Positions 1 to 64,000 of a stretch of 64,000 nt of DNA are shown piece by piece. The notes beneath the pieces are model-generated. The model made no database searches, was not told where the DNA came from, and saw nothing but the letters and a program-made list of their open reading frames with translations. The position numbers and the translations under genes are program-made. The DNA comes from Dyella terrae (lineage in GTDB: Bacteria > Pseudomonadota > Gammaproteobacteria > Xanthomonadales > Rhodanobacteraceae). The stretch is from the NCBI RefSeq assembly GCF_004322705.1, contig NZ_SIZZ01000001.1, forward strand, positions 930,001 through 994,000. The letters run 5' to 3'. Numbering within the stretch: the stretch's first letter is position 1; each line of letters starts with the position of its first letter.

Positions 1-180
1 AAAAACACCTGCGTACTTATTCGCTGTTCGCCACTCGCCCGGCCCACCACCATCGATGGCGGGACTCCCACACTTCCCATGTTCTGTGGGTTTTCTTCGC
101 ATGCCCATGGTGTGCGCGCAATGCCTCCGGATGGCCCGGCAGGCACGTGCCTCATTGAGTTGCTGCAGGGAGATCTGATC

Positions 181-1959
181 ATGAAACGGTTTCGAACGAA
201 GCTCATATCGTCGTGCGGCCCGCTCCTGCTGGGTTTGTTGATAGCCCTGGCAGCTGGATGTTCATCCTCCAGCCAGAACGACCAGGGCTCTGGTACAGCA
301 CAGGCAAGCCCGGCGACCTCCGCGGGACAGCCCAATGCGCGGCCCACCGCCGATACCGCCATGAACCCGCCCCCGGTCAGCGCACCGGCCAGTGCCGGGG
401 CCAACAGCGGTCGCAAGCCCAATATCGTGGTGATCTGGGGCGATGACATTGGCATGTGGAATGTCGGCGCCTACACGCACGGCATGATGGGACGCACGCC
501 GAATATCGATTCGATTGCACGCAACGGCATGCTGTTCACCGACCACTACGGGCAACCCAGCTGCACAGCCGGCCGCGCAGCATTCGTGATGGGCCAACTG
601 CCCATTCGTACCGGCATGACCACCATCGGCATCCCCGGTTCGACGCGCGGCATCCAGAAGAGCGATCCCTCGATTGCTGAAGTGCTCAAGTCAGCCGGTT
701 ACGCCACTGCGCAGTTCGGCAAGAACCATCTGGGCGATCGCAACGAGTTCCTGCCCACCATGCACGGTTTCGACGAATGGTTCGGCAACCTCTATCACCT
801 CAATGCCGAGGAAGAGCCCGAGCAGCTCGATTATCCCGGTCAGAAGAACCCTGCCTACAAGGACAAGTACGGCCCGCGCGGTGTGCTGCATACCTGGGCG
901 ACGGACACGGACGACGCCACGGTCGACCCCAAGTTCGGTCGCGTTGGCAAGCAGAAGATCGTCGATACCGGTCCGCTGACGCGCAAGCGCATGGAGACCA
1001 TCGACCAGGAAGTGACCGACGAAACACTCAAGTACCTGGACAAGGTCGGCAAGGGTGATAAGCCGTTCTTCGTCTGGTTCAATTCCACCGCCATCCACGT
1101 CTGGTCGCACCCGAATCCCAAGTACGTGCAGAAGGCCGTCGATGAAGGGCGTGCCGAGCAAGACGTCGTTCGCGCGCGCATGATCGAACATGACGAGCAG
1201 GTCGGTCAGATCCTGCAGAAGCTCAAGGACCTGGGCGTCGAAGACAACACCATCGTCATCTACAGCACCGATAACGGCAATGAGTTCATGTTCTTCCCCG
1301 ACGGCGGCTATGCACCGTTCCGCGGCGAGAAGGGCACGACCTGGGAAGGCGGCCTTCGCGTGCCGATGTTGGTGCAGTGGCCCGGACACATTCCGGCCGG
1401 CCGTGAAGGCAATGGCATCCAGAGCCACGAGGACGTCTACGCCACGCTGGCCGCAGCAGCGGGCCTGCCGAACCTCAAGGAAGACCTGCTGAAGGGCTAT
1501 ACGATGAACGGCACGAAGTACAAGGTGCATCTGGACGGCTATAACAACCTCGACTACTGGACCGGCAAGTCCGACAAGTCGGCGCGGCGCGAGATCTTCT
1601 ACTACGACGAAACCGACCTGATGGCGGTGCGCGTCGATGGCTGGAAGATGCACATCGGCGTGAAGCACCATGGCAGCTGGTTCGATGAGAAGTCGTATCC
1701 GAGCGTGCCGTACATCGTCAATCTGCTGATGGACCCGATGGAAAAGGTGACACCCGATTCCGAGGAGTACCAGTACGAGGGACGCAAGTTCGTCGCGCAG
1801 AAACTGTGGGCACCCACGGCCGCAGTACCTTTCCTGGCCGAGCATCTGAAGAGCCTGCAGGAATACCCACCGAGCCAGGGTGCTGACACCCTCAGCATGA
1901 AGCGCGCCATCGACGGTGCCATGCAAAAGCTGCAGGCACCCAACGGCAGCAGCAACTAA
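181..1959 (+). CDS. Arylsulfatase-type sulfatase, predicted lipoprotein
   Basis: Predicted to hydrolyse sulfate esters outside the cytoplasm. The N-terminus is a lipoprotein signal (lipobox LAAGC followed by a serine run), so the enzyme is probably lipid-anchored in the periplasm. A low-complexity Ala/Pro/Ser linker to about residue 75 precedes the sulfatase fold. The metal-binding start is NIVVIWGDDIGMWN, and the formylglycine-type motif is CTAGR within PSCTAGRAAF, which fits the C-x-[PA]-x-R modification signature. Further sulfatase landmarks are GKNHLG and YSTDNGNE. The ATG at 181 was chosen because a GGGAGAT ribosome site lies seven bases upstream and the signal peptide starts there; an in-frame ATG at 79 would add an unlikely extension. 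It is followed by a hairpin terminator and then a SulP anion transporter, suggesting sulfate release and uptake (inference). The substrate cannot be read from sequence. Confidence 0.88.
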   Translation: MKRFRTKLISSCGPLLLGLLIALAAGCSSSSQNDQGSGTAQASPATSAGQPNARPTADTAMNPPPVSAPASAGANSGRKPNIVVIWGDDIGMWNVGAYTHGMMGRTPNIDSIARNGMLFTDHYGQPSCTAGRAAFVMGQLPIRTGMTTIGIPGSTRGIQKSDPSIAEVLKSAGYATAQFGKNHLGDRNEFLPTMHGFDEWFGNLYHLNAEEEPEQLDYPGQKNPAYKDKYGPRGVLHTWATDTDDATVDPKFGRVGKQKIVDTGPLTRKRMETIDQEVTDETLKYLDKVGKGDKPFFVWFNSTAIHVWSHPNPKYVQKAVDEGRAEQDVVRARMIEHDEQVGQILQKLKDLGVEDNTIVIYSTDNGNEFMFFPDGGYAPFRGEKGTTWEGGLRVPMLVQWPGHIPAGREGNGIQSHEDVYATLAAAAGLPNLKEDLLKGYTMNGTKYKVHLDGYNNLDYWTGKSDKSARREIFYYDETDLMAVRVDGWKMHIGVKHHGSWFDEKSYPSVPYIVNLLMDPMEKVTPDSEEYQYEGRKFVAQKLWAPTAAVPFLAEHLKSLQEYPPSQGADTLSMKRAIDGAMQKLQAPNGSSN

Positions 1960-1976
1960 CGACTGGGTCGTCAGGG

Positions 1977-2011
1977 CGGGTGCAGCGCATTTTGCTGCAC
2001 CCGTCTTTGCT
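1977..2011 (+). terminator. Rho-independent terminator after the sulfatase gene
   Basis: A perfect ten-base inverted repeat (CGGGTGCAGC and GCTGCACCCG, arms 1977-1986 and 1994-2003) encloses a seven-base T-rich loop and is followed by TCTTTGCT. It begins 18 bases after the sulfatase stop codon. The U tract is interrupted, so termination may be incomplete. Confidence 0.7.
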
Positions 2012-2256
2012 GATCAGGGCATTACCTCAGCGGCTGGCCCGTTTTCGTGAAGCTGACGATGGAGGCTGCCACCAGGTCAGTGCGCGCATGGATCCAGCAA
2101 ACGACGTTGGTAAATCTACGTAGTGCATGCACGTACTTTTTCGCTGGTCCTCCCACGCATCTGAGAACGACTCGCAGGCACGGGTCACATGGCTGACGAG
2201 CGGCCCGTCCTGAGCCTATGATGTTTCCATCGTGCTTCGATGGGATGGATCGACTC

Positions 2257-3990
2257 ATGTCTCCCGACCACCCGGTATTCGCCGATGAATCCTCGAAGCA
2301 GCGCGCCCTCGGCTGGCAGCGCTGGCTGCCAGGACTGGTCACGCTGAAGCACTACCAGGCGGCCTGGCTAACGAAAGACATCGCCGCCGGCCTGGTACTG
2401 ACCACCATGCTTGTACCCGTCGGCATCGCGTACGCGGAAGCATCGGGCGTACCCGGGGTTTACGGGCTTTACGCCACCATCGTGCCGCTACTGGCCTATG
2501 CGATCTTTGGTCCCAGCCGCATCCTGGTACTAGGCCCCGACTCGGCCCTGGCGGCGCCCATTCTGGCCGTGGTGGTCTCCATGGTGGCCAACGATCCCTC
2601 CCGCGCCGTCGCCGTGGCCAGCATGATGGCCGTCGTCTCGGGCTTGTTCTGCATCGTCCTTGGCTTGTTGCGGCTGGGATTCATTACCGAATTGCTGTCC
2701 AAGCCCATTCGCTATGGCTACATGAACGGCATTGCGTTGACCGTGCTGATCAGCCAGTTGCCGAAGCTGTTTGCCATTCCCGTGGAGGATCAAGGGCCAT
2801 TGCGGGAAATCGTCGATCTGGTGCTCTCGATCGCCGAAGGCAAGGTGAACGTCTACTCGTTAGCGGTCGGTGCGGGCAGCCTGGTTCTGATCCTGTTTCT
2901 CAAGCGATTCGAACGTGTTCCGGGCATTCTCATTGCCGTCATCATCGCAACGCTGGCGGTGACGGTGTTCAAGCTGGACGCACACGGGGTCAAGGTCCTC
3001 GGCACCATTCCGCAAGGCTTGCCCAAGTTCGTGGTGCCCTGGCTCAGCGATGTGGATCTGATGAAGATCGTGCTGGGAAGCTGCGCCGTGGCGCTCATTT
3101 CCTTCGCCGACACCAGCGTGCTCTCCCGCACCTTCGCTGCGCGCTACAACACGCGCGTGGATCCCAACCAGGAAATGGTTGGCCTGGGCGCGGCCAATCT
3201 GGCGGCGGGTTTTTTCCAGGGCTTCCCGATCAGCAGCAGCTCGTCACGCACGCCCGTCGCCGAAGCCGCGGGCTCCAGGACTCAGCTGACGGGTGTCGTA
3301 GGCGCCATCGCCGTTGCGCTCCTGCTGGTCGCTGCGCCCAACCTGATGCGTTACTTGCCCAACAGCGCGCTGGCTGCCGTCGTCATTGCGGCGGCCATCG
3401 GCTTGTTCGAGTTTGCGGACCTCAAGCGCATTTATCGCATCCAGCGCTGGGAATTCTGGTTGTCGGTCGCGTGTTTCGTGGGCGTCGCTGTTTTTGGTGC
3501 TATCCCTGGCATCTGCATTGCCGTGGTCATCGCCGTGATGGAGTTTCTGTGGGACGGCTGGCGGCCGCACTTTGCCGTCATGGGACGCGTCGAGGGCCTG
3601 CGCGGCTATCACGACACCAAGCGCTACCCGCAAGCCAAGCAGGTTCCCGGGCTGTTGCTGTTCCGCTGGGATGCGCCGCTGTTCTTCGCCAATGCGGAAC
3701 TCTTCCAGGAACGCTTGCTGGAAGCTGTCGATGCGGCGCCCACCTCCATCCGCCGCATCGTGGTGGCGGCCGAGCCGGTGACGAGCATCGACGTCACCTC
3801 CGCAGACATGCTGCGTGAACTCAACGCCACCCTGGCCGCGCGAGGCATCGATCTGCACTTCGCCGAAATGAAGGACCCGGTACGTGACAAGCTGAAGCGC
3901 TTCGAGCTTATGGGTGTCATCGGTGACGAGAGCTTCCACCCGACGGTGGGTAGTGCGGTCGACGACTATCTGAACCTGGCGCCGCCGTAG
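2257..3990 (+). CDS. SulP-family (SLC26A/SulP) inorganic anion transporter with STAS domain
   Basis: Inner-membrane permease predicted to move sulfate or another small anion, possibly bicarbonate. After a short cytoplasmic N-terminus the protein enters the SulP core (residues about 30-430), with the family-typical stretch GLVLTTMLVPVGIAYAEASG in the first helices and about a dozen hydrophobic segments. The C-terminal 130 residues form a STAS domain, with LLLFRWDAPLFFANAELF and TSIDVTSADML at the strands where family members carry them. Length (577 aa) is normal. The ATG at 2257 is preferred over 2218 because it begins just before the conserved N-terminal region and has a GGAT-type site upstream. 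It follows a sulfatase gene, which fits sulfate uptake, but SulP substrates are not predictable from sequence alone. Confidence 0.87.
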   Translation: MSPDHPVFADESSKQRALGWQRWLPGLVTLKHYQAAWLTKDIAAGLVLTTMLVPVGIAYAEASGVPGVYGLYATIVPLLAYAIFGPSRILVLGPDSALAAPILAVVVSMVANDPSRAVAVASMMAVVSGLFCIVLGLLRLGFITELLSKPIRYGYMNGIALTVLISQLPKLFAIPVEDQGPLREIVDLVLSIAEGKVNVYSLAVGAGSLVLILFLKRFERVPGILIAVIIATLAVTVFKLDAHGVKVLGTIPQGLPKFVVPWLSDVDLMKIVLGSCAVALISFADTSVLSRTFAARYNTRVDPNQEMVGLGAANLAAGFFQGFPISSSSSRTPVAEAAGSRTQLTGVVGAIAVALLLVAAPNLMRYLPNSALAAVVIAAAIGLFEFADLKRIYRIQRWEFWLSVACFVGVAVFGAIPGICIAVVIAVMEFLWDGWRPHFAVMGRVEGLRGYHDTKRYPQAKQVPGLLLFRWDAPLFFANAELFQERLLEAVDAAPTSIRRIVVAAEPVTSIDVTSADMLRELNATLAARGIDLHFAEMKDPVRDKLKRFELMGVIGDESFHPTVGSAVDDYLNLAPP

Positions 3991-4080
3991 CCCTGAGAAG
4001 GCAACCCGCGCGCATCCAAACAGCACTCACGCCAAAGCGGCGACTGCCTGGTTGCCGTCCAGCCATGGTCGAGCGGCGCG

Positions 4081-4578
4081 ATGCATACGGGCCATCAATA
4101 TCACGAGTTCTTCCTGACTTCGCCGCGCGACCTGCGTACGCGTGATCGCTTTTTGCGCCTGGCGATGGATCGCCTTCCCCCAGGGGCCGACGTACTGGAT
4201 TTCGGGGCAGGCACCGGCATCGACGCAAAGTACTACGCATCGCAAGGTCACCGAACGTTTGTGTACGAGCCGTCGGATGCCATGCGCGAATGCCTCACGG
4301 AGTACTGCGGCGACGAAATCGGCCGGCACTGCGTGATCCCGGTGTCGTCGACGCTGGCGTGCCGGGTGCCAGCCATCACCGCCAACTTCGCTGTCTTCAA
4401 TCATTTCGACCGCCTCGGGCCACTGTTTGCACGACTCGCCTCCGTCGTCGAACGGGGCGGCTTCATCCTCGCCAGCATGCTCAACCCCTGGTGCATCACA
4501 CACCGGGTTACCACCAAGCCTATCGACGCCGGTATGTCACACCGTTCGATGAGGCCTAAGTGCGTTTACCAGGGTTGA
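4081..4578 (+). CDS. Truncated class I SAM-dependent methyltransferase (probable remnant)
   Basis: The first 135 residues look like a class I methyltransferase: motif I is VLDFGAGTGIDAKYYASQG, followed by an acidic residue after beta-2 (YEPSDAM) and a later VVERGGFILASMLNPW segment. Comparable proteins, including the one encoded at 60262-61143, continue for another hundred or more residues. Here the frame ends after about 30 unrelated-looking residues, and its last 13 bases overlap the convergent ABC-F gene. No good ribosome site precedes the ATG. Either this is a gene truncated by a past rearrangement with the ABC-F gene at the junction, or a short stand-alone remnant. Catalytic activity is doubtful because the C-terminal half of the fold is missing. 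Confidence 0.5.
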   Translation: MHTGHQYHEFFLTSPRDLRTRDRFLRLAMDRLPPGADVLDFGAGTGIDAKYYASQGHRTFVYEPSDAMRECLTEYCGDEIGRHCVIPVSSTLACRVPAITANFAVFNHFDRLGPLFARLASVVERGGFILASMLNPWCITHRVTTKPIDAGMSHRSMRPKCVYQG

Positions 4579-6176
4579 ACGATGCCACCATGCGTCATAT
4601 CGATACGAAGATCCAATCCCAATCGATCCAGGAAACTCAGGTCGTGCGACACCACCACCAGCGCCCCTCGAAACTGCATCAGCATCGCCTCCAGCGCCTC
4701 GAGCGAACGCAAGTCGAGGTGATTGGTGGGCTCGTCAAGAAGCAGCAGCTCGGCCGGTTGTTCGCGATACAAGGCGCAAGCCAGCGCCGCTTTCAGCCGT
4801 TCGCCACCACTGAGGTTCGCGGATGGCTTGAGGGCGTCATTGCCTGACAGGCCAAGCAATGCCAGGCGGGTTCGCATGTCGGCCTGAGTGGCGCCGGGGT
4901 TGAGCTCCAGCAACTGCTGCAGTGGCGATTGCGCCGGATGCAGGAAGTCCAGTTGCTGGTCAAGGAACGCCGAAGGCACATGCACCTCGCAGCGTCCTGA
5001 CAGGGGTTGCAGCTGGCCGGCCAGCACCTTGAGCAAGGTGGATTTGCCGCTGCCGTTGGCGCCGGTGATGCCGATGCGTTGGCGCCCGGTGAGGGTGAGG
5101 TTGATCGGTTCACCGTGGGCCACGCCAAAGGGCAGCACGAGGTCTGCCAGCGTGATGGCCTTGCGTTGCGCAGCACCGGGGATCTCGGGTGTCAGCAAGG
5201 CAATCTCGTCGTCGGCGGCGACCTGCATGGCGGCGGTGCGTACGTTTTGCGCCAGTTCGTCCTTGCGGGCATCCTGTTCGCGCTGTTTCTTCCCGGCGCT
5301 GACCTGGCTGTTGGCCTTGCGGCCGCCCAGCAGGATGGCGGCCTGGTTTTCGGTGCGCCCGGCACGCGTGGCGCGCGCCTGGCGACGACTGAGGTTCTCC
5401 AGGGTCTGCCGGCGCTCCGCTTCACCGCGGCGTTGCTCGGCCTTGCGGTGATCGAGCTCCTGTTGCGCGCGGCCTTGCTCTTCGGCACGAGCCTGCGCGT
5501 AGAAGTCGTAGTTGCCGCCATAGTCACGAAGGCCCGCAGGCGTCAGTTCGACGATGCGTTCCATCGACTGCAGCAACGCCCGATCATGGCTGATGACCAC
5601 CAGCCCTTTGGGCCAACTGCGCAAGCGCTCCAGCAAAGCTTCGCGACGCGGACGATCGAGATGATTGGTGGGTTCGTCGAGAATCAGCATGTCGGGTTCG
5701 CGCAGCCAGGCACCCGCGAGCGCAACGCGCGTGAGCTCGCCGCCGCTGAGGCTCGTGGCGGGATGTTCCGGCGAGAGGTGCCCCAGGCCCAGATCGTTGA
5801 GCCACGCGACCAATTGGGTGCGAATGTCCCAGCGGTCGCCGACGATCTCGAAATCATCGACGTGCACGCTGCCCGCCTCGATGCGCGCCACGGCGTCCAG
5901 GACGGGCTGTACGCCCGCCATGCCCGCTACCGTGGCATCCGGAGGGGCTGCGACTAGTTGCGGCACATAGGCCACGCGCCCGGAGCGCGTCAGTCGGCCG
6001 GCCGTGGGTTCCAGCTGCCCCGACATAAGGCGTGCGAGCACGCTCTTGCCCACGCCGTTTCGCCCGACGAGGCCGGTATGGCGTCGGTCGAACTGGATGG
6101 AGAGCGGGGAGAAAAGTGGCTGGCCGTCGGGCCAGGCAAACGCCACGTCATGCAGCGTCAGAAAAGCTTCCGTCAT
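4566..6176 (-). CDS. ABC-F family ATP-binding protein (tandem NBDs, no membrane domain)
   Basis: A soluble protein with two ABC nucleotide-binding domains and no transmembrane segment, the ABC-F arrangement; members act on the ribosome as translation or antibiotic-protection factors. The first domain has Walker A GRNGVGKS, signature LSGGE and Walker B LILDEPTNHLD. The charged linker (about residues 245-330) is rich in Glu, Arg and Gln as in ABC-F proteins. The second domain has GANGSGKS, LSGGE and LLLDEPTNHLD. Length (536 aa) is typical. The ATG at 6176 follows GGAG by six bases and begins at the first domain; the longer open frame upstream has no support. It is transcribed towards the truncated methyltransferase and overlaps its tail. 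The precise subfamily (Uup-like or resistance-type) cannot be fixed here. Confidence 0.87.
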   Translation of the reverse strand: MTEAFLTLHDVAFAWPDGQPLFSPLSIQFDRRHTGLVGRNGVGKSVLARLMSGQLEPTAGRLTRSGRVAYVPQLVAAPPDATVAGMAGVQPVLDAVARIEAGSVHVDDFEIVGDRWDIRTQLVAWLNDLGLGHLSPEHPATSLSGGELTRVALAGAWLREPDMLILDEPTNHLDRPRREALLERLRSWPKGLVVISHDRALLQSMERIVELTPAGLRDYGGNYDFYAQARAEEQGRAQQELDHRKAEQRRGEAERRQTLENLSRRQARATRAGRTENQAAILLGGRKANSQVSAGKKQREQDARKDELAQNVRTAAMQVAADDEIALLTPEIPGAAQRKAITLADLVLPFGVAHGEPINLTLTGRQRIGITGANGSGKSTLLKVLAGQLQPLSGRCEVHVPSAFLDQQLDFLHPAQSPLQQLLELNPGATQADMRTRLALLGLSGNDALKPSANLSGGERLKAALACALYREQPAELLLLDEPTNHLDLRSLEALEAMLMQFRGALVVVSHDLSFLDRLGLDLRIDMTHGGIVQPW

Positions 6177-6354
6177 GGGAACTCCAGGGTGCCGGTTGTC
6201 GATCCATCCATGGGGATGGGAATAGACAGGCTGTCGTGAAGACAGCGGCATCACTGGCGCATCGGACGAAACCTCTGGGAATGAAAGCGAGCGCGGACTA
6301 TAGCCACGCTCGTTGGTGACGACAAGGCAGATCACGGCAATCGTTCATGTGCTG

Positions 6355-6957
6355 CTAGCAAATCGGCGCCTCCTGGCGGCGATTCAGGCCGTAATCGCGC
6401 AGAGTGAGAATCAGATGGCAGGTGAACTCCTGGCGCGGCCGCAGGAGCGTCCACAAGCCCCATGCCGCTCCCGCATTCGCGCATTCCAAAACCGTGGCGA
6501 CTCTGCCTGCTTCCGTCAGATGGTCGAATACATCGGCGTCCGCCATCTGCTCGAATCGGGGAAGATCGCGCGCGGTACCGTCTAGTATCACAAACGCGCG
6601 CCCGTCGCCCGGTACCGACGCGGCACCCGGTTCGACAAGCCTGCCGACGCGTAGCCTGTAATCCTCAAAGAGATGCGCCCTTCCGATCGATTGCGCACCC
6701 CGATGCATGGATTCGTTTCGCCAGCGAACCAATGCCGCCTCACTTTCCCAGAAGGAAAGCGAAAGGAATGCGCCTGGGCGTGCCCTGCTCCGAAAGCGAT
6801 CATTGGCGAGAAAGCCATCCATCGCCAACAACGCAGGACGCAGCTTGCCTGCTATGTCGAAATAGGTTTCGGTCTCCCCGGCCGCGGGTTTGACCTCGAA
6901 GGCAACCACGTACTTGGCCGCGGCCAGTGCACGAGGATCAGGGTGCACCCTGCTCAT
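6355..6957 (-). CDS. ABM-like (antibiotic biosynthesis monooxygenase fold) protein
   Basis: A 200-residue protein whose first half resembles a dimeric alpha/beta-barrel ABM domain: KYVVAFEVKPAAGETETYFD, then LLAMDGFLANDRFRS and LSLSFWESEAALVRWRNE, the usual pattern in which an F/S-W-x-s-e-e-A-l-x-x-W segment closes the fold. The second half (from about residue 110) may be a degenerate second copy and lacks clear landmarks. It has no signal peptide. The ATG at 6957 was chosen because the ABM pattern begins soon after it and it overlaps the end of the upstream hydrolase gene by 20 bases, implying translational coupling. ABM-like proteins include heme-degrading enzymes and small monooxygenases, so the reaction is not assigned. 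Confidence 0.65.
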   Translation of the reverse strand: MSRVHPDPRALAAAKYVVAFEVKPAAGETETYFDIAGKLRPALLAMDGFLANDRFRSRARPGAFLSLSFWESEAALVRWRNESMHRGAQSIGRAHLFEDYRLRVGRLVEPGAASVPGDGRAFVILDGTARDLPRFEQMADADVFDHLTEAGRVATVLECANAGAAWGLWTLLRPRQEFTCHLILTLRDYGLNRRQEAPIC

Positions 6958-7966
6958 CGCCACCCTCCTGCCTTGCGGAATCGACGGTGTGGATAAAGGA
7001 CGCAACGCTCTCATAGAGCGAGCGGCGATTGCGTTCGAGATGCATGACGTGGGTGCCATCGTCGATGCGCATCTGCCACTTCAGAGGACTTGCTGTGAAG
7101 CGAGCGATGAACGCCCTTGCGCCCTCGTCGTTCACGATGACGTCGTAGTTGCCATAAACCACGAAAATAGGGGCTGTCACATGGGCCGGATCATAGGGGT
7201 ACTTGCCCGCCGCAGCCTCCTGAATATCCAGGTTGGGTCCTTCGGGAATCCGAAGCTGGTCCGGCTTGTCCCCGGGAACGTGAAGCGTCGCCGCGTCGAA
7301 GGCGGTCGCCCAGCGCCCGGCCATGGCTGGGTCAAGCAATGAGACGCCAGCCGGCAGTACTGACCGGAACTTCAGCTGGCCATATCGCTCCTCGGCCGTC
7401 AGGGGAAACCAGGCGGGATGCGCTTCCTGCTTTCCTTCCGGCGTGGCGGTCCTGGGCACGACGGGCCCGAAGAGCGTCAGTGATGCAAGAGCAGCGGGCT
7501 CCTGCGCGGCAAACGTAGCGGCAGGAATCGTTCCCCATGAGTGCGCGACGACATGAATGCTTGTCATCCCATGCTCGCGAAGAAAGGCAACCGCTCGTGC
7601 GATTTCTCCAGCCGCTTCCGTGGCACGCAACACGGGAGAGGCGGCATCGGCAGCACCCAGCATGGCAGCCGGGCGATCGGAGGCACCAAACCCCGCAAAG
7701 TCGAGACCGCAGGCCTTGTATCCCCGCCCAGCCATAAATCGCAGCCAGGAATCACCAGGACTAAATTCAAATCCGGAAGCCAGCATGGTGGGAAAGCTGG
7801 ATCCGTGAATGAACAGCACGCCCCTGTGGCCGGATGCGGAAGGTTCTATGCAGTGCAACGCCACGGTCGTGGCATTCGCCGCGTGCAAGGGAATGGTCTC
7901 CACCTTGGCCACTGAAGCCTGCGAAGCCAGGATGAGCGCCCCCGCAAGGGTGTTAAATGAAGTCAT
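6938..7966 (-). CDS. Exported alpha/beta-hydrolase
   Basis: Predicted serine hydrolase of the alpha/beta fold. The N-terminus (MTSFNTLAGALILASQASVA) looks like a signal peptide. The oxyanion-hole region is FIHGSSFPT, the nucleophile elbow is VVAHSWGTIP (Ser within HSWG), an acid candidate sits in VVYGNYDVIVND, and the catalytic His is probably in DDGTHVMHLE. About 342 residues is normal for the family. The ATG at 7966 is six bases after GAGAG; an ATG six bases further upstream would leave no spacing to that site. It forms an overlapping pair with the ABM-like gene. The substrate is unknown; an esterase or similar periplasmic activity is the likely class. Confidence 0.8.
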   Translation of the reverse strand: MTSFNTLAGALILASQASVAKVETIPLHAANATTVALHCIEPSASGHRGVLFIHGSSFPTMLASGFEFSPGDSWLRFMAGRGYKACGLDFAGFGASDRPAAMLGAADAASPVLRATEAAGEIARAVAFLREHGMTSIHVVAHSWGTIPAATFAAQEPAALASLTLFGPVVPRTATPEGKQEAHPAWFPLTAEERYGQLKFRSVLPAGVSLLDPAMAGRWATAFDAATLHVPGDKPDQLRIPEGPNLDIQEAAAGKYPYDPAHVTAPIFVVYGNYDVIVNDEGARAFIARFTASPLKWQMRIDDGTHVMHLERNRRSLYESVASFIHTVDSARQEGGDEQGAP

Positions 7967-8772
7967 GAACATCTCTCGCCGGTTAACGTGCGTGTGATGT
8001 TACGTAGCGCATGTCCGGGATGTTTCGATGCTCAGCGAAACTTTCCGCAGCCGAAAAGCAGGGTCATGCGCCGTCGCCAAACTGAACTCAAGCCGCTTCA
8101 TGCATCGCAAGCTCGCTGGTCCTTGGCACGCAAAATCGTGTAGCGATCTCAGCGGCGCGCCGCAATATGCAAGCGACGAACACGAGCATGGCGTGCGCAA
8201 TCTTAGGCGGCACCCATCGCCATGCCTTTCCATGCGCCGCGCGTCGCAGGCCGCACTACGAAGCCGAAACACGCCGCGAGCGACAGGTCCATGCGCGTCA
8301 TTGCTTAGTTATGCCTTAGGCACGATCGAGGCGTGCCGCCTCTGTAAACGGTGCTCTGATGCGATGCAAATCCGCTCGAAATCATGTCGAACAAGCGCAC
8401 GCAACCGTCGCAAATTACGGTGGCGCATCCTCACAACCATGAATATGCGTGATCACATATCACCCCATTCACGCAGATCAAAATGCATTTGGACGTCCAT
8501 TCGAAACAGTGAACAAGTCAGTGGATTCACGCATTCAGCGCACTCAAGAACGACGATGCGCAAATTCATGTTGTGGTCATCGCAGGAGCCTATAACGGTC
8601 GCCGGTCGTTAGAAGAGCGATGACATAGCGTTAATCTCCATCGCGTTTCATTGCCGCTTTCTTCTTGTCGCAACCACGAATCGAAGGATGCAGATCACCG
8701 CATCCTTGGGTGAGTTTTTGCCAGAAACCGACCATGGCTACAGGGGCCACGCGACTAGAATGAGGCGCGCGC
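7967..8772. promoter_or_regulatory. 806-bp gene-free region upstream of the alginate operon
   Basis: No convincing gene lies between the divergent hydrolase and algA. The stretch is visibly AT-richer than its surroundings (especially 8330-8700), and open frames inside it encode Arg/Ser/His-rich sequence with no family resemblance. It must hold the promoters for the hydrolase pair and for the alginate operon. A leader inverted repeat sits at 8684-8707, and a partly symmetrical GTGATCACATATCAC lies at 8449-8463. The long upstream region recalls the large, multi-regulator algD promoter of Pseudomonas (established knowledge), but I found no clear AlgU-type or sigma-54 promoter. Confidence 0.6.
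8684..8707 (+). promoter_or_regulatory. Inverted repeat in the algA leader
   Basis: AAGGATGC and GCATCCTT form a perfect eight-base inverted repeat separated by eight bases, ending 65 bases before the algA start codon. It could be an operator or, if transcribed, a leader hairpin. It has no trailing T run, so it is not a standard terminator. Confidence 0.5.
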
Positions 8773-10275
8773 ATGGTTACACCCTCGGCAACATTAACCA
8801 AGAGTGCTTCACCGATCCTGGTTCCCGTACTGATGGCAGGCGGCACCGGCACTCGACTCTGGCCACTCTCACGCGAGCAATATCCAAAACAGTTCCTCAC
8901 ACTCATCGGACCGCTCAGCCTCTTTCAACAGACGGCGCAACGCGCTACAGGTATCGATAACGCTGTCGCACCGGTGGTCCTTGGATCGGAAGATCACCGC
9001 TTTGTGATCGCCGAACAGCTGCAGGATATCGAGATCAAGCCTTCCGCCATCCTGCTGGAACCTCAGAGCCGAAACACCCTCGCCGCTGCCGCCGTCGCCG
9101 CACAACATATCGCGGTGCGTCACGGTGAAGATGCCTTCGCTTTCCTCATGGCTGCCGATCACTACATTGCCGACTTCGTTGCGTTCCAGCTGGCAACCTA
9201 CGCAGCCGCCCAGGCAGCGACGCGCGATTGCATCGTGACGTTTGGCATCACTCCCACGCGACCCGAAACTGGCTACGGCTATATCCGCAGCGGCGAAACC
9301 ATTGACCAGAACGATGTTCGCGCAGTCGAGCAGTTCGTCGAGAAGCCCAACGCCGAGACGGCCCGAACGTTCCTGGCGTCTGGCGACTACTTCTGGAACG
9401 GCGGGATGTTCCTGTTCCGATGCGGCCACTTCCTTGAAGAACTTCGCCGCCTGGAGCCCGAAACCTACGAGCGTTCGCTTCACGCCGTTCAGTACGCACG
9501 CCAGGACAACGGTTTCACCCATCTGGATGCCGAAGCGTTTTCCCTCTGCCGCAATGACTCCATTGACTATGCAGTCATGGAGAAAACCCAGCGCATTGCA
9601 CTGGTCCCCCTCGATGCAGGATGGGAAGACGTGGGTTCGTGGAGTTATCTCGACCACATGCCAAGCGATGACCCGAGCCAGAACCACACCGAAGGCGATG
9701 TGTTGCTTGAAGATGCGACGGGTAACCTGGTCCACGCAAGCAGCCGGCTCGTTGCGCTCATCGGCGTCGATGACCACATCGTGGTGGAAACCGATGACGC
9801 CGTCCTCGTCGCACCGAAAGATCGTGCCCAGGACATCAAACGGGTCGTTCAATCGCTCAAGCGCGACAAGCGGTCCGAGGTCGAGAACCATCGGCGTGTC
9901 TTCCGCCCCTGGGGCTTCTACGAAACCATTGCCGGCGGCGATCGCTTCCAGGTCAAGCGCATATGCGTCAAGCCGGGACAGAAGCTCAGCCTGCAGATGC
10001 ATTATCACCGCGCCGAGCACTGGGTGATCGTCCGAGGCACGGCACGCGTCACCATCGCGGAAAAGACTTTCATCCTTACCGAAGACCAGTCGACTTACAT
10101 CCGGCTAGGCAACACGCATCGACTCGAGAACGCCGGACGCATTCCGCTCGAACTGATCGAAGTACAAACCGGTGTGTACCTGGGGGAGGACGACATTGTC
10201 CGCTTCAGCGACGCCTACGGCCGCACCGAAGGAACCACTGAGTTGCAGGCAACGCCCGTCCCCACGCCCGCCTGA
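8773..10275 (+). CDS. algA: AlgA: bifunctional mannose-6-phosphate isomerase / mannose-1-phosphate guanylyltransferase
   Basis: Makes GDP-mannose for alginate: isomerises fructose-6-P to mannose-6-P and transfers GMP to mannose-1-P; the intermediate mutase (AlgC) is not in the window. The pyrophosphorylase signature MAGGTGTRLWPLSR is at residues 21-34, with FVEKPNAETA in the middle of the nucleotidyltransferase domain. The C-terminal cupin isomerase domain carries LQMHYHRAEHWVIVRGTA with its metal-binding His residues, then NTHRLEN and ELIEVQTGVYLGEDDI. Length is 500 aa against about 480 in Pseudomonas. A GAGG site lies seven bases before the ATG. It is the first gene of the operon here, whereas Pseudomonas places it last. 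Some GDP-mannose enzymes serve other polysaccharides, but the adjacency to algD settles the role. Confidence 0.95.
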   Translation: MVTPSATLTKSASPILVPVLMAGGTGTRLWPLSREQYPKQFLTLIGPLSLFQQTAQRATGIDNAVAPVVLGSEDHRFVIAEQLQDIEIKPSAILLEPQSRNTLAAAAVAAQHIAVRHGEDAFAFLMAADHYIADFVAFQLATYAAAQAATRDCIVTFGITPTRPETGYGYIRSGETIDQNDVRAVEQFVEKPNAETARTFLASGDYFWNGGMFLFRCGHFLEELRRLEPETYERSLHAVQYARQDNGFTHLDAEAFSLCRNDSIDYAVMEKTQRIALVPLDAGWEDVGSWSYLDHMPSDDPSQNHTEGDVLLEDATGNLVHASSRLVALIGVDDHIVVETDDAVLVAPKDRAQDIKRVVQSLKRDKRSEVENHRRVFRPWGFYETIAGGDRFQVKRICVKPGQKLSLQMHYHRAEHWVIVRGTARVTIAEKTFILTEDQSTYIRLGNTHRLENAGRIPLELIEVQTGVYLGEDDIVRFSDAYGRTEGTTELQATPVPTPA

Positions 10276-10434
10276 CCTGGCCGGCGCGGCATCGCGAAGG
10301 AAAGACCGTGCTTCGCCCGGATGCGAAGTCGTGTACCGGGCACGCCCCGAATAGAGGAATAGCCACTGAAACCGCGCCTCCGGGCGCAGGAGTTAAGCAA
10401 GCCAACTGTCGTTCCCTATTCGGAGGAAGCTGCA

Positions 10435-11745
10435 ATGCGCATCAGTATTTTTGGCATGGGCTACGTAGGTGCCGTGTGCGCCGCATGCCTCGCCGATCGC
10501 GGCCACACCGTGATCGGCGTGGATATTTCTCAAACCAAAATCGACCTCATCAACAGTGGCCGGTCACCCATCGTGGAGCCAGGCCTGGGAGACCTTCTGG
10601 ACAAGGGTGTCAGAAGCGGGCGCATCACAGCGACATCCGATACGGCCTACGCCGTGCATAACTCGGATCTGTCAATGGTGTGCGTCGGCACGCCCAGCAA
10701 GAAGAATGGCGACCTTGATCTTCACTTCGTGCAGACCGTCGTCGCCGAGATCGGTGCGGCGCTTCGCGACAAGAGCCAGTGGCATACCGTTGTCATTCGC
10801 AGCACGGTGTTGCCCGGCACCATTCGCGATGTCGTGCTGCCGCTGCTCGAAGATACATCTCACAAGCGGGCCGGCCGCGAATTTGGCCTCGCCGTGAACC
10901 CGGAGTTCCTTCGCGAAAGCACGGCGATCGCCGACTACAACGACCCGCCGATGACCGTCATCGGTGAGTGGGACGAAGCGTCAGGCGACCAGCTTGCCGA
11001 ACTCTATGCCTCGCTTGCCGCCCCCATCATCCGCAAACCCATCGAAGTGGCAGAGATGGTGAAGTACACCTGCAATGCCTGGCACGCCACGAAGATCGCT
11101 TTCGCAAATGAGATCGGCAACATCTCCAAAGAACTGGGTGTCGACGGCCGCGACGTGATGGAAGTGATCTGCCAGGATCACAAGCTCAATCTTTCAAGCT
11201 ACTACCTGAAGCCGGGCTATGCCTTTGGTGGCTCGTGCCTGCCCAAGGATGTCCGCGCACTTAACTACTGCGCTACTCAGGTCGATGCCCTGCACCCGCT
11301 GATCGGGTCGCTGATGCAGAGCAACGAGCTGCATGTGAAGCGGGCCTTCGACCTGGTTACCTCGTTCGGCGATCGTCGCGTCGGCATGCTCGGCCTGAGC
11401 TTCAAGGCCCAGACCGACGACCTTCGCGAGAGCCCGCTGGTGGAGCTGGCCGAGATGCTCATCGGCAAAGGTTACGAGCTATCGATATTCGACGAGAACA
11501 TCGAGTACGCCAAGGTGCACGGCGCCAATCGCGAGTACATCAACAGCAAAATTCCGCACATATCCTCCCTGCTCAATCCGGACCTGGATGAAGTTATCGA
11601 AAGCTCCGAAGTCCTGATTGTCGGCCAGCGCGACCAGCATTTCGAAAAGGTGCTCAACGGAGCGCGTGGTGATCGCAAGGTCGTCGACCTGATCGGCATG
11701 ATGCCGCACGCGTCGACGCCCGAAATGCAGGGCATCTGCTGGTAA
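10435..11745 (+). CDS. algD: AlgD: GDP-mannose 6-dehydrogenase
   Basis: Oxidises GDP-mannose to GDP-mannuronic acid with two NAD+, the committed step of alginate synthesis in the cytoplasm. The N-terminal Rossmann motif is [20 protein letters not shown], followed by SPIVEPGL and [15 protein letters not shown]. The catalytic Cys is residue 268 in [13 protein letters not shown], the same number as in the Pseudomonas enzyme as I recall it. The C-terminal domain has [20 protein letters not shown]. The length of 436 residues and the ending GICW also match Pseudomonas AlgD. GGAGG stands eight bases before the ATG. A 159-base gap separates it from algA, enough for an internal promoter, though I saw no clear one. 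Confidence 0.96.
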
Positions 11746-11752
11746 CGCCGCC

Positions 11753-13309
11753 ATGATGCGGACGCCGGATGCCAGTCGTGGCTTCATCGCCTGCCCCTCC
11801 TTGCCCGGCAGCAGTCCTGCTCCGGGCATGGTCGGCAGTTTCCTCATCGATCTCGGTGGCTGGCTACTTTACGTGAGCGCCCTGATCGGCCTGGTCCTGC
11901 TGCTCCCACCGCAGGCGTTTGAACCCGGAACACGGATCTTCGTGTTCGCCTTGGGCGTCCTGGGTATGTGGCGTTACAGCCTTCGGGCCGTGCACTTCAT
12001 CCGGAGCATGATCTTCCTGCATTGGTCGTTCCCCTGGGCTCGCCGGCGCGTACGCAAAGCCGGCGACCTGGGCATGCCGCCACATGTGTACCTGCTGGTG
12101 ACGAGCTTTCGCATCGATACGCTGACCACGACCAAGGTGTACCAGTCGACGTTCGAGGAAGCCATTGAGTGTGGCGTGCCGACTACGGTCGTTGCCTCCA
12201 TCGTAGAGATGGGTGACCAGCGCCTGATCCTGGCGTTGTGGGAGTACATGGATCCGCCCGAGCGCGTGCGGCTAAAGATCGTACGCATCCCCGGCACCGG
12301 CAAGCGCGATGCCCTCGCCCAGGGTTTCCGCGCCATCTCGCGCGACATGCCGGAACCCAATGCAGTGGTGGCCGTGATCGATGGCGATACGGTTCTCGAG
12401 AAAGGCGTCATAGCGCGAACGGCGCCATTCCTTACCACCATGCCCAGCGTCGGCGCACTGACCACCAATGAGTTCTGCGAAGTCGCCGGCAGCTACGCCA
12501 TGAGCGAATGGCACAAGCTGCGCTTTGCACAGCGTCATCTGAATATGTGCTCGATGGCATTAGGCCGCCGCGTACTGACGCTGACCGGCCGCATGTCGCT
12601 GTTTCGTGCATCGATCGTGATCGATCCGGAATTCATCGATGACGTTCAGAACGACTCCGTCGAGCACTGGCGTCTGGGTCGGTTCAAGTTCCTCACCGGT
12701 GATGACAAGAGCACCTGGTACAGCCTCATGCGCATGGGCTGGGATACCTACTACGTTCCGGACGCATCCGTGCGTACACTCGAAACACCGCCGGATCCGA
12801 AGTTCCTCAAAGCCAGCCGAAAACTGATGTTCCGCTGGTACGGCAACTCGCTGCGCCAGAACAGCCGCGCACTGAAGCTCGGGCCGGGCAAGCTGGGCTG
12901 GTTCACCTACTACGTGCTGCTCGACCAGCGGGTGCTGATGTGGACCGGCCTGCTTGGCCTGGCGATGGCCATCGTGGCCAGCATCAAGTTCAGCCCGGTT
13001 TACCTGCTGACGTTCCTGCTCTGGGTCGGCATCACGCGCCTGATCATGTCGATGATGTTGCTCGCATCGGGCCATCGCATCGGCCCGGCGTTCCCGGTGC
13101 TGCTCTATTACAACCAGGTCATCGGATCGGTCATGAAGATCTTCGTGTTCTTCCGCCTCGACCAGCAGTCCTGGACGCGCCAGAACACCACCCTCGATCG
13201 CAACCTCGGCGCCTTCGAACGCCGCTTCAACCATTGGTCCTCATGGGCCATGACTTTTACCGCGACCAGCGTGTTCGCAGCCATCGTCATGTGCCTGCTG
13301 AGCCTGTGA
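11753..13309 (+). CDS. alg8: Alg8: mannuronan synthase, inner-membrane GT2 glycosyltransferase
   Basis: Polymerises mannuronic acid from GDP-mannuronate at the inner membrane with Alg44. Two N-terminal membrane segments (about residues 30-75) precede the GT2 domain, which has the nucleotide and metal motif DGD at 210-212, GDDKSTW at 316-322 and the acceptor-side segment [14 protein letters not shown]. Four hydrophobic helices follow (about 390-515). Length is 518 aa against about 494 in Pseudomonas. It starts seven bases after algD; an alternative ATG at 11828 would remove 25 poorly conserved residues and may be the true start. Family resemblance to cellulose and hyaluronan synthases is expected, but GDDKSTW and the gene context point to Alg8. 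Confidence 0.94.
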
Positions 13310-13348
13310 CGCCCACGAACCGAACAGGACCGCAAGGAAAACCCAACC

Positions 13349-14587
13349 ATGGCTCATGAATCTGTCAATGTGGTGCACGAAACGGAAGTCGAGCGCCAAC
13401 ATCCAAGGGTGCGCATCCCCGCGACCCTGCATCTGGAAGTTCGCGGCCAGGAGCAGACCTTCCGCCTGATCGATATCTCCGCAGGTGGCTTCGCTTTCCA
13501 TGGGCGCGGCAACAGCTACGACATCGGACGCATGTACCGAGGCACGCTGCGGTTTGCCATCGACCCCATGGGCATGACGCTTCCGGTCAGCTTCCGCGTG
13601 CGCAACTTCGACCCCGCCAACCAGCGCGTCGGCGTCACCTTCGAAGACCTCGACGAGCGCCAGACCACCCTGCTTCGCCAACTGATCAATGCGTACATTG
13701 CCGGCGAAGTGGTGACGGTGGGCGATGTGATCACCACCTTGTCGCGCAACAACTTCACGCGGGCGCGTACGCAGCAGGTGGCGCGCAAGCCGCAGCCACA
13801 ACGAACCCGGTCGAGGGCATTCACGCTGACGGGGGTGTTCTTTCTGGTCGGCCTGGCGGCCTTCACCTATGCGTTCTCCCGCTTGTATGGCGTGCTCTTC
13901 ATCAATCACGCCATCGCCGCCAAAGTGGCCGCACCGAGCTTCGCCATCGCCATGCCCCGCGACGGCACCTACTTCAACCTGATTCCACCCAACGGCAAGG
14001 TGAAGAAGGGACAGCCGATCGGCACGTTCCAGGCGGCGATGCTCGACGTCGTGCAGAACGATCCGGGTTCGCTTCATCTGACGCCGCAACAGTTGTCGGA
14101 CCTGATGGGCGAGACGCTGAAGGGCACGCTGTCGAGCCCCTGCGATTGCACGGTGCAACAGAAGTTCGCGCTGGATTCGCAGTACGTCAATCGCAACCAG
14201 CCGCTGGTGACCCTGCTGCCGGAAGACGCCAAGCCCTATGTGCTCGCGCGCTTCCACTTCGACAGCATGCAGGACCTGCGCGTCGGCCGCACCGTCGCCT
14301 TTCAGGTCAGCGGTGAGAGCCATGAGCGCTATGGCACCATCCGACAGGTGCGCCTACTGCCCACGCCCATCGGCAACGATGAGCGCGGCAGTGCCAGCGA
14401 CATCCGTGGCCTCGACAGCCCGGGTACCGTCAGCGACGTGCTGGCCCAGATTGAACCGACGGAAGCCTTGCCACGCGCGATGATCGACCAGCCCGTCGAC
14501 GTGCAGCTGGGCGACCCGCGCAGCGCGATTGCGGGCCCCATCGACGAAGGCGTGCGTCGCGTGCGCGCCATGCTCGCGAAACTGTGA
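13349..14587 (+). CDS. alg44: Alg44: PilZ-domain c-di-GMP receptor and co-polymerase subunit
   Basis: Partner of Alg8 that switches polymerisation on when c-di-GMP binds. The cytoplasmic PilZ domain keeps both binding motifs: RQHPR (RxxxR) at 16-20 and DISAGG (D/NxSxxG) at 42-47. A single membrane helix (about 155-177, TLTGVFFLVGLAAFTYAFS) is followed by a periplasmic part resembling a membrane-fusion-protein hairpin, with IPPNGKVKKGQPIGTFQA and LSSPCDCTVQQ typical of a biotinyl/lipoyl-like hybrid motif. Length is 412 residues, slightly above the roughly 390 of Pseudomonas. The gene ends one base into the start of algK. Retention of every key PilZ residue implies post-translational c-di-GMP control in this organism too (inference). 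Confidence 0.95.
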   Translation: MAHESVNVVHETEVERQHPRVRIPATLHLEVRGQEQTFRLIDISAGGFAFHGRGNSYDIGRMYRGTLRFAIDPMGMTLPVSFRVRNFDPANQRVGVTFEDLDERQTTLLRQLINAYIAGEVVTVGDVITTLSRNNFTRARTQQVARKPQPQRTRSRAFTLTGVFFLVGLAAFTYAFSRLYGVLFINHAIAAKVAAPSFAIAMPRDGTYFNLIPPNGKVKKGQPIGTFQAAMLDVVQNDPGSLHLTPQQLSDLMGETLKGTLSSPCDCTVQQKFALDSQYVNRNQPLVTLLPEDAKPYVLARFHFDSMQDLRVGRTVAFQVSGESHERYGTIRQVRLLPTPIGNDERGSASDIRGLDSPGTVSDVLAQIEPTEALPRAMIDQPVDVQLGDPRSAIAGPIDEGVRRVRAMLAKL

Positions 14588-16296
14588 TGAAACGTCCCGT
14601 CGCCCGCAGTCTCCTGATGGTGGCGTTTGGTGCCATGACCTGCGCTTCCGCGCAGCAGGCGCCGCCGCCCGCGCAGAACCCGCCCACGGCGGTCGAAGGC
14701 GGCGGCATGCCGGACCTGGAGCGCGGCAAGCTCGCCGCACAGATGGGTCATGACGCCGAGGCGGAGAGCAACTTCCTGCCCCTCGCACAGCGCGGCTACA
14801 CCGAAGCCCAGCTCGCCCTGGCCCGCCTGTACGCGCGTCGGCAGACGACGCAGTCGATGAAGGACGCGATTCACTGGTTCCGCACAGCCGCGCAAAAAGA
14901 TCCCGTCGACGCTGAAGTCCCCTTGGCGCGCTTGCTGCTAAAGCAGGATGACCCTTCGCAGCTCGATGAATCGCAGCGCCTGTTCCTGCACGCCTGGGAG
15001 GAGCGGCAAGACCCGGAAGCGCTGGCTGGCCTGATCGAGCTATACACCGCCTACCCGGAAAAGGATGGCAGCAAGCAGCTTCCAACCCTGGTGGTCACGG
15101 CGGAGAAGCTCGACCTGCCGGTGACCAATGGCGCGCTGATCAGCTGGTACCGCAACACGCGCGACGTGCCCGGCCACAACGATCACCTGCTGGCGATGTG
15201 TCGCAAGTCGCTGAATATCGCCCCGACGTGTTACGTCGATCTCGTTCGCGACATGCGCGAACGCAAAGATCTCAAGGCCATGCAGCAGATGGTCTCCGCG
15301 GCGATGTCGCAGTATGCGCAGGGTCTGGTACCCGTGGCCACTGCATCCGGCCTCGCACGTGCGCTGGTCGCGGCACCCGACGGCGCGCTTGAAGCAGGGG
15401 ACGACACACCCGTTTCGGACGCCCCGGAAACGGATGCAGAGGACCTGGCGTCAACCGGGGCCTCATCGGGCACGACCACGATGGCGGCATCGCGTTCCTG
15501 CGAACAGGATCCGGTCGGCGTGACCAAAGTGGTCAATGCATCGCAGCAGACAGCCGGTGCACCGCCGCCCGTCGCCAACATCGTGCCAACCAGGAACACC
15601 GCACCGGCAGCCGCGCCTGGCAATGCCAAGCCAGCCGCCCAGCCGGCACCCGACGCGAATGCACAGCCGGAAATGGCCAACCAGATTCTTGCCAAGCTCG
15701 CTGGTGGTTCGCCCGAAGCTCGCGTCGAGGCCGCCGGTGTCGCGGTGCGCTTTCCCTACCTGGCACCGGACCTGGATCTGGAAAACATCCTGCAGGACGG
15801 CATGAAGCAGGGTCTGGCCGATGCTCCGCTCTATCTGGGCGAGTTGTACCTGCACGGCGCGCGTGCGCCCCGTGATCCGGAAAAGGCGCTGGACCTGCTC
15901 CAGCGCGCCGCGAAACATCCCGATACGGCGCTCGACGCGCAGTACTACATCGGGCGCCTTTATCAGTACGGCTACCTCGACGAGGTGGATCCGCAAAAAG
16001 CCATCGATCACCTGCTCTTCGCCGCGCGGCGCGGCTATGTCGCCGCCGACAGCGCTTTGGCGCGGCTTTATTCCTCGGGCAAAGGTGTGTGTCCGGACCT
16101 CGTCAACGCATTCGTCTTCGCGCAACTGGGTGCGCGCGACGGCGCCCCTGCGATCCGCACGCTGGCCGGTCAGGTGACCGGTGCGCTCACCCCGCAACAG
16201 CGTCAGTCGGCGCAGCGGCTCCTTCGTCAGGAGGAGGCGGCGCGTCAGCAAGTGCCGCAGACCGACCTGGCTGAAGCCACCCCATCCTCACCATGA
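14587..16296 (+). CDS. algK: AlgK: periplasmic TPR/Sel1-repeat alginate export scaffold
   Basis: Scaffold linking the inner-membrane synthase to the AlgE pore. Sel1/TPR-like repeats occupy residues about 45-255 and again 385-540 (DAPLYLGELYLHGA, DAQYYIGRLYQYG and ADSALARLYSSGKGV are clear units). Between them, about residues 260-365, lies a low-complexity Ala/Pro/Asp/Thr segment that accounts for most of the extra length (569 aa against about 475 in Pseudomonas). The signal peptide ends MTCASAQQA: a Cys is present but the residues before it (A-M-T) do not form a good lipobox, so lipidation is doubtful although Pseudomonas AlgK is a lipoprotein. The ATG at 14587 shares its A with the alg44 stop; a GTG one codon upstream is less likely. 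Confidence 0.88.
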   Translation: MKRPVARSLLMVAFGAMTCASAQQAPPPAQNPPTAVEGGGMPDLERGKLAAQMGHDAEAESNFLPLAQRGYTEAQLALARLYARRQTTQSMKDAIHWFRTAAQKDPVDAEVPLARLLLKQDDPSQLDESQRLFLHAWEERQDPEALAGLIELYTAYPEKDGSKQLPTLVVTAEKLDLPVTNGALISWYRNTRDVPGHNDHLLAMCRKSLNIAPTCYVDLVRDMRERKDLKAMQQMVSAAMSQYAQGLVPVATASGLARALVAAPDGALEAGDDTPVSDAPETDAEDLASTGASSGTTTMAASRSCEQDPVGVTKVVNASQQTAGAPPPVANIVPTRNTAPAAAPGNAKPAAQPAPDANAQPEMANQILAKLAGGSPEARVEAAGVAVRFPYLAPDLDLENILQDGMKQGLADAPLYLGELYLHGARAPRDPEKALDLLQRAAKHPDTALDAQYYIGRLYQYGYLDEVDPQKAIDHLLFAARRGYVAADSALARLYSSGKGVCPDLVNAFVFAQLGARDGAPAIRTLAGQVTGALTPQQRQSAQRLLRQEEAARQQVPQTDLAEATPSSP

Positions 16297-16310
16297 AAAA
16301 GGGAACTGCG

Positions 16311-17711
16311 ATGAGCAAGCTCTCGATCACCGGATGTGGCGTCCTCATGGCGCTGGTTGCCGCCCCCGCCACGGCGGTGGAAACGGATTACGCGCTTAAG
16401 ACCGACATCGCGGTGGTGGACCAGACACCCGGTGACTTCGGCCGGCAGGACAAGAACCACTCGGTGCAGGCCTATCTCGATGCCACGCCCTGGATGCGTT
16501 TTCAGTTCAACCAGCATTGGAGCGGATTCCTGCGCGTGCGCCTGTTTGCGCCGACGGGCATCGTGCAGACCAACGCCAACGACAACAATAACGTCGGCCC
16601 CACCAACCAGGCCTTCCTGGGCCTGAAGGAAGCCTGGGTCGATTACGCCGGCTTCCGCTATCCCGGCGAATCCATTCGCCTGGGCCGACAGCGTGTGCGC
16701 CAGGACGATGCGATGTATATCGACCAGGACGTCGATTCGGCACGCTGGATCTTCAAAACCACGCTGGTCCAGTCGGAGCTTGGCGTCGGCCGTGAATTCG
16801 GAACGTATCGCACCGATGACGTCGGCCTTCCGCCGGATCAGAAACACCGCCTCTACGTGTTCGGCACACTCGGCGGCGAATGGAAGGCCTACCAACGCAT
16901 CGGCGTGCGCATGATGTATGTCCACGACGACTACAACGTGCCCCAGCCCGGCCAGGTCACCAACGTCGGAACCAAGCTAAGCGCCGGCAACCTGCTGTGG
17001 GTGGGCGCGTTCCTGCATAACCACTACTACGACGGTGCCGATGCGCCTCCGTTTGCCTACAACGCATCGATCAACTGGCTGAGCGGTAACCAGCGCACCG
17101 CGCTGGTCGATCCCCTTACCCGCGCTGTCACCGACGTCACCGATCGGCGCGTGTCGCATGCCTGGGCGGCGGACGTCGCGGTGCGCTATCGCCTGCCTGT
17201 CGAGAAGTTCCCCCTGCAGCTTGGCGCCGCCTATGTGTACAGCAGTGGCGGCCACGGCAACGACCTGTCGTCGCAATACAGCCAGACGGGCCTGCAGAGC
17301 AACTATTCCCGCTTCACCGGCACCGACTCGCTCACCCAGCGATTCACCGATGCCTATCGAGCGGACCTCGGCAACCTGAAAGTCGCCACTGCGTTTGCGT
17401 CGATGAACATGGGACAGTGGAACACCAGCTTCATCTACAACCACTTCGATCGTGTCCATGGCGACGCACCGGTCTACGCGGAAAACATCTCTGCCCTGCC
17501 CGTCAATACCACCGGCTCGCTGGGACAGGGCTACGACCTGGTGGTCACGCGCTTCTTCGGCAAGAAGATCGCCCACACGGATCTGCTCAGCAGCGACGAA
17601 CCAGCCAGTTCGGTGCGATTCCGTGGCTCGGTCTTCAAGCCCGGTTCGGCCTATGGTCCCAATGCGCGCAACGAGTACCGCGTCAGTCTGGAGCTGGTCC
17701 TGTGGATGTAA
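16311..17711 (+). CDS. algE: AlgE: outer-membrane alginate export porin
   Basis: Beta-barrel pore that exports the polymer. A signal peptide (MSKLSITGCGVLMALVAAPATA) precedes a barrel with strong AlgE wording: YAGFRYPGESIRLGRQRV, FGTYRTDDVGLPPDQKHR, then RIGVRMMYVHDDYN and QTGLQSNYSRFTGTDS, and near the end VRFRGSVFKPGSAYGP. The final residues (SLELVLWM) end in a hydrophobic strand, though in Met rather than the usual aromatic. Length is 466 aa against about 490 for the Pseudomonas precursor. The ATG at 16311 has AAGGGA eight bases upstream; an ATG at 16293 overlapping the algK stop would add six residues. Its 3' end overlaps algG by ten bases. Confidence 0.94.
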   Translation: MSKLSITGCGVLMALVAAPATAVETDYALKTDIAVVDQTPGDFGRQDKNHSVQAYLDATPWMRFQFNQHWSGFLRVRLFAPTGIVQTNANDNNNVGPTNQAFLGLKEAWVDYAGFRYPGESIRLGRQRVRQDDAMYIDQDVDSARWIFKTTLVQSELGVGREFGTYRTDDVGLPPDQKHRLYVFGTLGGEWKAYQRIGVRMMYVHDDYNVPQPGQVTNVGTKLSAGNLLWVGAFLHNHYYDGADAPPFAYNASINWLSGNQRTALVDPLTRAVTDVTDRRVSHAWAADVAVRYRLPVEKFPLQLGAAYVYSSGGHGNDLSSQYSQTGLQSNYSRFTGTDSLTQRFTDAYRADLGNLKVATAFASMNMGQWNTSFIYNHFDRVHGDAPVYAENISALPVNTTGSLGQGYDLVVTRFFGKKIAHTDLLSSDEPASSVRFRGSVFKPGSAYGPNARNEYRVSLELVLWM

Positions 17712-19411
17712 AGCGCGCCACGCTGGCGTTCGGCCTTGTCGCGCTGCTGCTGGTAAGCAGCGGTGGCGCGGCATGGGCGACGCAGACACCGCCGCAAGCC
17801 ACCGCCGGACATGGTGCGAAGAAAGGCACCAGGTCTGCGCCCCAGGATCCACACCGAACCGCCAGCGACGACGACGATTCGGATCAGACGGACGGGTCGG
17901 ACGAAGACGACAACAACCAGGTGGACGCCGCCGCCTTCGAGTCGAATGCCGAGCAACCCAAGAACTACAGCGTCGGCACGGGTTCGGCGCAGAGCCTGAT
18001 GAAGTGGACGCCGCCGACCATTCCCGACATCGACCAGTACACCGAGGCGGCGGCAATGAAGCGGCTCAAGCGAACGCCGCTCGGGCACGTCCATGTCGGC
18101 AGCATGCTCGAACAACCGCAGTTCCGAAACTTCATGGGCCGCGACGAACGCATGCGCGAATGGGCCAAGCGCCAGTCGTCGATGCCCCAGGTCATCTATG
18201 TCGGTGGCGGTTACGTGACGCCGCGTGAGATGGCCAGGGCCCTGCCGAAGCAATACTTTGCTGAAACCGAACCCGGCGTCTTCGTTGCCCGGTTGCCGAT
18301 CGATGTCCTGCCGGGCGCGACGCTTCATATCGGCGATGACGTAAAGGATTTCAGGCTGTCGCTGGACCGCGGTGCTTTCATTGTCAACGAAGGCAACCTG
18401 TTCGTCTCACGCAGCCGCCTGGAAGGATGGAACGAGGCGAAGAAGGAACCGTCCATCTTCGAAGACGAGAAGGAATTCCGGCCCTTCGTGGTCTCCTGGG
18501 GTGGCTCGGAAACCTATTTCATCCACAGCACCATCGCGCATCTGGGCTATGCGGCCAGCAAGGCGTATGGCATCTCGATCAGCCAGTACAGCCCCTCGGT
18601 AGCACCGATCATGAAGAAGCCGCCGCCGACCGGCTGGCTGATCAACTCGGAATTCTTCGACAACTGGTATGGCTTCTACTGCTACGAAGCGGAGGACATG
18701 GCCATCGTCGGCAATGTCTACCATGACAACATCAAATACGGCATCGATCCGCACGACCGATCCAAGCGCCTGCTGATTGCGCGAAACACGGTTTACGACA
18801 CGCGAATCAAACACGGCATCATCGTTTCGCGCGAGGTCAACGAAAGCTGGATCGTCGAAAACACCTCGCACAACAACGGCCTGTCCGGCATCGTCGCCGA
18901 TCGCAGCAGCATGCATAACGTCATTGCGCTCAACAAGACCTACCGGAACAACTCGGACGGCATCACCATCTATGAGAGCCCGAACACGGTCATCTGGCGC
19001 AATCTGGTCACGGCGAACCAACGCCACGGCATACGCGTTCGCAACAGCATCGACGTGCAGTTGCGCGACAACGTTGCCGTGGGCAACACGCTGTCCGGCA
19101 TCTACGGACACATCGAAAACCTGAGCGATACGGGACGCAATCTGAAGCTCGACCCGTTCCACCCGATCATTTCCATGACCGTGGTGGGCGGCAAGCTCGT
19201 GTCCAACGGCTCCGGTCCGATCACGATCGACCAGCCCCTCAGCCTGGAGGTTTACAACGTCGATCTGCGTGAGCCTCGGCGTGAACTTGGCATCCATTTC
19301 ACGGGCGTGCTCGGCACGTACCAGGAAAAGGTGCTCGACATCATGGTGCGACAGAAGCTTCCGGTGGTGGTGAAACCGGAAACCCTGAGCGTCAGCAGTA
19401 CGGACAAATGA
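17702..19411 (+). CDS. algG: AlgG: periplasmic mannuronan C5-epimerase
   Basis: Converts mannuronate to guluronate residues in the nascent polymer. The signal peptide is DVKRATLAFGLVALLLVSSG followed by GAAWA. The right-handed beta-helix carries the catalytic motif DPHD at 349-352 (YGIDPHDRSKRLLIARNTVY), followed by KHGIIVSREVN, LSGIVADRSS, SDGITIYES and NQRHGIRVRNS, all close to the Pseudomonas enzyme. Length is 569 aa (Pseudomonas about 543). A distinctive feature is an Asp-rich run at residues 56-75 in the mature N-terminus, before the folded domain. The GTG at 17702 was chosen because it begins the signal peptide; no ATG is available there, and the preceding open frame only shadows algE. 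Confidence 0.95.
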   Translation: MDVKRATLAFGLVALLLVSSGGAAWATQTPPQATAGHGAKKGTRSAPQDPHRTASDDDDSDQTDGSDEDDNNQVDAAAFESNAEQPKNYSVGTGSAQSLMKWTPPTIPDIDQYTEAAAMKRLKRTPLGHVHVGSMLEQPQFRNFMGRDERMREWAKRQSSMPQVIYVGGGYVTPREMARALPKQYFAETEPGVFVARLPIDVLPGATLHIGDDVKDFRLSLDRGAFIVNEGNLFVSRSRLEGWNEAKKEPSIFEDEKEFRPFVVSWGGSETYFIHSTIAHLGYAASKAYGISISQYSPSVAPIMKKPPPTGWLINSEFFDNWYGFYCYEAEDMAIVGNVYHDNIKYGIDPHDRSKRLLIARNTVYDTRIKHGIIVSREVNESWIVENTSHNNGLSGIVADRSSMHNVIALNKTYRNNSDGITIYESPNTVIWRNLVTANQRHGIRVRNSIDVQLRDNVAVGNTLSGIYGHIENLSDTGRNLKLDPFHPIISMTVVGGKLVSNGSGPITIDQPLSLEVYNVDLREPRRELGIHFTGVLGTYQEKVLDIMVRQKLPVVVKPETLSVSSTDK

Positions 19412-19427
19412 CGCGGAGCGACGACAC

Positions 19428-20849
19428 ATGGTCTTCTCATCCAACGTCTTCCTCTTTCTGTTCCTGCCCCTGTTCCTGGCGGTGTACTACCTGACACCCA
19501 ACCGCGGCCGGGCGCGCAACTCGGTTGTGCTGATCGGCAGCTATCTGTTCTATGCCTGGTGGCGCCTCGATTTCCTCATGCTGTTCGCGTCGGTGACGGT
19601 GTGGAATTACTTCGTGGGCCTGTCCATTGCCCGCGTTCCACGGCGCAGTCCGGCTGCGCGACGGCGACTGATCATCGGCGTGGCCGGGAACCTGCTGACA
19701 CTGGCCTATTTCAAGTACGCCAATTTCGGCGTCAGCAGCATCAACGACGCCCTGGCCGCCACCGGCGGCGGTCAGATCTCGTGGCTGCACGTGATCCTGC
19801 CAATCGGCATCTCGTTCTACATCTTCGAATCGATCAGCTACATCGCCGATGTGTACCGGGGAGATACGGAGGCCACGCATCACCCGGTGGATTTCGCCAC
19901 CTTTATCGCATTGTTTCCGCATCTCATTGCCGGACCGGTATTCCGCTACAAGGACCTGGCCGACCAGTTCGTGCAGCGCGAGCACAGCTGGGAGAAGTTC
20001 GGTGAAGGCTCGGTGCGTTTCATGCAGGGTTTCATCAAGAAGGTGCTGATCGCCGATGCCATCGCGCCACTGGCCAACAGTGCATTCGCTCTGACCCATC
20101 CGCATACCGCGGACGCCTGGCTCGGCGCGCTCGCTTATACCGCACAGCTCTACTTCGACTTTTCCGGCTACAGCGACATGGCCATCGGTCTTGGTCTCAT
20201 GATGGGCTTCCGCTTTGTCGAAAACTTCAACCAGCCCTACATCAGCCAGAGCATCACCGAGTTCTGGCGGCGCTGGCACATGAGCCTGTCGGCGTGGCTG
20301 CGCGATTACCTTTACATCGCGCTGGGCGGCAACCGAAAAGGCCGTGCACGGACCTACATCAATCTGCTGCTGACGATGCTGCTTGGCGGGCTCTGGCACG
20401 GCGCCAGTTGGAACTTCCTGATCTGGGGTGGCTGGCACGGAAGTATGCTTGCCGTCGAGCGCGCTGCCGGTGTGAAGGCCGAATCGCCGCGCTTCCGTCT
20501 TCATCGCTGGGCACTGACATTCCTGCTCGTCGTGCTCGGTTGGGTGATGTTCCGCGCGCCCACCGTTACCGATGCCTTTCACGTTTATCGCGCGATGTTC
20601 GATTTCCACGGGCACGGTCTGTCGGACGTGTATGCAGGCAGTATCACCTCGCTGCAAGTGATCACGCTTGGACTGGCCATCGTGGTGACCATCGCCACGG
20701 GTGCGGCGAGCCTGCGCCCCGCGCCCCGTCCGCCCGTGCGTGCACGCGGCCATCTGGCACTGCAATGGCTGGTGTGGCCGGTCTTCGTCCTGGCGATTCT
20801 CAAGCTCTCGGCGCAGAGCTACTCGCCTTTCCTCTACTTCCAGTTCTAG
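19428..20849 (+). CDS. algI: AlgI: MBOAT-family alginate O-acetylation membrane protein
   Basis: Polytopic inner-membrane acyltransferase that passes acetyl groups to the periplasm. The N-terminus (MVFSSNVFLFLFLPLFLAVY then YLT) and SYLFYAWWRLDFLMLF are typical of AlgI and its relatives. The MBOAT catalytic His is residue 324 in GGLWHGASWNFLIWGGWHG, and FFxxWHMSLS-type wording appears as FWRRWHMSLSAWLRDYLYI. Length is 473 residues, somewhat shorter than the roughly 520 of Pseudomonas; the difference is mainly at the C-terminus. It begins 16 bases after algG. MBOAT proteins of other polysaccharide loci look similar, but the flanking algG and algJ make the assignment secure. Confidence 0.94.
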   Translation: MVFSSNVFLFLFLPLFLAVYYLTPNRGRARNSVVLIGSYLFYAWWRLDFLMLFASVTVWNYFVGLSIARVPRRSPAARRRLIIGVAGNLLTLAYFKYANFGVSSINDALAATGGGQISWLHVILPIGISFYIFESISYIADVYRGDTEATHHPVDFATFIALFPHLIAGPVFRYKDLADQFVQREHSWEKFGEGSVRFMQGFIKKVLIADAIAPLANSAFALTHPHTADAWLGALAYTAQLYFDFSGYSDMAIGLGLMMGFRFVENFNQPYISQSITEFWRRWHMSLSAWLRDYLYIALGGNRKGRARTYINLLLTMLLGGLWHGASWNFLIWGGWHGSMLAVERAAGVKAESPRFRLHRWALTFLLVVLGWVMFRAPTVTDAFHVYRAMFDFHGHGLSDVYAGSITSLQVITLGLAIVVTIATGAASLRPAPRPPVRARGHLALQWLVWPVFVLAILKLSAQSYSPFLYFQF

Positions 20850-20863
20850 CGGGGTAGCGACGC

Positions 20864-22183
20864 ATGCGCACTCAGAGACAAGCGATGAGCCAGGCTTTCG
20901 ACGCGAGGGCATCGGGTTCTGACGTGATTCCGACATCGCACCGTGGTACCCGCCTGCGACTGGGGCGCACCTGGGCAAGGGCCTGGCGTCGTGCGGGACT
21001 GTCAGGATCAATGGCATTGACGCATCGCGTGACGCTACTCAACGGCGCGTTGTTTGCCACGATGGTCGCCGTCCTCGGCGCGGCCGGGCTTGTACGCTCG
21101 GTGGATTTCCGTGCCGAACCCGGACTGAGCGTGGTCCGCGGCGCGTTGGCGCACGCGTTCGAGAATCACTACGACGAAACGTTTCCCGCCAAACGCATGG
21201 GCGTGAACCTCTGGGCCGCCGTGGATTACGGCTTGTTTCGCGAAGGCCTTCCGGGCGTGATCGTCGGCAAGGATGGCTGGCTGTACACGGACGAAGAGTT
21301 CAAGCTGGACAACGACTCGGCGACGCTCGTCCGGCGCAACCTTGCGCTGATCGACTGGGTGAAGCGTGAGCTGGAGCGGCAGCATGTCGCCCTGGTCGTG
21401 GCCGTGGTTCCCGCCAAGGCGCGCATCTATCCGGAGTATCTGGGCAGCAGGCAGCCACCGGCACTGCGGCAGATGCTCTACCCTCAAATGATCAGCCAGC
21501 TTCGCGCCAGTGGCGTAAACACGGTCGACCTGCGGGAGCCCCTGCAGGACGGCAAGCGACGGAACGCGACCTATCTGCGCACCGATACGCACTGGACGCC
21601 CTTTGGCGCGCGGCTTTCCGCGCAGGCCATTGCCGGACAGACGGGTCATGTCGCCGATGCGTCGGGCAACTTCCACACCATCGCCGGCGCACCCGCAATG
21701 CATCGCGGCGACCTCTTCAATTTTCTTCCGCTCGATCCCTGGTTCGGCTGGATGCTGCCAGCACCTGACGTGTTGACGCCTGTGCAGACGGCCGCGGATG
21801 CGAAAGGCAACGATCTCCTGGGTGACACGCCGCGCGCACAGGTGGCCCTCGTGGGAACCAGCTACAGCGCCGAGGCCAACTGGAACTTCGCCGGCGCGCT
21901 GGAGCAGGCCCTGCACACAGACGTGCTCAATTACGCCAGGGATGGCAACGGCCCCTTCGAGCCGATGCTCGCCTATCTCCACTCCGCCGACTTCCGCGCA
22001 TCGCCGCCGCGACTGGTGATATGGGAAGTGCCGGAACGCTACATGCCGCTTCCCCAGACGGCACTCGCCGCCTACCACCTGCCGCCAGACGCGTGGATCC
22101 CGCGCGTGGCGGCATCGGCCGCCACCGGCGGCAACCCTGCCAGAGAAGGAGGTTCCACCAGCCATGTCCAAAGCAATCTCTGA
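20864..22183 (+). CDS. algJ: AlgJ: SGNH-like alginate O-acetyltransferase
   Basis: Periplasmic, membrane-anchored member of the AlgX/AlgJ SGNH-like family that works with AlgI and AlgF in O-acetylation. A positively charged cytoplasmic leader of about 55 residues precedes a membrane anchor (TLLNGALFATMVAVLGAAGL). The DxH motif is D241-T-H243 in DTHWTPFGARLS and the nucleophile segment is GTSYS at 331-335. Another landmark is GKDGWLYTDEE, shared with AlgX. Length is 439 aa against about 390 in Pseudomonas, the excess lying in the N-terminal leader; initiation at ATG 20885 is a possible alternative. The 3' end overlaps algF by 20 bases. Confidence 0.92.
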   Translation: MRTQRQAMSQAFDARASGSDVIPTSHRGTRLRLGRTWARAWRRAGLSGSMALTHRVTLLNGALFATMVAVLGAAGLVRSVDFRAEPGLSVVRGALAHAFENHYDETFPAKRMGVNLWAAVDYGLFREGLPGVIVGKDGWLYTDEEFKLDNDSATLVRRNLALIDWVKRELERQHVALVVAVVPAKARIYPEYLGSRQPPALRQMLYPQMISQLRASGVNTVDLREPLQDGKRRNATYLRTDTHWTPFGARLSAQAIAGQTGHVADASGNFHTIAGAPAMHRGDLFNFLPLDPWFGWMLPAPDVLTPVQTAADAKGNDLLGDTPRAQVALVGTSYSAEANWNFAGALEQALHTDVLNYARDGNGPFEPMLAYLHSADFRASPPRLVIWEVPERYMPLPQTALAAYHLPPDAWIPRVAASAATGGNPAREGGSTSHVQSNL

Positions 22184-22808
22184 TCGCCGCATGCGGGCAC
22201 GCGCGCTTCGCCAGTCCGCACTCGCTCTCGTCCTGCTGGCCTGTGCAGCGACCGCCGTTGCCGGCCTTTATCCCGCCGCCGCGCCACCCGGCTCCGCTTT
22301 CATCCGGGTGTTCAACGCCTCCAATCAACCCAAGGTGACCGCACAGGTCGGCAGCAAGAACCTTGGCGACGTGAATGCACTCGAAGCCAGCGCCTATGCC
22401 TTTCTTCCTCCGGGGCAGTATCCGGTGAAGATCGGCGATGCCAGCGAGAACACCAACCTCCAGGGTTCGCATTGCTACACGGCGGCGCTGGGCAGCGACA
22501 GCAAAGTGCATCAGTTCGAGCAGCAGTGCTTCAACAGTCAGCTGAAGTCGCTGGTCGCCGTGTACAACCTGATCGACGGCACGACACTGAGCCTCAAGAC
22601 TGCCGACGGCACCGCCGTGGTGGAGAACGTCGCCGCCAACGCCACCGGCCAGCGGGAGGTCAATCCGATCAAGGCCGATCTGGCCATTTACGACGGCGCC
22701 AACAAGCTGGCCGACGCCAAGCCCGTCACTCTGATGCGCGGAAGTACCTACAGCCTGTTCGTCATGGGCACGCGCAGCAGTCCGGTGTTGATCTGGGTCA
22801 ACGGATGA
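22164..22808 (+). CDS. algF: AlgF: periplasmic alginate O-acetylation accessory protein
   Basis: Small exported protein required for O-acetylation with AlgI and AlgJ; it has no known catalytic motif. The signal peptide (ALRQSALALVLLACAATAVA) is followed by the AlgF-like start GLYPAAAPPGSAFIRVFNAS. Two beta-rich repeats are visible, the second beginning near AVYNLIDGTTLSL. Two cysteines (in GSHCYTA and QQCFNS) could form a disulfide. Length is 214 aa, matching Pseudomonas AlgF. AAGGAGG lies eleven bases before the ATG, inside the end of algJ. Confidence 0.92.
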   Translation: MSKAISDRRMRARALRQSALALVLLACAATAVAGLYPAAAPPGSAFIRVFNASNQPKVTAQVGSKNLGDVNALEASAYAFLPPGQYPVKIGDASENTNLQGSHCYTAALGSDSKVHQFEQQCFNSQLKSLVAVYNLIDGTTLSLKTADGTAVVENVAANATGQREVNPIKADLAIYDGANKLADAKPVTLMRGSTYSLFVMGTRSSPVLIWVNG

Positions 22809-22816
22809 GGTTCGCC

Positions 22817-24289
22817 ATGCCACGGTTCCTCCAGGCATCTGTGTTTGCGGGAGTGGTGTGGGCCGGCGGCGTGGTCGCCGGCTCGCCGCCGCCCGCCGAT
22901 CCTACGCCGCCGGCAGCCGTGCCGACGGCGTCCACCCTGCCCAAGTACAGCGCCAGACCCTGTTGTTCGCTGTGCCCGCGTGCGGGCGATCCCCAGGCGT
23001 ACGAGGGTTCGAAGTTCATGAACGACTTCCGCGTCCTGATCGACGGCCGCAACGGCTGGCTCTTTCGTACAGCGCTGGATTTGCCCACGCAGTTCAACGT
23101 ATCGGATGAAAGTCTGACGCAGCTGCATCGCCTCAGCGAGGCCCTGGGCCAACGGGGTACGCGCATCGTCATGGTGTACCAGCCACCGCGCGGACTGATG
23201 GACCCCGACAAGCTCACGCCCACGCAGCGGCGTGGCTACAACCTCGACATGGCGCGCAGCAATTACGCCCAGGCCTTGCAGCGCATGCGTTCGGAAGGCG
23301 GCGTCATCGTTCCGGCGCTCGACAAGCTGGTCGATGAGCACAAGGGCTACGACTACTACTTCCGCCGCGACCATCACTGGACGGCCGCCGGTGCGCAACA
23401 CACGGCCAAGGCTGTCGCCGATGCCATGAAGAACCAGCCGGGCTTTTCCGCCATCGCACGGAAGAAATTCGAAACCCACACTCAAGGGGTCATTGGCAAG
23501 CCGGGTACGCTGCAGAAAGTGGCGTCGCAGATGTGCGGCGGCGCGTACTCCATGCAATACGAACCTGTTTTTGTCACCGACCCGGTGGGTGGCGACAGCC
23601 TGCTGGGCAGGGAGTCGCAACCCGATGTCGTGCTCGTGGGCACCAGTAACAGCGACTCGCTGGGCGGCTACAACTTCGCCGGCTATCTGGAAGAAAACCT
23701 CGGCGTCGATGTGCTGAACGTTGCCATCACGGGCGGATCGTACGAAGGCTCGCTGCTGCACTACCTGGCAAGCAAGGAGTTCCAGCAGCACCCGCCGAAG
23801 TTCATCATCTGGGAGACGCCTTACCAGGATTACCCCGACACCGAGCAGATGGCCTTCAAGGTCTATCGCCAGGCCATTCCGCTCGTCAACAACGGTTGCC
23901 GCGGCAAGACCCCGGTGCTCGAGCGCAAGGTTGATCTGCACCAGGGCAACAATGAAGTGCTGTTCAACGGCGGAGGCAAGATCCTGCCGCTGGTGGGCAA
24001 GCAATACCAGCTGGAATTCCAGTTCAGCGACCCGGCGGTAAAGGACCTGGCAGCCGAGGTCTGGTACTTCAGCGGCCTGAAGGAATCGCTCAAGCTGCAC
24101 TACAAGCAATACGTCGATAACGGTGGTCGCTTCAACGCCGAACTTCGCTCGGATCGCCCCGACTATGCTGCAGCGACACTGATGGGTGTCACCATGCAGC
24201 TCGATCAGGCGCCGGCGAAGCCACTCAGCGTGACGGCCCAACTGTGTGAGCGAGGGGGCCCACAGGAACTCACGGCACAACGAAGGTGA
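22817..24289 (+). CDS. algX: AlgX: periplasmic alginate acetyltransferase and export-complex component
   Basis: Acetylates alginate and stabilises the trans-periplasmic complex. After a signal peptide and a Pro/Ala-rich stretch the SGNH-like domain begins with IDGRNGWLFRTALDL. The DxH motif is D185-H-H187 in RRDHHWTAAGAQH and the Ser motif is GTSNS at 275-279. The C-terminal 130 residues match the position of the carbohydrate-binding module of AlgX. Length is 490 aa (Pseudomonas about 474). Two starts are possible: ATG 22805 overlapping the algF stop, or ATG 22817, preferred because GAGG stands six bases upstream. A CC-x-x-C cluster (PCCSLCP) follows the signal region, as in AlgX proteins. 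Confidence 0.92.
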   Translation: MPRFLQASVFAGVVWAGGVVAGSPPPADPTPPAAVPTASTLPKYSARPCCSLCPRAGDPQAYEGSKFMNDFRVLIDGRNGWLFRTALDLPTQFNVSDESLTQLHRLSEALGQRGTRIVMVYQPPRGLMDPDKLTPTQRRGYNLDMARSNYAQALQRMRSEGGVIVPALDKLVDEHKGYDYYFRRDHHWTAAGAQHTAKAVADAMKNQPGFSAIARKKFETHTQGVIGKPGTLQKVASQMCGGAYSMQYEPVFVTDPVGGDSLLGRESQPDVVLVGTSNSDSLGGYNFAGYLEENLGVDVLNVAITGGSYEGSLLHYLASKEFQQHPPKFIIWETPYQDYPDTEQMAFKVYRQAIPLVNNGCRGKTPVLERKVDLHQGNNEVLFNGGGKILPLVGKQYQLEFQFSDPAVKDLAAEVWYFSGLKESLKLHYKQYVDNGGRFNAELRSDRPDYAAATLMGVTMQLDQAPAKPLSVTAQLCERGGPQELTAQRR

Positions 24290-24294
24290 ACCCC

Positions 24295-25401
24295 ATGACC
24301 CGCTTCCACTGGCATCGCATGATCCGCCTTGCGCTATTCCTCCCATTGGCCGGCCTTTCCTGTGCCGTAGCGGCCCAGTCGACGCTGGTACCCCCACCTG
24401 GCTACTACGCGGAAGTCGTCAATAAGCCGGACAAGAACTTCACTTGCGACGACCCGCCGGCGCCCTACACCGACACGCTGGACTTTCCAAGCAAGTACGA
24501 GGGCTCCGGCAAAGCGCGCGATCAACTCAACGAACAAGCCAATGCCGACTACAAGAAGCGCAGCGAGCCGATCAGCCAAATGGAAAAAGGCGTCAACAAG
24601 CTTGTCGACAAGTACATGCGCACCGGCAATGCCGACGCGCTGCAATGCGTGCTGAAGTGGTACACGACCTGGGCCGACGCCAACGCGCTGCTCGGCCCTT
24701 CTGCGTCCTATTCGGGCAAGGCCATGCGCAAGTGGTCGCTGGCCAGCCTGAGCGGCGCTTTCCTTCATCTGCAGTTCTCCCGCTCACAGCCACTGGCGGC
24801 GTTTCCGGAACAGACGCAGAAGATCAAGACGTGGCTTGGGCTCGTGGGCGACAAGGTGTTGACCGAGTGGGATCTCAACTCGCCACGCGAGAAGATCAAC
24901 AACCATTTCTACTGGGCTGCATGGGCCATCATGGCCACCAGCGTGGTCGAGAACCGTCGTGATGAGTTCGACTGGGCGGTGAAGACGTATCGCATCTTTG
25001 CCAGCCAGGTCGATAATGACGGTTACCTACCCAACGAACTGGCGCGACAGACGCGCGCACTCGGATACCACAACTTTGCGATAACGCCACTATCGATGAT
25101 TGCCGCTTTCGGCAAGGCCAATGGCGTGGATCTCGCGAGCGAGGGCAACGGCGCCCTGAAGCGGCTTGCCGAACGAACGCTTGCTGGCATCAACGATCCG
25201 CAGGTGTTCTCTGCGAAAAGCGGCTATCCGCAGGAACTCGAAGATGTAAGCAAGCAACCCACTGAACTGGCCTGGATAGAACCTTATTGCTGGGCTGCGA
25301 GCTGCCAGGGGCCCATCGCGCAGAAGGCCGAATCGTTGCGGCCGATGAAGAACACCCGACTGGGAGGCGACGTCACCGCCGTATTCCACGATCACCACTG
25401 A
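24295..25401 (+). CDS. algL: AlgL: periplasmic poly(beta-D-mannuronate) lyase, PL5
   Basis: Degrades alginate that accumulates in the periplasm. The signal peptide is IRLALFLPLAGLSCAVAAQS or thereabouts. The catalytic segment is NNHFYWAAWAIMAT with His at residue 204; Pseudomonas enzymes, as I recall, have Ser in place of this Phe. Other conserved parts are NRRDEFDWAVKTYRIF, DGYLPNELARQTRALGYHN and AWIEPYCWAASC near the C-terminus. Length is 368 residues, as in Pseudomonas. The ATG at 24295 is preferred to GTG 24286 because AAGGTGA lies just before it. It is the last gene of the operon, closed by a strong hairpin. Confidence 0.95.
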   Translation: MTRFHWHRMIRLALFLPLAGLSCAVAAQSTLVPPPGYYAEVVNKPDKNFTCDDPPAPYTDTLDFPSKYEGSGKARDQLNEQANADYKKRSEPISQMEKGVNKLVDKYMRTGNADALQCVLKWYTTWADANALLGPSASYSGKAMRKWSLASLSGAFLHLQFSRSQPLAAFPEQTQKIKTWLGLVGDKVLTEWDLNSPREKINNHFYWAAWAIMATSVVENRRDEFDWAVKTYRIFASQVDNDGYLPNELARQTRALGYHNFAITPLSMIAAFGKANGVDLASEGNGALKRLAERTLAGINDPQVFSAKSGYPQELEDVSKQPTELAWIEPYCWAASCQGPIAQKAESLRPMKNTRLGGDVTAVFHDHH

Positions 25402-25406
25402 TGTTT

Positions 25407-25440
25407 TGTCGCCTGGCCGCACGCTGCGTGCCAGGCGACA
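25407..25440. terminator. Hairpin between convergent algL and the small protein gene
   Basis: TGTCGCCTGGC and GCCAGGCGACA form a perfect eleven-base inverted repeat around a twelve-base loop, six bases after the algL stop. There is a TTTT just before it but no T run after it on either strand, so it is not a textbook intrinsic terminator. Its position between two converging genes suggests a bidirectional transcript end. Confidence 0.5.
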
Positions 25441-25460
25441 TGCGAGTCAACGCTTGCGGA

Positions 25461-25664
25461 TCAGCTCGACCCACCCTCATGCGTCGATGCGTTCAGTGCG
25501 GCGGCGAGCTGTGCATCGCCGTTGATGAGATCACTCCATGCCAGAGCGACACCCTGCCGATGGCCTCTCAGGGTGATCTTCAGTCCCTGCGGATCGATCA
25601 GCAGGGTATAGCGTTGATCGCCAACCGCCAGTTCACGGCGCAGTGGTTTATCCAACGGGGTCAT
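25461..25664 (-). CDS. Small conserved hypothetical protein (67 aa)
   Basis: A short cytoplasmic protein of unknown function with no signal peptide or cysteine. It has a compact beta-rich pattern (RRELAVGDQRYTLLIDPQGL then KITLRGHRQGVALAWSDLI), and I recall similar short proteins in Xanthomonadales and related bacteria. Translation is well supported: AGGAGGTG stands just before the ATG at 25664, the strongest ribosome site near this locus. It is convergent with algL. No neighbouring gene gives a clue to function. Confidence 0.72.
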   Translation of the reverse strand: MTPLDKPLRRELAVGDQRYTLLIDPQGLKITLRGHRQGVALAWSDLINGDAQLAAALNASTHEGGSS

Positions 25665-25890
25665 GACACCTCCTATCTGCTAATGGGCTTGATCACACAG
25701 GTCCATGGTGCAAGGTCAAACCTCCACGCGGGATGAACAGTCGGGCATCGATGTCCACGACGCGGGGGATACGAGGCTCAAATGTCGAGGCGGGATGAAG
25801 GGCGTGTCAGTGCGATCGTGACACACCACCGATTTTCAACCAGGGACGAACCAGCTCGCCCAGGACGGAGGTCGTAGCCACGCACATGGC

Positions 25891-26448
25891 TCATTTGTCG
25901 CTGCGGTCCGGCGGCATCTCCGCATGGGGATGGCTGGCTGCACCGTCCTTGCCTTCGAGCGCCTGCGCCATCTTCAGGTGGGACTTGAGCGTCGGCAGGG
26001 TTTCGACCGCGAAGCCGCGCAACTGCGGGTCCGTGACGGTCTTGCTGGCACGCTCAAAGGCCGCGACTGCTTTCTGGTGGTCGATCACCATGATGTTCGC
26101 AAATGCGCGATCAAATTGGTCGCCCTGAAGCGCCTGTAAATCGGCAATCGACTTTTTCCCCTCGACCCCGGGTGCATCGGCGACATGGAGCGATTTCGCC
26201 TTGGCTATACCGGCCAGTGTCTCGTTGGCTTGCACGTGATCCTTCACGATCATCGCCGCAATGTGCTTCGCATCGGCAGACGTGGCCTGCGCTTGCGCGA
26301 GCTTGCCGATGGCGACCTCGGTGGCGCCCGCCTGGGAGGCTTCGGTGACGAAGGCCTGGTTGGAGTTGGTGTTGGCTTGCAGGCTTGCCGAGAGCGGACA
26401 CGCGAGCGCCAGTACAAGGCTTGCGGACAACAGGCTACGAATGGTCAT
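25891..26448 (-). CDS. DUF4142-domain exported protein
   Basis: Exported four-helix-type protein of unknown function. The signal peptide (MTIRSLLSASLVLALACPLS followed by ASLQA) is followed by the DUF4142 pattern NQAFVTEASQAGATEVAIGK then LAQAQATSADAKHIAAMIVKDHVQANETL and later DFDRAF-like DQFDRAFANIMVIDHQKAVAAFERAS. Length (185 aa) and the His-rich tail (SHPHAEMPPDRSDK) are common in the family; members are ferritin-like in outline and often stress-linked. The ATG at 26448 has GGAGAT seven bases upstream; the longer frame beyond it is unsupported. Confidence 0.88.
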   Translation of the reverse strand: MTIRSLLSASLVLALACPLSASLQANTNSNQAFVTEASQAGATEVAIGKLAQAQATSADAKHIAAMIVKDHVQANETLAGIAKAKSLHVADAPGVEGKKSIADLQALQGDQFDRAFANIMVIDHQKAVAAFERASKTVTDPQLRGFAVETLPTLKSHLKMAQALEGKDGAASHPHAEMPPDRSDK

Positions 26449-26809
26449 GGATGGATCTCCTGTCGATGAACGCATCCATGCGTGGTGAGGGCGTTTCGCC
26501 GGCTGCCCAGTGGCAACGAGTTGATGCTCACCCTGCTGCGTTGAAGAGAGCGGATGGGTGCGGTCAACATCCTCTTCCACAAACGCGCCCCAGCCCCATC
26601 CAAGCCTGAATGGCAGACGACTGATAACGTGTCATGGATATGGCACAACCTGGCACATGAAGTGCACCAAGCCCCTCTGGCATCGAGGGCACGCACGTGG
26701 CGCGGCCGGGACGTTCGGCATTCCATTGCCAGCCACGGGCGTTGCGCGCCGATGGCGTTGCCGCATTCGCCGCGAGCCGGCGTATCGGGACGTCGACCGA
26801 TCTCCAGAT
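26449..26809. other. Intergenic stretch without a supported gene
   Basis: 361 bases between the start of the DUF4142 gene and the end of the histidine kinase gene, both on the minus strand. It should contain the DUF4142 promoter. The only pattern noted is a direct repeat of TGGCACA spaced by three bases near 26640-26660. No terminator for the kinase gene was recognised. Confidence 0.5.
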
Positions 26810-29800
26810 CTATGCGATGACGTTCCGCCCGAGGTTCACCAGTCGCTCAACGTGCTCCATCAGCGCTCGTCCGGTTGCTGGTTTCAGCAAGGTGTCGTCA
26901 AACATGAGGCCTTCGTAGCCTTTCGGGCGTCGTGGCGGCAACGACGAGTACAGCAGGACGGGCAGCGTCCCGTAACGGCGCCGAAGCTTGCGCAGCAGGT
27001 CCCAGCCGCTCAGGCCGGGCATGTACTGGTCGCTGATCACCAGATGCACGTGATGCGTTTGCAGAATCTCAACGGCCGCTTCCACGCTCGCAGCGCCCAG
27101 GCTCTCGAAACCAAAACCATCGAGCAGATCGCAGAGCATGTCGCGACTGGTCGCATCGTCATCGACCACCAGCACGGAGCGCCCGCCGCCATCAAGTTCT
27201 ACGGCACCCAGGTCGCCTTCGATCAGCACCTGGTCCAGTTCACTTTCGGTGGCGATCGGCACATCGATATCAAAGGCGAAGCGACTGCCACCGCTCGACG
27301 ATGCGCCGATGATCAGACGGCTGTGCATGCGGTCAAGGATCTGGGTCACGATGGCCAGCCCGAGCCCATGACCGCTGTGCTGGCTCGCATTGCTCCCGCG
27401 CGCGAACGGCGTGGATACGCGGTCCTGGTCCTGGGGATCGATGCCGATGCCGCTGTCCTCGACTACGAACTGCAGCAAGACCTTGCCCGGGGTGGACGGC
27501 GACGCCGTTACATAGAACTCGATAAGGCCGTCATCGGTGAACTTGGCCGCGTTTCCAAGCAGGTTCATCAACACCTGGCGAAGGCGGCGGAAGTCCAGCT
27601 TGACCACGGCGGGCAGCCGATCGGATGGCGTGTATAGCAGTTGATTGTGACGACGCTCCGCCAGCAGGTGCGCGTGATCCACAATGCCTTGCAGGAAAGC
27701 ATGCAGATAGCCCGGCGCATCGAGCAACTCCAGATCTGTCAGTTCGTCCCGTGAGAACTCGAGCAATTCATCAATGAGATCGATCTGTTGCCGCGCGGAA
27801 CTCTCGATCAAGTCAGGATAGTTGCGCTGCACATCGTTGGCCCGCCACTGCCGCACGCCATCGATGATGCCTGCCAGGGGCGAACGAAGGTCGTGGCTGA
27901 TGCGCGCAAGCAACATGCTGCGGGCACGCATAGCGTCCTGCAGCTGGGCGGTGCGGACGGTCACCGCATGTTCCAGCCGGTGCGCATGCGTAATCAGCAC
28001 CCGGACACGCCAGCGCCAGGCCGCGACGATGCCAGCCAGGATCAAGAGCACGCCAAGCAAGTAGACCGGCCCGCTCTGCCACCACGGCGGCGACAAAGTG
28101 AAGTCGAGCATCAGCGGCGGAGAAATGCGTCGCTGGTTGTCGTCGACCGTCTGCAGCTCAAACCGGTAGTGCCCTGGCGGCAACGAGGCATAGCGCAATT
28201 CGCGGTTGGCCGACTCCACCCACTCGCTGTCGATGCCAGACAGGCGATAGCGGAAGCGCACCGGACTGCCCGAACTGTTGCCCAGCACCGCGAGCTTCAG
28301 CACGAGGGCGCTGGCGACATGGAACTTGATCTCCGGGGATTGCCCCACCAGCTCCTGTCCCCGGTACTGCGCTGACACGAGCCACGGCCGAATCTGACGT
28401 GGCGCCATCAGTTCATCAGGCTTGAGCAGATGCGAGATACCGATGGGGGTGCCGATCCATACCGAACCATCGTTGTCGGCGTAGAACGCGCCGTGATTGG
28501 TTTCGTCCCACAACAGGCCATCGCGCGTGGTGAGACGCGTCCATTGCGCGCCACTGAGAACATCGACGCCACTGTTTCCGCCCACCCACAGGCGATTTCG
28601 ATGATCGGCGCGCAGGAAGTAAACGCGCGAGTCGGCGAGCAGCGGATCGTCCACCTCGGTCAGCGTCAAGGTGTCGCTTTCCCCCACCTGACCGACCTGC
28701 ACGCCTGGCTGCAGGGAACTCAGCCAGATCCGTCCGTCCCTCGTGACAGCAACATTCTCGAAGCCACCGAGGCTCTCTTTGGGCAGCACCTTGACGCGTG
28801 TCCACTCACCGCGACTGAAGCGGAAAAGGCCGGAGTTGCAGGCCAGCCAAAGGCGGGCCTCCTCATCCTCGGCCAGGTCTGCGCACATGGACGTGGGAAT
28901 CAATCCGGGCGCCGCTCGCTTCACTTCGCCATGCACCGGATCGACTTCGAACAGCCCACCCAGGGTGTAAGCCCAGAACCGTCCGCGACTGTCGAGGAAA
29001 GCACCGCGCACGAGAAATGGCAGGGTCGCGACCTGACGTGTCCGATGACTCGTGGCCTCGTACTGCAACACGCGGCCGTCGAACAGGAAGTACCAGATGC
29101 TCCCGTCCAGCGCCGTCAGCACCGTGCGCGTCTGGTGCGGCGGAGCAACGGTCAGGGGCCAGGGCTGGGCACGCGTCGTGGCAGGGTCCAGAACGCTTCC
29201 GCCCCAGTCATCAGCCACCCAAACGTGACCCGACGATGCACGTGCGATCGACCAGATCAGCGAGCCGCTCAGGCCCTGCGATGCGGTCCAGTTCTGCACG
29301 GCATCGCGACCGCTCCAGTGCAGGAGCCCGCGACCGTAAGTGCCGAACCAGAGCGTGCCGTCCTGATCAACGATGAGCGACGAAAGCCCGACTTTGGGCA
29401 GGCCGTCATCGGCACCGAACAACTCCCATGCACGCCCGTTCCAGCGCGCCAGGCCGGTGGAGCTTCGCGTAAGCACGCGGCCCTCATGGTCCTGCACGAT
29501 ATCGATACTCGATGCCGCCACATCACCCGTGCTGGACGGCAGGTCGAACGACAGGAAGTCGTCGGCGTCTTCGGCCAGGACACGCACGTGGTGCATGCCG
29601 CGGACCCACAAGGCACCATTGCGCGCCGCCAGGAACCCGAGCCACTTGTCCCTGGGAACACCCTGCTCCGCACCGAACCGTCGCAATGCGCCATCGCGCA
29701 CGCTGCACAACTCCGGCCCGCAACCAAACCAGGTCGTGCCGTGGCGATGGAAAACCGCGCTTACCTGCCCCAGCCCCGGCATGGCAGCCACCTGGGCCTC

Positions 29801-30343
29801 GCTGAAGGCTGGCGTGACGCGCCAGTGGCCCGACGCATCGCGCGTTATCTTCGACAAGCGGTTGCCGCTGACCAGCCACATCCCGCCATCCTGATCCGCT
29901 GACAGGGTCTGGCCGCGATCCGTGAGCAAGGGGCGATCGTCGGGACTGACCCAGGTGAATCGCTCGTTCTCGCGCAACTGCAGGCCCGCGCGCGAACCGA
30001 CCCACAAATGGCCATTCACATCCTCGGCGATGCTGACAACTTCGGAAACCTGAAAGCCTTGCTCACCCGCCACGTGGTTGAAGGCCACGCCATCGAATCG
30101 ATAGAGGCCTTTTTCCGTGCCTGCCCACACGAATCCCTGCCGATCCTGATAGATGCGCACCACGGACAGGCTGGTCAGCCCAGTGCCCTGGTCGTAAGTC
30201 GTCAGTGAAAGCTGGGTCGCAAACGTATGCAGAGGCCAGCACAGGGCGCAAAGCAGCATCCACCCTGCAATCAACCTCTGGCGGCTACGACGGCGTCGAG
30301 CATCATCGGGGGTGGCGGCACGCTCGCACTTGAAGCGAAACAT
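26810..30343 (-). CDS. Hybrid histidine kinase with two-component-regulator propeller sensor
   Basis: Membrane sensor kinase of 1177 residues. A signal peptide or anchor ends near residue 43 (LHTFAT). A periplasmic propeller made of repeated Reg_prop units follows (for example YRFDGVAFNHV, DGTLWFGTYGRGLLHWSGRD and DGSVWIGTPIGISHL), then a Y_Y_Y domain at 695-753, a membrane helix at 759-777, HisKA with the phospho-accepting His at 817 (ARISHDLRSPLAG), HATPase at about 914-1030 (LLGNAAKFTDDG, DSGIGI, GHGLGLAI) and a C-terminal receiver at 1056-1177 with Asp1105 (VISDQYMPG). The architecture is that of Bacteroides-style hybrid two-component sensors of glycans, minus the AraC output, which is encoded separately at 42765. 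The ATG at 30343 begins the signal sequence; its ribosome site is weak. Confidence 0.9.
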   Translation of the reverse strand: MFRFKCERAATPDDARRRRSRQRLIAGWMLLCALCWPLHTFATQLSLTTYDQGTGLTSLSVVRIYQDRQGFVWAGTEKGLYRFDGVAFNHVAGEQGFQVSEVVSIAEDVNGHLWVGSRAGLQLRENERFTWVSPDDRPLLTDRGQTLSADQDGGMWLVSGNRLSKITRDASGHWRVTPAFSEAQVAAMPGLGQVSAVFHRHGTTWFGCGPELCSVRDGALRRFGAEQGVPRDKWLGFLAARNGALWVRGMHHVRVLAEDADDFLSFDLPSSTGDVAASSIDIVQDHEGRVLTRSSTGLARWNGRAWELFGADDGLPKVGLSSLIVDQDGTLWFGTYGRGLLHWSGRDAVQNWTASQGLSGSLIWSIARASSGHVWVADDWGGSVLDPATTRAQPWPLTVAPPHQTRTVLTALDGSIWYFLFDGRVLQYEATSHRTRQVATLPFLVRGAFLDSRGRFWAYTLGGLFEVDPVHGEVKRAAPGLIPTSMCADLAEDEEARLWLACNSGLFRFSRGEWTRVKVLPKESLGGFENVAVTRDGRIWLSSLQPGVQVGQVGESDTLTLTEVDDPLLADSRVYFLRADHRNRLWVGGNSGVDVLSGAQWTRLTTRDGLLWDETNHGAFYADNDGSVWIGTPIGISHLLKPDELMAPRQIRPWLVSAQYRGQELVGQSPEIKFHVASALVLKLAVLGNSSGSPVRFRYRLSGIDSEWVESANRELRYASLPPGHYRFELQTVDDNQRRISPPLMLDFTLSPPWWQSGPVYLLGVLLILAGIVAAWRWRVRVLITHAHRLEHAVTVRTAQLQDAMRARSMLLARISHDLRSPLAGIIDGVRQWRANDVQRNYPDLIESSARQQIDLIDELLEFSRDELTDLELLDAPGYLHAFLQGIVDHAHLLAERRHNQLLYTPSDRLPAVVKLDFRRLRQVLMNLLGNAAKFTDDGLIEFYVTASPSTPGKVLLQFVVEDSGIGIDPQDQDRVSTPFARGSNASQHSGHGLGLAIVTQILDRMHSRLIIGASSSGGSRFAFDIDVPIATESELDQVLIEGDLGAVELDGGGRSVLVVDDDATSRDMLCDLLDGFGFESLGAASVEAAVEILQTHHVHLVISDQYMPGLSGWDLLRKLRRRYGTLPVLLYSSLPPRRPKGYEGLMFDDTLLKPATGRALMEHVERLVNLGRNVIA

Positions 30344-30567
30344 GGCCAGTCCCCGTGACGGTTTGCGAAGGCAAGTCACGGCAAAGATTCGTTCACATAC
30401 AATGTCGGTATCGAACTTACGGGTAGCGGCACATTCCCTGCCGCAGCGGTCGTACCGCCCTCCAGCGGACCGACCCGGAAACCGCATGCACCCCCTGTGC
30501 GTCGGCGAGTATAGGCGCATAGCCGGCGAATCGTCAGTGGATTGTGCCCGGACTCAAGTCATGGAGC

Positions 30568-30593
30568 CCCCGGCGCGCCGCGGCGCACCGGGG
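30568..30593 (-). terminator. GC-rich hairpin after the outer-membrane protein gene
   Basis: CCCCGG-C-GCGCC and GGCGC-A-CCGGGG pair as an eleven-bp stem with one mismatch and a two-base loop, beginning eleven bases past the stop of the beta-barrel gene. No U run follows, so it is a possible rather than certain transcript end before the kinase gene. Confidence 0.4.
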
Positions 30594-30603
30594 ACCGCCA
30601 TGC

Positions 30604-33600
30604 TCAGAAGGTCGACAGCACGTTGAGGAACACGCCGCGGTTGTTGTAGTTGAGGTTGGTCATATCGTCCGAGAAGCGGGTGAAGTTGTATCCCACGCCC
30701 ACCTTCACATGCTTGGTGACGTAGCGGTACACACCCACCAGCGCACCCTGCCTGGCGTCGCCCGCTTCGCGCGCGCTCAAGCGACGCCACTCAACCAGCC
30801 CGCTCCAGTTGCGCACGAACTTCCATTCCGCGCGCACCACCCACAGCGTCGCCGTACTGTCGAGCCAGTCGCCCGCCGTTCGCGTCGGCTTAAGGCTGCC
30901 CCAGCGGTAACCGAACTTGGCGCCGAGCGACAACCAGCGCGTCACGTCGTAGATCGTATCGACGGATAGCACCTGGCCCTTCTGGCTGTAGTCAGCCACG
31001 GTGCTCGCATACAGATTGCTGCTCGGATCGGTGCTCACGCCGCCGATGCCCCCACTCGGCGACAACTGTCCAGGCGAAGGCAAGTCGTACATGTAGGTGT
31101 ACTTGAACAGCGTATTCCAGCGGTCATTGTCGACCGGGCGGTAGGCCGCACCGAGCACGCCTTCGGTGTAGTTGCCGTCGAAGAACACGCCGTTGCTCGA
31201 TCCACTGCGCGCCATGTCGAGCTTGCCCAGCAGGCGCCATGCAGGCGTCAGCTGACTGCCGATGGTGTTGCGCGTCAGCCACGACGTGCGGCGTCCGGCG
31301 TTGTTGCTGTCTTCGTAGCGGTACTCCAGGCTCGATGCCCACTTGGTGATCAGGCCCTTGTACGCCAGCGATACGCTTGCCGCCTGGCGGCGCAAGTCGC
31401 CGGCCAACGGATCCGTGACGGTGCCCTGTTCGAGCTTGAAGCCCGTGGTCCAGCGATCATTGACCGTCATGTCGATGCCAAAGGCATGGATCAGACTGTC
31501 CTGGCCGCTGCCCGTGGTTTCGCGAGTTTCCTCGTAGACGCTGACGCGATCATTGAGGCGAGTTTTGGCGCCGCCAACCAATGTACCGAACCGACCGCGG
31601 TACGCCAGATCCGGGCGATCGGTCTCCATCAGGTACTGCGCGTAGACATTGCTGCGATCGCTGATGCGGTAGTCGCCACCCAGCTTGCCGCCCAGGCCGC
31701 CATCGCCTTCGGAGACTTCGGCATTCGCATGAATGCGCTCCGTCACCTGCCAGCCGCCGCCCAGGCCCACGCGGTCGTTGTCGCTGCGCGTGCCAGAACG
31801 AGCCAGGGTTTGCTGCACGAAACCATAGGCGTTCCAGGCATCCAGCGTGGCTGGCGGCTCGCTGGGCTTGTCCTGATCGGCAAGCAGCGATTGATAGTCC
31901 ACGCGAACGATGGCATCGGTGCGCTTGCCATGCTCGGACAGCGTGGGGCTTTGGATAAGCGTGGCATCGGCCACGCCGCGGTCTTCGGCGCGAATACCGA
32001 AGCTGCCCGACCAGTGCGGATCGAACTGATGCTTCAGCGCGGCCTCCGCGGAGTTGCGGTCCTGGCTCAGTGCATCGGTGCGATCGGCCTTGAGATTGAG
32101 GTCCGTCGATTTACCCAAGGGCAACTCAGCATGTGCACCGACCTGGCGCGCGCCCTCGCCACCCAGCGTGATCTGACCGGGTGCGGAGAACCCACTCTGG
32201 CGATCCTGCCAGTACGCACCGACGGTGCCGCGCATGGTCTCCGAGAAGTCAGCCAGCGACACGGCCGCATCCACGCGACCGGCGTAGGCCTTGTCATCGC
32301 CCGAACGGACGGTTGGCTGGTTGCCCAGGCCGGTGGTGTTCTGGAAGTTGAAGCCACCATCGATGGAGTTGAGCGTGCCGGTGCCCTCGCCCTTCGAGCG
32401 TGCCGCCTCCATCCGCAGGAACGTGCCCGGTTTATAGCGCAAGGTGGCATCGATGCCACCCAGGTTCTGGTCCGTGCCTTCCCCACCCTGGTGGTAGCTG
32501 GTAGCACCGATGCGCACATGGTCGTTGAACCAGTGCTCGCCGCGCGCGCCCGTCGCAAACGTGTCCAGCTCGGTCACGCCAGGCACGTACTCGTAGTTCA
32601 CCACGAGGTAAGCGGGATTGCCGGAGAGGCTGCCCACCTGGACCAGTCCGGAGCCATCGGCCATGGACGAAAGCGGGGAACGCAGCAAGACGCGACCCTG
32701 CAGGTAGTTCAAGTCATAGTCCGAACCGGGAACCAGCAACGTTCGCTGCAGGACAAGACCCGAATCACGATCACGAATCTCGACCCACACCCGTTCAGAG
32801 CCGGTGGTGATGTCCTGGCGCTGCAGGTAGTAAAGCGAACCGCCCGTACCGCGGAATTCCTCGCGGGAGGCAACGGTGCCAGGATCCGCCGCAAAGGCGT
32901 TCAAGGTGGTGCGACGCTCGCCGAGCGAAGTTGAATCCTGTGATTTCCACAGCGCGTTCGCGCCGTAAAGACCACGTGAGTACTGCACCAGCTCCGAGCC
33001 CGTCCACGAGGTCAGGAAGTTGCCCCAGGTGAACTGGCTGTCGTCTTTCTCGACGCGGACGTAGAACTTGCCCTGCGTCGGCGCATCATCGACCGCCGTC
33101 GAATCGTCACCGTAGACCGGGTAGTACTGGTCCGGATCAATGCGACGCAGCAAGTAGCGCGGATCCTTGCTGGCAAAGTTGCTGAAGAGGTCGTACAGCG
33201 GCTGTTCGCGCGTGTCGGCCGATGCGGTGACCTTCCAGCCGTTCTCGAAGGTGCCCTTTGAATAGAACGCCAGGCGGCCGTCGACCGCGCTGCTCTTCAC
33301 TTCATTGCGCAAGCTTGGATCGACCACGGTCGCATTGGCCGATGCGCTGCCGTGACTGGCAGTGATGTCGATGACACCCACGTAGAACCAGTCGCGTTCT
33401 GGCAGCCGCACGCTGCGACGATACGTACGATCGCCGACCGTCACGTCCACCACGCGGTCACCCGGCGGCAGGATCTGCTGCATGGCGAATTTGCCGTCGC
33501 GGCCGACCGGCACGTCGGTGTTCATGGCATGCACGGCCGTGCCTGCCTGCGGCACGTGGCCGTTGACGGTCACCGCAGCGCCGTGGACCGGGATGTTGGC

Positions 33601-34380
33601 GACGTCGCGGCTATCCTCGCCGTAGCCGGTCAGTGCCTCGCGCTCCGGCGTATCCAGGTCGTCGTGGTGCGTACGGTAGTCCACCAGCGTCAACGACTTC
33701 ACTCGCGTCTCGTCGAAGCGGCCCTTGGCGTCGGCCACGCGCAACACATAGGTCAGGTCGGCCGGCGCATCGGGTGCGGGCAGCCACTGCGCGTCGCCCC
33801 CGATATCCACCGGGACAACGGCAAGCGGCGTTTCCTGCGTGCTCGAACCGCGCGCGAACACACGAATCTCGGCACGGGCGACCCACGCGGCGTAGTTGCT
33901 CCACGTGCGGAAACGCACTGGCTCGCCGCGCACGCCACCGTCGGTGGCCGTCCATGCGTTGAGCATCGGCTTGGCCACCATGGGGTCATAGCGCACCTGC
34001 ACCGTGTCACCGGCAAGCGTCACGTCGACGCATCGCTGACGATCGGCATCATGGGATGCCTGCCCGTTGGCAGGTGCCCCGTCGACGCTGACGACGAATG
34101 GCAAAGCGCTCGTGGGCGCCATCGGCACGCCGTCAGTCACGCAACTCAGGTTGCCTGCCTGGCTGACATCGCTGCCAAGGCGCGCACCGTCGTTCTGCAA
34201 TGTCTGCACGTGCTCACTCGAGGGCGGCACCCGACTGGGCACGATGGCGCCGTTCTGCACGACGCGACCGTGGTTGCTATCGGCTTGTGTCGGCGCCGCA
34301 TCCGTGGCCTGCGCCACGACGGGGGCGGCCAGGGCCAGCGCGATCAGCGCAGCCAGGGGGTGACGATGGAACGCGATCAT
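30604..34380 (-). CDS. Large outer-membrane beta-barrel protein paired with the giant repeat protein
   Basis: A 1258-residue exported protein with signal peptide ALIALALAAPVVAQA. The first third has Ig-like or carboxypeptidase-regulatory-like beta modules, including VNGHVPQAGTAVHAMNTDVP and GKFAMQQILPPGDRVVDVTV. From about residue 345 it becomes a series of amphipathic strands (QYYPVYGDDSTAVDDAPTQG, KFYVRVEKDDSQFTWGNFL, VGVGYNFTRFSDDM) and ends in Phe (VLSTF), the usual outer-membrane insertion signal. The start ATG overlaps the stop of the giant upstream gene by four bases (ATGA), so the two are almost certainly translated together. I recall similar pairs of a DUF11 protein and a barrel protein in Proteobacteria without an assigned function. 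An anchoring or export role for its partner is an inference. Confidence 0.8.
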   Translation of the reverse strand: MIAFHRHPLAALIALALAAPVVAQATDAAPTQADSNHGRVVQNGAIVPSRVPPSSEHVQTLQNDGARLGSDVSQAGNLSCVTDGVPMAPTSALPFVVSVDGAPANGQASHDADRQRCVDVTLAGDTVQVRYDPMVAKPMLNAWTATDGGVRGEPVRFRTWSNYAAWVARAEIRVFARGSSTQETPLAVVPVDIGGDAQWLPAPDAPADLTYVLRVADAKGRFDETRVKSLTLVDYRTHHDDLDTPEREALTGYGEDSRDVANIPVHGAAVTVNGHVPQAGTAVHAMNTDVPVGRDGKFAMQQILPPGDRVVDVTVGDRTYRRSVRLPERDWFYVGVIDITASHGSASANATVVDPSLRNEVKSSAVDGRLAFYSKGTFENGWKVTASADTREQPLYDLFSNFASKDPRYLLRRIDPDQYYPVYGDDSTAVDDAPTQGKFYVRVEKDDSQFTWGNFLTSWTGSELVQYSRGLYGANALWKSQDSTSLGERRTTLNAFAADPGTVASREEFRGTGGSLYYLQRQDITTGSERVWVEIRDRDSGLVLQRTLLVPGSDYDLNYLQGRVLLRSPLSSMADGSGLVQVGSLSGNPAYLVVNYEYVPGVTELDTFATGARGEHWFNDHVRIGATSYHQGGEGTDQNLGGIDATLRYKPGTFLRMEAARSKGEGTGTLNSIDGGFNFQNTTGLGNQPTVRSGDDKAYAGRVDAAVSLADFSETMRGTVGAYWQDRQSGFSAPGQITLGGEGARQVGAHAELPLGKSTDLNLKADRTDALSQDRNSAEAALKHQFDPHWSGSFGIRAEDRGVADATLIQSPTLSEHGKRTDAIVRVDYQSLLADQDKPSEPPATLDAWNAYGFVQQTLARSGTRSDNDRVGLGGGWQVTERIHANAEVSEGDGGLGGKLGGDYRISDRSNVYAQYLMETDRPDLAYRGRFGTLVGGAKTRLNDRVSVYEETRETTGSGQDSLIHAFGIDMTVNDRWTTGFKLEQGTVTDPLAGDLRRQAASVSLAYKGLITKWASSLEYRYEDSNNAGRRTSWLTRNTIGSQLTPAWRLLGKLDMARSGSSNGVFFDGNYTEGVLGAAYRPVDNDRWNTLFKYTYMYDLPSPGQLSPSGGIGGVSTDPSSNLYASTVADYSQKGQVLSVDTIYDVTRWLSLGAKFGYRWGSLKPTRTAGDWLDSTATLWVVRAEWKFVRNWSGLVEWRRLSAREAGDARQGALVGVYRYVTKHVKVGVGYNFTRFSDDMTNLNYNNRGVFLNVLSTF

Positions 34381-37300
34381 GGCTGCACCTCGGCAATTTC
34401 CTGTTCAACCAGCACGGGGTGGCCATCGCCGGACCGTTTCCAGTCGTCCTCTATGCGTCGTTGCAGTTCTCGCAATCGCGGCTTCGACTTGTCGTCGTTC
34501 TCTCCCGGTTGCAGGTGATAGGACAGGCGCAGCACGGAGGGCTGGCCCTTGATGCGCTCGTAGAGCTTGGGCAACTGGCTTGCCCAGGTGTCGAGCAGCG
34601 CGTTGCCATCCTTCTCGAACGCCGCCGCACTCACATCGACACGAACCACGCGATACAGCGCTACGCCGAAGTTGAGCTTGGACATCTTGCCGGCGGTCAT
34701 GCGCACGTCGCCGGGGTTCTCCGTCGTCATGCGATAGCCGGTCGGCAGGCTGCGTTCGTCGAGCTTCATGACGAAGTTCGAACCGCGCTGGTACTGCGGG
34801 ATGTCCGCGCACGGCACGTGATAGCGGCCGTCCGCATCGGTGGTCACCAGCAAGCCACGCGGGGTGGCGAGGCGCACGCCGGCCACGCCGGGTTCGCCCT
34901 GGTCCTGGTAGCCGTTGCCATTGCGATCGTCGAAGACCTTGCCGATCAGATCGGCGCAGTCGAACGTCGGATCAGGCACCAGTCGCACCACCGCCGTGCC
35001 GATGTTCGACACCACGCGATTGGCCACGGTGTTCACGGCCCACGCCTGGTTGGTGTACTCGCCCTCGCCCACACCCGAACCGATCACCAGCACCAGGGTG
35101 ACGGTGCGGCTCTGGTTCGGACCGATCGTCAGTTCCGGCCAGCTCAACGTGCGACCGTTGATGACTGGTTCGCGCGCCACGCCGTCGACGCGTGCACTCT
35201 GCGTGCGGTACTTGAAGCCCGCCGGCACCAGGTCGGTGGCGGCGATGTTGCTCAGCGTCGCGCCCAACGTATTCGTCAGGGTAACGGTGTACGGCACCAG
35301 GTCACCCTTGCTCACATTGATCTTGGGCGTGGTCTTGGTGACGCGAATCGCGCCCTGCAGCACCGGATCCACCGGGATGTGGTTGCCGGCAAAGGCCACC
35401 GACGTCGGCGTCACATCGAACGACAGGTAGTACGGCGGCAGATCACCCGACGACGGCGGACCGTTGAGCGGCGACACGCGATAGGTTTCCGCACCACTGG
35501 GAACAGGCAACTCGTTGCCCGCCGGCGCATGCATGCTCGACGGCGCGTTGAGGTAACCGGCCGGCGCTTCGACACGCACGGTGTACGTGCCCGCCGGCGC
35601 ACCCGGCATCAGCAGGAACTGATACAGACCATCGCTGCCCGTGGTCTGGGCAATGTTGCCCTGGCCGCCGGCGACGTACTGCGCCTCGACCGGCTGACCG
35701 GAGGGGCCCAGCAAGGTGACGTGCGCACCGGCCAGCGGCTGACGCGTCACCGAGTCATAGACGATGCCACCCGGATCCAGCGGCAGATCCTGCTGAATGA
35801 CCGACACACCCGAGCCCACGCTGACGCCGCGAATCGACGGCATGGCAGCCGTCTTGTCGACGGTGCCGTTCCACTGCGCGTTCGGATCCTGCGACACCGG
35901 GTAGCCGTAGTACGTGCCACCCGGGCTGACGAAGCGCAGCTCGTAACCGGTACCGGCCGGAACGTTCCTGAGCAGGTAGTTGCCCTGCGCATCCGTTGCG
36001 GCGGCGGCGACCGAGGTCACGCGCGAACCGTTCTGATACAGCTCCACGTACCAACCCTGGAGGCCGGCCTCGCCCGGATCCTTGACGAGCGGATTGCCAC
36101 TGGCGTCGTTAAGCCACACGCCACCGGCGATGCTGCCATCGGCGCCCGTCAGTTCGGGGAAGTCGTAACCATGCGCATTGATACCCGCGGCCAGCGCAAT
36201 GTTGCCGACGCTGTTGGTGCCCTTGGTGCCGCCCGCGCTGCCGATGGTGACGCCACCATCCTGGTAAAGCGCCGGCTGCGTTTCGGTCACGGTGTAGTTG
36301 CCAGCCACGAGACCCGTGAACTGATAACTGCCGTCGGCCTGCGTGGTGACGGTATGCGACACCGGACCGTTGAGCGTGATGGTCACGCCCGGAATGCCCG
36401 GTTCCCCGGCATCACGCACGCCGTTGCCGTTCTGGTCGAAATACACCGCGCCGCCAAGCACGCCACCGTGATCGATGAAGTCGTAGCCGGTGGCCGTGGT
36501 GCCCTGCGGGAGGTTGATCGCGCTGATCGCGTTCGGCGTGGTGCTGCCACCGGCTGTGCCGGCACGCGAGCCTACGTCGCCCAGACCTTCGGGCTGCGTT
36601 TCGGTCAGGACATAGGCGCCCGGACGCAGGTTGTCGAAGCTGTAGGAACCGTCACTGCCCGTGGTGGTGGTGCGCGTGACCGACTGACCAAGATCGTCCG
36701 TGCCGGTGAGCGTCACGGTGACACCGCTGAGGCCTTCGTTGGTGTCCTGCACGCCATTGCCATCGACGTCGTCATAAACCGAGCCATGCAGTGCGCTGGG
36801 CGTCAGTTCCGGGAAGTCAAAGGCCGTGAAGGTCTTTTCGGGATCGAACGGCACGTTGCCGATTACATGATGCGTGGCGTTGCTGCACACCGCGCAGGCC
36901 GAACCGTCGATCTGGCCAGGCATGGCCTTGCCGTCGATGTAACCCTCCGGCTGCGTTTCGGTGATCGTGTAACCACCCGGGCCAGCCTTGGTCAGTCCGG
37001 CAAAGGTGTACGTGCCATCCGCGCCCGTGGTGGTGGTGCGATCGACCGGATGGCCGTCGATATCCGTGCCGACGATGCGCACGGTCACGCCTGCCAGGGG
37101 CTTCTCGCCGGCATCGCGCACGCCGTCGTTGTTGGCATCGACGAACACCGAGCCGGTGATGCCGCCGGTCAACTCAGCGAAGTCGTAGTCGCTGCCCTGT
37201 GCGCCCGCAGCGACATGGATCGCGCTGATGACGCTGGTGCCAGCAGGACCTGCCGTGCCACCGAGGCTGCCCACATGCTCCGCACCGTCGGCATAGGCCG

Positions 37301-40300
37301 GGGGCTGGGTTTCAGTGAGCGTGTAGCCGGCGCCATTGGATGGCAGCAAGCCGTCGAAGACGTACTCACCCTGCGCATCCGTGGTGACAGTGCGATGGAC
37401 AGGCTGGCCGTCCATGTCCGTGCCGGTCAGCGTGATGGTCACGCCGGCGAGGCCGGTTTCACCCGCGTCACGCGTGCCGTTGCTGTTGGCGTCGACGAAG
37501 ACCGAACCGGCCAGGCGCGCGGCAAGCTCACCGAAGTTGTAGTTCGCGCCAATCTGCGACACGCCAAGCACGATGTTGTCGAACTGATCGTTGACCGCGT
37601 TGGTACCACCGAGGGTGCCGATTTGCTCCTTGCCGTCCTTGTATTGCGGCGGCTGGGTTTCGGCGATGCGATAGGTGCCCGCCGGCAGGTTCGATGCGAG
37701 ATAGGCACCGGAGGCGTCGGTCGTCACCGTCACCACGGCATTCGTCGTCGTGTTGGTGATCGTGATCGTCACGTTGGCGATGCTGGTCTCGCCCGCATCG
37801 CGCACGCCATTGTTGTTGGCGTCGACGTATACGAAGCCACCCAGACCCTGGCCGATCTCACCGAAGTTGTAGCCGGTGCCGGTCTGGCCCGCGCCAAGCA
37901 CGATGTTGCCGATGAGGTCGTTGGCGATCACACCGCCGTTCGGCGAACCGGCGACGACACCCACCGTTTCCTCACCGTCTTCCCATTGCGAGGGCTGCGT
38001 TTCGGCGATGGCATAGGTACCCGGACGCAAGTTCGGGAAGCTGTAGCTGCCGTCGTTTGCGGTAGTGGTCGTCTGATTGACCGGCTGGTTAAGGTCGTCG
38101 GTGCCCGTGAGCGTGATCGTGACGCCGCCGATGCCGGCGGTTTCTGTGGCATCGCGCTTGCCGTTCTTGTTGGCATCGATATAGACGAAGCCGCCCAGCG
38201 ACGTCGCCGCCAGTTCACCAAAGTTGTAGTTGATGCCCTGCTCGCCCGGCTTCAGCGTGATGCCGGTGAAGACATTGCCATCAGCCGACGCCGTACCTGG
38301 CGTGGCGATGCCGGTGCCGACCGTGGCCCTGCCCGGCAGGTAACCGGTCGGCTGGGTTTCAGTGACGGTGTACTGACCCGGGCGCAGTTGAGTGAAGCTG
38401 TAGTTGCCCGAGGCATCGGTGGTCGTGGTCTTGGAAACGGCCAGACCAAGATCGTCCGTACCCGTCAGCGTGACGGTGACCGCAGGACTGCCAATGCCCG
38501 GCTCACCCGCGTCCACGACGCCGTTGTTATTGAGATCGCTGTAAACCTTGCCGCTGATCCTGGCGTCGGGCAGTTCACCAAAGTTGTAACCGGTCGCGGC
38601 CGTGTTGCCCGGCAAACTGATGGCGGTGATCGCATCGCCAGGATTGGTTGCCGTGCCACCCGCGCTACCGGCCACGTCGATACCGTCGCGATAGCCCGCA
38701 GGCTGCGTGGTTTCGGTAACCGTGTACGTACCCTTCGGAAGATAGGCAATGGTGTAGCTGCCATCGGCGGCGCTGGTCACGCTCTTGCTGACCGCCGTGC
38801 CGTCAACGGCCGTACCGGTCACCTTGAGGGTGACGCCCGCGATACCCGCCTCGCCCGCATCCTTCACGCCATTGTTGTTGAGGTCGGCGTAGACGAAGCC
38901 GGCGATCGACGACGTGGTGATGGAAACATTGCCGTTCGCGCTGTTGTTCGCGGGCTGCGTTTCCAGCGAGGTCGTACTGATGCTGGCCACATTGGTCAGC
39001 GTCGAGGGATTGCTCGAGGGCTGGCCCGTGACGCGCACAGGCACCGTGATGGTCGTCGTCGCATTGACCGCAACGTCATCGCCCAGATCGCAGGCGAAAC
39101 TGGTGCCACCGGCAACGCCGGTACACGGCGTCGACGGCATCGACGGGAAGCCCGAATTGGCGGCGACCGTTGGTGTGCCCGTCAGGGCCATGCCCGCAGG
39201 CAGGCTGTCGGTAAGCTGCACGCCATCGGCCACACCAGGACCGTTATTGGCGACGACGATGGTGTAGTTGAAACCCTCGCGATAACCGATGCTGGACGGG
39301 TTGGCGGTCTTGCTGACCACGGCCACGTCGGCCTTGGTGCGCACCGTGGTGCTTTCCGTCGGGTTGTTATTGTTCGGCTGCGTATCAAAACCGGCGGCCA
39401 CTTCATCGGAGCTGGTCGCCAGCTTCAGCGTGGTGGTGCCCTTGGCTTCGCCACGCATGGTGACCTGCACCGCGACGCTGGTGCTGTTGGCGACGTGGCC
39501 CAGTTGACAGGTGACATTCCCGCCGATCTGACCCACGGGCGGTATGCTGCAGGTGACGCCAGCAGGGGTGGAGATCGACTGGAAGCTCAGCAGCGCCGGC
39601 GGCAGGGTCGCCACGAAGTTGGCATTTTCGGCGTACGACGGGCCGCTGTTGGTCAGCGTCAGCGTGTACGTCATGTTGTCGCCGACGGCGACCGGGTCGG
39701 GGTTGTCGACGATGTTGCCGAGGATGTCGAGCGCCGGATTGTTTACCGGGACATTGGCCGTGCCGCTGTTGTTGGTGGAGTCCAGCTCAATCGTCGAGGT
39801 GCTGGCCGTGGCCGTATTGACCAGGGTGGTGCCGCGCGTCACATCGTTCGGGCGCACGACGACGGTCACCGTCTGCTGGGCTTTCGAATTGATCGAAGCC
39901 CAACCGCATTGCAGGCCGCGGTTCGCGGATGTTGTCACCGCATTGGCGGCCGGCTTGACGGTACAGGTACCGCCTCCCGAAGCCGTGGCCGAAACGAAGG
40001 TCACATCCAGCGGCAGCTGATCGAGCACGCTGACGCCCTGCGCCTGGCTGTAATTGCCGTTCTTGACCGTGATCACATACGTCAGCGTCTGCCCTGCCGT
40101 CGCCGGCGAAGGCGTGCCGGTGACAACGACGCTCAGATCAGCGCGCGCATCGGTGGTGGTGGTGACGCTGTCGTTGTTGTTGTCGTAGTTCGGATCGGCG
40201 GTCGTCGGCGAGACGACATACGCGCTGTTGGTGCGCGCGCCGCCATCGCCGCCGGGACGGATCTTCACCGTGATCACGGGACAGTTGACGCCTGCCGTAC

Positions 40301-42302
40301 ACATCGGCACATCGCCAAGCGTGCACTTGAGGCTGACACCGTTGGCCGAAGTGACGGTTGGTGCCGGACACGTGGCGCCGACCGGTGCGTTGGCGATGCC
40401 TGCGCCGATGAAGCCCGCGCCCGTGGCGCCGGTGCTGCTGTTGATAAGCGTGTCGATCTGGTCGGCGACCGTGACGCCAACAGCCGTCTGCGGACCGGTA
40501 TTGACCACTTCAAGCGTGTAGTCCAGCTCGTCGCCCGCGGCAATCGTGCTCGCCGAGGCTTTCTTGATCAGCTGCAGATCGGCCGAATCCGGACCGGCCT
40601 GCACGCCTACCGAATGACTGACGCAATCGTTGCTGCTGTCGTTGTCGCCCCACGGCGTACCCGCGGCGGAAGGCGCCGAGGACACGCACATGGTGTTGTT
40701 CATGGTGCCAACGGCGTCGGCATGAACGGCATAGATGACTGCCTGCGATGTTCCGCCGACAGCCAGGGGTGAACCGGAGGTGTAGTCACGCGAGCAGGTG
40801 ACGGTCTGGTTGCCCGCCGTCGGCGTAAACGGTGCCGCGGGTGCGCAGGTCCAGCCGTTGGTCTGCTTGTAGGCGGTGAGCGTCACGCCCACAGGCAAGG
40901 TGTCGGTCATCACCGCCTTGCCGGTCAGCGGCGCGGTGCCGTTGTTGTGAACCGAGACGACCCAGTCGAAACTCGATCCGACCGTTGCCAGCGCCGGCGA
41001 CGGGCCGGACTTGATGGCGGCCAGGTCGGAGGTCGGATCGACCACGCCCACGGTCGCGGAGCCGCTGTTGTTGGCGGTGTTCGGGTCGGTGAGCGTGCTG
41101 TTGGCGGTTGCCGTGTTGATCACCGCCGTCACGGCCGTCACGGCCTTCACCGGCACCGTGATCTGCGGCATGGCGATGTTGTAGCCAGCGGCGGAACCAC
41201 CGAGGGGGCGCGAACAGGTGATCGTCTGGCCCACCGGCGCCGCACAGGTCCAGCCTGTGCCCGACGGCGTACCGGTGATCTGGAACTGCGAGGGAACCGT
41301 ATCGGTGACGGTGACGCTGGTCGGGTTGTCGCCGGTGTAGCGCGGCGCCAGGATGAAGCTGAAGGCCGTACCAGTGAGAATCGGTGAACCAACACTGGCG
41401 GTCTTGGTCAGGCTGACGTCGCTGCCGTTGTTGACGGCGACATTCGTCACGACCGTGTTGTTGCCGCTGTCCGGATCCTGTGCCGCACCGGACGACGTCA
41501 CCGAGACGCTGCCGCTGAAGGCCATGTTCGAACCGCCGGCAGCCGAAACCACACCGCCGACCGTGCCGATGCTCTTGTTCGCGTCCTTGGCGATCGAGCC
41601 GGTGATGTCGCAGGTGAGCTTCAGCGCGGCGATCGTGCAGCCCGTCGGCAAGGTGCCGGTACTGTTGAAGCCTGGCGGCAGATTCGCGGTGACGCGCACG
41701 CTGCTGGCAGCATCCGGGCCATGATTGATCACGGCGATGGCATAGCTGAGCGCGCCGCCCGATATCACCTGGCTGGTCGGCGACTGCACGACCGAGAGCT
41801 CCAGGTCCGCACCCTGGTTGATGGTGGTGTCCTGGGTGATGTCGGTGTTGTTGCCCGGCGCAGTGTCCACTTCATTGGACGTCGCCGAGGCTTTGTTGGT
41901 GATGATGCCAGCCACCAGCGCGCGCACCTGGATGCTGACGGTGGTGCTTGCACTGCTCGCCAGGGACCCCAGATCGCAGGTCAGCACCCCAGCCACCGGT
42001 GCGCCGCAGGTCGCGCCTGCCGGTGCACTCACGCCAACGTAGGTAGCGCCCGCGGGCAAGGTGTCGATCAGCTTGACGCCCGTCGCGAGCGTGCTGCCGT
42101 TGTTGTCCACGCGAACCGTGTAGGTGACGATGCCGCCGGCCGGCGAAGGGTCGGAACCCGCGTCGGAGTTATTGACGACCAGGTCGACCGCCGCCATGAC
42201 CGGCCCGGCGGCAAGCAGCAGCACACCGGCGAGCGCGATGCGACCCAGCAGGGGCCATGCGCGCGAACGCATCGTGGGGGCTTGCGTACGTTGGAGTTCC
42301 AT
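34377..42302 (-). CDS. Giant DUF11/SdrD_B repeat surface protein (2641 aa)
   Basis: Exported repeat protein, probably a surface filament or adhesin. Signal peptide (PLLGRIALAGVLLLAAGPVM then AA) precedes about eight DUF11 modules (residues about 38-1120; typical units begin ADLxxxK and contain TYTVRVDNNGS or YTIVVANNGPG). Nine SdrD_B-type modules follow (about 1130-2070), each starting like GFVYADLNNNGVKDAGEAGI with the Asp-rich Ca-binding-type loop DxNxNGxxDxxE. After these come a carboxypeptidase-regulatory-like segment, one more DUF11 (KGDLVPYTVTLTNTLG), a last SdrD_B-like unit (KVFDDRNGNGYQDQGEPGV) and a 95-residue C-terminal domain that weakly resembles an OmpA peptidoglycan-binding fold (FEKDGNALLDTWASQLPKLY). 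The ATG at 42302 has GGGA upstream; ATG 42314 and 42413 are alternatives. It is translationally coupled to the barrel gene. Confidence 0.85.
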   Translation of the reverse strand: MELQRTQAPTMRSRAWPLLGRIALAGVLLLAAGPVMAAVDLVVNNSDAGSDPSPAGGIVTYTVRVDNNGSTLATGVKLIDTLPAGATYVGVSAPAGATCGAPVAGVLTCDLGSLASSASTTVSIQVRALVAGIITNKASATSNEVDTAPGNNTDITQDTTINQGADLELSVVQSPTSQVISGGALSYAIAVINHGPDAASSVRVTANLPPGFNSTGTLPTGCTIAALKLTCDITGSIAKDANKSIGTVGGVVSAAGGSNMAFSGSVSVTSSGAAQDPDSGNNTVVTNVAVNNGSDVSLTKTASVGSPILTGTAFSFILAPRYTGDNPTSVTVTDTVPSQFQITGTPSGTGWTCAAPVGQTITCSRPLGGSAAGYNIAMPQITVPVKAVTAVTAVINTATANSTLTDPNTANNSGSATVGVVDPTSDLAAIKSGPSPALATVGSSFDWVVSVHNNGTAPLTGKAVMTDTLPVGVTLTAYKQTNGWTCAPAAPFTPTAGNQTVTCSRDYTSGSPLAVGGTSQAVIYAVHADAVGTMNNTMCVSSAPSAAGTPWGDNDSSNDCVSHSVGVQAGPDSADLQLIKKASASTIAAGDELDYTLEVVNTGPQTAVGVTVADQIDTLINSSTGATGAGFIGAGIANAPVGATCPAPTVTSANGVSLKCTLGDVPMCTAGVNCPVITVKIRPGGDGGARTNSAYVVSPTTADPNYDNNNDSVTTTTDARADLSVVVTGTPSPATAGQTLTYVITVKNGNYSQAQGVSVLDQLPLDVTFVSATASGGGTCTVKPAANAVTTSANRGLQCGWASINSKAQQTVTVVVRPNDVTRGTTLVNTATASTSTIELDSTNNSGTANVPVNNPALDILGNIVDNPDPVAVGDNMTYTLTLTNSGPSYAENANFVATLPPALLSFQSISTPAGVTCSIPPVGQIGGNVTCQLGHVANSTSVAVQVTMRGEAKGTTTLKLATSSDEVAAGFDTQPNNNNPTESTTVRTKADVAVVSKTANPSSIGYREGFNYTIVVANNGPGVADGVQLTDSLPAGMALTGTPTVAANSGFPSMPSTPCTGVAGGTSFACDLGDDVAVNATTTITVPVRVTGQPSSNPSTLTNVASISTTSLETQPANNSANGNVSITTSSIAGFVYADLNNNGVKDAGEAGIAGVTLKVTGTAVDGTAVSKSVTSAADGSYTIAYLPKGTYTVTETTQPAGYRDGIDVAGSAGGTATNPGDAITAISLPGNTAATGYNFGELPDARISGKVYSDLNNNGVVDAGEPGIGSPAVTVTLTGTDDLGLAVSKTTTTDASGNYSFTQLRPGQYTVTETQPTGYLPGRATVGTGIATPGTASADGNVFTGITLKPGEQGINYNFGELAATSLGGFVYIDANKNGKRDATETAGIGGVTITLTGTDDLNQPVNQTTTTANDGSYSFPNLRPGTYAIAETQPSQWEDGEETVGVVAGSPNGGVIANDLIGNIVLGAGQTGTGYNFGEIGQGLGGFVYVDANNNGVRDAGETSIANVTITITNTTTNAVVTVTTDASGAYLASNLPAGTYRIAETQPPQYKDGKEQIGTLGGTNAVNDQFDNIVLGVSQIGANYNFGELAARLAGSVFVDANSNGTRDAGETGLAGVTITLTGTDMDGQPVHRTVTTDAQGEYVFDGLLPSNGAGYTLTETQPPAYADGAEHVGSLGGTAGPAGTSVISAIHVAAGAQGSDYDFAELTGGITGSVFVDANNDGVRDAGEKPLAGVTVRIVGTDIDGHPVDRTTTTGADGTYTFAGLTKAGPGGYTITETQPEGYIDGKAMPGQIDGSACAVCSNATHHVIGNVPFDPEKTFTAFDFPELTPSALHGSVYDDVDGNGVQDTNEGLSGVTVTLTGTDDLGQSVTRTTTTGSDGSYSFDNLRPGAYVLTETQPEGLGDVGSRAGTAGGSTTPNAISAINLPQGTTATGYDFIDHGGVLGGAVYFDQNGNGVRDAGEPGIPGVTITLNGPVSHTVTTQADGSYQFTGLVAGNYTVTETQPALYQDGGVTIGSAGGTKGTNSVGNIALAAGINAHGYDFPELTGADGSIAGGVWLNDASGNPLVKDPGEAGLQGWYVELYQNGSRVTSVAAAATDAQGNYLLRNVPAGTGYELRFVSPGGTYYGYPVSQDPNAQWNGTVDKTAAMPSIRGVSVGSGVSVIQQDLPLDPGGIVYDSVTRQPLAGAHVTLLGPSGQPVEAQYVAGGQGNIAQTTGSDGLYQFLLMPGAPAGTYTVRVEAPAGYLNAPSSMHAPAGNELPVPSGAETYRVSPLNGPPSSGDLPPYYLSFDVTPTSVAFAGNHIPVDPVLQGAIRVTKTTPKINVSKGDLVPYTVTLTNTLGATLSNIAATDLVPAGFKYRTQSARVDGVAREPVINGRTLSWPELTIGPNQSRTVTLVLVIGSGVGEGEYTNQAWAVNTVANRVVSNIGTAVVRLVPDPTFDCADLIGKVFDDRNGNGYQDQGEPGVAGVRLATPRGLLVTTDADGRYHVPCADIPQYQRGSNFVMKLDERSLPTGYRMTTENPGDVRMTAGKMSKLNFGVALYRVVRVDVSAAAFEKDGNALLDTWASQLPKLYERIKGQPSVLRLSYHLQPGENDDKSKPRLRELQRRIEDDWKRSGDGHPVLVEQEIAEVQP
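36090..38930 (-). repeat. Tandem array of about nine SdrD_B-coding repeats
   Basis: Within the giant gene a unit of roughly 330-360 bases recurs. The conserved core, encoding the DxNxNGxxDxGE loop, appears on the plus strand near 38872, 38521, 38161, 37808, 37476, 37121, 36758, 36430 and (degenerate) 36100. Units differ enough that recent duplication is limited to parts of the array. The eight upstream DUF11 modules (about 38960-42200) are more diverged from each other. Confidence 0.85.
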
Positions 42303-42764
42303 CAGACATCCCATGTTTCTGAGGACAAAACCTCCCCTGGCGCGCCTCGCCAGAGGCACGCGCGGGTTTGTCGCCGAGGGGGTGGTTTTCGACTTCCGAA
42401 GCGCGGATAACACGGATGCGCCCGAAGCGCTTCGGACGAAGCGTCGGTCGCACTGGTCATTCGGCGGGAGGAACTTCGAGGACGTCGCATGGGGTGCGAC
42501 GCACCGATCACGGCCCCTGTTTCCGTGATCGGCTCAACTTACTTGCGCTCGGTCCATGTGCTAGACCGGCAACGGTGCGAACGATAAGCCGATCAAAGGA
42601 AACAGGTTTTTGATCGAGCGGACGCCAGCTTTGCGTGAGCGGAATGGCGTCACCACGTCGCAGGCACTGGCCCGGCCAGGGGAAATCCGCTTCACTGCCG
42701 GTCGCGCGGCGCGTCTTGCCTGAAGGGAAAGTCGCTCGATGCAGTCTGAGGAAGTTGGAGCAGC
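42303..42764. promoter_or_regulatory. Divergent promoter region of the giant surface protein and the AraC-type response regulator
   Basis: 462 bases with no supported gene. CGAAGCG occurs three times in one orientation (42397-42403, 42423-42429, 42437-42443), the middle copy inside a 14-base palindrome CCGAAGCGCTTCGG (42422-42435). About 70 bases further on is a long inverted repeat (42504-42532). These lie 95 to 230 bases upstream of the surface-protein start and are candidate binding sites for the divergently encoded regulator (inference). Confidence 0.6.
42504..42532. promoter_or_regulatory. Ten-base perfect inverted repeat, nine-base spacer
   Basis: CCGATCACGG and CCGTGATCGG flank CCCCTGTTT. 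There is no T run on either side, so an operator is more likely than a terminator. It sits centrally between the two divergent genes. Confidence 0.6.
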
Positions 42765-43535
42765 ATGGTGCTGAAGCAGGAACAACCGCTCGTACTCATC
42801 ATTGACGATCAGCCGGAACAGCTGGGCGCGGTCACCGCCCTGCTTCGCGCGGAGCGGCTAAGGATAAGCATCGCCACCGATGGCAGGCAGGGCTACGAAC
42901 GCGCCCAGGCCCTGAACCCGCACATCATCCTCCTCGACGTGCGCATGCCCGGCACCGACGGCTTCGCCGTCTGCCGGCTGCTCAAGGCCTCGGCGCGCAC
43001 GCGCGACATCCCGGTGATCTTCCTGAGCGCAGCCATCACTGATGAAGAGCGCCTGCAGGGTCTGACCCAGGGCGGCGTCGACTACGTGCCCAAGCCTTGC
43101 CTTCCCGCCGAAGTGCTGGCCCGCATTCGCATCCACCTGCATCTGGCGGCGCGTACGCCTGCCCCAGCGTCGGACCTCACGCCAGCCACCCCCGCCTCGC
43201 ACGACGAAGTCATCCTTCGCGCCGCCATGCGCCTGATCGGTAGCGATCTGGCCCATGTGCCGTCGCTGGCTGACATTGCGCACAAAGTGGGCACGCACGA
43301 CAAGCGCCTGTCCGCCATCTTCCGGCAGCATCTGGGCATGACCGTCTTTGCGTGGATTCGCGATGAACGACTGCGCCGCGCCCGGGAGCTGCTCGCCGAT
43401 TCGCGCATGAGCATCCAGGACGTGGCCGACCAGGTGGGCTTTCGCAATGCCTGCAACCTGAGCACCGCATTCCGCGATCGCATGGGGGTTACGCCGAGCG
43501 CTTTCCGGCGGACGCTGGCGGTCGAAAGCGCCTGA
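42765..43535 (+). CDS. Response regulator: receiver domain plus AraC-type DNA-binding domain
   Basis: A 256-residue transcription factor. The receiver spans about residues 8-125, with acidic pair IIDDQ, phospho-acceptor Asp58 in IILLDVRMPGTDGF and Lys in DYVPKPCLPAE. A Pro/Ala linker leads to an AraC/XylS helix-turn-helix pair at about 160-252 (SLADIAHKVGTHDKRLSAIF and SIQDVADQVGFRNACNLSTA), ending RMGVTPSAFRR. GGAG precedes the ATG. It is divergent from the giant repeat protein, and the same block has a propeller hybrid kinase that lacks an output domain, making this the likely partner (inference). In Bacteroides-type systems both halves are fused in one protein. Confidence 0.9.
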   Translation: MVLKQEQPLVLIIDDQPEQLGAVTALLRAERLRISIATDGRQGYERAQALNPHIILLDVRMPGTDGFAVCRLLKASARTRDIPVIFLSAAITDEERLQGLTQGGVDYVPKPCLPAEVLARIRIHLHLAARTPAPASDLTPATPASHDEVILRAAMRLIGSDLAHVPSLADIAHKVGTHDKRLSAIFRQHLGMTVFAWIRDERLRRARELLADSRMSIQDVADQVGFRNACNLSTAFRDRMGVTPSAFRRTLAVESA

Positions 43536-43746
43536 CGTCGAACCAGGCGGCGTTTCTTTCGCGCGCATTCACCGGACAACAGGCTCATCACGCCGTCACG
43601 GGCAAGCACACCCTGGCCAGACGATCTCCCGGATGAATGCACCATGCATCGAGCGAAGCCATGCATGATCCGACGACGCCAGGCGCACGCCTTGCGCACG
43701 TGACCGCGCGCAAAGTCCATGATGTCTTACCAAGAGGCATGCATCC

Positions 43747-43962
43747 ATGGCGACGACTCACGCTCCCACATGCGCTCACGCGCCTTGCAACTGTTCCGTC
43801 GCCGCGCCCGGTGAATTCTGCGGCGAGTACTGCCGAAGCGTTGCCGAGAGCGGCGTGATCGAATCCGCCTGTGCTTGCGGGCATTTGGCTTGCGCACAAC
43901 TGCGCAAGGTTCAGCGCGAAACGGCGCCGAAGGCGTCCGGACACAAGTCGCGACATCACTAG
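43747..43962 (+). CDS. Metallothionein-like small Cys-rich protein
   Basis: 71 residues with nine cysteines spaced like bacterial metallothioneins: CAHAPCNC near the N-terminus, FCGEYC in the middle and CACGHLAC near residue 46, followed by a basic His-containing tail (KASGHKSRHH). Known bacterial metallothioneins such as SmtA/BmtA have the same C-x-x-x-P-C-x-C, Y/F-C-x-x-x-C and C-x-C/G-H-x-x-C elements, where they bind Zn or Cd in the cytoplasm. An AGAGG site lies nine bases before the ATG. It stands alone between the response regulator and the GT4 gene. Metal specificity cannot be inferred. Confidence 0.8.
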   Translation: MATTHAPTCAHAPCNCSVAAPGEFCGEYCRSVAESGVIESACACGHLACAQLRKVQRETAPKASGHKSRHH

Positions 43963-44059
43963 TTGAACGGTGCCCTCATGCTAGGGCTTGCTTGGCGCGA
44001 ATCGCTCACGTGCTTTCGACGCGAACTCCACCGACGCCGCTTCACAGTGGACGCTCCCC

Positions 44060-44088
44060 CTTTCGCGACGGACGTTGTGTCGCGAAAG
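44060..44088. promoter_or_regulatory. Ten-base perfect inverted repeat upstream of the GT4 gene
   Basis: CTTTCGCGAC and GTCGCGAAAG enclose a nine-base spacer, 62 bases before the GT4 start. A potential operator; no T run follows the right arm. Its arm and spacer lengths equal those of the repeat at 42504-42532, though the sequences differ. Confidence 0.5.
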
Positions 44089-44150
44089 TCCACGAATGGA
44101 TGCCACTTAACCTGGGCGACACGCGTCAGCGTGAGCGCACGGAGGCAAGC

Positions 44151-45209
44151 ATGCGCATAGCCCAAATCTCACCTTTGTATGAGGCAGTCCCCCCGAAACT
44201 CTATGGCGGCACGGAGCGCATCGTGGCCTACCTGACGGACGCACTGGTCGCCCGCGGACACGAAGTTACCCTCTTTGCCGGCGCGGATGCCGATACGCGC
44301 GCACGGCTGGTGGCAACGCGCGAGCGATCCATCCGCCTCGATCCCTCCCCGCTCAAATCGGACCTGGCCGCGCATCTGGTCCTGCTACATCAGGTGCGCG
44401 AGCGGGCGCATGACTTCGATGTCCTGCATTTCCACATCGACCAACTGCACCTGCCCGTGTTCGAAGCCTATGCGGAGCGCACGCTGACCACGCTCCACGG
44501 GCGGCTCGACCTGACAGACCTGGCCAACGCCTATGCCTGCTGGCCTCAGTACGCTCTGGCCTCGATATCCAGGCAACAGCGCTCGCCCCTGCCGCGCGCC
44601 AACTGGATTGCCACGGTACCGCACGGCATCCCCGGCGATCTGTACCGTCCGCATATCGATGGCGACAAGCCCTACCTGGCCTTCCTGGGTCGCATCTCAC
44701 CGGAGAAGCGGCCCGACCGCGCCATCGCGATCGCCAAGCGCGCCGGCATGCCACTGCGCATGGCAGCGAAGGTGGACGCTGTTGACCGCGCCTATTTCCA
44801 TGAGGAGATCGAGCCCTTGCTCGATGATCCGTTGATCGAATACATCGGCGAAATTTCCGATCACGAGAAGGAAGCCTTCCTTGGTCATGCGCGCGCCCTT
44901 CTCTTCCCGATCGACTGGCCCGAGCCCTTCGGCCTGGTGATGATTGAAGCCATGGCCTGCGGCACGCCGGTCATCGCCTGGAATTGCGGCTCAGTGCCTG
45001 GCGTGGTCGACCACGGGCTTACCGGCTACATCGTGGCAAACATCGATGATGCCGTCACGGCCATCTCGCGCCTGGGCCATCTCAGTCGGGAGCGAATCCG
45101 CAGCGTGTTCGAGCGCCGCTTCACGGCCAACGTGATGGCGGCTGCTTACGAAGACGTCTACCGCGAGGTGATGCGGCAGTCGCCGGGCCTGCGCGCCGTC
45201 GGCATGTGA
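44151..45209 (+). CDS. GT4-family glycosyltransferase
   Basis: Retaining GT-B glycosyltransferase of about 352 residues, cytoplasmic. It opens with MRIAQISPLYEAVPPKLYGG and TERIVAYLTDALVARGHEV, the acceptor-domain pattern of GT4. The donor domain has LAFLGRISPEKRPDRAI, then FPIDWPEPFGLVMIEAMACG, the E-x7-E motif of the family, and TPVIAWNCGSVPGVVDHGLT. GGAGG lies seven bases before the ATG at 44151; longer in-frame extensions are unsupported. It is followed nine bases later by a debranching-type glucosidase. The pairing suggests synthesis and trimming of an alpha-glucan or glucosylated compound, but the sugar donor is not known. Confidence 0.87.
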   Translation: MRIAQISPLYEAVPPKLYGGTERIVAYLTDALVARGHEVTLFAGADADTRARLVATRERSIRLDPSPLKSDLAAHLVLLHQVRERAHDFDVLHFHIDQLHLPVFEAYAERTLTTLHGRLDLTDLANAYACWPQYALASISRQQRSPLPRANWIATVPHGIPGDLYRPHIDGDKPYLAFLGRISPEKRPDRAIAIAKRAGMPLRMAAKVDAVDRAYFHEEIEPLLDDPLIEYIGEISDHEKEAFLGHARALLFPIDWPEPFGLVMIEAMACGTPVIAWNCGSVPGVVDHGLTGYIVANIDDAVTAISRLGHLSRERIRSVFERRFTANVMAAAYEDVYREVMRQSPGLRAVGM

Positions 45210-45218
45210 GGCGACCGC

Positions 45219-47360
45219 ATGGACGACGCATTTGCCCCTAACGAAATCACCGGCGACCTGGGCATTGCCGAAACCCGCTCGATGTTTGCACTCAAGGCCG
45301 CGCACAGCTTTGCCGTGTGCGATGCGCATGGGGACATGCTCGGTGGCGCCGAAGGGATGTTCCGCAATGATACGCGGGTGCTCTCGCACTGGATTCTGGA
45401 GGTGGGTGGGGCGCGGCCCTCTTTGCTCAGCGGTGCCATCAGCCACGACAATGTACTTTTCACGGCGGAACTGACCAATGAACCGCTGCCGCCGACCGGC
45501 GGCGTCGCGACCCCTGCAGGCGTGATCCATATCCAGCGCATCCGCCTGCTGTGGGAAAACCGCCTGTTCGAAGAAATTCGCCTGCACAACTTCGACGACC
45601 GCGATCTGATCGTCCCCGTGCGACTGCGCTTTCACGCGGACTTCCGGGACATCTTCGAAGTGCGCGGCATGCAGCGCGAACGGCGCGGTGAGGTTCAACC
45701 GCCCCGGCTCCAGGGCGATCACGTCGTGCTCGGTTATCGCGGCCTGGACCATGTCGACCGACGCAGCACGATCGCCTTCTCCGCCAAGCCCAGCGAGTTG
45801 CAAACGCACCGCGCGCAGTTCTCGCTGCCGCTGCCGCGCATGGGCACGGTGACGCTGTACGTTGAAGTCGGCGACGACCACGTGCCACCGACACGCGAAC
45901 GGTTCCGGCACGCCGCCGCCTGCGCACGCGCCACCATGCGCAACAAGCGCCATCGGGGCGCTTGCCTGAAAAGCAATGCCCGCATGTTCAACGCATGGCT
46001 CGATCGCTCCCGCGCCGATATCGCCCTGCTGGTGGCGGACCTGCCGACCGGACCTTATCCGTACGCAGGCATCCCCTGGTTCTCCACGCCCTTCGGTCGC
46101 GACGGGCTGATCACCGCCATGCAGACGCTGTGGGTCGATCCATCCCTGGCGCGTGGCGTACTGGGATACCTGTCCAGTCGCCAGGCAACGGAAATCTCAG
46201 CCTTTCGCGATTCGGCGCCCGGCAAGATCATGCATGAGACGCGCGCCGGCGAGATGGCTGCGCTGGGCGAAGTGCCCTTTGGCCTCTACTACGGCGGCGT
46301 CGACAGCACGCCGCTATTCATCATGCTGGCTGGCGATTACGCGAAGCGCACCGCCGACGATGCTTTCATTGATCAATTATGGCCATCCCTGCTCGCGGCC
46401 ATGTCGTGGATCGACGCCATGTGCGACAACCACGGGCATGGCTTCCTCGCCTACGCACGCGGGGCTGAAGGCGGCCTCGTCAACCAGGGCTGGAAAGACA
46501 GCAACGACTCGGTCTTCCACGCGGATGGCCGCATCCCGGAGGGGCCAATCGCCCTGATCGAAGTGCAGGGTTACCTTTATGCGGCCCTGCGCGCCATGGC
46601 ACGCATGGCTGAGCGTCGTGGTGATGACGCCCACGCCCAGCGATGGCGCCAACGCGCGCTGGCGCTGCGCCAGGCCGTCGAAGAGCTCTTCTGGGACGAC
46701 GACCTGTCTTTCTACGGGATCGCGCGCGATGGTGCGGATGAACTTTGTCGCGTGCGTGCGTCGAATGTCGGACACCTGCTTTACACCGGGCTTCCACGCG
46801 AGAGCCGCGCCCGCAAAGTCATCCGCCAATTGCGTTCCGCGGCATTCGATGGCGGATGGGGTGTGCGGACACTTGCTTACGGCCAGGCGCGCTACAACCC
46901 CATGTCCTACCACGATGGCTCCGTCTGGCCGCACGACGTCGCCATGTGTACCGCGGGCATGGCGCACTACGGCGAGCGGCATGATGTCGTCCGGCTGGTC
47001 AGTGAAGTCTTCGAGGCGGCGTCGCAGTTCGGCATGCGCCTGCCCGAGCTCTTCTGCGGCTTTCCACGCCGCACCGGTGAACCGCCCGTTGCCTATCCGG
47101 TGGCCTGCATGCCGCAAGCCTGGGCAGCCGGCTCGATGTTCATGCTGATGCAGTCATGCCTGGGCGTTTCCATCGATGGACGACGCGGCGTGGTGCACGT
47201 GCGCAATCCTCGTCTGCCAGAGGGCATCGATCGCCTCTGCGTGAACGGACTGGAAGTCGCCGGCCAACGCTTCCGGCTAGGCTTCGAGCGCATCGGTGGA
47301 CGCATCGCCACGTTCCGGGATGGCGGCTCGAACGACATCCGCATCCAGGTCGATCTTTAG
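45219..47360 (+). CDS. Glycogen-debranching-type amylo-alpha-1,6-glucosidase
   Basis: 713-residue cytoplasmic protein with an N-terminal glycogen-debranching N domain (about 15-215: GDMLGGAEGMFRNDTRVLSH and LHNFDDRDLIVPVRLRFHAD) and a C-terminal alpha/alpha six-barrel glucosidase domain (about 260-640: GIPWFSTPFGRDGLITAMQT, NQGWKDSNDSVFHADG, MSYHDGSVWPHDVAMC). The acidic residues in FGRDG and GWKDSND are the expected catalytic or substrate-binding positions. No signal peptide. TGAGG precedes the ATG. It overlaps the next gene tail to tail by four bases. Homologues in bacteria are often of unproven specificity and may act on sugars other than glycogen. Confidence 0.86.
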   Translation: MDDAFAPNEITGDLGIAETRSMFALKAAHSFAVCDAHGDMLGGAEGMFRNDTRVLSHWILEVGGARPSLLSGAISHDNVLFTAELTNEPLPPTGGVATPAGVIHIQRIRLLWENRLFEEIRLHNFDDRDLIVPVRLRFHADFRDIFEVRGMQRERRGEVQPPRLQGDHVVLGYRGLDHVDRRSTIAFSAKPSELQTHRAQFSLPLPRMGTVTLYVEVGDDHVPPTRERFRHAAACARATMRNKRHRGACLKSNARMFNAWLDRSRADIALLVADLPTGPYPYAGIPWFSTPFGRDGLITAMQTLWVDPSLARGVLGYLSSRQATEISAFRDSAPGKIMHETRAGEMAALGEVPFGLYYGGVDSTPLFIMLAGDYAKRTADDAFIDQLWPSLLAAMSWIDAMCDNHGHGFLAYARGAEGGLVNQGWKDSNDSVFHADGRIPEGPIALIEVQGYLYAALRAMARMAERRGDDAHAQRWRQRALALRQAVEELFWDDDLSFYGIARDGADELCRVRASNVGHLLYTGLPRESRARKVIRQLRSAAFDGGWGVRTLAYGQARYNPMSYHDGSVWPHDVAMCTAGMAHYGERHDVVRLVSEVFEAASQFGMRLPELFCGFPRRTGEPPVAYPVACMPQAWAAGSMFMLMQSCLGVSIDGRRGVVHVRNPRLPEGIDRLCVNGLEVAGQRFRLGFERIGGRIATFRDGGSNDIRIQVDL

Positions 47361-47959
47361 CGACTGCGACGCCAGGTGATCACCTCGTCGGGAAACCATT
47401 GCGCCGTATCCATGCCGACGGATTCACAGGCATCCATGACATAGCCCAGGGACTCAGCGGCCACCCCGCGCTGGCGTTCCGGCGGAACATTGAACGTCTC
47501 GTACTCGATCATCTGGAGCATGCGCGCGGACCAATCGAACAAGCCGTCCGCCTGGGCAGTGAACATGTCCCTTACCCAGGACTGCAGGACATGAAGCGGC
47601 CAGCCCTCCTCCTGCGCGAAGCCCCGGAACACGGCCGACGCTTCAGGACTGATGCCCCTGAACCATTCGCTGTAGCCACCCGCTTCGTCCATCACCTGCA
47701 AGGGCGCCGGTGATCGGTGCACCCCGAAGCGCCGGATGAGTGATGTCTCGATACGCCGCGCGTCGGCCAGCCGCTCCACCTCGAGCAGCCATCCCCGTTC
47801 AAGATCGAACAGCTCGAAGAACCGACGGTGCAGCGTCCGCATGCGAACCAACGGCTGGCGGGAGAAACCCAGTTTCACCAGGTCCTGGTCGCGGCACGGC
47901 AGGAGGTAGACGAAAGTGCGGCCGCGTCCGAGGGTCCGAGGAAGGGAGAAGTCATCCAT
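47357..47959 (-). CDS. GIY-YIG-like (T5orf172/MUG113-type) protein
   Basis: 200-residue cytoplasmic protein. The N-terminal 65 residues carry a GIY-YIG-like arrangement: TFVYLLPCRDQDLVKLGFSR (VYLL and VKLGFS in the places of GIY and YIG), then RRFFELFDLERGWLLEVE and an Arg/Glu-containing helix (DARRIETSLIRRFG). The rest shows no recognised motif. Whether the nuclease site is intact is unclear from sequence. No convincing ribosome site is present. The gene is convergent with the debranching enzyme and shares its final four bases. Confidence 0.55.
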   Translation of the reverse strand: MDDFSLPRTLGRGRTFVYLLPCRDQDLVKLGFSRQPLVRMRTLHRRFFELFDLERGWLLEVERLADARRIETSLIRRFGVHRSPAPLQVMDEAGGYSEWFRGISPEASAVFRGFAQEEGWPLHVLQSWVRDMFTAQADGLFDWSARMLQMIEYETFNVPPERQRGVAAESLGYVMDACESVGMDTAQWFPDEVITWRRSR

Positions 47960-48274
47960 GCAGGCATGGTGACATGCGCGTGTCGCAGACCGGGGGACGC
48001 ATGTGATGCCGCGCTTGAGCCTGGCAACTCGCGTGCATCACGGAAGTTCGTTCGCAGGATACAAAAATCATATGACGTACTATCAATGCCTTACATCACT
48101 ATCATGAGGTCATTTCGCCCCACGCGGCACGCATCTGCACGCTTCACCATCGAGTAGTTTTACCTGCACTGCTCCCGTAGAGCTTCGGTAGCGTCGCTCG
48201 ATAAGCGATTCGGATACTTGATCGCAACGGCGAGCTCCCCTTGGTTCGTCGCACCGCCCATAGGATGTCCGGAC
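47960..48274. promoter_or_regulatory. Divergent intergenic region with an AT-rich patch
   Basis: 315 bases between the GIY-YIG-like gene and the channel-like gene. An AT-rich patch at about 48058-48108 is the likely promoter zone for the downstream gene. No clear -35/-10 pair or operator was identified. Confidence 0.45.
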
Positions 48275-49084
48275 ATGACGAATCGCTTCTATGCATGCGC
48301 GGCGTTGCCGTTGTTGCTTGTTGGAGCCCTCCCCAGCGTCAGCCACGCCCAGGACGCGGACGCCCTCGCCAAGAAGCTCGCCAACCCGGTCGCTTCGCTG
48401 ATCAGCGTCCCCTTCCAGTACAACGTCGATTTCAACGTAGGGCCCTACGACGGCACGCAGCAGAAGCTCAACATCCAGCCGGTGATTCCCACGTCGATTT
48501 CCAGCGACTGGAATCTGATCAGCCGCATCATCACGCCCGTCGTGTACCAGAACGATGTGACGGGACGATCGAGCAGTGAGTTTGGACTGGGCGACATGAA
48601 TCCCGAGTTCTTCTTCTCGCCCAAGCAACCTTCCGCGGGTGGCTGGATCTTTGGCATTGGGCCGACCTTCCTTCTGCCTACCGCGACCGACAAGGCGCTT
48701 GGCACGGAGAAATGGGGCGCAGGCCCCACGGGTCTGGCATTGCGCCAGACGGATACGGGATGGACCTACGGCATGCTGGTTAACCACATCTGGTCGTTTG
48801 CCGGAAACAGCAAGCGCAATGACATCAGCAACACGTTTCTCCAGCCGTTCCTCGCCAAGCAGTTCAAGGGCGGCCGCACGCTCACCGTGAACATCGAATC
48901 GACGTATGACTGGAAGGGTAAGGACTGGACCGTTCCGATCAACCTCATGTACTCGAAAGTCACGAAGATCGGCGGCCAGATGATCAGTTACCAGGGTGGC
49001 GTGCGTTACTACGCAGAAGCGCCCAATCACGGGCCGGACTGGGGTTTGCGTTTCAGCCTGACGCTTCTGTTTCCCGAGCACTAG
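48275..49084 (+). CDS. Outer-membrane channel-like protein (phenol-degradation MetA-pathway type)
   Basis: 269-residue exported protein with signal peptide ACAALPLLLVGALPSVSHAQ. The mature protein is built of amphipathic strands (VPFQYNVDFNVGPYDGTQQK, SDWNLISRIITPVVYQND, GWIFGIGPTFLLPTAT, YGMLVNHIWSF) and ends in the barrel strand LRFSLTLLFPEH. This pattern resembles the poorly characterised transporter family that databases sometimes label neuromedin U or MetA-pathway. The ATG at 48275 begins the signal peptide and has AGGAT upstream. Its 3' end overlaps the convergent ABC transporter gene by 32 bases. Cargo unknown. Confidence 0.75.
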   Translation: MTNRFYACAALPLLLVGALPSVSHAQDADALAKKLANPVASLISVPFQYNVDFNVGPYDGTQQKLNIQPVIPTSISSDWNLISRIITPVVYQNDVTGRSSSEFGLGDMNPEFFFSPKQPSAGGWIFGIGPTFLLPTATDKALGTEKWGAGPTGLALRQTDTGWTYGMLVNHIWSFAGNSKRNDISNTFLQPFLAKQFKGGRTLTVNIESTYDWKGKDWTVPINLMYSKVTKIGGQMISYQGGVRYYAEAPNHGPDWGLRFSLTLLFPEH

Positions 49085-50750
49085 CCCCGTTCGCGTCCTC
49101 GACCGTGGAGGATGCGCCCAGGTACACGACCTGCTCGGCGAGTACCCTGACGCCCGGGCGATGGGAAACGACGACGATGATCGTTTGCGTCAGACGTTCC
49201 TTCATGCGGCGCAGGACCGTCAGCTCGGACGCGGCATCGAGCGCGCCGGTTGCTTCGTCGAGGATAGCCAGCCGTGGCTCCCGCAATAGCACCTGGGCCA
49301 GGGCCACGCGTTGCGTCTCGCCCCCAGACAGGCTGTTCACCAGCGTCTCGAGGATGCCGGGACGCGTCAGGCCCACGTCGTCAAGAACGGACAGGAACCG
49401 CGCATCGGTTGGCGCACCAGTGACCCAGGCCAGTGCATCGCGCACGGTGCGATGCCACAAACGCACGCCCTGCCCGACGTAGGCGCCGTGTCTGACATGT
49501 TGGCGATAGACAGTGAATCCCGCCGTGCGGCCATCCATGGTCGCCCTAAAGGTGACCGGCTCCATCAAGCCCGCCAGCACGTCCATCAAGCTGCTCTTGC
49601 CGATGCCGGAATCGCCGGACACCAGCGTCATTTCGCCAGGCCGCAGGTTCAAATGCCTGAGATCGACAGGCACCGGCCTGGCCAACGCCACCTGCTCGAT
49701 ATCGATCAACGCCGGTCGCCCGGGCAGGACATCGCTTTCATCTATCGGCCATTGGCTGAACCGGCGCCACAGCAGCCATGCCGGTATCGCGGAGCGAAGT
49801 TGCTGGAGACTCTGCCGCGTGGTGGTCAGGTAAGGCAGCAATCGACCGAGCAGCAGGCAGACGGCTATCAGGGAGGCACGATCCGTGTTCCCTGTACCCA
49901 GCGCGAGCCAGAAAATGGCCGCCATGCCGCACACGGCAAGCATCTCAAGATAGAGCCGGCCTCGCCCGATCAGGAGCAGTTGCGCCTTGTACCCGTCGCC
50001 AAGACGCGCGGCATTCGCTTCGAAGGCCGCCTGTTCGTCACCACGACGGCCAAAGGAATGCACGTGCCGCCAGCGCCTGGGGAAATCCTCGCTCCGCCAG
50101 AACAAGCTCGTCATGTCGCCAACGTAGCGGTGGTTGACCTGCGCCTGCTCGCGCGAGCTCATGCGTGACACCAGCATGGCGGCGGCCAGCACGACGATGG
50201 CAATCAGCGATGGCCCGGGTGACAGCCACAGCGCGACAGCCAGGCTGAGCACAGCGGTGATGCCGGCGATGAACAATTGCAGCAAAGCACTGAATCCCTG
50301 CGTTAGGGTCTCGATGTTGTGCGTCAGTGCATGCGCGACTTCGGCGGAGGTCATGCGCTGAAGCTCCCGCAACGGCGCTGACTGCAGGCTCGCATGGACT
50401 TCGCTGCGCAAGCGCAGGCCGCAGCGCGTCACGAGATCCGCGCCAAGGCAGGTCGTCCACCATCGCAGCACGCCAAAGCATGACGATGCAGCGACGAAGA
50501 CCGCGATGCGCCCGGCCAGGGTCCCGAATGCCCAGCCGTGGCCCACAAACGGCAACGTCAGCGGGCCAGACTGGATCAGTGGCACGACACACAAGGCGGC
50601 CAGGGTGCCGGTACTTGCGGTGGCCAGCGACAGGAGGACATAGGCGACGACACGCCGGATGCGACCGCGCAACAGCGCGCCAGGAAGGCCGCGCCAGTCT
50701 TCGTGCAACATGGCATCGGGTGACTGGCCCGGTTGAAAGCGTTCATCCAT
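49053..50750 (-). CDS. ABC transporter: fused membrane and ATPase domains (exporter type)
   Basis: 565-residue half-transporter of the exporter class. Six hydrophobic segments occupy about residues 30-310. The ATPase domain has Walker A GDSGIGKS at 379-386, signature LSGGE at 474-478, Walker B LAILDEATGALD from 494 and the switch His near 530 in VVSHRPG. The start ATG overlaps the end of the HPr-kinase-like gene by eight bases, so the two are translationally coupled. Such exporters commonly move lipids, peptides or drugs. Pairing with an HprK-like protein is seen in some lasso-peptide and peptide-modification loci (established knowledge), which motivates but does not prove a peptide cargo. 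Confidence 0.83.
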   Translation of the reverse strand: MDERFQPGQSPDAMLHEDWRGLPGALLRGRIRRVVAYVLLSLATASTGTLAALCVVPLIQSGPLTLPFVGHGWAFGTLAGRIAVFVAASSCFGVLRWWTTCLGADLVTRCGLRLRSEVHASLQSAPLRELQRMTSAEVAHALTHNIETLTQGFSALLQLFIAGITAVLSLAVALWLSPGPSLIAIVVLAAAMLVSRMSSREQAQVNHRYVGDMTSLFWRSEDFPRRWRHVHSFGRRGDEQAAFEANAARLGDGYKAQLLLIGRGRLYLEMLAVCGMAAIFWLALGTGNTDRASLIAVCLLLGRLLPYLTTTRQSLQQLRSAIPAWLLWRRFSQWPIDESDVLPGRPALIDIEQVALARPVPVDLRHLNLRPGEMTLVSGDSGIGKSSLMDVLAGLMEPVTFRATMDGRTAGFTVYRQHVRHGAYVGQGVRLWHRTVRDALAWVTGAPTDARFLSVLDDVGLTRPGILETLVNSLSGGETQRVALAQVLLREPRLAILDEATGALDAASELTVLRRMKERLTQTIIVVVSHRPGVRVLAEQVVYLGASSTVEDANGASARETEASG

Positions 50751-51753
50751 GGCGCGGCGCCGGCGTGCGATCCAGCATCGCATCGACGCATGCAAGGGCA
50801 TCGGCGGCATGCGCACCGCGATGCAGCTCAAACGCCGGAATGCCTGACCCGGTATCCAGGAACGCCTGCCAGCCCGCCTGGCGCGCCGTATAGGGTTGTT
50901 CGGCGGCGATGCGAGCCATGGCACGCGGGTTGTCGATGGCCCGGAGCAGATCGCTCCCGCGCGCGGCCGGTTCGGGCATCAAAAAAACAATCGCCGCGAC
51001 CCTGGGAGGTCGCGAGGCAAGTCGCCCGATGCCCTTCCGCACATCGGCTTCGTGCTTTTGCACTCCGCTGCTGCGCTGGATCAGGGATGACTCGACAATC
51101 CATTGCCAGGCATGGTCATCCTCGATCCGGCCCACCGCCTCCGGACGGACGTGCAGGAAGTTGCCGACGCCCGTCACCTGGCACGTATGCGGCTCAACGA
51201 AGACAGCGTCTTCGGCGACAAAGTCCCAGCCTGCGAGCAAAGCGTGCATGGCCAGCGTCGTCTTTCCCGCGCCGCTATCACCCAGCAGCAGCACGGCGCG
51301 ATCCCCGCGCGCAACGCAAGCGCCATGCAGGGGGACAAGGCCCATGACGCGCGTCGCCAGCGTGTACACCGAGAATTCGATCAGTTCGTGCCGAACAAGA
51401 TAGGGTCGTTCGAGCATGTCGGGTGTCACGGCGATAACGGCACGTCTCCCGTCCGGAACGATCCAGGCCGCGTTGACGGCATCGAGGGCATGCGTCACCA
51501 CATCGCCGTGATCTTCCGGCGGCGTCAGGGCCAACGGCGATTCCCCGCGGCGCGGCGGCAACAGCTTCAGTTCGACGAGGCATTCGGGCACCTCGCGAAC
51601 CCAACGATGTTCTGGCAACCCGGCGTAAGCCTTGTCGACCAGGTCAAGCAGGCGCGGATATCGGGATTCAAAGCGGAACGGCACGCCGAGCACGACATGG
51701 CGAACGCTGGTCGCGACGGGCAAATCAGGACGTGGAGTCTCGGTCAGCAGCAC
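50743..51753 (-). CDS. HPr-kinase-like (HprK-related) protein
   Basis: About 336 residues. The C-terminal domain keeps the HPr kinase P-loop GDSGAGKTT at 158-166, the preceding LHGACVA at 142-148 and the VAEDAVFV segment at 179-186, which replaces the LVADD of true HPr kinases. The N-terminal half is unlike HprK, and no HPr or PTS gene is near, so a non-PTS substrate is likely. HprK-like proteins in lasso-peptide clusters phosphorylate the precursor peptide (established knowledge). The start is uncertain: GTG 51753 is chosen; a GTG at 51852 preceded by GGAGG would add 33 Arg-rich residues. It overlaps the ABC exporter gene and is divergent from a radical SAM gene. Confidence 0.72.
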   Translation of the reverse strand: MLLTETPRPDLPVATSVRHVVLGVPFRFESRYPRLLDLVDKAYAGLPEHRWVREVPECLVELKLLPPRRGESPLALTPPEDHGDVVTHALDAVNAAWIVPDGRRAVIAVTPDMLERPYLVRHELIEFSVYTLATRVMGLVPLHGACVARGDRAVLLLGDSGAGKTTLAMHALLAGWDFVAEDAVFVEPHTCQVTGVGNFLHVRPEAVGRIEDDHAWQWIVESSLIQRSSGVQKHEADVRKGIGRLASRPPRVAAIVFLMPEPAARGSDLLRAIDNPRAMARIAAEQPYTARQAGWQAFLDTGSGIPAFELHRGAHAADALACVDAMLDRTPAPRHG

Positions 51754-51925
51754 GGCGTCCTGCGGCGGGTGTCGTGGGTCGGCTTGTAAGTGCCGTGCCG
51801 GCGCGCAGAGGTTGCCCTGCCGCCTCGCAACCCTTGTGCGCGGCAGCCGCACTCACCTCCAACCAGCGTGGAAGCGTGGGCGACCCTGGTTCGCCGTGTG
51901 TCGGCGGGGATGGAGGCGGAAGCGC
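51754..51925. promoter_or_regulatory. Divergent promoter region between the HprK-like and radical SAM genes
   Basis: 172 bases that must drive the exporter pair leftward and the radical SAM pair rightward. GC-rich with no obvious inverted repeat. Short frames here were examined for a precursor peptide; none has a convincing leader-core pattern. Confidence 0.5.
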
Positions 51926-53410
51926 ATGTTGAGGATCCAGGTAGCACACTCGTACTTCCTGCGTTACGACCGCAAGCAATGGGAACGCGGCAAGCCGTAT
52001 CCGCCGCTGGCGACGATCCACGTCGCCGCGATGCTGCGCGACCTCGGCCACCACGTATCGCTGTTCGATGCGATGCTGGCGCAGGGCGTCGAGGACTTCG
52101 GACCCGCCGTCGATGATGCTCGTCCCGAGCTTGTCGTCATCTACGAAGACAACTTCAATTTCCTGACCAAGATGTGCCTGGGCAGGATGCGCGAAGCTGC
52201 GCTCCTGATGATCGGCGAAGCACGCTCCCGCGGCGCGCGCGTTATCGTGGCCGGCTCCGACGCGTCCGACCAACCAGAGCCGTTCCTTGCCGCCGGCGCG
52301 CACGCGGTGCTGATGGGCGAAGGCGTCGGACCGTTGCTCGATCTCGTGCATCGCCTGGATCGTGGCTTCGTGTCCGAGGAGTCGTGGTCAGACGGACTGC
52401 ATGGCGTAGCCACGATGGCCGGAGGGGCTATTCACGTCAGTCGCCCGGGCGCCCAGCCGCCTGACCCGCGCCTCGCCGTCCACCCGGCATGGGATCTTGT
52501 CGATATCGAGCCATATCGCGCGCTCTGGATGGCACGCCACGGCTATTTCAGCCTCAACATGGCCGCATCGCGCGGCTGCCCCTTCCGCTGCAACTGGTGC
52601 GCCAAACCCATCTGGGGCAATCACTACAGCCGGCGAACGGCACAGAGCGTCGCCAACGAAATGAGTCGGCTCCGGCTCGAGTTCCATCCCGACCACATCT
52701 GGATGGCCGACGACATCTTCGGCTTCCATACGCGCTGGGTCGATGAACTGGCCGAACACATGCACGCGGGCGGAGGCACGGTGCCTTTTACCATCCAGAC
52801 GCGCGCCGATCTTGCCAGCGAGGGCATGGCGGCCGCACTGCACCGGGCCGGATGCGTCGAAGCATGGATTGGCGCGGAAAGCGGCAGCCAGCGCGTGCTC
52901 GACCACATGGCCAAGGGCACCCAGGTGGAGGACCTGATCACGGCGCGTATGCGCCTGGGCGAGCACGGCATCAAAGTCGGATTTTTTATCCAGCTCGGTT
53001 ACCTGGGCGAAGACCTGGACGACCTGCTTGCCACGCGCGACCTCATTGCGCGTGCCCGTCCCGACGACATCGGCGTCAGTGTGTCCTACCCGCTTCCCGG
53101 CACTCGATTCTATGAACAGGTCAAGGCGCAAATGGGCGAGCAAACGCATTGGCACGAGAGCAACGACCTGGCCATGATGTTTCAAGGTGCGTACGACACG
53201 GACTTCTATCGACGCGTCCGCGACCTGCTGCATGAACAAGTCACCTTGCAGCAATGGCACGTCGTCGACGACGGAGCGCAACATCAGGAGGCCGTCACCG
53301 CACTGGATAGCCGATGGGATGCGTTGCTGGCCACCGAACAGTCCCACCGCACCCACCGGGCGGAGGCGCGAATCATCGCGATGCCACACCATGCCCGCCA
53401 ACAGCGCTGA
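51926..53410 (+). CDS. B12-binding-domain-type radical SAM protein (first copy)
   Basis: 494-residue enzyme. An N-terminal cobalamin-binding-like Rossmann domain (about 1-170; PPLATIHVAAMLRDLGHHVS, MGEGVGPLLDL) lacks a clear DxHxxG cobalamin ligand motif. The radical SAM domain has the Fe-S cysteines C218-x3-C222-x2-C225 in SRGCPFRCNWCAKP, then HIWMADDIFGFH, IGAESGSQRVLDHMAKGT and GFFIQLGYLGE, as in the methylthiotransferase-like B12 subgroup. GGAGG stands nine bases before the ATG. The 3' end overlaps the nucleotidyltransferase-like gene by 20 bases. Members methylate or rearrange unactivated carbons in natural products and lipids; the substrate here is not known. Confidence 0.83.
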   Translation: MLRIQVAHSYFLRYDRKQWERGKPYPPLATIHVAAMLRDLGHHVSLFDAMLAQGVEDFGPAVDDARPELVVIYEDNFNFLTKMCLGRMREAALLMIGEARSRGARVIVAGSDASDQPEPFLAAGAHAVLMGEGVGPLLDLVHRLDRGFVSEESWSDGLHGVATMAGGAIHVSRPGAQPPDPRLAVHPAWDLVDIEPYRALWMARHGYFSLNMAASRGCPFRCNWCAKPIWGNHYSRRTAQSVANEMSRLRLEFHPDHIWMADDIFGFHTRWVDELAEHMHAGGGTVPFTIQTRADLASEGMAAALHRAGCVEAWIGAESGSQRVLDHMAKGTQVEDLITARMRLGEHGIKVGFFIQLGYLGEDLDDLLATRDLIARARPDDIGVSVSYPLPGTRFYEQVKAQMGEQTHWHESNDLAMMFQGAYDTDFYRRVRDLLHEQVTLQQWHVVDDGAQHQEAVTALDSRWDALLATEQSHRTHRAEARIIAMPHHARQQR

Positions 53411-54734
53411 CACGCCCGCCATGCCAGGCTGGCATGAGGTACGCGCCGGCATGGAGCGCGTAACGGAGGCGATTGCCCACGAGCTCGCCCAGCCTGTCGC
53501 CCAGCCACCGCCCTGGGGCGCGCTTGAGTGGCGACTGGCCATGGCGATGGCAACTGCCCATGGCGTCGCGCCACTGCTGAGTGCCTATCCCGGCTGGCCG
53601 CATGGGTGCTGGCAAACGTACCTCGCCGGTCAACGCATGCATGTCGAGGCGCGACACCAACGCTTGCTGGCACAACTGGAGGCTATCGATTCACTGGCGC
53701 GTGAGCGCGGCATTCCGCTAGTCCCGCTCAAGGGAGCGGCATTGCATGCACTGGATGTCTACGCGCCCGGCGAACGCCCGATGGCTGACCTGGATCTGCT
53801 GATCGATCCGGCCGACGAATCCCGCGTCGGCGACTTGCTGCAACGGCTTGGCTACGAGCTTTCGATGGTCGTGTGGAAACACCGCGTGTACCGCATCCCT
53901 CAAGCGTTCGAACCGTCAACGCTGGGCGAACATCGCGACGCGGCGATCACGATTGAAGTCCATACATCGATCCAGGAACGCCTGCCGATGCACGTGGTTG
54001 ATCTGAGCTCACGCGTTCGAGGTGCCGCGCAGGTACCCGGCATCAACGCGTATGCGTCCGTGGGCGCCCTGCTCTGCCACTTGCTGCTTCATCTGGCGGG
54101 CAACATGTGTACGCGCACCGTGCGCCTGATCCACGTGCATGACATCAGCCGCCTGGCGGCGCTGTTGCAACCACATGACTGGGATGTCCTGCTGGAGGCG
54201 CACCGCACATTGGCTGACTGGTGGGCCGTCCCTCCCTTGCGACTGGTCGAACGTTATTTCGCCGGTGCCGTGCCACGCCGCGTGCTTGACGCGCTTGAGC
54301 CACGCTGTCCACGGCGTTTACGCCCGCTGACAACCGGAGCGGCCTTGACGCGGCTATCGTGTTCGGCGGTGTGGCCCGCGGCGTTTCCGGGATGGCGCTG
54401 GACCCGCAGCACCGGCGAAGCCATGGCATACGTCTCGTCGCGACTGCATCCGGATGCGGAAGCCCGGCGCGAACGCAAGGCCATGCTACGCACGCAGGCA
54501 TGGCTCCAGGATCATTCTGCGCACGCAAGCATGGTGTCGCGCGCGTGGTCGTTGCTCGCGCACACGACGCCCCGCGCGGATACGCGTCACCTCGTCAGGC
54601 TCGCTTTCGGCGCGGCGTCACCGCAGGCCTCCGGTGAGCAGCTTGAGGTACAGGGACTCGAAAGCTCGCGCGGTAAAGTCGGCGTCTTCGACGATCGCGC
54701 GGCGCTGCGCGGCAATCGCCAGACGCAGGCGTAG
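53391..54734 (+). CDS. Nucleotidyltransferase-fold protein (NTP_transf_5-like)
   Basis: 447-residue cytoplasmic protein. The centre carries the family pattern GIPLVPLKGAALHALDVY then PGERPMADLDLLIDPADESR, with the Asp pair of a minimal nucleotidyltransferase active site, and EVHTSIQERLP follows. N- and C-terminal parts are helical without known motifs. Such proteins occur beside HprK-like kinases in lasso-peptide and exosortase-associated loci, where their role is uncertain (established association). It overlaps the upstream radical SAM gene by 20 bases. Its last 39 residues lie antisense to the C-terminal coding part of the convergent GT4 gene (117 shared bases), so the natural stop may have been lost. 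Confidence 0.72.
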   Translation: MPANSADTPAMPGWHEVRAGMERVTEAIAHELAQPVAQPPPWGALEWRLAMAMATAHGVAPLLSAYPGWPHGCWQTYLAGQRMHVEARHQRLLAQLEAIDSLARERGIPLVPLKGAALHALDVYAPGERPMADLDLLIDPADESRVGDLLQRLGYELSMVVWKHRVYRIPQAFEPSTLGEHRDAAITIEVHTSIQERLPMHVVDLSSRVRGAAQVPGINAYASVGALLCHLLLHLAGNMCTRTVRLIHVHDISRLAALLQPHDWDVLLEAHRTLADWWAVPPLRLVERYFAGAVPRRVLDALEPRCPRRLRPLTTGAALTRLSCSAVWPAAFPGWRWTRSTGEAMAYVSSRLHPDAEARRERKAMLRTQAWLQDHSAHASMVSRAWSLLAHTTPRADTRHLVRLAFGAASPQASGEQLEVQGLESSRGKVGVFDDRAALRGNRQTQA

Positions 54735-55727
54735 ATCCTCGTCACCCAACACTTGACCGATCGCGGATGCGATGGCGTCAGCGTCGCCCACGGGCACGGC
54801 CAGGGCCGCTGTCGGCGCCCATTCGGCGAAGTGACCTACGCATGTGCCCACGGCGGGCACACCCATGACCGCCGCCTCCAGCAAGGCGACGGGACCCGTC
54901 TCGTGACGGGAAGACATCACCAGCAGATGGGCACGCTCCATCAGGCAGCGCAGTTCCCGCTGCGTGCGAAAGCCGTGGAACTGCAGGCGACGGTCCAGAC
55001 CCAGCTGTCCGGCGAGCCGGCGGGTCTCGCCGTCGAGCGTGTCGACGCCAACCACGTCCAGCTGGAAATCGACACCCGACCGGTCGAGGATGGCCATGGC
55101 CTGGAGCAAGGTGCCCTGGTCTTTGACACGATTGAGATTGGCGACGTGAATCAATCGCGCGGGGCCTGCGCCGCGTTGCCTCGGCACCATCGGCGGCCAA
55201 CGTCGAAGGTCCACGCCCAATGGCAGCCGTCGCGCACGCAGTCCGAGGGAACGCAGTACGTCGATCGCCGGATGACTGGCCGCCGTGATGGCGTCGGCGC
55301 CGCGAAGAATAACCGCCTCACGCCATCGGTCGCGCAGGCGCCTTCGCCCGCCATAACCGATCGCGCGAAGATCGACCAGCTCGCCACCGGCGATATGCAC
55401 CAGCCCGGCGCATTTCAGCCAACGCGAGGCCAGCACGGCGACGAGTCCGCAATAGCCTGAGAAGATCGCCTGGATCACATCGAAGGGGGCGCGACGATGC
55501 TCGTGCCGGATAGCACGAAGCGCATGCCACCGAGGCGCGCGTTCGCCGACGTTGTGTATGAACGCGCCGGCCAGCATCCACGTGTCGGGCAGCGGCTCCT
55601 GGTGCAAGGCGTACACATGCACTTCGTGCAGCCGGGCCAGGCGCTCGATCAGGGCGAGCAGCGCGGGAATGACCCTGCGTTCGCCCGACCGATCGACACC
55701 GCCCGGCACCACCAGCGCAAGCTTCAT
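54618..55727 (-). CDS. GT4-family glycosyltransferase (distal copy)
   Basis: 369-residue GT-B glycosyltransferase. The N-domain begins MKLALVVPGGVDRSGERRVI; the donor domain has HVANLNRVKDQGTLLQAM, HGFRTQRELRCLM and SSRHETGPVALLEAAVMG, the E-x7-E segment. The start ATG overlaps the stop of the neighbouring GT4 gene by four bases, so the two are coupled. It is the last gene of the minus-strand series and runs tail to tail into the nucleotidyltransferase-like gene. Donor and acceptor are unknown. Confidence 0.85.
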   Translation of the reverse strand: MKLALVVPGGVDRSGERRVIPALLALIERLARLHEVHVYALHQEPLPDTWMLAGAFIHNVGERAPRWHALRAIRHEHRRAPFDVIQAIFSGYCGLVAVLASRWLKCAGLVHIAGGELVDLRAIGYGGRRRLRDRWREAVILRGADAITAASHPAIDVLRSLGLRARRLPLGVDLRRWPPMVPRQRGAGPARLIHVANLNRVKDQGTLLQAMAILDRSGVDFQLDVVGVDTLDGETRRLAGQLGLDRRLQFHGFRTQRELRCLMERAHLLVMSSRHETGPVALLEAAVMGVPAVGTCVGHFAEWAPTAALAVPVGDADAIASAIGQVLGDEDLRLRLAIAAQRRAIVEDADFTARAFESLYLKLLTGGLR

Positions 55728-56845
55728 CCCGTCCTCCGCCAGTGCGTGGCCAGCAGTTGCTCGTAGGCATCAGCCCACAACTTGCCCACGGCCTGGCGTG
55801 AAAGAAAGCGATCGAAATGGGCACGAACCGAGGCGCGATCGAAGCGTCCCCGCGCCGCTTCGATAAGGGCATCGCCCATGGCAACGGCGTCTCCCCGCGG
55901 CCACAGCCTGGCCACCGGTGCTGCCAGGGCGCGATGGGCCGGAATATCGGTAACGACAGGCATGGCGCCACAAGCCATGGCCTCCAGCAGCGCGTAGCCG
56001 GAGCCTTCGGCATGACTGCCGGAAACGAATATATCCGCGCTGCGAAGATAGGCTTCGACGTCGGCATGGGGCACCTTGCCGCGAAGATGGACGCGCCCGG
56101 CCAGCCTCGAATCGCTGTCGATCCGTTTGCGCACCTGCTCCAGCAAGGTGGCGTCACCGTAGAGGCACCACATCTCGAGCCCGGGCAAGACCGACATCGC
56201 ACGCGAGATACCATCGAGTACCGTTAGCGGATCCTTGCCGGAACTCAACCGCCCCACCCACAGCACGCACGGCGACCCGTGCAGGCCAGTTCGCGCCCGA
56301 GCCCTGAGCTGCGACCCGACGCGAAAGTGGCAGGTCGACTCGGGGATGTCGAAAAGCTGCATGCGCGGACCAAACATGCCGGCATCAAGATACGGCTGGG
56401 CCAGCGCCCGGGTGGTGAAGGCCACGCCGGAAATCACCGAATACCAGTGTTTCCATCGGGCACGCCGCCACCAGCGCGGCGGGCGGTCCGCGTGATCCTG
56501 GATCAGGATTGGCACGCCGGGAAGGCCTTGCTGGAGCGCGTATGCCTCCGCAGCGAACCGGAGGCCGTGGACATGCACTACGTCGGGCCGCAGCTCCTGG
56601 ACGCGACGCACGGAGCGCTGCCCCCGGCTGCCTGGGTGTGGCACCTCGCCGACATCAAGGAAGTGGTAGTCCACGCCATTGCGACGCAAGCTTCCCGTGT
56701 AGCGCGCGTGCTGCACCACCGACATGCGGACGCCGACGCTGGCCGCCGTCTCCGGAATATCGGCCACCGAATGCCACCGGTCGAACAACACGCCCGGCGG
56801 CATATCCGCAGGCGCTTCCTCGAAATTGATCTGGACCACGTGCAT
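55724..56845 (-). CDS. GT4-family glycosyltransferase (proximal copy)
   Basis: 373-residue GT-B enzyme beginning MHVVQINFEEAPADMPPGV. The donor domain has VLWVGRLSSGKDPLTVLDGI, then VHLRGKVPHADVEAYLRSAD and SGSHAEGSGYALLEAMACGA, matching the GT4 nucleotide-sugar motif. The ATG at 56845 lies eight bases after the radical SAM stop; the longer frame upstream only shadows that gene. It is moderately different from its neighbour, so the two probably add different sugars in sequence (inference). Confidence 0.85.
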   Translation of the reverse strand: MHVVQINFEEAPADMPPGVLFDRWHSVADIPETAASVGVRMSVVQHARYTGSLRRNGVDYHFLDVGEVPHPGSRGQRSVRRVQELRPDVVHVHGLRFAAEAYALQQGLPGVPILIQDHADRPPRWWRRARWKHWYSVISGVAFTTRALAQPYLDAGMFGPRMQLFDIPESTCHFRVGSQLRARARTGLHGSPCVLWVGRLSSGKDPLTVLDGISRAMSVLPGLEMWCLYGDATLLEQVRKRIDSDSRLAGRVHLRGKVPHADVEAYLRSADIFVSGSHAEGSGYALLEAMACGAMPVVTDIPAHRALAAPVARLWPRGDAVAMGDALIEAARGRFDRASVRAHFDRFLSRQAVGKLWADAYEQLLATHWRRTG

Positions 56846-56853
56846 GACCGTCT

Positions 56854-58368
56854 TCAAAGTCCGGAAACCTGTGGCATGCGCAGGCGCACGATCCGATTGG
56901 CCAGGTTCAGTTCCCACGGGCCGTCGTAACGTCGCGCGTGGTATCGCCATGTCGCGGCGGCGCTCAGCGTGCGTTTGACCCAGCGCGGCGAACGCATGTC
57001 CTGCACGGTAGGAAAGCGACAACGCAGCACGGTTTCAAAATCGCGGATCCGTCGGCGCAGTCGGTCCGTGAGCCACGGGGCGTCGGTGTGGCAGGCATAG
57101 TCAACCCAACGCTTTTCGGTCCACACCTCCGGCGTGGCGGGAAAAACCATAGGGTGGCCATCCGCATCGAGCAGAGGCGCCGAGGGATGCCTTTCACGAT
57201 CCCTCTCGTTGCGACTACTGTCCGGGAGCGGCGTGTAAATGTAGATCACGACTTCCGAGTGCGGATTAATGCGCTTGAGTTCCCGGACGAACTCGAAGGT
57301 GTGCTCGGTTTCTTCCTCCGTGTTCACCGGCGGCGCCACCATGAATGACATTTCGGGGATCACGCCATGGCGACGACAGAGCTCGGCCACGGCCAGTGTC
57401 TGGTCCGGCCGCGTGCCTTTGCGAATCTCGCGCAGCATCGCGGGACTCGCCGATTCGGCGCCGATGTAGGCCATGCGAAGCCGGCTCTTTCGCACCAGCT
57501 TCCACGTCGACTCCGAGAGATTCAGCAGTGCATCGGCACGGGCAAAGCACCACCAGGGCAGCGCCATCTCGGCCATGACTTCCAGCAGCGGCACCATGTC
57601 CTGCTCGCGATCGAAGAAGTTGTGGTCGAAGTACTGGACCGAATCGGCGCCCAGGTCGTACTTCAGGTAGTTCAGGTCCCGGCGCAGCCGCATGGCATCC
57701 GGCAACGCAGTGGCACCACCGAACATCGCGGCGACACCGCAAAAAGTGCAGCGAAAGCGACAGCCGATCGACGCCTGGTGCGCAACCGTCCGCCGGCCAA
57801 GGTAGGTATGCGCGAGATATTTCCGGGGGTCACCGAGCAAGTGGTAGGGCAACAGTCCGGTGGGGTCGCTGCGAACGATCTTTCGCGCCCGGTTGTGGAC
57901 GATACCCTCGCGTGATTTCCAGGAAAGCCCCTCGATCTGCGCGATGCGATCATGCCGTCCTTGATGCAGCGCTTGCACCAGCTCCGGTAGTGCGACGTCG
58001 CCCTGGCCACGCACGGCATAGTCAACGTACGGAGCCGCCAGGGCCGTATCGGGGTAGAGGGTCGGAAAATAGCTTCCCCATACGATGGGTACCCGTGGGT
58101 CAAGCTCACGGACCAGACGCGACGCCTGGATCGCGGTTGCGACCTGCGGCCCGCCCATCACCCCCAAGCCCACCGCGTCGAATCGATCACCATCGAACGC
58201 GGCACGCACCGCGCCGGGCATATCGCGATCGACATTGCAGTCGACGATCTTGCAGCTGCCCTTCACATCGAGTCCGGCCGCAAGGTGCAGTAGCGCCAGG
58301 GGAAACCGCGCGCTGTGACGTGAGGTAACCGTCGGGTTGATCAGCAAGGTGCGAGGACGATCGGACAT
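56854..58368 (-). CDS. B12-binding-domain-type radical SAM protein (second copy)
   Basis: 504-residue enzyme with an N-terminal B12-binding-like domain (about 1-170: LLINPTVTSRHSARFPLALL, VGLGVMGGPQVATA, VWGSYFPTLYPD) and a radical SAM domain with C200-x3-C204-x2-C207 in IGCRFRCTFCGV. Later conserved segments are YFDHNFFD, YIGAESASPAMLREIRKGT and MSFMVAPPVNTEEE. It has little similarity to the first copy outside the Fe-S region. It sits between a methyltransferase gene (upstream by three bases) and two GT4 genes, so its chemistry probably acts on the same product. Confidence 0.84.
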   Translation of the reverse strand: MSDRPRTLLINPTVTSRHSARFPLALLHLAAGLDVKGSCKIVDCNVDRDMPGAVRAAFDGDRFDAVGLGVMGGPQVATAIQASRLVRELDPRVPIVWGSYFPTLYPDTALAAPYVDYAVRGQGDVALPELVQALHQGRHDRIAQIEGLSWKSREGIVHNRARKIVRSDPTGLLPYHLLGDPRKYLAHTYLGRRTVAHQASIGCRFRCTFCGVAAMFGGATALPDAMRLRRDLNYLKYDLGADSVQYFDHNFFDREQDMVPLLEVMAEMALPWWCFARADALLNLSESTWKLVRKSRLRMAYIGAESASPAMLREIRKGTRPDQTLAVAELCRRHGVIPEMSFMVAPPVNTEEETEHTFEFVRELKRINPHSEVVIYIYTPLPDSSRNERDRERHPSAPLLDADGHPMVFPATPEVWTEKRWVDYACHTDAPWLTDRLRRRIRDFETVLRCRFPTVQDMRSPRWVKRTLSAAATWRYHARRYDGPWELNLANRIVRLRMPQVSGL

Positions 58369-58371
58369 GGT

Positions 58372-59076
58372 CTATCCCGGGCGTCGCAAGCGGAAAGCGA
58401 GAACCACCGGTACCGACAGTGCACGCGGATCGAAATGCGCGCCCATCGGCACGTCGGCTGGATCAAGTGCCGGCTCCGCCATGGTCTCGATGGTCAGCCC
58501 CACTCTGGCGCAGGTGTCGTGCCACGCCTCGACGGTATGAATGGCATGTTTCACCGCGTAGCGGCGCCCGCCACTGCGAAAGTCGCGTTGCCAGCCCAGG
58601 CCTGCGCCGATGGGGTGGACATCGCTGCACAGCAACGTGCCGCCAGGACGCGTCACCTCGCGCAGGGCGAACAAGGCGTCCTCGAGGCGATCCACATGGC
58701 CAACCGCCAGCGCACAAAGGGTCAGGTCGGCCCACTCGCCGGGCATGGGCAAGGTCGTCAGGCTACCCTGGGCCAGCGCGATGCAGGCGTCGTGGCGCCA
58801 GGCCGCCAGTTCCATGCGGGCGCTCTGGATCATCTCGGACGAGATATCGACGCCTGCAAGCGTGGTGGCACCGCGACGCAGCGCATGCAACAGATATCGA
58901 CCGCTACCGCATCCGGCATCGAGCACGCGCTTGCCCAGAAGCGATTCGGGAAACATCGAAAGCATCGCCCGCTCTTCGGCCAGCATCACCGGATTATGAG
59001 CATGCGCCGGATAGTGCGGCGCCCACAGTGCGTAAGCGTCGCGTGGCTCCAGTTCAGGCAGTTGTGACATCAGCAT
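58372..59076 (-). CDS. Class I SAM-dependent methyltransferase (first of two)
   Basis: About 234 residues. Motif I is VLDAGCGSGRYLL, the following acidic residue is in GVDISSEMIQ, and the post-motif segments are EWADLTLCALAVGHV and EVTRPGGTLLCSDVHP. The best ribosome site in the series, AAGGAGG, lies four bases before ATG 59076; a second ATG at 59070 is spaced ten bases. The start overlaps the amidohydrolase stop. The methyl acceptor is unknown. Confidence 0.84.
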   Translation of the reverse strand: MLMSQLPELEPRDAYALWAPHYPAHAHNPVMLAEERAMLSMFPESLLGKRVLDAGCGSGRYLLHALRRGATTLAGVDISSEMIQSARMELAAWRHDACIALAQGSLTTLPMPGEWADLTLCALAVGHVDRLEDALFALREVTRPGGTLLCSDVHPIGAGLGWQRDFRSGGRRYAVKHAIHTVEAWHDTCARVGLTIETMAEPALDPADVPMGAHFDPRALSVPVVLAFRLRRPG

Positions 59077-60281
59077 CGGGCCTCCTTGCGAACATCGCGT
59101 GAGGTGATCGGAAGCGTGGCGGTCAGCCCTGGCTCGAGTGCGAGCAGTACCGGATCGGCGTACTGCGTTGCCAGGAGCTTCGGTTGACCATCGAGGAAGA
59201 CGGGGGTGGTGGGAACGCCAGCCGCTTCGAACCATGCGGCAAACATGGGGTCGCCCCATTGCGGCAGCCCATCGCGCACGACCATGCGGATATCGGCGCG
59301 CGCCAGCCCAACCAACGTGCCTTCGCCCCGGTCAGGAACGATAACCAGGTCGGCACAAGCGCCCGGCGCAAGGTGTCCGCGCCCTTCGCTGCCCAGAATC
59401 CTCGCCGGGCGTTCGGTGACGAGATCGATCAGGCGTGATGCAGGCAGGTCGGAGTATGCGCGGGCGCGACACAGCTCATCGAGCAAATCATCGGCGCCGG
59501 TCAAGCGTGAATCCGTACCCAGTGCGAGTCGACCGGCATGGGCCAGTCGCGTGGGTTCCAGCGTGGCACCGAGCAGGCGCAGGTTGCTCGTGGGGCACCA
59601 CACGACAGCGGCATGGCTGGCGATGATGCGATCCATGTCGCGCAGCGAAAGGCCGACGCCGTGGATCATCACGGTCTGCGATGACAGGCAACCCTGCGCA
59701 TCGAGTGCCGTTAACTCGGCGTGCGCCTTTTCGTCGGTCCCTTCCGCCAGATGGATCATCCAGGGTCGCCCGGCGGGCGTCTCGAGAAAACTCTGCCGCA
59801 TCGCAGGTCCGTACATCGGCCATCCGGGGGCGTAACACCAACCCGCATCGCGCAGCACGGACACGGGGAAATCCGACGCGTCGAACATCGGTTCCCAGGA
59901 ATCGTGGTGGGCGACAAAGGTGACCCCGCTGAGCAGGTTCTTCAATGCACCGTGCCGCAATCGAAGTGCCTTCGGCAGGGCCAGCGCCTTCAGCGTGGCA
60001 GGATCGCGAAACTGCACCTGGAAGGCTTCGATCCACTCATAGCTGTTCGCGAAGGGGTGCCGCGGCCGGTAGGCCGGCAAGGCATTGAGGTGCAGGTGGT
60101 CGTGCGCGTTGATCAATCCCGGATAAATCCGGTGGTCGCGCAGATCAATGCGCATGCCGGCCGAAGCCGTGGGAGTGCCCAGACGACCATCCTCGATCTG
60201 CAGGGACACTCTCCCGCCCCGACCGTGCACGGCGGCATGGCGCAACTGCACGATGCGCGAGTTACCGTCCATGCTCATCAC
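59070..60281 (-). CDS. Amidohydrolase-superfamily metal-dependent hydrolase
   Basis: 403-residue protein with an amidohydrolase barrel. The metal-binding HxH is H60-D-H62 in LINAHDHLHL; later His residues occur in WMIHLAEGTDE and MIHGVGLSL, and the metal Asp is in ALGTDSRLTG. The C-terminal composite part (LAPGACADLVIVPDRGEG) is typical of deaminase/chlorohydrolase-like members. Several in-frame ATGs (60281, 60278, 60272) are possible. It overlaps both neighbours by a few bases. Members release ammonia, halide or amide groups; the presence of one between two methyltransferases suggests a tailoring step (inference). Confidence 0.83.
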   Translation of the reverse strand: MMSMDGNSRIVQLRHAAVHGRGGRVSLQIEDGRLGTPTASAGMRIDLRDHRIYPGLINAHDHLHLNALPAYRPRHPFANSYEWIEAFQVQFRDPATLKALALPKALRLRHGALKNLLSGVTFVAHHDSWEPMFDASDFPVSVLRDAGWCYAPGWPMYGPAMRQSFLETPAGRPWMIHLAEGTDEKAHAELTALDAQGCLSSQTVMIHGVGLSLRDMDRIIASHAAVVWCPTSNLRLLGATLEPTRLAHAGRLALGTDSRLTGADDLLDELCRARAYSDLPASRLIDLVTERPARILGSEGRGHLAPGACADLVIVPDRGEGTLVGLARADIRMVVRDGLPQWGDPMFAAWFEAAGVPTTPVFLDGQPKLLATQYADPVLLALEPGLTATLPITSRDVRKEARC

Positions 60282-61143
60282 GCTTGCGCATGACGATCAG
60301 GAAGTGGTCGCCCATGCCCCGAAGGAGTGGCAAGGCACCCAGGCGATCGTCGAGCCAACCCATCGCGTTACACCATCGGCGATGTCGACGGTAGTAATCG
60401 ACCAGATAGGGCGGCGGCATGAACAGGCTCATGGCCTGGTACCGCTCCAGCGCGAAATCACCGGCGAATGCACGATAGAACTCGCGTGGCGTGTAGTACG
60501 ACGTCCAGATCGTGTGCTTGTTCATGCCCACCGCCGTGGGGCCGCGCCGGCCGCGGATGGCGGCGCGACGCAGGCGACCACGCATGACGTAATGAACGAC
60601 CTCCCAGGGACACAGACGTCCGATGACGGAGAACACCAGCGTGCCGCCGGGGCGAAGCAGTCGCGCACATTCGCGCGAGACGGCGCGCAGATCCGGCACG
60701 CAGTTGAGTGGACCGAAGTTCGAGTAAATTCCGTCGAACTCATCCTGGATGCGATCGAGCTGATGGGTGCCGACATGCTCGGCAAGCAGCCGCGACTCCA
60801 GTCCGGCGAACGCCGCGCGCGCCTGCGTACGGCCCACCATGGCCGGCGACCAGTCGGTGGCGAGGACCTGATAACCGAGCCGCGCGAACTCAAGGGCATC
60901 GAGGCCTGTGCCACATCCCAGGTCCAGCAGCGCGCCACCTGTGGGCACCCGCTGCTGCACCGTCGCCCACATCGTGGCGCGCATGCGCTGGATCAGTTCA
61001 TTGTTGCCGCGCGGCCCATCGTAGTCGGCAGCAACGCTGTCAAAGGCACGCTGCGTATCCAGCAGGCGCGCCTCGCACAATTCATCCTCCCGGCCGGGCC
61101 CCTGCTCCGCCCGGAACTGCGTATTGGTGTGATGCTGACGCAT
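60262..61143 (-). CDS. Class I SAM-dependent methyltransferase (second of two)
   Basis: 293 residues; motif I is LLDLGCGTGLDALEFARLGY, with ATDWSPAMVG following, then FDGIYSNFGPLNCV and RLLRPGGTLVFSV. The C-terminal part (from about 195) is Arg-rich, with HTIWTSYYTPREFYRAFAGD in the position of a substrate lid. The overall plan resembles the truncated gene at 4081-4578. No ribosome site is obvious. It is separated from the Wzz-like gene by an 81-base gap that contains a hairpin. Confidence 0.82.
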   Translation of the reverse strand: MRQHHTNTQFRAEQGPGREDELCEARLLDTQRAFDSVAADYDGPRGNNELIQRMRATMWATVQQRVPTGGALLDLGCGTGLDALEFARLGYQVLATDWSPAMVGRTQARAAFAGLESRLLAEHVGTHQLDRIQDEFDGIYSNFGPLNCVPDLRAVSRECARLLRPGGTLVFSVIGRLCPWEVVHYVMRGRLRRAAIRGRRGPTAVGMNKHTIWTSYYTPREFYRAFAGDFALERYQAMSLFMPPPYLVDYYRRHRRWCNAMGWLDDRLGALPLLRGMGDHFLIVMRKRDEHGR

Positions 61144-61168
61144 GCCGTTGGCACCCGGTCGTGGAGAT

Positions 61169-61191
61169 CGTGGGCACGATGCCCACGTTTT
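61169..61191 (+). terminator. Hairpin with T run in the gap before the second methyltransferase gene
   Basis: CGTGGGCA and TGCCCACG pair around CGA and are followed by TTTT on the plus strand. All flanking genes are on the minus strand, where the hairpin lacks a U run, so it could stop antisense transcription or act as a weak attenuator between the polymer genes and the tailoring genes. Confidence 0.4.
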
Positions 61192-61224
61192 CCGTGAGTG
61201 CCATCCCGGCCTTGCCGGGTTGAA

Positions 61225-62058
61225 TCAACGCATGGCGACAGACAGCGCCGCCAGGCGACGACGGCGCATCGCATCGCGTGCGGACATCAGGCAGGCGCCG
61301 AGCGCGAGTCCAAGCAACAAGGCCATGCCCCAGCTCAACACGACATTGGGAAACACCGGGTGCTCGGGCACATAGACGGGCCATGCCAGCGACGTCTCGA
61401 AGGTATAGGCGCTGCCTAGCTTCCCTTCCAGGTCGCTGCGCAGGGCCTCCAGGACGCGGATCTCCTCGTTCCTGGTCGACAGCACGACCGTCGACACGCC
61501 GGCACTGACGCGGTCAGTTGCTGCCGATGCAAGCTGCGCACGCTCGGCCCTGGCGGCACGCAGGTCGTCGTCCACCTGGCGCACGCGCTGCTGGGCCCAG
61601 GTCATGGCGTGGGCCTGGAGCGGTGCGTGGACGGCGTGCAACCAGGCAACCGTCGCTTCGGCCAGTTGCCTGGCTTCGTCCGGCGAGTACGCGCGGAAGT
61701 TCACTTTCACCATGGGTCCGGCGTATGGCAGCGGCTCAAGCTTCACGCTCTTCCGATAGAGACCCGCTTCGGGTGAGTTCAAAGGTATCTTGAGGCTTGC
61801 GAGGACGTCGTTCTGGAACGACGCCATCTGCAGACGCTCAAGCACGCGTTGTAGCGGCTCGATCTTGGGATCCTGCCCTTGCGGCGTGACGCCAACCTGC
61901 CCGATCTGGATCCATGCCGACGCTTCCCATTGCCGTTTCGCCGTATGCGTAAACGTCCACGCCGCCGCGCCGGCAAGAACCAGCGCAGCCAGCATCCATA
62001 GCCATTCGCGTCGAAAGACGTGCCAAAGATCGACCAGATAGATCTCTTCGCGTCGCAT
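61225..62058 (-). CDS. Wzz-type chain-length regulator
   Basis: About 277 residues with the Wzz plan: a short cytoplasmic start (EEIYLVDLWHVFRREW), an N-terminal membrane helix (LWMLAALVLAGAAAWTFT), a long helical periplasmic part, and a C-terminal helix (VVLSWGMALLLGLALGACLM). There is no kinase domain, so it is the Wzz rather than the BY-kinase type. ATG 62058 is preferred; a GTG at 62088 would overlap the polymerase gene by 20 bases. Together with the polymerase it implies a Wzx/Wzy-type polysaccharide, though no flippase is in the window. Confidence 0.82.
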   Translation of the reverse strand: MRREEIYLVDLWHVFRREWLWMLAALVLAGAAAWTFTHTAKRQWEASAWIQIGQVGVTPQGQDPKIEPLQRVLERLQMASFQNDVLASLKIPLNSPEAGLYRKSVKLEPLPYAGPMVKVNFRAYSPDEARQLAEATVAWLHAVHAPLQAHAMTWAQQRVRQVDDDLRAARAERAQLASAATDRVSAGVSTVVLSTRNEEIRVLEALRSDLEGKLGSAYTFETSLAWPVYVPEHPVFPNVVLSWGMALLLGLALGACLMSARDAMRRRRLAALSVAMR

Positions 62059-62068
62059 GGGAATCCCG

Positions 62069-63211
62069 TCATCCGAAAGTGGCGACACGGTCGCCGTGAC
62101 TGTTCGAGCGCACTGGCAGCAACCAGGCGAGCCATTGCATCAGGAGGCAAAGCGCGATGAAACCAAAGTTCGTCCAGGTAAAAGCCTGGGGTGCGAACGG
62201 TGCCATGAGGCAGACATAGGCCATGCGCAGGAAAATCAGCAGCGCGAAGAGCGACACGCCATCACGAAGCCGCCGCATGCTCCAGGCGAGCATGCCGTAG
62301 AGAAGCCCCATCGACAGCAGCGCGCCACCGGCGCCCCACGCCATCAGGAAAGGAAAGTACTCTGTGCCCACGTTGATGTTCTTCGCATCAAGCGGGATAT
62401 CGGTACCGGCCGTCGCCACCGAACCGGCCAGAGGCACCAGTTGATTCACCAGAAAGCTGGCGTTGGTATATCCCTTGGCGAGGATCGCGCTGAAGTTGTA
62501 GGGACCGGCGGTGGCATAGAGCAAAAGCCATTTGATGCCCGGTGGCGAGGCACGATAGAGGTCATCAAACGGCAAGGTGACATAGTCCAGCGTGCCCGAG
62601 CGCACTATACCGAGCACCGAGAATGTTGCAGCTCCGCCAACCAGCAAAACCAGCCCCCTGCCCCACGGCAGCCGCCTTGAGCGATCCCTGCGCAACAGCA
62701 TCAGCAGGCCCAGGGCGCACAGCGCCGCGAACAGGCGGTTGCGATCAATAACCAGGATCGGGAATGCGAATCCAAGGGCGAGCAACGACCACCGCAAAGG
62801 ACGACGGTCGGTGCATAGCATCGCAATGGGGACGAGCACCCAGCACATGTCGGAGACATGCCGGATGTGTTCGCGGCCGCCTGCCATGCTGGCGTACGCG
62901 GCGGGCTCGTCGAACAGGGGGATCGGAAAGAACACCAGATCGATGAAGCAGAACACCGCGATGGCACCGGCGAAAGCCAGTGCGACCAGACCTTCTCGCG
63001 TCCCCGCGAAATGCATCGATCGAAGGGCCGGCCAGTCCATGCGTCGTGTTCCCCGAATCCCGTCGGCGGCGGCGAGTGCCAGCGACGAAACCACGAGCCA
63101 CACCAGGCCTTCCAGATAGTCCGGCGGCACGTCGTAGGTCAGCCAGGTAAGCGCGCACGCCACCAGCATGGGCAAGACGATGTAGGTCGATGGCAGGGCC
63201 AGCCAGCGCAT
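62069..63211 (-). CDS. Wzy-like O-antigen/exopolysaccharide polymerase
   Basis: 380-residue polytopic membrane protein with about ten to eleven hydrophobic segments and a large periplasmic loop (about 225-300, NFSAILAKGYTNASFLVNQL). It begins RWLALPSTYIVLPMLVACAL. Wzy proteins share topology rather than sequence, and this one fits by topology and by adjacency to the Wzz-like gene. The start codon shares one base with the stop of the GT2 gene, so it follows that gene in one transcript. Confidence 0.68.
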   Translation of the reverse strand: MRWLALPSTYIVLPMLVACALTWLTYDVPPDYLEGLVWLVVSSLALAAADGIRGTRRMDWPALRSMHFAGTREGLVALAFAGAIAVFCFIDLVFFPIPLFDEPAAYASMAGGREHIRHVSDMCWVLVPIAMLCTDRRPLRWSLLALGFAFPILVIDRNRLFAALCALGLLMLLRRDRSRRLPWGRGLVLLVGGAATFSVLGIVRSGTLDYVTLPFDDLYRASPPGIKWLLLYATAGPYNFSAILAKGYTNASFLVNQLVPLAGSVATAGTDIPLDAKNINVGTEYFPFLMAWGAGGALLSMGLLYGMLAWSMRRLRDGVSLFALLIFLRMAYVCLMAPFAPQAFTWTNFGFIALCLLMQWLAWLLPVRSNSHGDRVATFG

Positions 63212-64000
63212 CAGGCGTGCTCCACCCTTCGGGGCAAGGCGCGTTGCGCAGATCGCATGCGAACCCATGCCATGGCGGAGAACATCGCATAGGCCAGCAT
63301 GTGGCCTGCGACGGCGCCGTAGCGATGCTCCAGGAAATGGATCTTGGCGCCGATCACGTGCGCCTGCGCACGCATCAGCAACAGAAAAGGACCGCTGAAC
63401 ATACACGCCCTGCGTAAGGCGACATCGCGGGACTCCATCAGGTTGTGCACGCGCACACGCCGGTTGCGCGTCCGGCTGAAGTTCTCGCCGTGAAGCCGAT
63501 AGGCACAAACCGGGCGATCGATGAATCCCAGCGCATCGTGGGCGGCCAGGCGGAGGAAGAAATCCCAGTCGTCGATCCGCAGGGTTTCGCTCCAGCCAGC
63601 AACGCTTTCAAGCCCTTTGCGCCGGATAAGCGCGACGGGGCCGCCGATGGCCCAGCGACTGATGACAGCGCGCCGTATGCCTTCGTCAGACGCGTACATG
63701 CGCTTGTCCGCGCCATGGAGATCCTGCATGCCACTGTCGTGAAGCTGCCTGCCCTGCGCATCGACCACGATGGAGTCGCCAACGACTGCCCACTTGCGCG
63801 GTCGGCTTTGCAGGTACGCCACCTGCGCACCGATGCCTCCCGGCAGCAGGTAATCATCACTGGCACCGAGGCGCAGATACTGTCCGCGCGCTCGCGCCGC
63901 AAGTTCGTTGAGGGTGGCGGCAATCCCCTTGTTGGCGCGGCAGACGAACTCGACGGGCAGGTCGGCGCCATGCCGGACGATCCACGCGGCAATGCGCTCG
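63211..64000 (-). CDS. GT2-family glycosyltransferase, N-terminus beyond the window
   Basis: The frame is open to the right edge of the window, so at least the first part is missing. Visible GT-A features are NKGIAATLNELAARARGQYL, LRLGASDDYLLPGG (the metal-binding DD of GT2), and a later DDWDFFLRLAAHD. The C-terminal 60 residues contain a hydrophobic stretch (MLAYAMFSAMAWV). It lies upstream of and overlaps the Wzy-like gene by one base, so it probably assembles the repeat unit. An internal GTG at 63822 should not be taken as the start. Confidence 0.8.
   Translation of the reverse strand, partial: ERIAAWIVRHGADLPVEFVCRANKGIAATLNELAARARGQYLRLGASDDYLLPGGIGAQVAYLQSRPRKWAVVGDSIVVDAQGRQLHDSGMQDLHGADKRMYASDEGIRRAVISRWAIGGPVALIRRKGLESVAGWSETLRIDDWDFFLRLAAHDALGFIDRPVCAYRLHGENFSRTRNRRVRVHNLMESRDVALRRACMFSGPFLLLMRAQAHVIGAKIHFLEHRYGAVAGHMLAYAMFSAMAWVRMRSAQRALPRRVEHA

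Follow-up and report, generated by a model that had tools for sequence, protein, structure and literature searches.

A complete predicted alginate operon in Dyella terrae, with a probable origin on the Nevskiales side

The alg locus and its upstream region

The window analyzed here is a stretch of 64,000 nucleotides from Dyella terrae (hereafter, the host). Twelve adjacent genes lie on its + strand between positions 8773 and 25401, in the order algA-D-8-44-K-E-G-I-J-F-X-L, and none has an internal stop (Table 1). Gene identities were assigned with Pfam and NCBIfam profiles and, for 8 of the 12 genes, by comparison with solved structures, the top match being in each case the protein of that name (GDP-mannose dehydrogenase for AlgD). 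The open reading frames, profiles, and structure matches thus bear out the first-pass annotation, which had placed twelve alg genes in one orientation at this locus. The key motifs that it had reported as intact were all recovered by a script: GGSC with Cys268, which we take to be the catalytic residue, in AlgD, DPHD at 347 in AlgG, RQHPR (RxxxR) at 16 and DISAGG at 42 in Alg44, and NNH at 205 in AlgL. The same search found DHHW at 189 and GTSNS at 279 in AlgX, DTHW at 241 and GTSYS at 331 in AlgJ, and LWHG at 322 in AlgI. The start of AlgG is most likely the GTG at 17708, and that of AlgX is most likely at 22805. Of the 11 neighboring gene pairs, five have a 4-base overlap and another has one of 20 bases, and the gap between algA and algD is 159 bases. 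The elements that define an alginate operon are present in the window, i.e., Alg8 with its PilZ partner Alg44, AlgD with Cys268, AlgG, AlgI/J/F/X, AlgL, and AlgE. Judged from its sequence, this is a complete alginate operon of the synthase-dependent type.

Table 1. Features of the alg locus (positions in the window).
Feature	Positions	Strand	Assigned function	Evidence
Leader block upstream of algA	8560..8634	+	Candidate promoter or regulator site (putative)	Common to host and D. sedimenti
algA	8773..10275	+	Bifunctional mannose-6-P isomerase / GDP-mannose pyrophosphorylase	TIGR01479 650 bits (cut-off 373); 80% to D. sedimenti
algD	10435..11745	+	GDP-mannose 6-dehydrogenase, Cys268 intact	1mfz best solved match, residues 1-436 of 436, E 2e-205; TIGR03026 above cut-off
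alg8	11753..13309	+	GT2 polymannuronate synthase	GT2 Pfam; identity 83% to D. sedimenti, 64-69% to Nevskiales, 58-66% to the Pseudomonas rows listed
alg44	13349..14587	+	PilZ c-di-GMP receptor / co-polymerase	PF07238; PilZ to 4rt0 E 9e-22; RxxxR and DxSxxG aligned to 4rt0
algK	14584..16296	+	TPR/Sel1 periplasmic scaffold, without lipobox, with central linker	7ula_B E 2e-50; 3e4b
algE	16293..17711	+	Outer-membrane alginate porin	PF13372; 4xnk E 8e-71
algG	17708..19411	+	Mannuronan C5-epimerase, DPHD	NF038177 674 bits (slightly below cut-off 700); 4nk6 E 5e-163
algI	19428..20849	+	MBOAT O-acyltransferase-type protein	PF03062; 56% and 62% to AlgI matches of loci L049 and L050
algJ	20864..22183	+	SGNH acetyltransferase-type protein	4o8v E 3e-79
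algF	22164..22808	+	Acetylation protein	PF11182 142 bits (cut-off 34)
algX	22805..24289	+	O-acetyltransferase, SGNH and carbohydrate-binding module	PF16822, PF16824; 4knc E 5e-110
algL	24286..25401	+	Periplasmic alginate lyase	NF001467 447 bits (cut-off 429); 4ozv E 8e-107

A search against six upstream sequences matched the leader block to that of D. sedimenti at 71% over 75 bases (E 2e-4), with no counterpart in the five from Nevskiales. AlgU-type promoters follow the consensus GAACTT-N14-18-TCTGA, which has no match in the window, divergent promoters falling outside this pattern. We found no sigma-70-like promoter in 7900-26700; tRNA and Rfam searches of the window were likewise negative.

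Distribution and origin of the operon

The host belongs to the same GTDB family as Dyella sedimenti and is not near Pseudomonas, which supports the earlier view of it as Xanthomonadales-like. NCBI places D. sedimenti in Rhodanobacteraceae, Lysobacterales, the order formerly named Xanthomonadales. Alg8 is found in only 2 of the 233 genomes of the family (the host and D. sedimenti) and in one of the six of the host's genus. AlgF exceeds its cut-off in 4 of 398 genomes of the order, host included; the other three carry AlgI/J/F-like genes with no Alg8 (stretches of 16.7-19.9 kb) and were rejected as alginate operons. Seven genomes of the class encode Alg8-like GT2s at 35-39% identity. They were not counted as alginate synthases, as the five examined had no Alg44 match alongside; two of these five stretches also match AlgG or AlgD plus AlgA. 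The scan of viral contigs with Alg8 gave no relatives, and the plasmid search gave 14 records (9 from Rhizobium), every one below 60% identity.

Among the papers searched, none was found to describe an alginate operon in Rhodanobacteraceae or Dyella (titles and starts of abstracts for the latter); the first-pass annotation had named operons already described in the family as a refutation, and this search gave no such case. The larger claim, of a novelty outside the classical genera, was overstated, because operons beyond Pseudomonas and Azotobacter are already published: one survey (PMC7112194) of 1733 genomes counts 64 alginate operons, from 60 species, some of them "atypical" operons of environmental bacteria. 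Homologous operons also occur in genomes of Nevskiales, Marinobacter, Hahella, and D. sedimenti. The present locus adds the Dyella family to the groups with a complete alginate operon and points to transfer between orders.

In the tree of five Alg proteins, the operons of the host and D. sedimenti pair together (100/100), and the stem that they share is long (0.39 changes per column). The pair is sister to Nevskia (96/96), within a clade that also holds Hydrocarboniphaga and Solimonas (100/100). The RpoB tree puts Hydrocarboniphaga and Solimonas beside the 16 Lysobacterales rows; it has no row for Nevskia, whose MAG gave no RpoB match. AU tests of a Nevskiales clade excluding the host pair, a group defined after the tree had been seen, gave p 0.047 with five proteins and p 0.134 with nine (quick tree), so that this grouping is not firmly rejected. 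The Alg proteins of the host and D. sedimenti are 80.4% identical; at similar RpoB identity, the values are 78.0-81.4% for Solimonas pairs and 66.8-70.0% for Pseudomonas/Azotobacter pairs. Since the first value resembles those of Solimonas and exceeds those of Pseudomonas/Azotobacter, this comparison cannot date the gain of the operon. The 26 reciprocal best hits around ftsH have a median identity of 84%; the Alg proteins, by comparison, have one of 76% (Mann-Whitney p 0.10). Since four of the 26 pairs, at 27-35%, are unlikely to be orthologous, we give more weight to the comparison based on RpoB.

The chromosomal sites differ between the two species. In D. sedimenti, about 20 kb separate a tRNA-Lys cluster from an SDR gene; in the comparison genome G039, this distance is 593 bases. 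The tRNA cluster is present in the host as well, but its operon is not there and lies about 405 kb away, and none of the ten window flank proteins tested has a match at the D. sedimenti operon. We did not recover an empty site for the host operon, the left-flank DNA matches in seven relatives being scattered single genes; the right flank is rearranged.

The first-pass annotation had left the choice between an acquired and an ancestral operon. Rarity, tree, and gene order favor acquisition, short of proof. On this view, horizontal transfer would have brought the operon into the Dyella group from the Nevskiales side, the most likely donor being Nevskia-like. Its different sites in two members of the family suggest that it was subsequently relocated or was gained more than once. 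Two independent acquisitions from related donors, instead of one followed by relocation, are a less likely possibility: the distinct sites and the algC gene of the D. sedimenti operon, missing from that of the host, would fit, but each of the two operons has the other as its nearest relative, on a long common stem, their divergence is about that of Solimonas operons when RpoB identity is equal, and they share the leader block. It seems improbable that the operon was already present in the ancestor shared by Nevskiales and Lysobacterales and that nearly all Lysobacterales lost it. The nine-protein AU test is compatible with such an ancestry, and relative to RpoB identity, the Alg identities of Solimonas pairs, of Hydrocarboniphaga-Solimonas, and of host-Nevskiales lie roughly along a single line. 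Against it stand the confinement of Alg8 to two genomes of the family, the restriction to the host, among the 398 genomes of the order, of an AlgF match beside Alg8, the likeness of the D. sedimenti operon to an insertion relative to G039, and the nesting of the host pair beside Nevskia.

Predicted pathway and the AlgK scaffold

The roles of the Alg proteins in the window are inferred from orthology to characterized Pseudomonas proteins. AlgA, with a phosphomannomutase encoded elsewhere in the genome, and AlgD would produce GDP-mannuronate, which Alg8 would polymerize under c-di-GMP control via the PilZ domain of Alg44. AlgG would epimerize M to G, AlgI, AlgJ, AlgF, and AlgX would O-acetylate the polymer, AlgL would remove stray polymer, and export would proceed via AlgK and AlgE. 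The window operon lacks algC, and the search of the host genome found neither an operon-type algC nor a XanA/CpsG-type mutase. The only mutase candidates found there are a PgmG-like protein of 772 aa and a match of GlmM type; the PgmG-like PMM/PGM, encoded elsewhere in the genome, scores 495 bits, below the cut-off of 600. For alginate engineering, the epimerase, the lyase, and the acetylation proteins of the window add diverged orthologues to choose from.

AlgK departs from the textbook Pseudomonas version, whose lipid anchor the host protein seems, from its sequence, to lack. By pattern, a lipobox is absent in all seven members of the Dyella-Nevskiales clade and present in 72 of the 73 other AlgK loci. 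The host signal region contains a cysteine (AMTCASA) that does not fit the lipobox pattern because Thr precedes it, and the protein scores 230.7 bits against NF038194 (AlgK_TPR_lipo), below the curated cut-off of 700. An inserted linker is present in the six aligned members of the lineage; in the host model it spans approximately residues 264-354, with pLDDT below 50. The TPR/Sel1 halves match 7ula_B and 3e4b by sequence, and 3e4b and 7ula are the top fold matches. In the Dyella-Nevskiales lineage, AlgK may have lost the lipid anchor, and its two TPR halves may have come to be joined by a flexible linker. In P. aeruginosa, AlgK is a lipoprotein of the outer membrane and has a part in localizing AlgE (PMC9734138). 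Without the anchor, the scaffold would probably be kept at the outer membrane by contacts with AlgE and AlgX alone. This natural case of a key export scaffold apparently devoid of the lipid anchor found in Pseudomonas makes the role of AlgK lipidation testable.

The first-pass annotation spoke of a functional system; the genes are intact, and polymer production is predicted from them. That the genes are silent, or make a related but different polymer (e.g., an unepimerized or other uronan), is unlikely. The lack of algC in the operon and the atypical AlgK would fit such a reading, but for AlgD, AlgG, AlgX, AlgJ, and AlgL, the alignment with the solved namesake extends across the motif regions, and the twelve genes are free of internal stops. 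Taken as a whole, we consider it probable that this is an alginate operon transferred from the Nevskiales side, later moved or regained, with an AlgK that has a linker and no anchor. The chances seem about even that Nevskiales and Dyella represent a second exporter architecture, in which AlgK is soluble and non-lipidated with linker-joined TPR halves, AlgE targeting and AlgX docking are independent of a lipid anchor, and that this type was spread as a single cassette, with Rhodanobacteraceae among the recipients, once at a tRNA-flanked site.

Comparison with known alginate operons

The operons of Pseudomonas/Azotobacter have homologues of all twelve window proteins (L050), and the motifs are shared in the eight proteins for which a solved structure was aligned. 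Their order is algD-8-44-K-E-G-X-L-I-J-F-A, and algX directly follows algG in 66 of 67 loci, the remaining one being cut. The window departs from this canonical layout, with algA first and IJF ahead of XL, and its AlgK has a linker and no lipobox. IJF ahead of XL and a leading algA are also found in a divergent type from two genomes (L051, L052), which resembles the rearranged Pseudomonas clade of the survey (PMC7112194); unlike the window, this type has algG last, an Alg8 just 52-53% identical, and a long separate branch.

The operons of Nevskiales (Nevskia RYN_595, Solimonas marina, S. terrae, and S. soli, and Hydrocarboniphaga RYN_594) are the nearest in sequence after Dyella, and their AlgK likewise lacks a lipobox. 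They follow the gene order of the window as far as the DNA analyzed reaches: the order A-[C]-D-8-44-K-E-G-I-J-F is common to the five loci and D. sedimenti, and algX comes next after algF where the DNA extends far enough (Nevskia and D. sedimenti). Four of the five have algC between algA and algD, a gene missing from the window. The operon of D. sedimenti N-S-14 (L061; L169-L170) also carries algC and, unlike that of the window, adjoins the tRNA-Lys/ftsH site; it has the same twelve genes in the same order, at 65-88% protein identity.

Operon content, host and neighbouring loci

The operon consists of twelve adjacent genes, algA, algD, alg8, alg44, algK, algE, algG, algI, algJ, algF, algX and algL, with no internal stop in any of them. 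Of the eleven junctions between neighbours, six are overlaps (4 bases in five of them, 20 in the sixth) and the remaining five are gaps of 7-159 bases, as expected of one putative transcription unit. AlgA (TIGR01479) and AlgL (NF001467) score above the NCBIfam cut-offs, as does AlgD, if only with the general nucleotide-sugar dehydrogenase model TIGR03026; AlgG falls slightly below its cut-off and AlgK far below. Alg8 and AlgI match only weaker NCBIfam models of other names, Alg44, AlgE, AlgJ, AlgF and AlgX match none, and Pfam directly supports AlgE, AlgF and AlgX/J. For the eight proteins compared with solved structures, which we take to be from Pseudomonas species, the top match was in every case the alginate protein of the same name or, for AlgD, GDP-mannose dehydrogenase. 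A scripted search recovered all the motifs listed as intact by the first-pass annotation (AlgD C268, AlgG DPHD, Alg44 RxxxR and DISAGG, AlgL NNH), and also those of AlgX, AlgJ and AlgI. The operon described there as complete and in one orientation is real and intact, and judging from its sequence it is most probably functional.

The leader, i.e., the DNA upstream of algA, has 55% GC and matches none of the AlgU-type and sigma-70-type promoter patterns searched. In a 75-base block ~140 bases upstream of algA, the leaders of the host and D. sedimenti share 71% identity; no such block was found ahead of algA in Nevskiales. The c-di-GMP motif in Alg44 is the sole regulatory pointer.

The host genome (4.22 Mb, 9 contigs) is listed as 100% complete. 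Since it shares the family of Dyella sedimenti, which belongs to another GTDB genus and has an Alg8 about 83-84% identical, the host is placed in Rhodanobacteraceae, Lysobacterales, as its earlier description as Xanthomonadales-like had anticipated. RpoB agrees: the host protein shares 95.5-96.6% identity with those of its five genus mates and 95.6% with that of D. sedimenti, but only 71.6-72.7% with those of the two Pseudomonas and one Azotobacter compared.

Features of the window and of the D. sedimenti operon region (stretch L169)
Feature	Position	Strand	Content
Leader	window 7973-8772		DNA upstream of algA
Alginate operon	window 8773-25401	+	twelve alg genes
Hybrid histidine kinase	window 26810-30520	-	Reg_prop repeats
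2678-aa protein and 1258-aa partner	window 30604-42413	-	SdrD-B, DUF11 and carboxypeptidase-regulatory repeats in the 2678-aa protein
Response regulator	window 42765-43535	+	AraC-type HTH
Gene cluster	window 49053-62088		two radical-SAM/B12-binding proteins, two group-1 glycosyltransferases, ABC transporter, methyltransferase, amidohydrolase, Wzz-like protein
Five-tRNA cluster by ftsH	L169 9462-10087		borders the alginate segment in D. sedimenti, different DNA in relatives

The 1258-aa partner of the 2678-aa repeat protein has no Pfam match, and the two occur together in two genus mates (77-86%). The kinase and the AraC-type regulator lie close together in four genus mates and are separated in the window by this large adhesin-like pair.

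Distribution and ancestry

Passages of PMC7112194 report alginate operons outside Pseudomonas in general. We found no description of the present ones in the listed titles and abstract openings (subscription journals being largely uncovered) on Xanthomonadales, Rhodanobacteraceae, Dyella, Solimonas or Nevskia and alginate, nor in those on Dyella and exopolysaccharide; the main text of PMC12789092, which names D. sedimenti, contains neither "exopolysaccharide" nor "mucoid".

The host is the single Alg8 carrier among 6 genus genomes and one of two among 233 family genomes; in the class, 12 of 369 genomes, host included, have an Alg8 match at E 0.001. AlgF (PF11182) was matched at E 0.001 in 5 of the 398 genomes of an order sample that did not contain D. 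sedimenti (4 over the cut-off, host included), and in 18 of 299 phylum genomes, host included. The three other order genomes with a strong AlgF were rejected as carriers of alginate operons: the stretches read (L039, L040 and L041, all Lysobacterales) have AlgI/AlgJ/AlgF-like acetylation genes but no alginate synthase Alg8, a gene content that suggests some other acetylated polymer. G286, the order genome with the weak AlgF match, gave no alg match in the stretch read. An Alg8 scan of named genomes yielded 591 stretches and 559 relatives, of which the best 80 were analyzed as loci: by title, 66 Pseudomonas, 5 Marinobacter, 3 Solimonas, and one each of Dyella, Nevskia, Hydrocarboniphaga, Oleiphilaceae, Hahella and Azotobacter. 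The stretches L043 and L044 and Rhizobium plasmids (H1-H9) encode an Alg8 ~44-49% identical; on the two stretches there are further matches to AlgD, AlgE and AlgG, with no acetylation genes matched in the DNA read, and these loci perhaps represent a different uronan system.

In a tree of Alg8, Alg44, AlgG, AlgI and AlgE (20 rows, 2337 columns), the host and D. sedimenti are paired (100/100) and adjoin Nevskia (96/96); Hydrocarboniphaga and Solimonas complete the enclosing clade (100/100). The RpoB tree, from which Nevskia was left out as its MAG yielded no RpoB, places Hydrocarboniphaga and Solimonas beside 16 Lysobacterales rows. Constraining the five Nevskiales to group cost 13.0 log units (p-AU 0.047) with five proteins and 12.1 (p-AU 0.134) in a quick tree of nine proteins and 15 rows, the group having been chosen after the tree was seen. 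Kinship to Nevskiales is thus firm, and descent from within them only moderately supported. The first-pass annotation had left the origin as acquired or ancestral; the Alg trees, the rarity of the operon and its gene order favour the former, and it was most probably acquired horizontally.

The host and D. sedimenti share on average 80.4% identity over six Alg proteins at an RpoB identity of 95.6%. Solimonas pairs have 78.0-81.4% at 94.3-95.8%, and Alg identity drops to 66.8-70.0% in the three Pseudomonas/Azotobacter pairs (RpoB 93.2-94.5%). Host-Nevskiales means are 60.6-61.9% at RpoB 70.7-71.7%, and those between Nevskiales and Pseudomonas/Azotobacter are lower (53.6-55.5%) at similar RpoB. 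An arrival before the split of the host and D. sedimenti would fit these identities; parallel gains, or a later exchange, are conceivable alternatives.

The D. sedimenti operon lies in ~20 kb between tRNA-Lys(ctt), part of a five-tRNA cluster adjoining ftsH, and an SDR gene. The corresponding site of G039, from the same GTDB genus, holds 593 bases; insertion in D. sedimenti could explain this, as could, conceivably, a deletion in G039. No exact repeat of the tRNA-Lys 3' end of at least 15 bases occurs within 40 kb of D. sedimenti. This ftsH and tRNA cluster recurs in the host, where the operon does not adjoin it but lies on that contig at a distance of ~405 kb, and 0 of 10 window flank proteins tested match the D. 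sedimenti 40-kb stretch. The five-tRNA/ftsH site is possibly an integration hotspot. Base composition does not flag the operon, because its GC (62.2%) is close to the 63.6% measured over 140 kb of host DNA.

A lineage-specific AlgK

Among the best 80 of 559 relatives, 79 loci have an AlgK match, and in 72 of these a lipobox lies shortly upstream of a conserved PD motif. The other seven are six Dyella/Nevskiales loci and an Oleiphilaceae MAG (L063), the sole one found outside the clade, in which the AlgK and AlgE matches fall within one 927-aa open frame. With the window included, the pattern search found no lipobox in 7 of 7 clade AlgK; inspected by eye, their N-termini resemble ordinary signal peptides, and the single cysteine of the host signal region (AMTCASA) is outside the lipobox pattern. 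A Pro/Ala-rich insert separates the TPR halves in 6/6 aligned clade rows (S. soli omitted) and 0/5 Marinobacter/Pseudomonas rows. An AlphaFold2 model built with 11 sequences (mean pLDDT 77) predicts helices at 44-261 and 361-555 with mostly good confidence; pLDDT is below 50 at 1-38, 264-354 (one residue excepted) and 558-569, and the top fold matches are solved AlgK chains. According to passages of PMC9734138, AlgK of P. aeruginosa is an outer-membrane lipoprotein contributing to AlgE localisation, and AlgX of P. putida binds TPRs 9-10 of AlgK. Because the insert is N-terminal to the half expected to bind AlgX, docking may be kept in the clade. This variant merits testing.

Precursor supply and comparison with known operons

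Between algA and algD, D. sedimenti and 4 of 5 Nevskiales have a gene for AlgC, which the operon lacks in the window and in Hydrocarboniphaga. Operon-type AlgC has two host matches, a 772-aa PMM/PGM-domain protein (33%), which would provide the precursor, and a GlmM-like protein (28%). A closer copy (59-61%) is present in D. sedimenti and the genus mate G310, and absent from the host and G291.

Within the best 80 of 559 relatives, the five Nevskiales and D. sedimenti loci have algA first and the order G-I-J-F. Only D. sedimenti confirms the X-L end, and Nevskia does so just up to the start of X, the DNA fetched for the 4 other Nevskiales loci stopping short of AlgX. The seven Marinobacter/Hahella/Oleiphilaceae loci run from D to G, then I-J-F-X, with no algA in the fetched DNA, whereas in Pseudomonas/Azotobacter X immediately follows G in 66 of 67 loci, the remaining one being cut. 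Overall, the operon is of an ordinary kind, its distinguishing feature being the lineage-specific AlgK variant.
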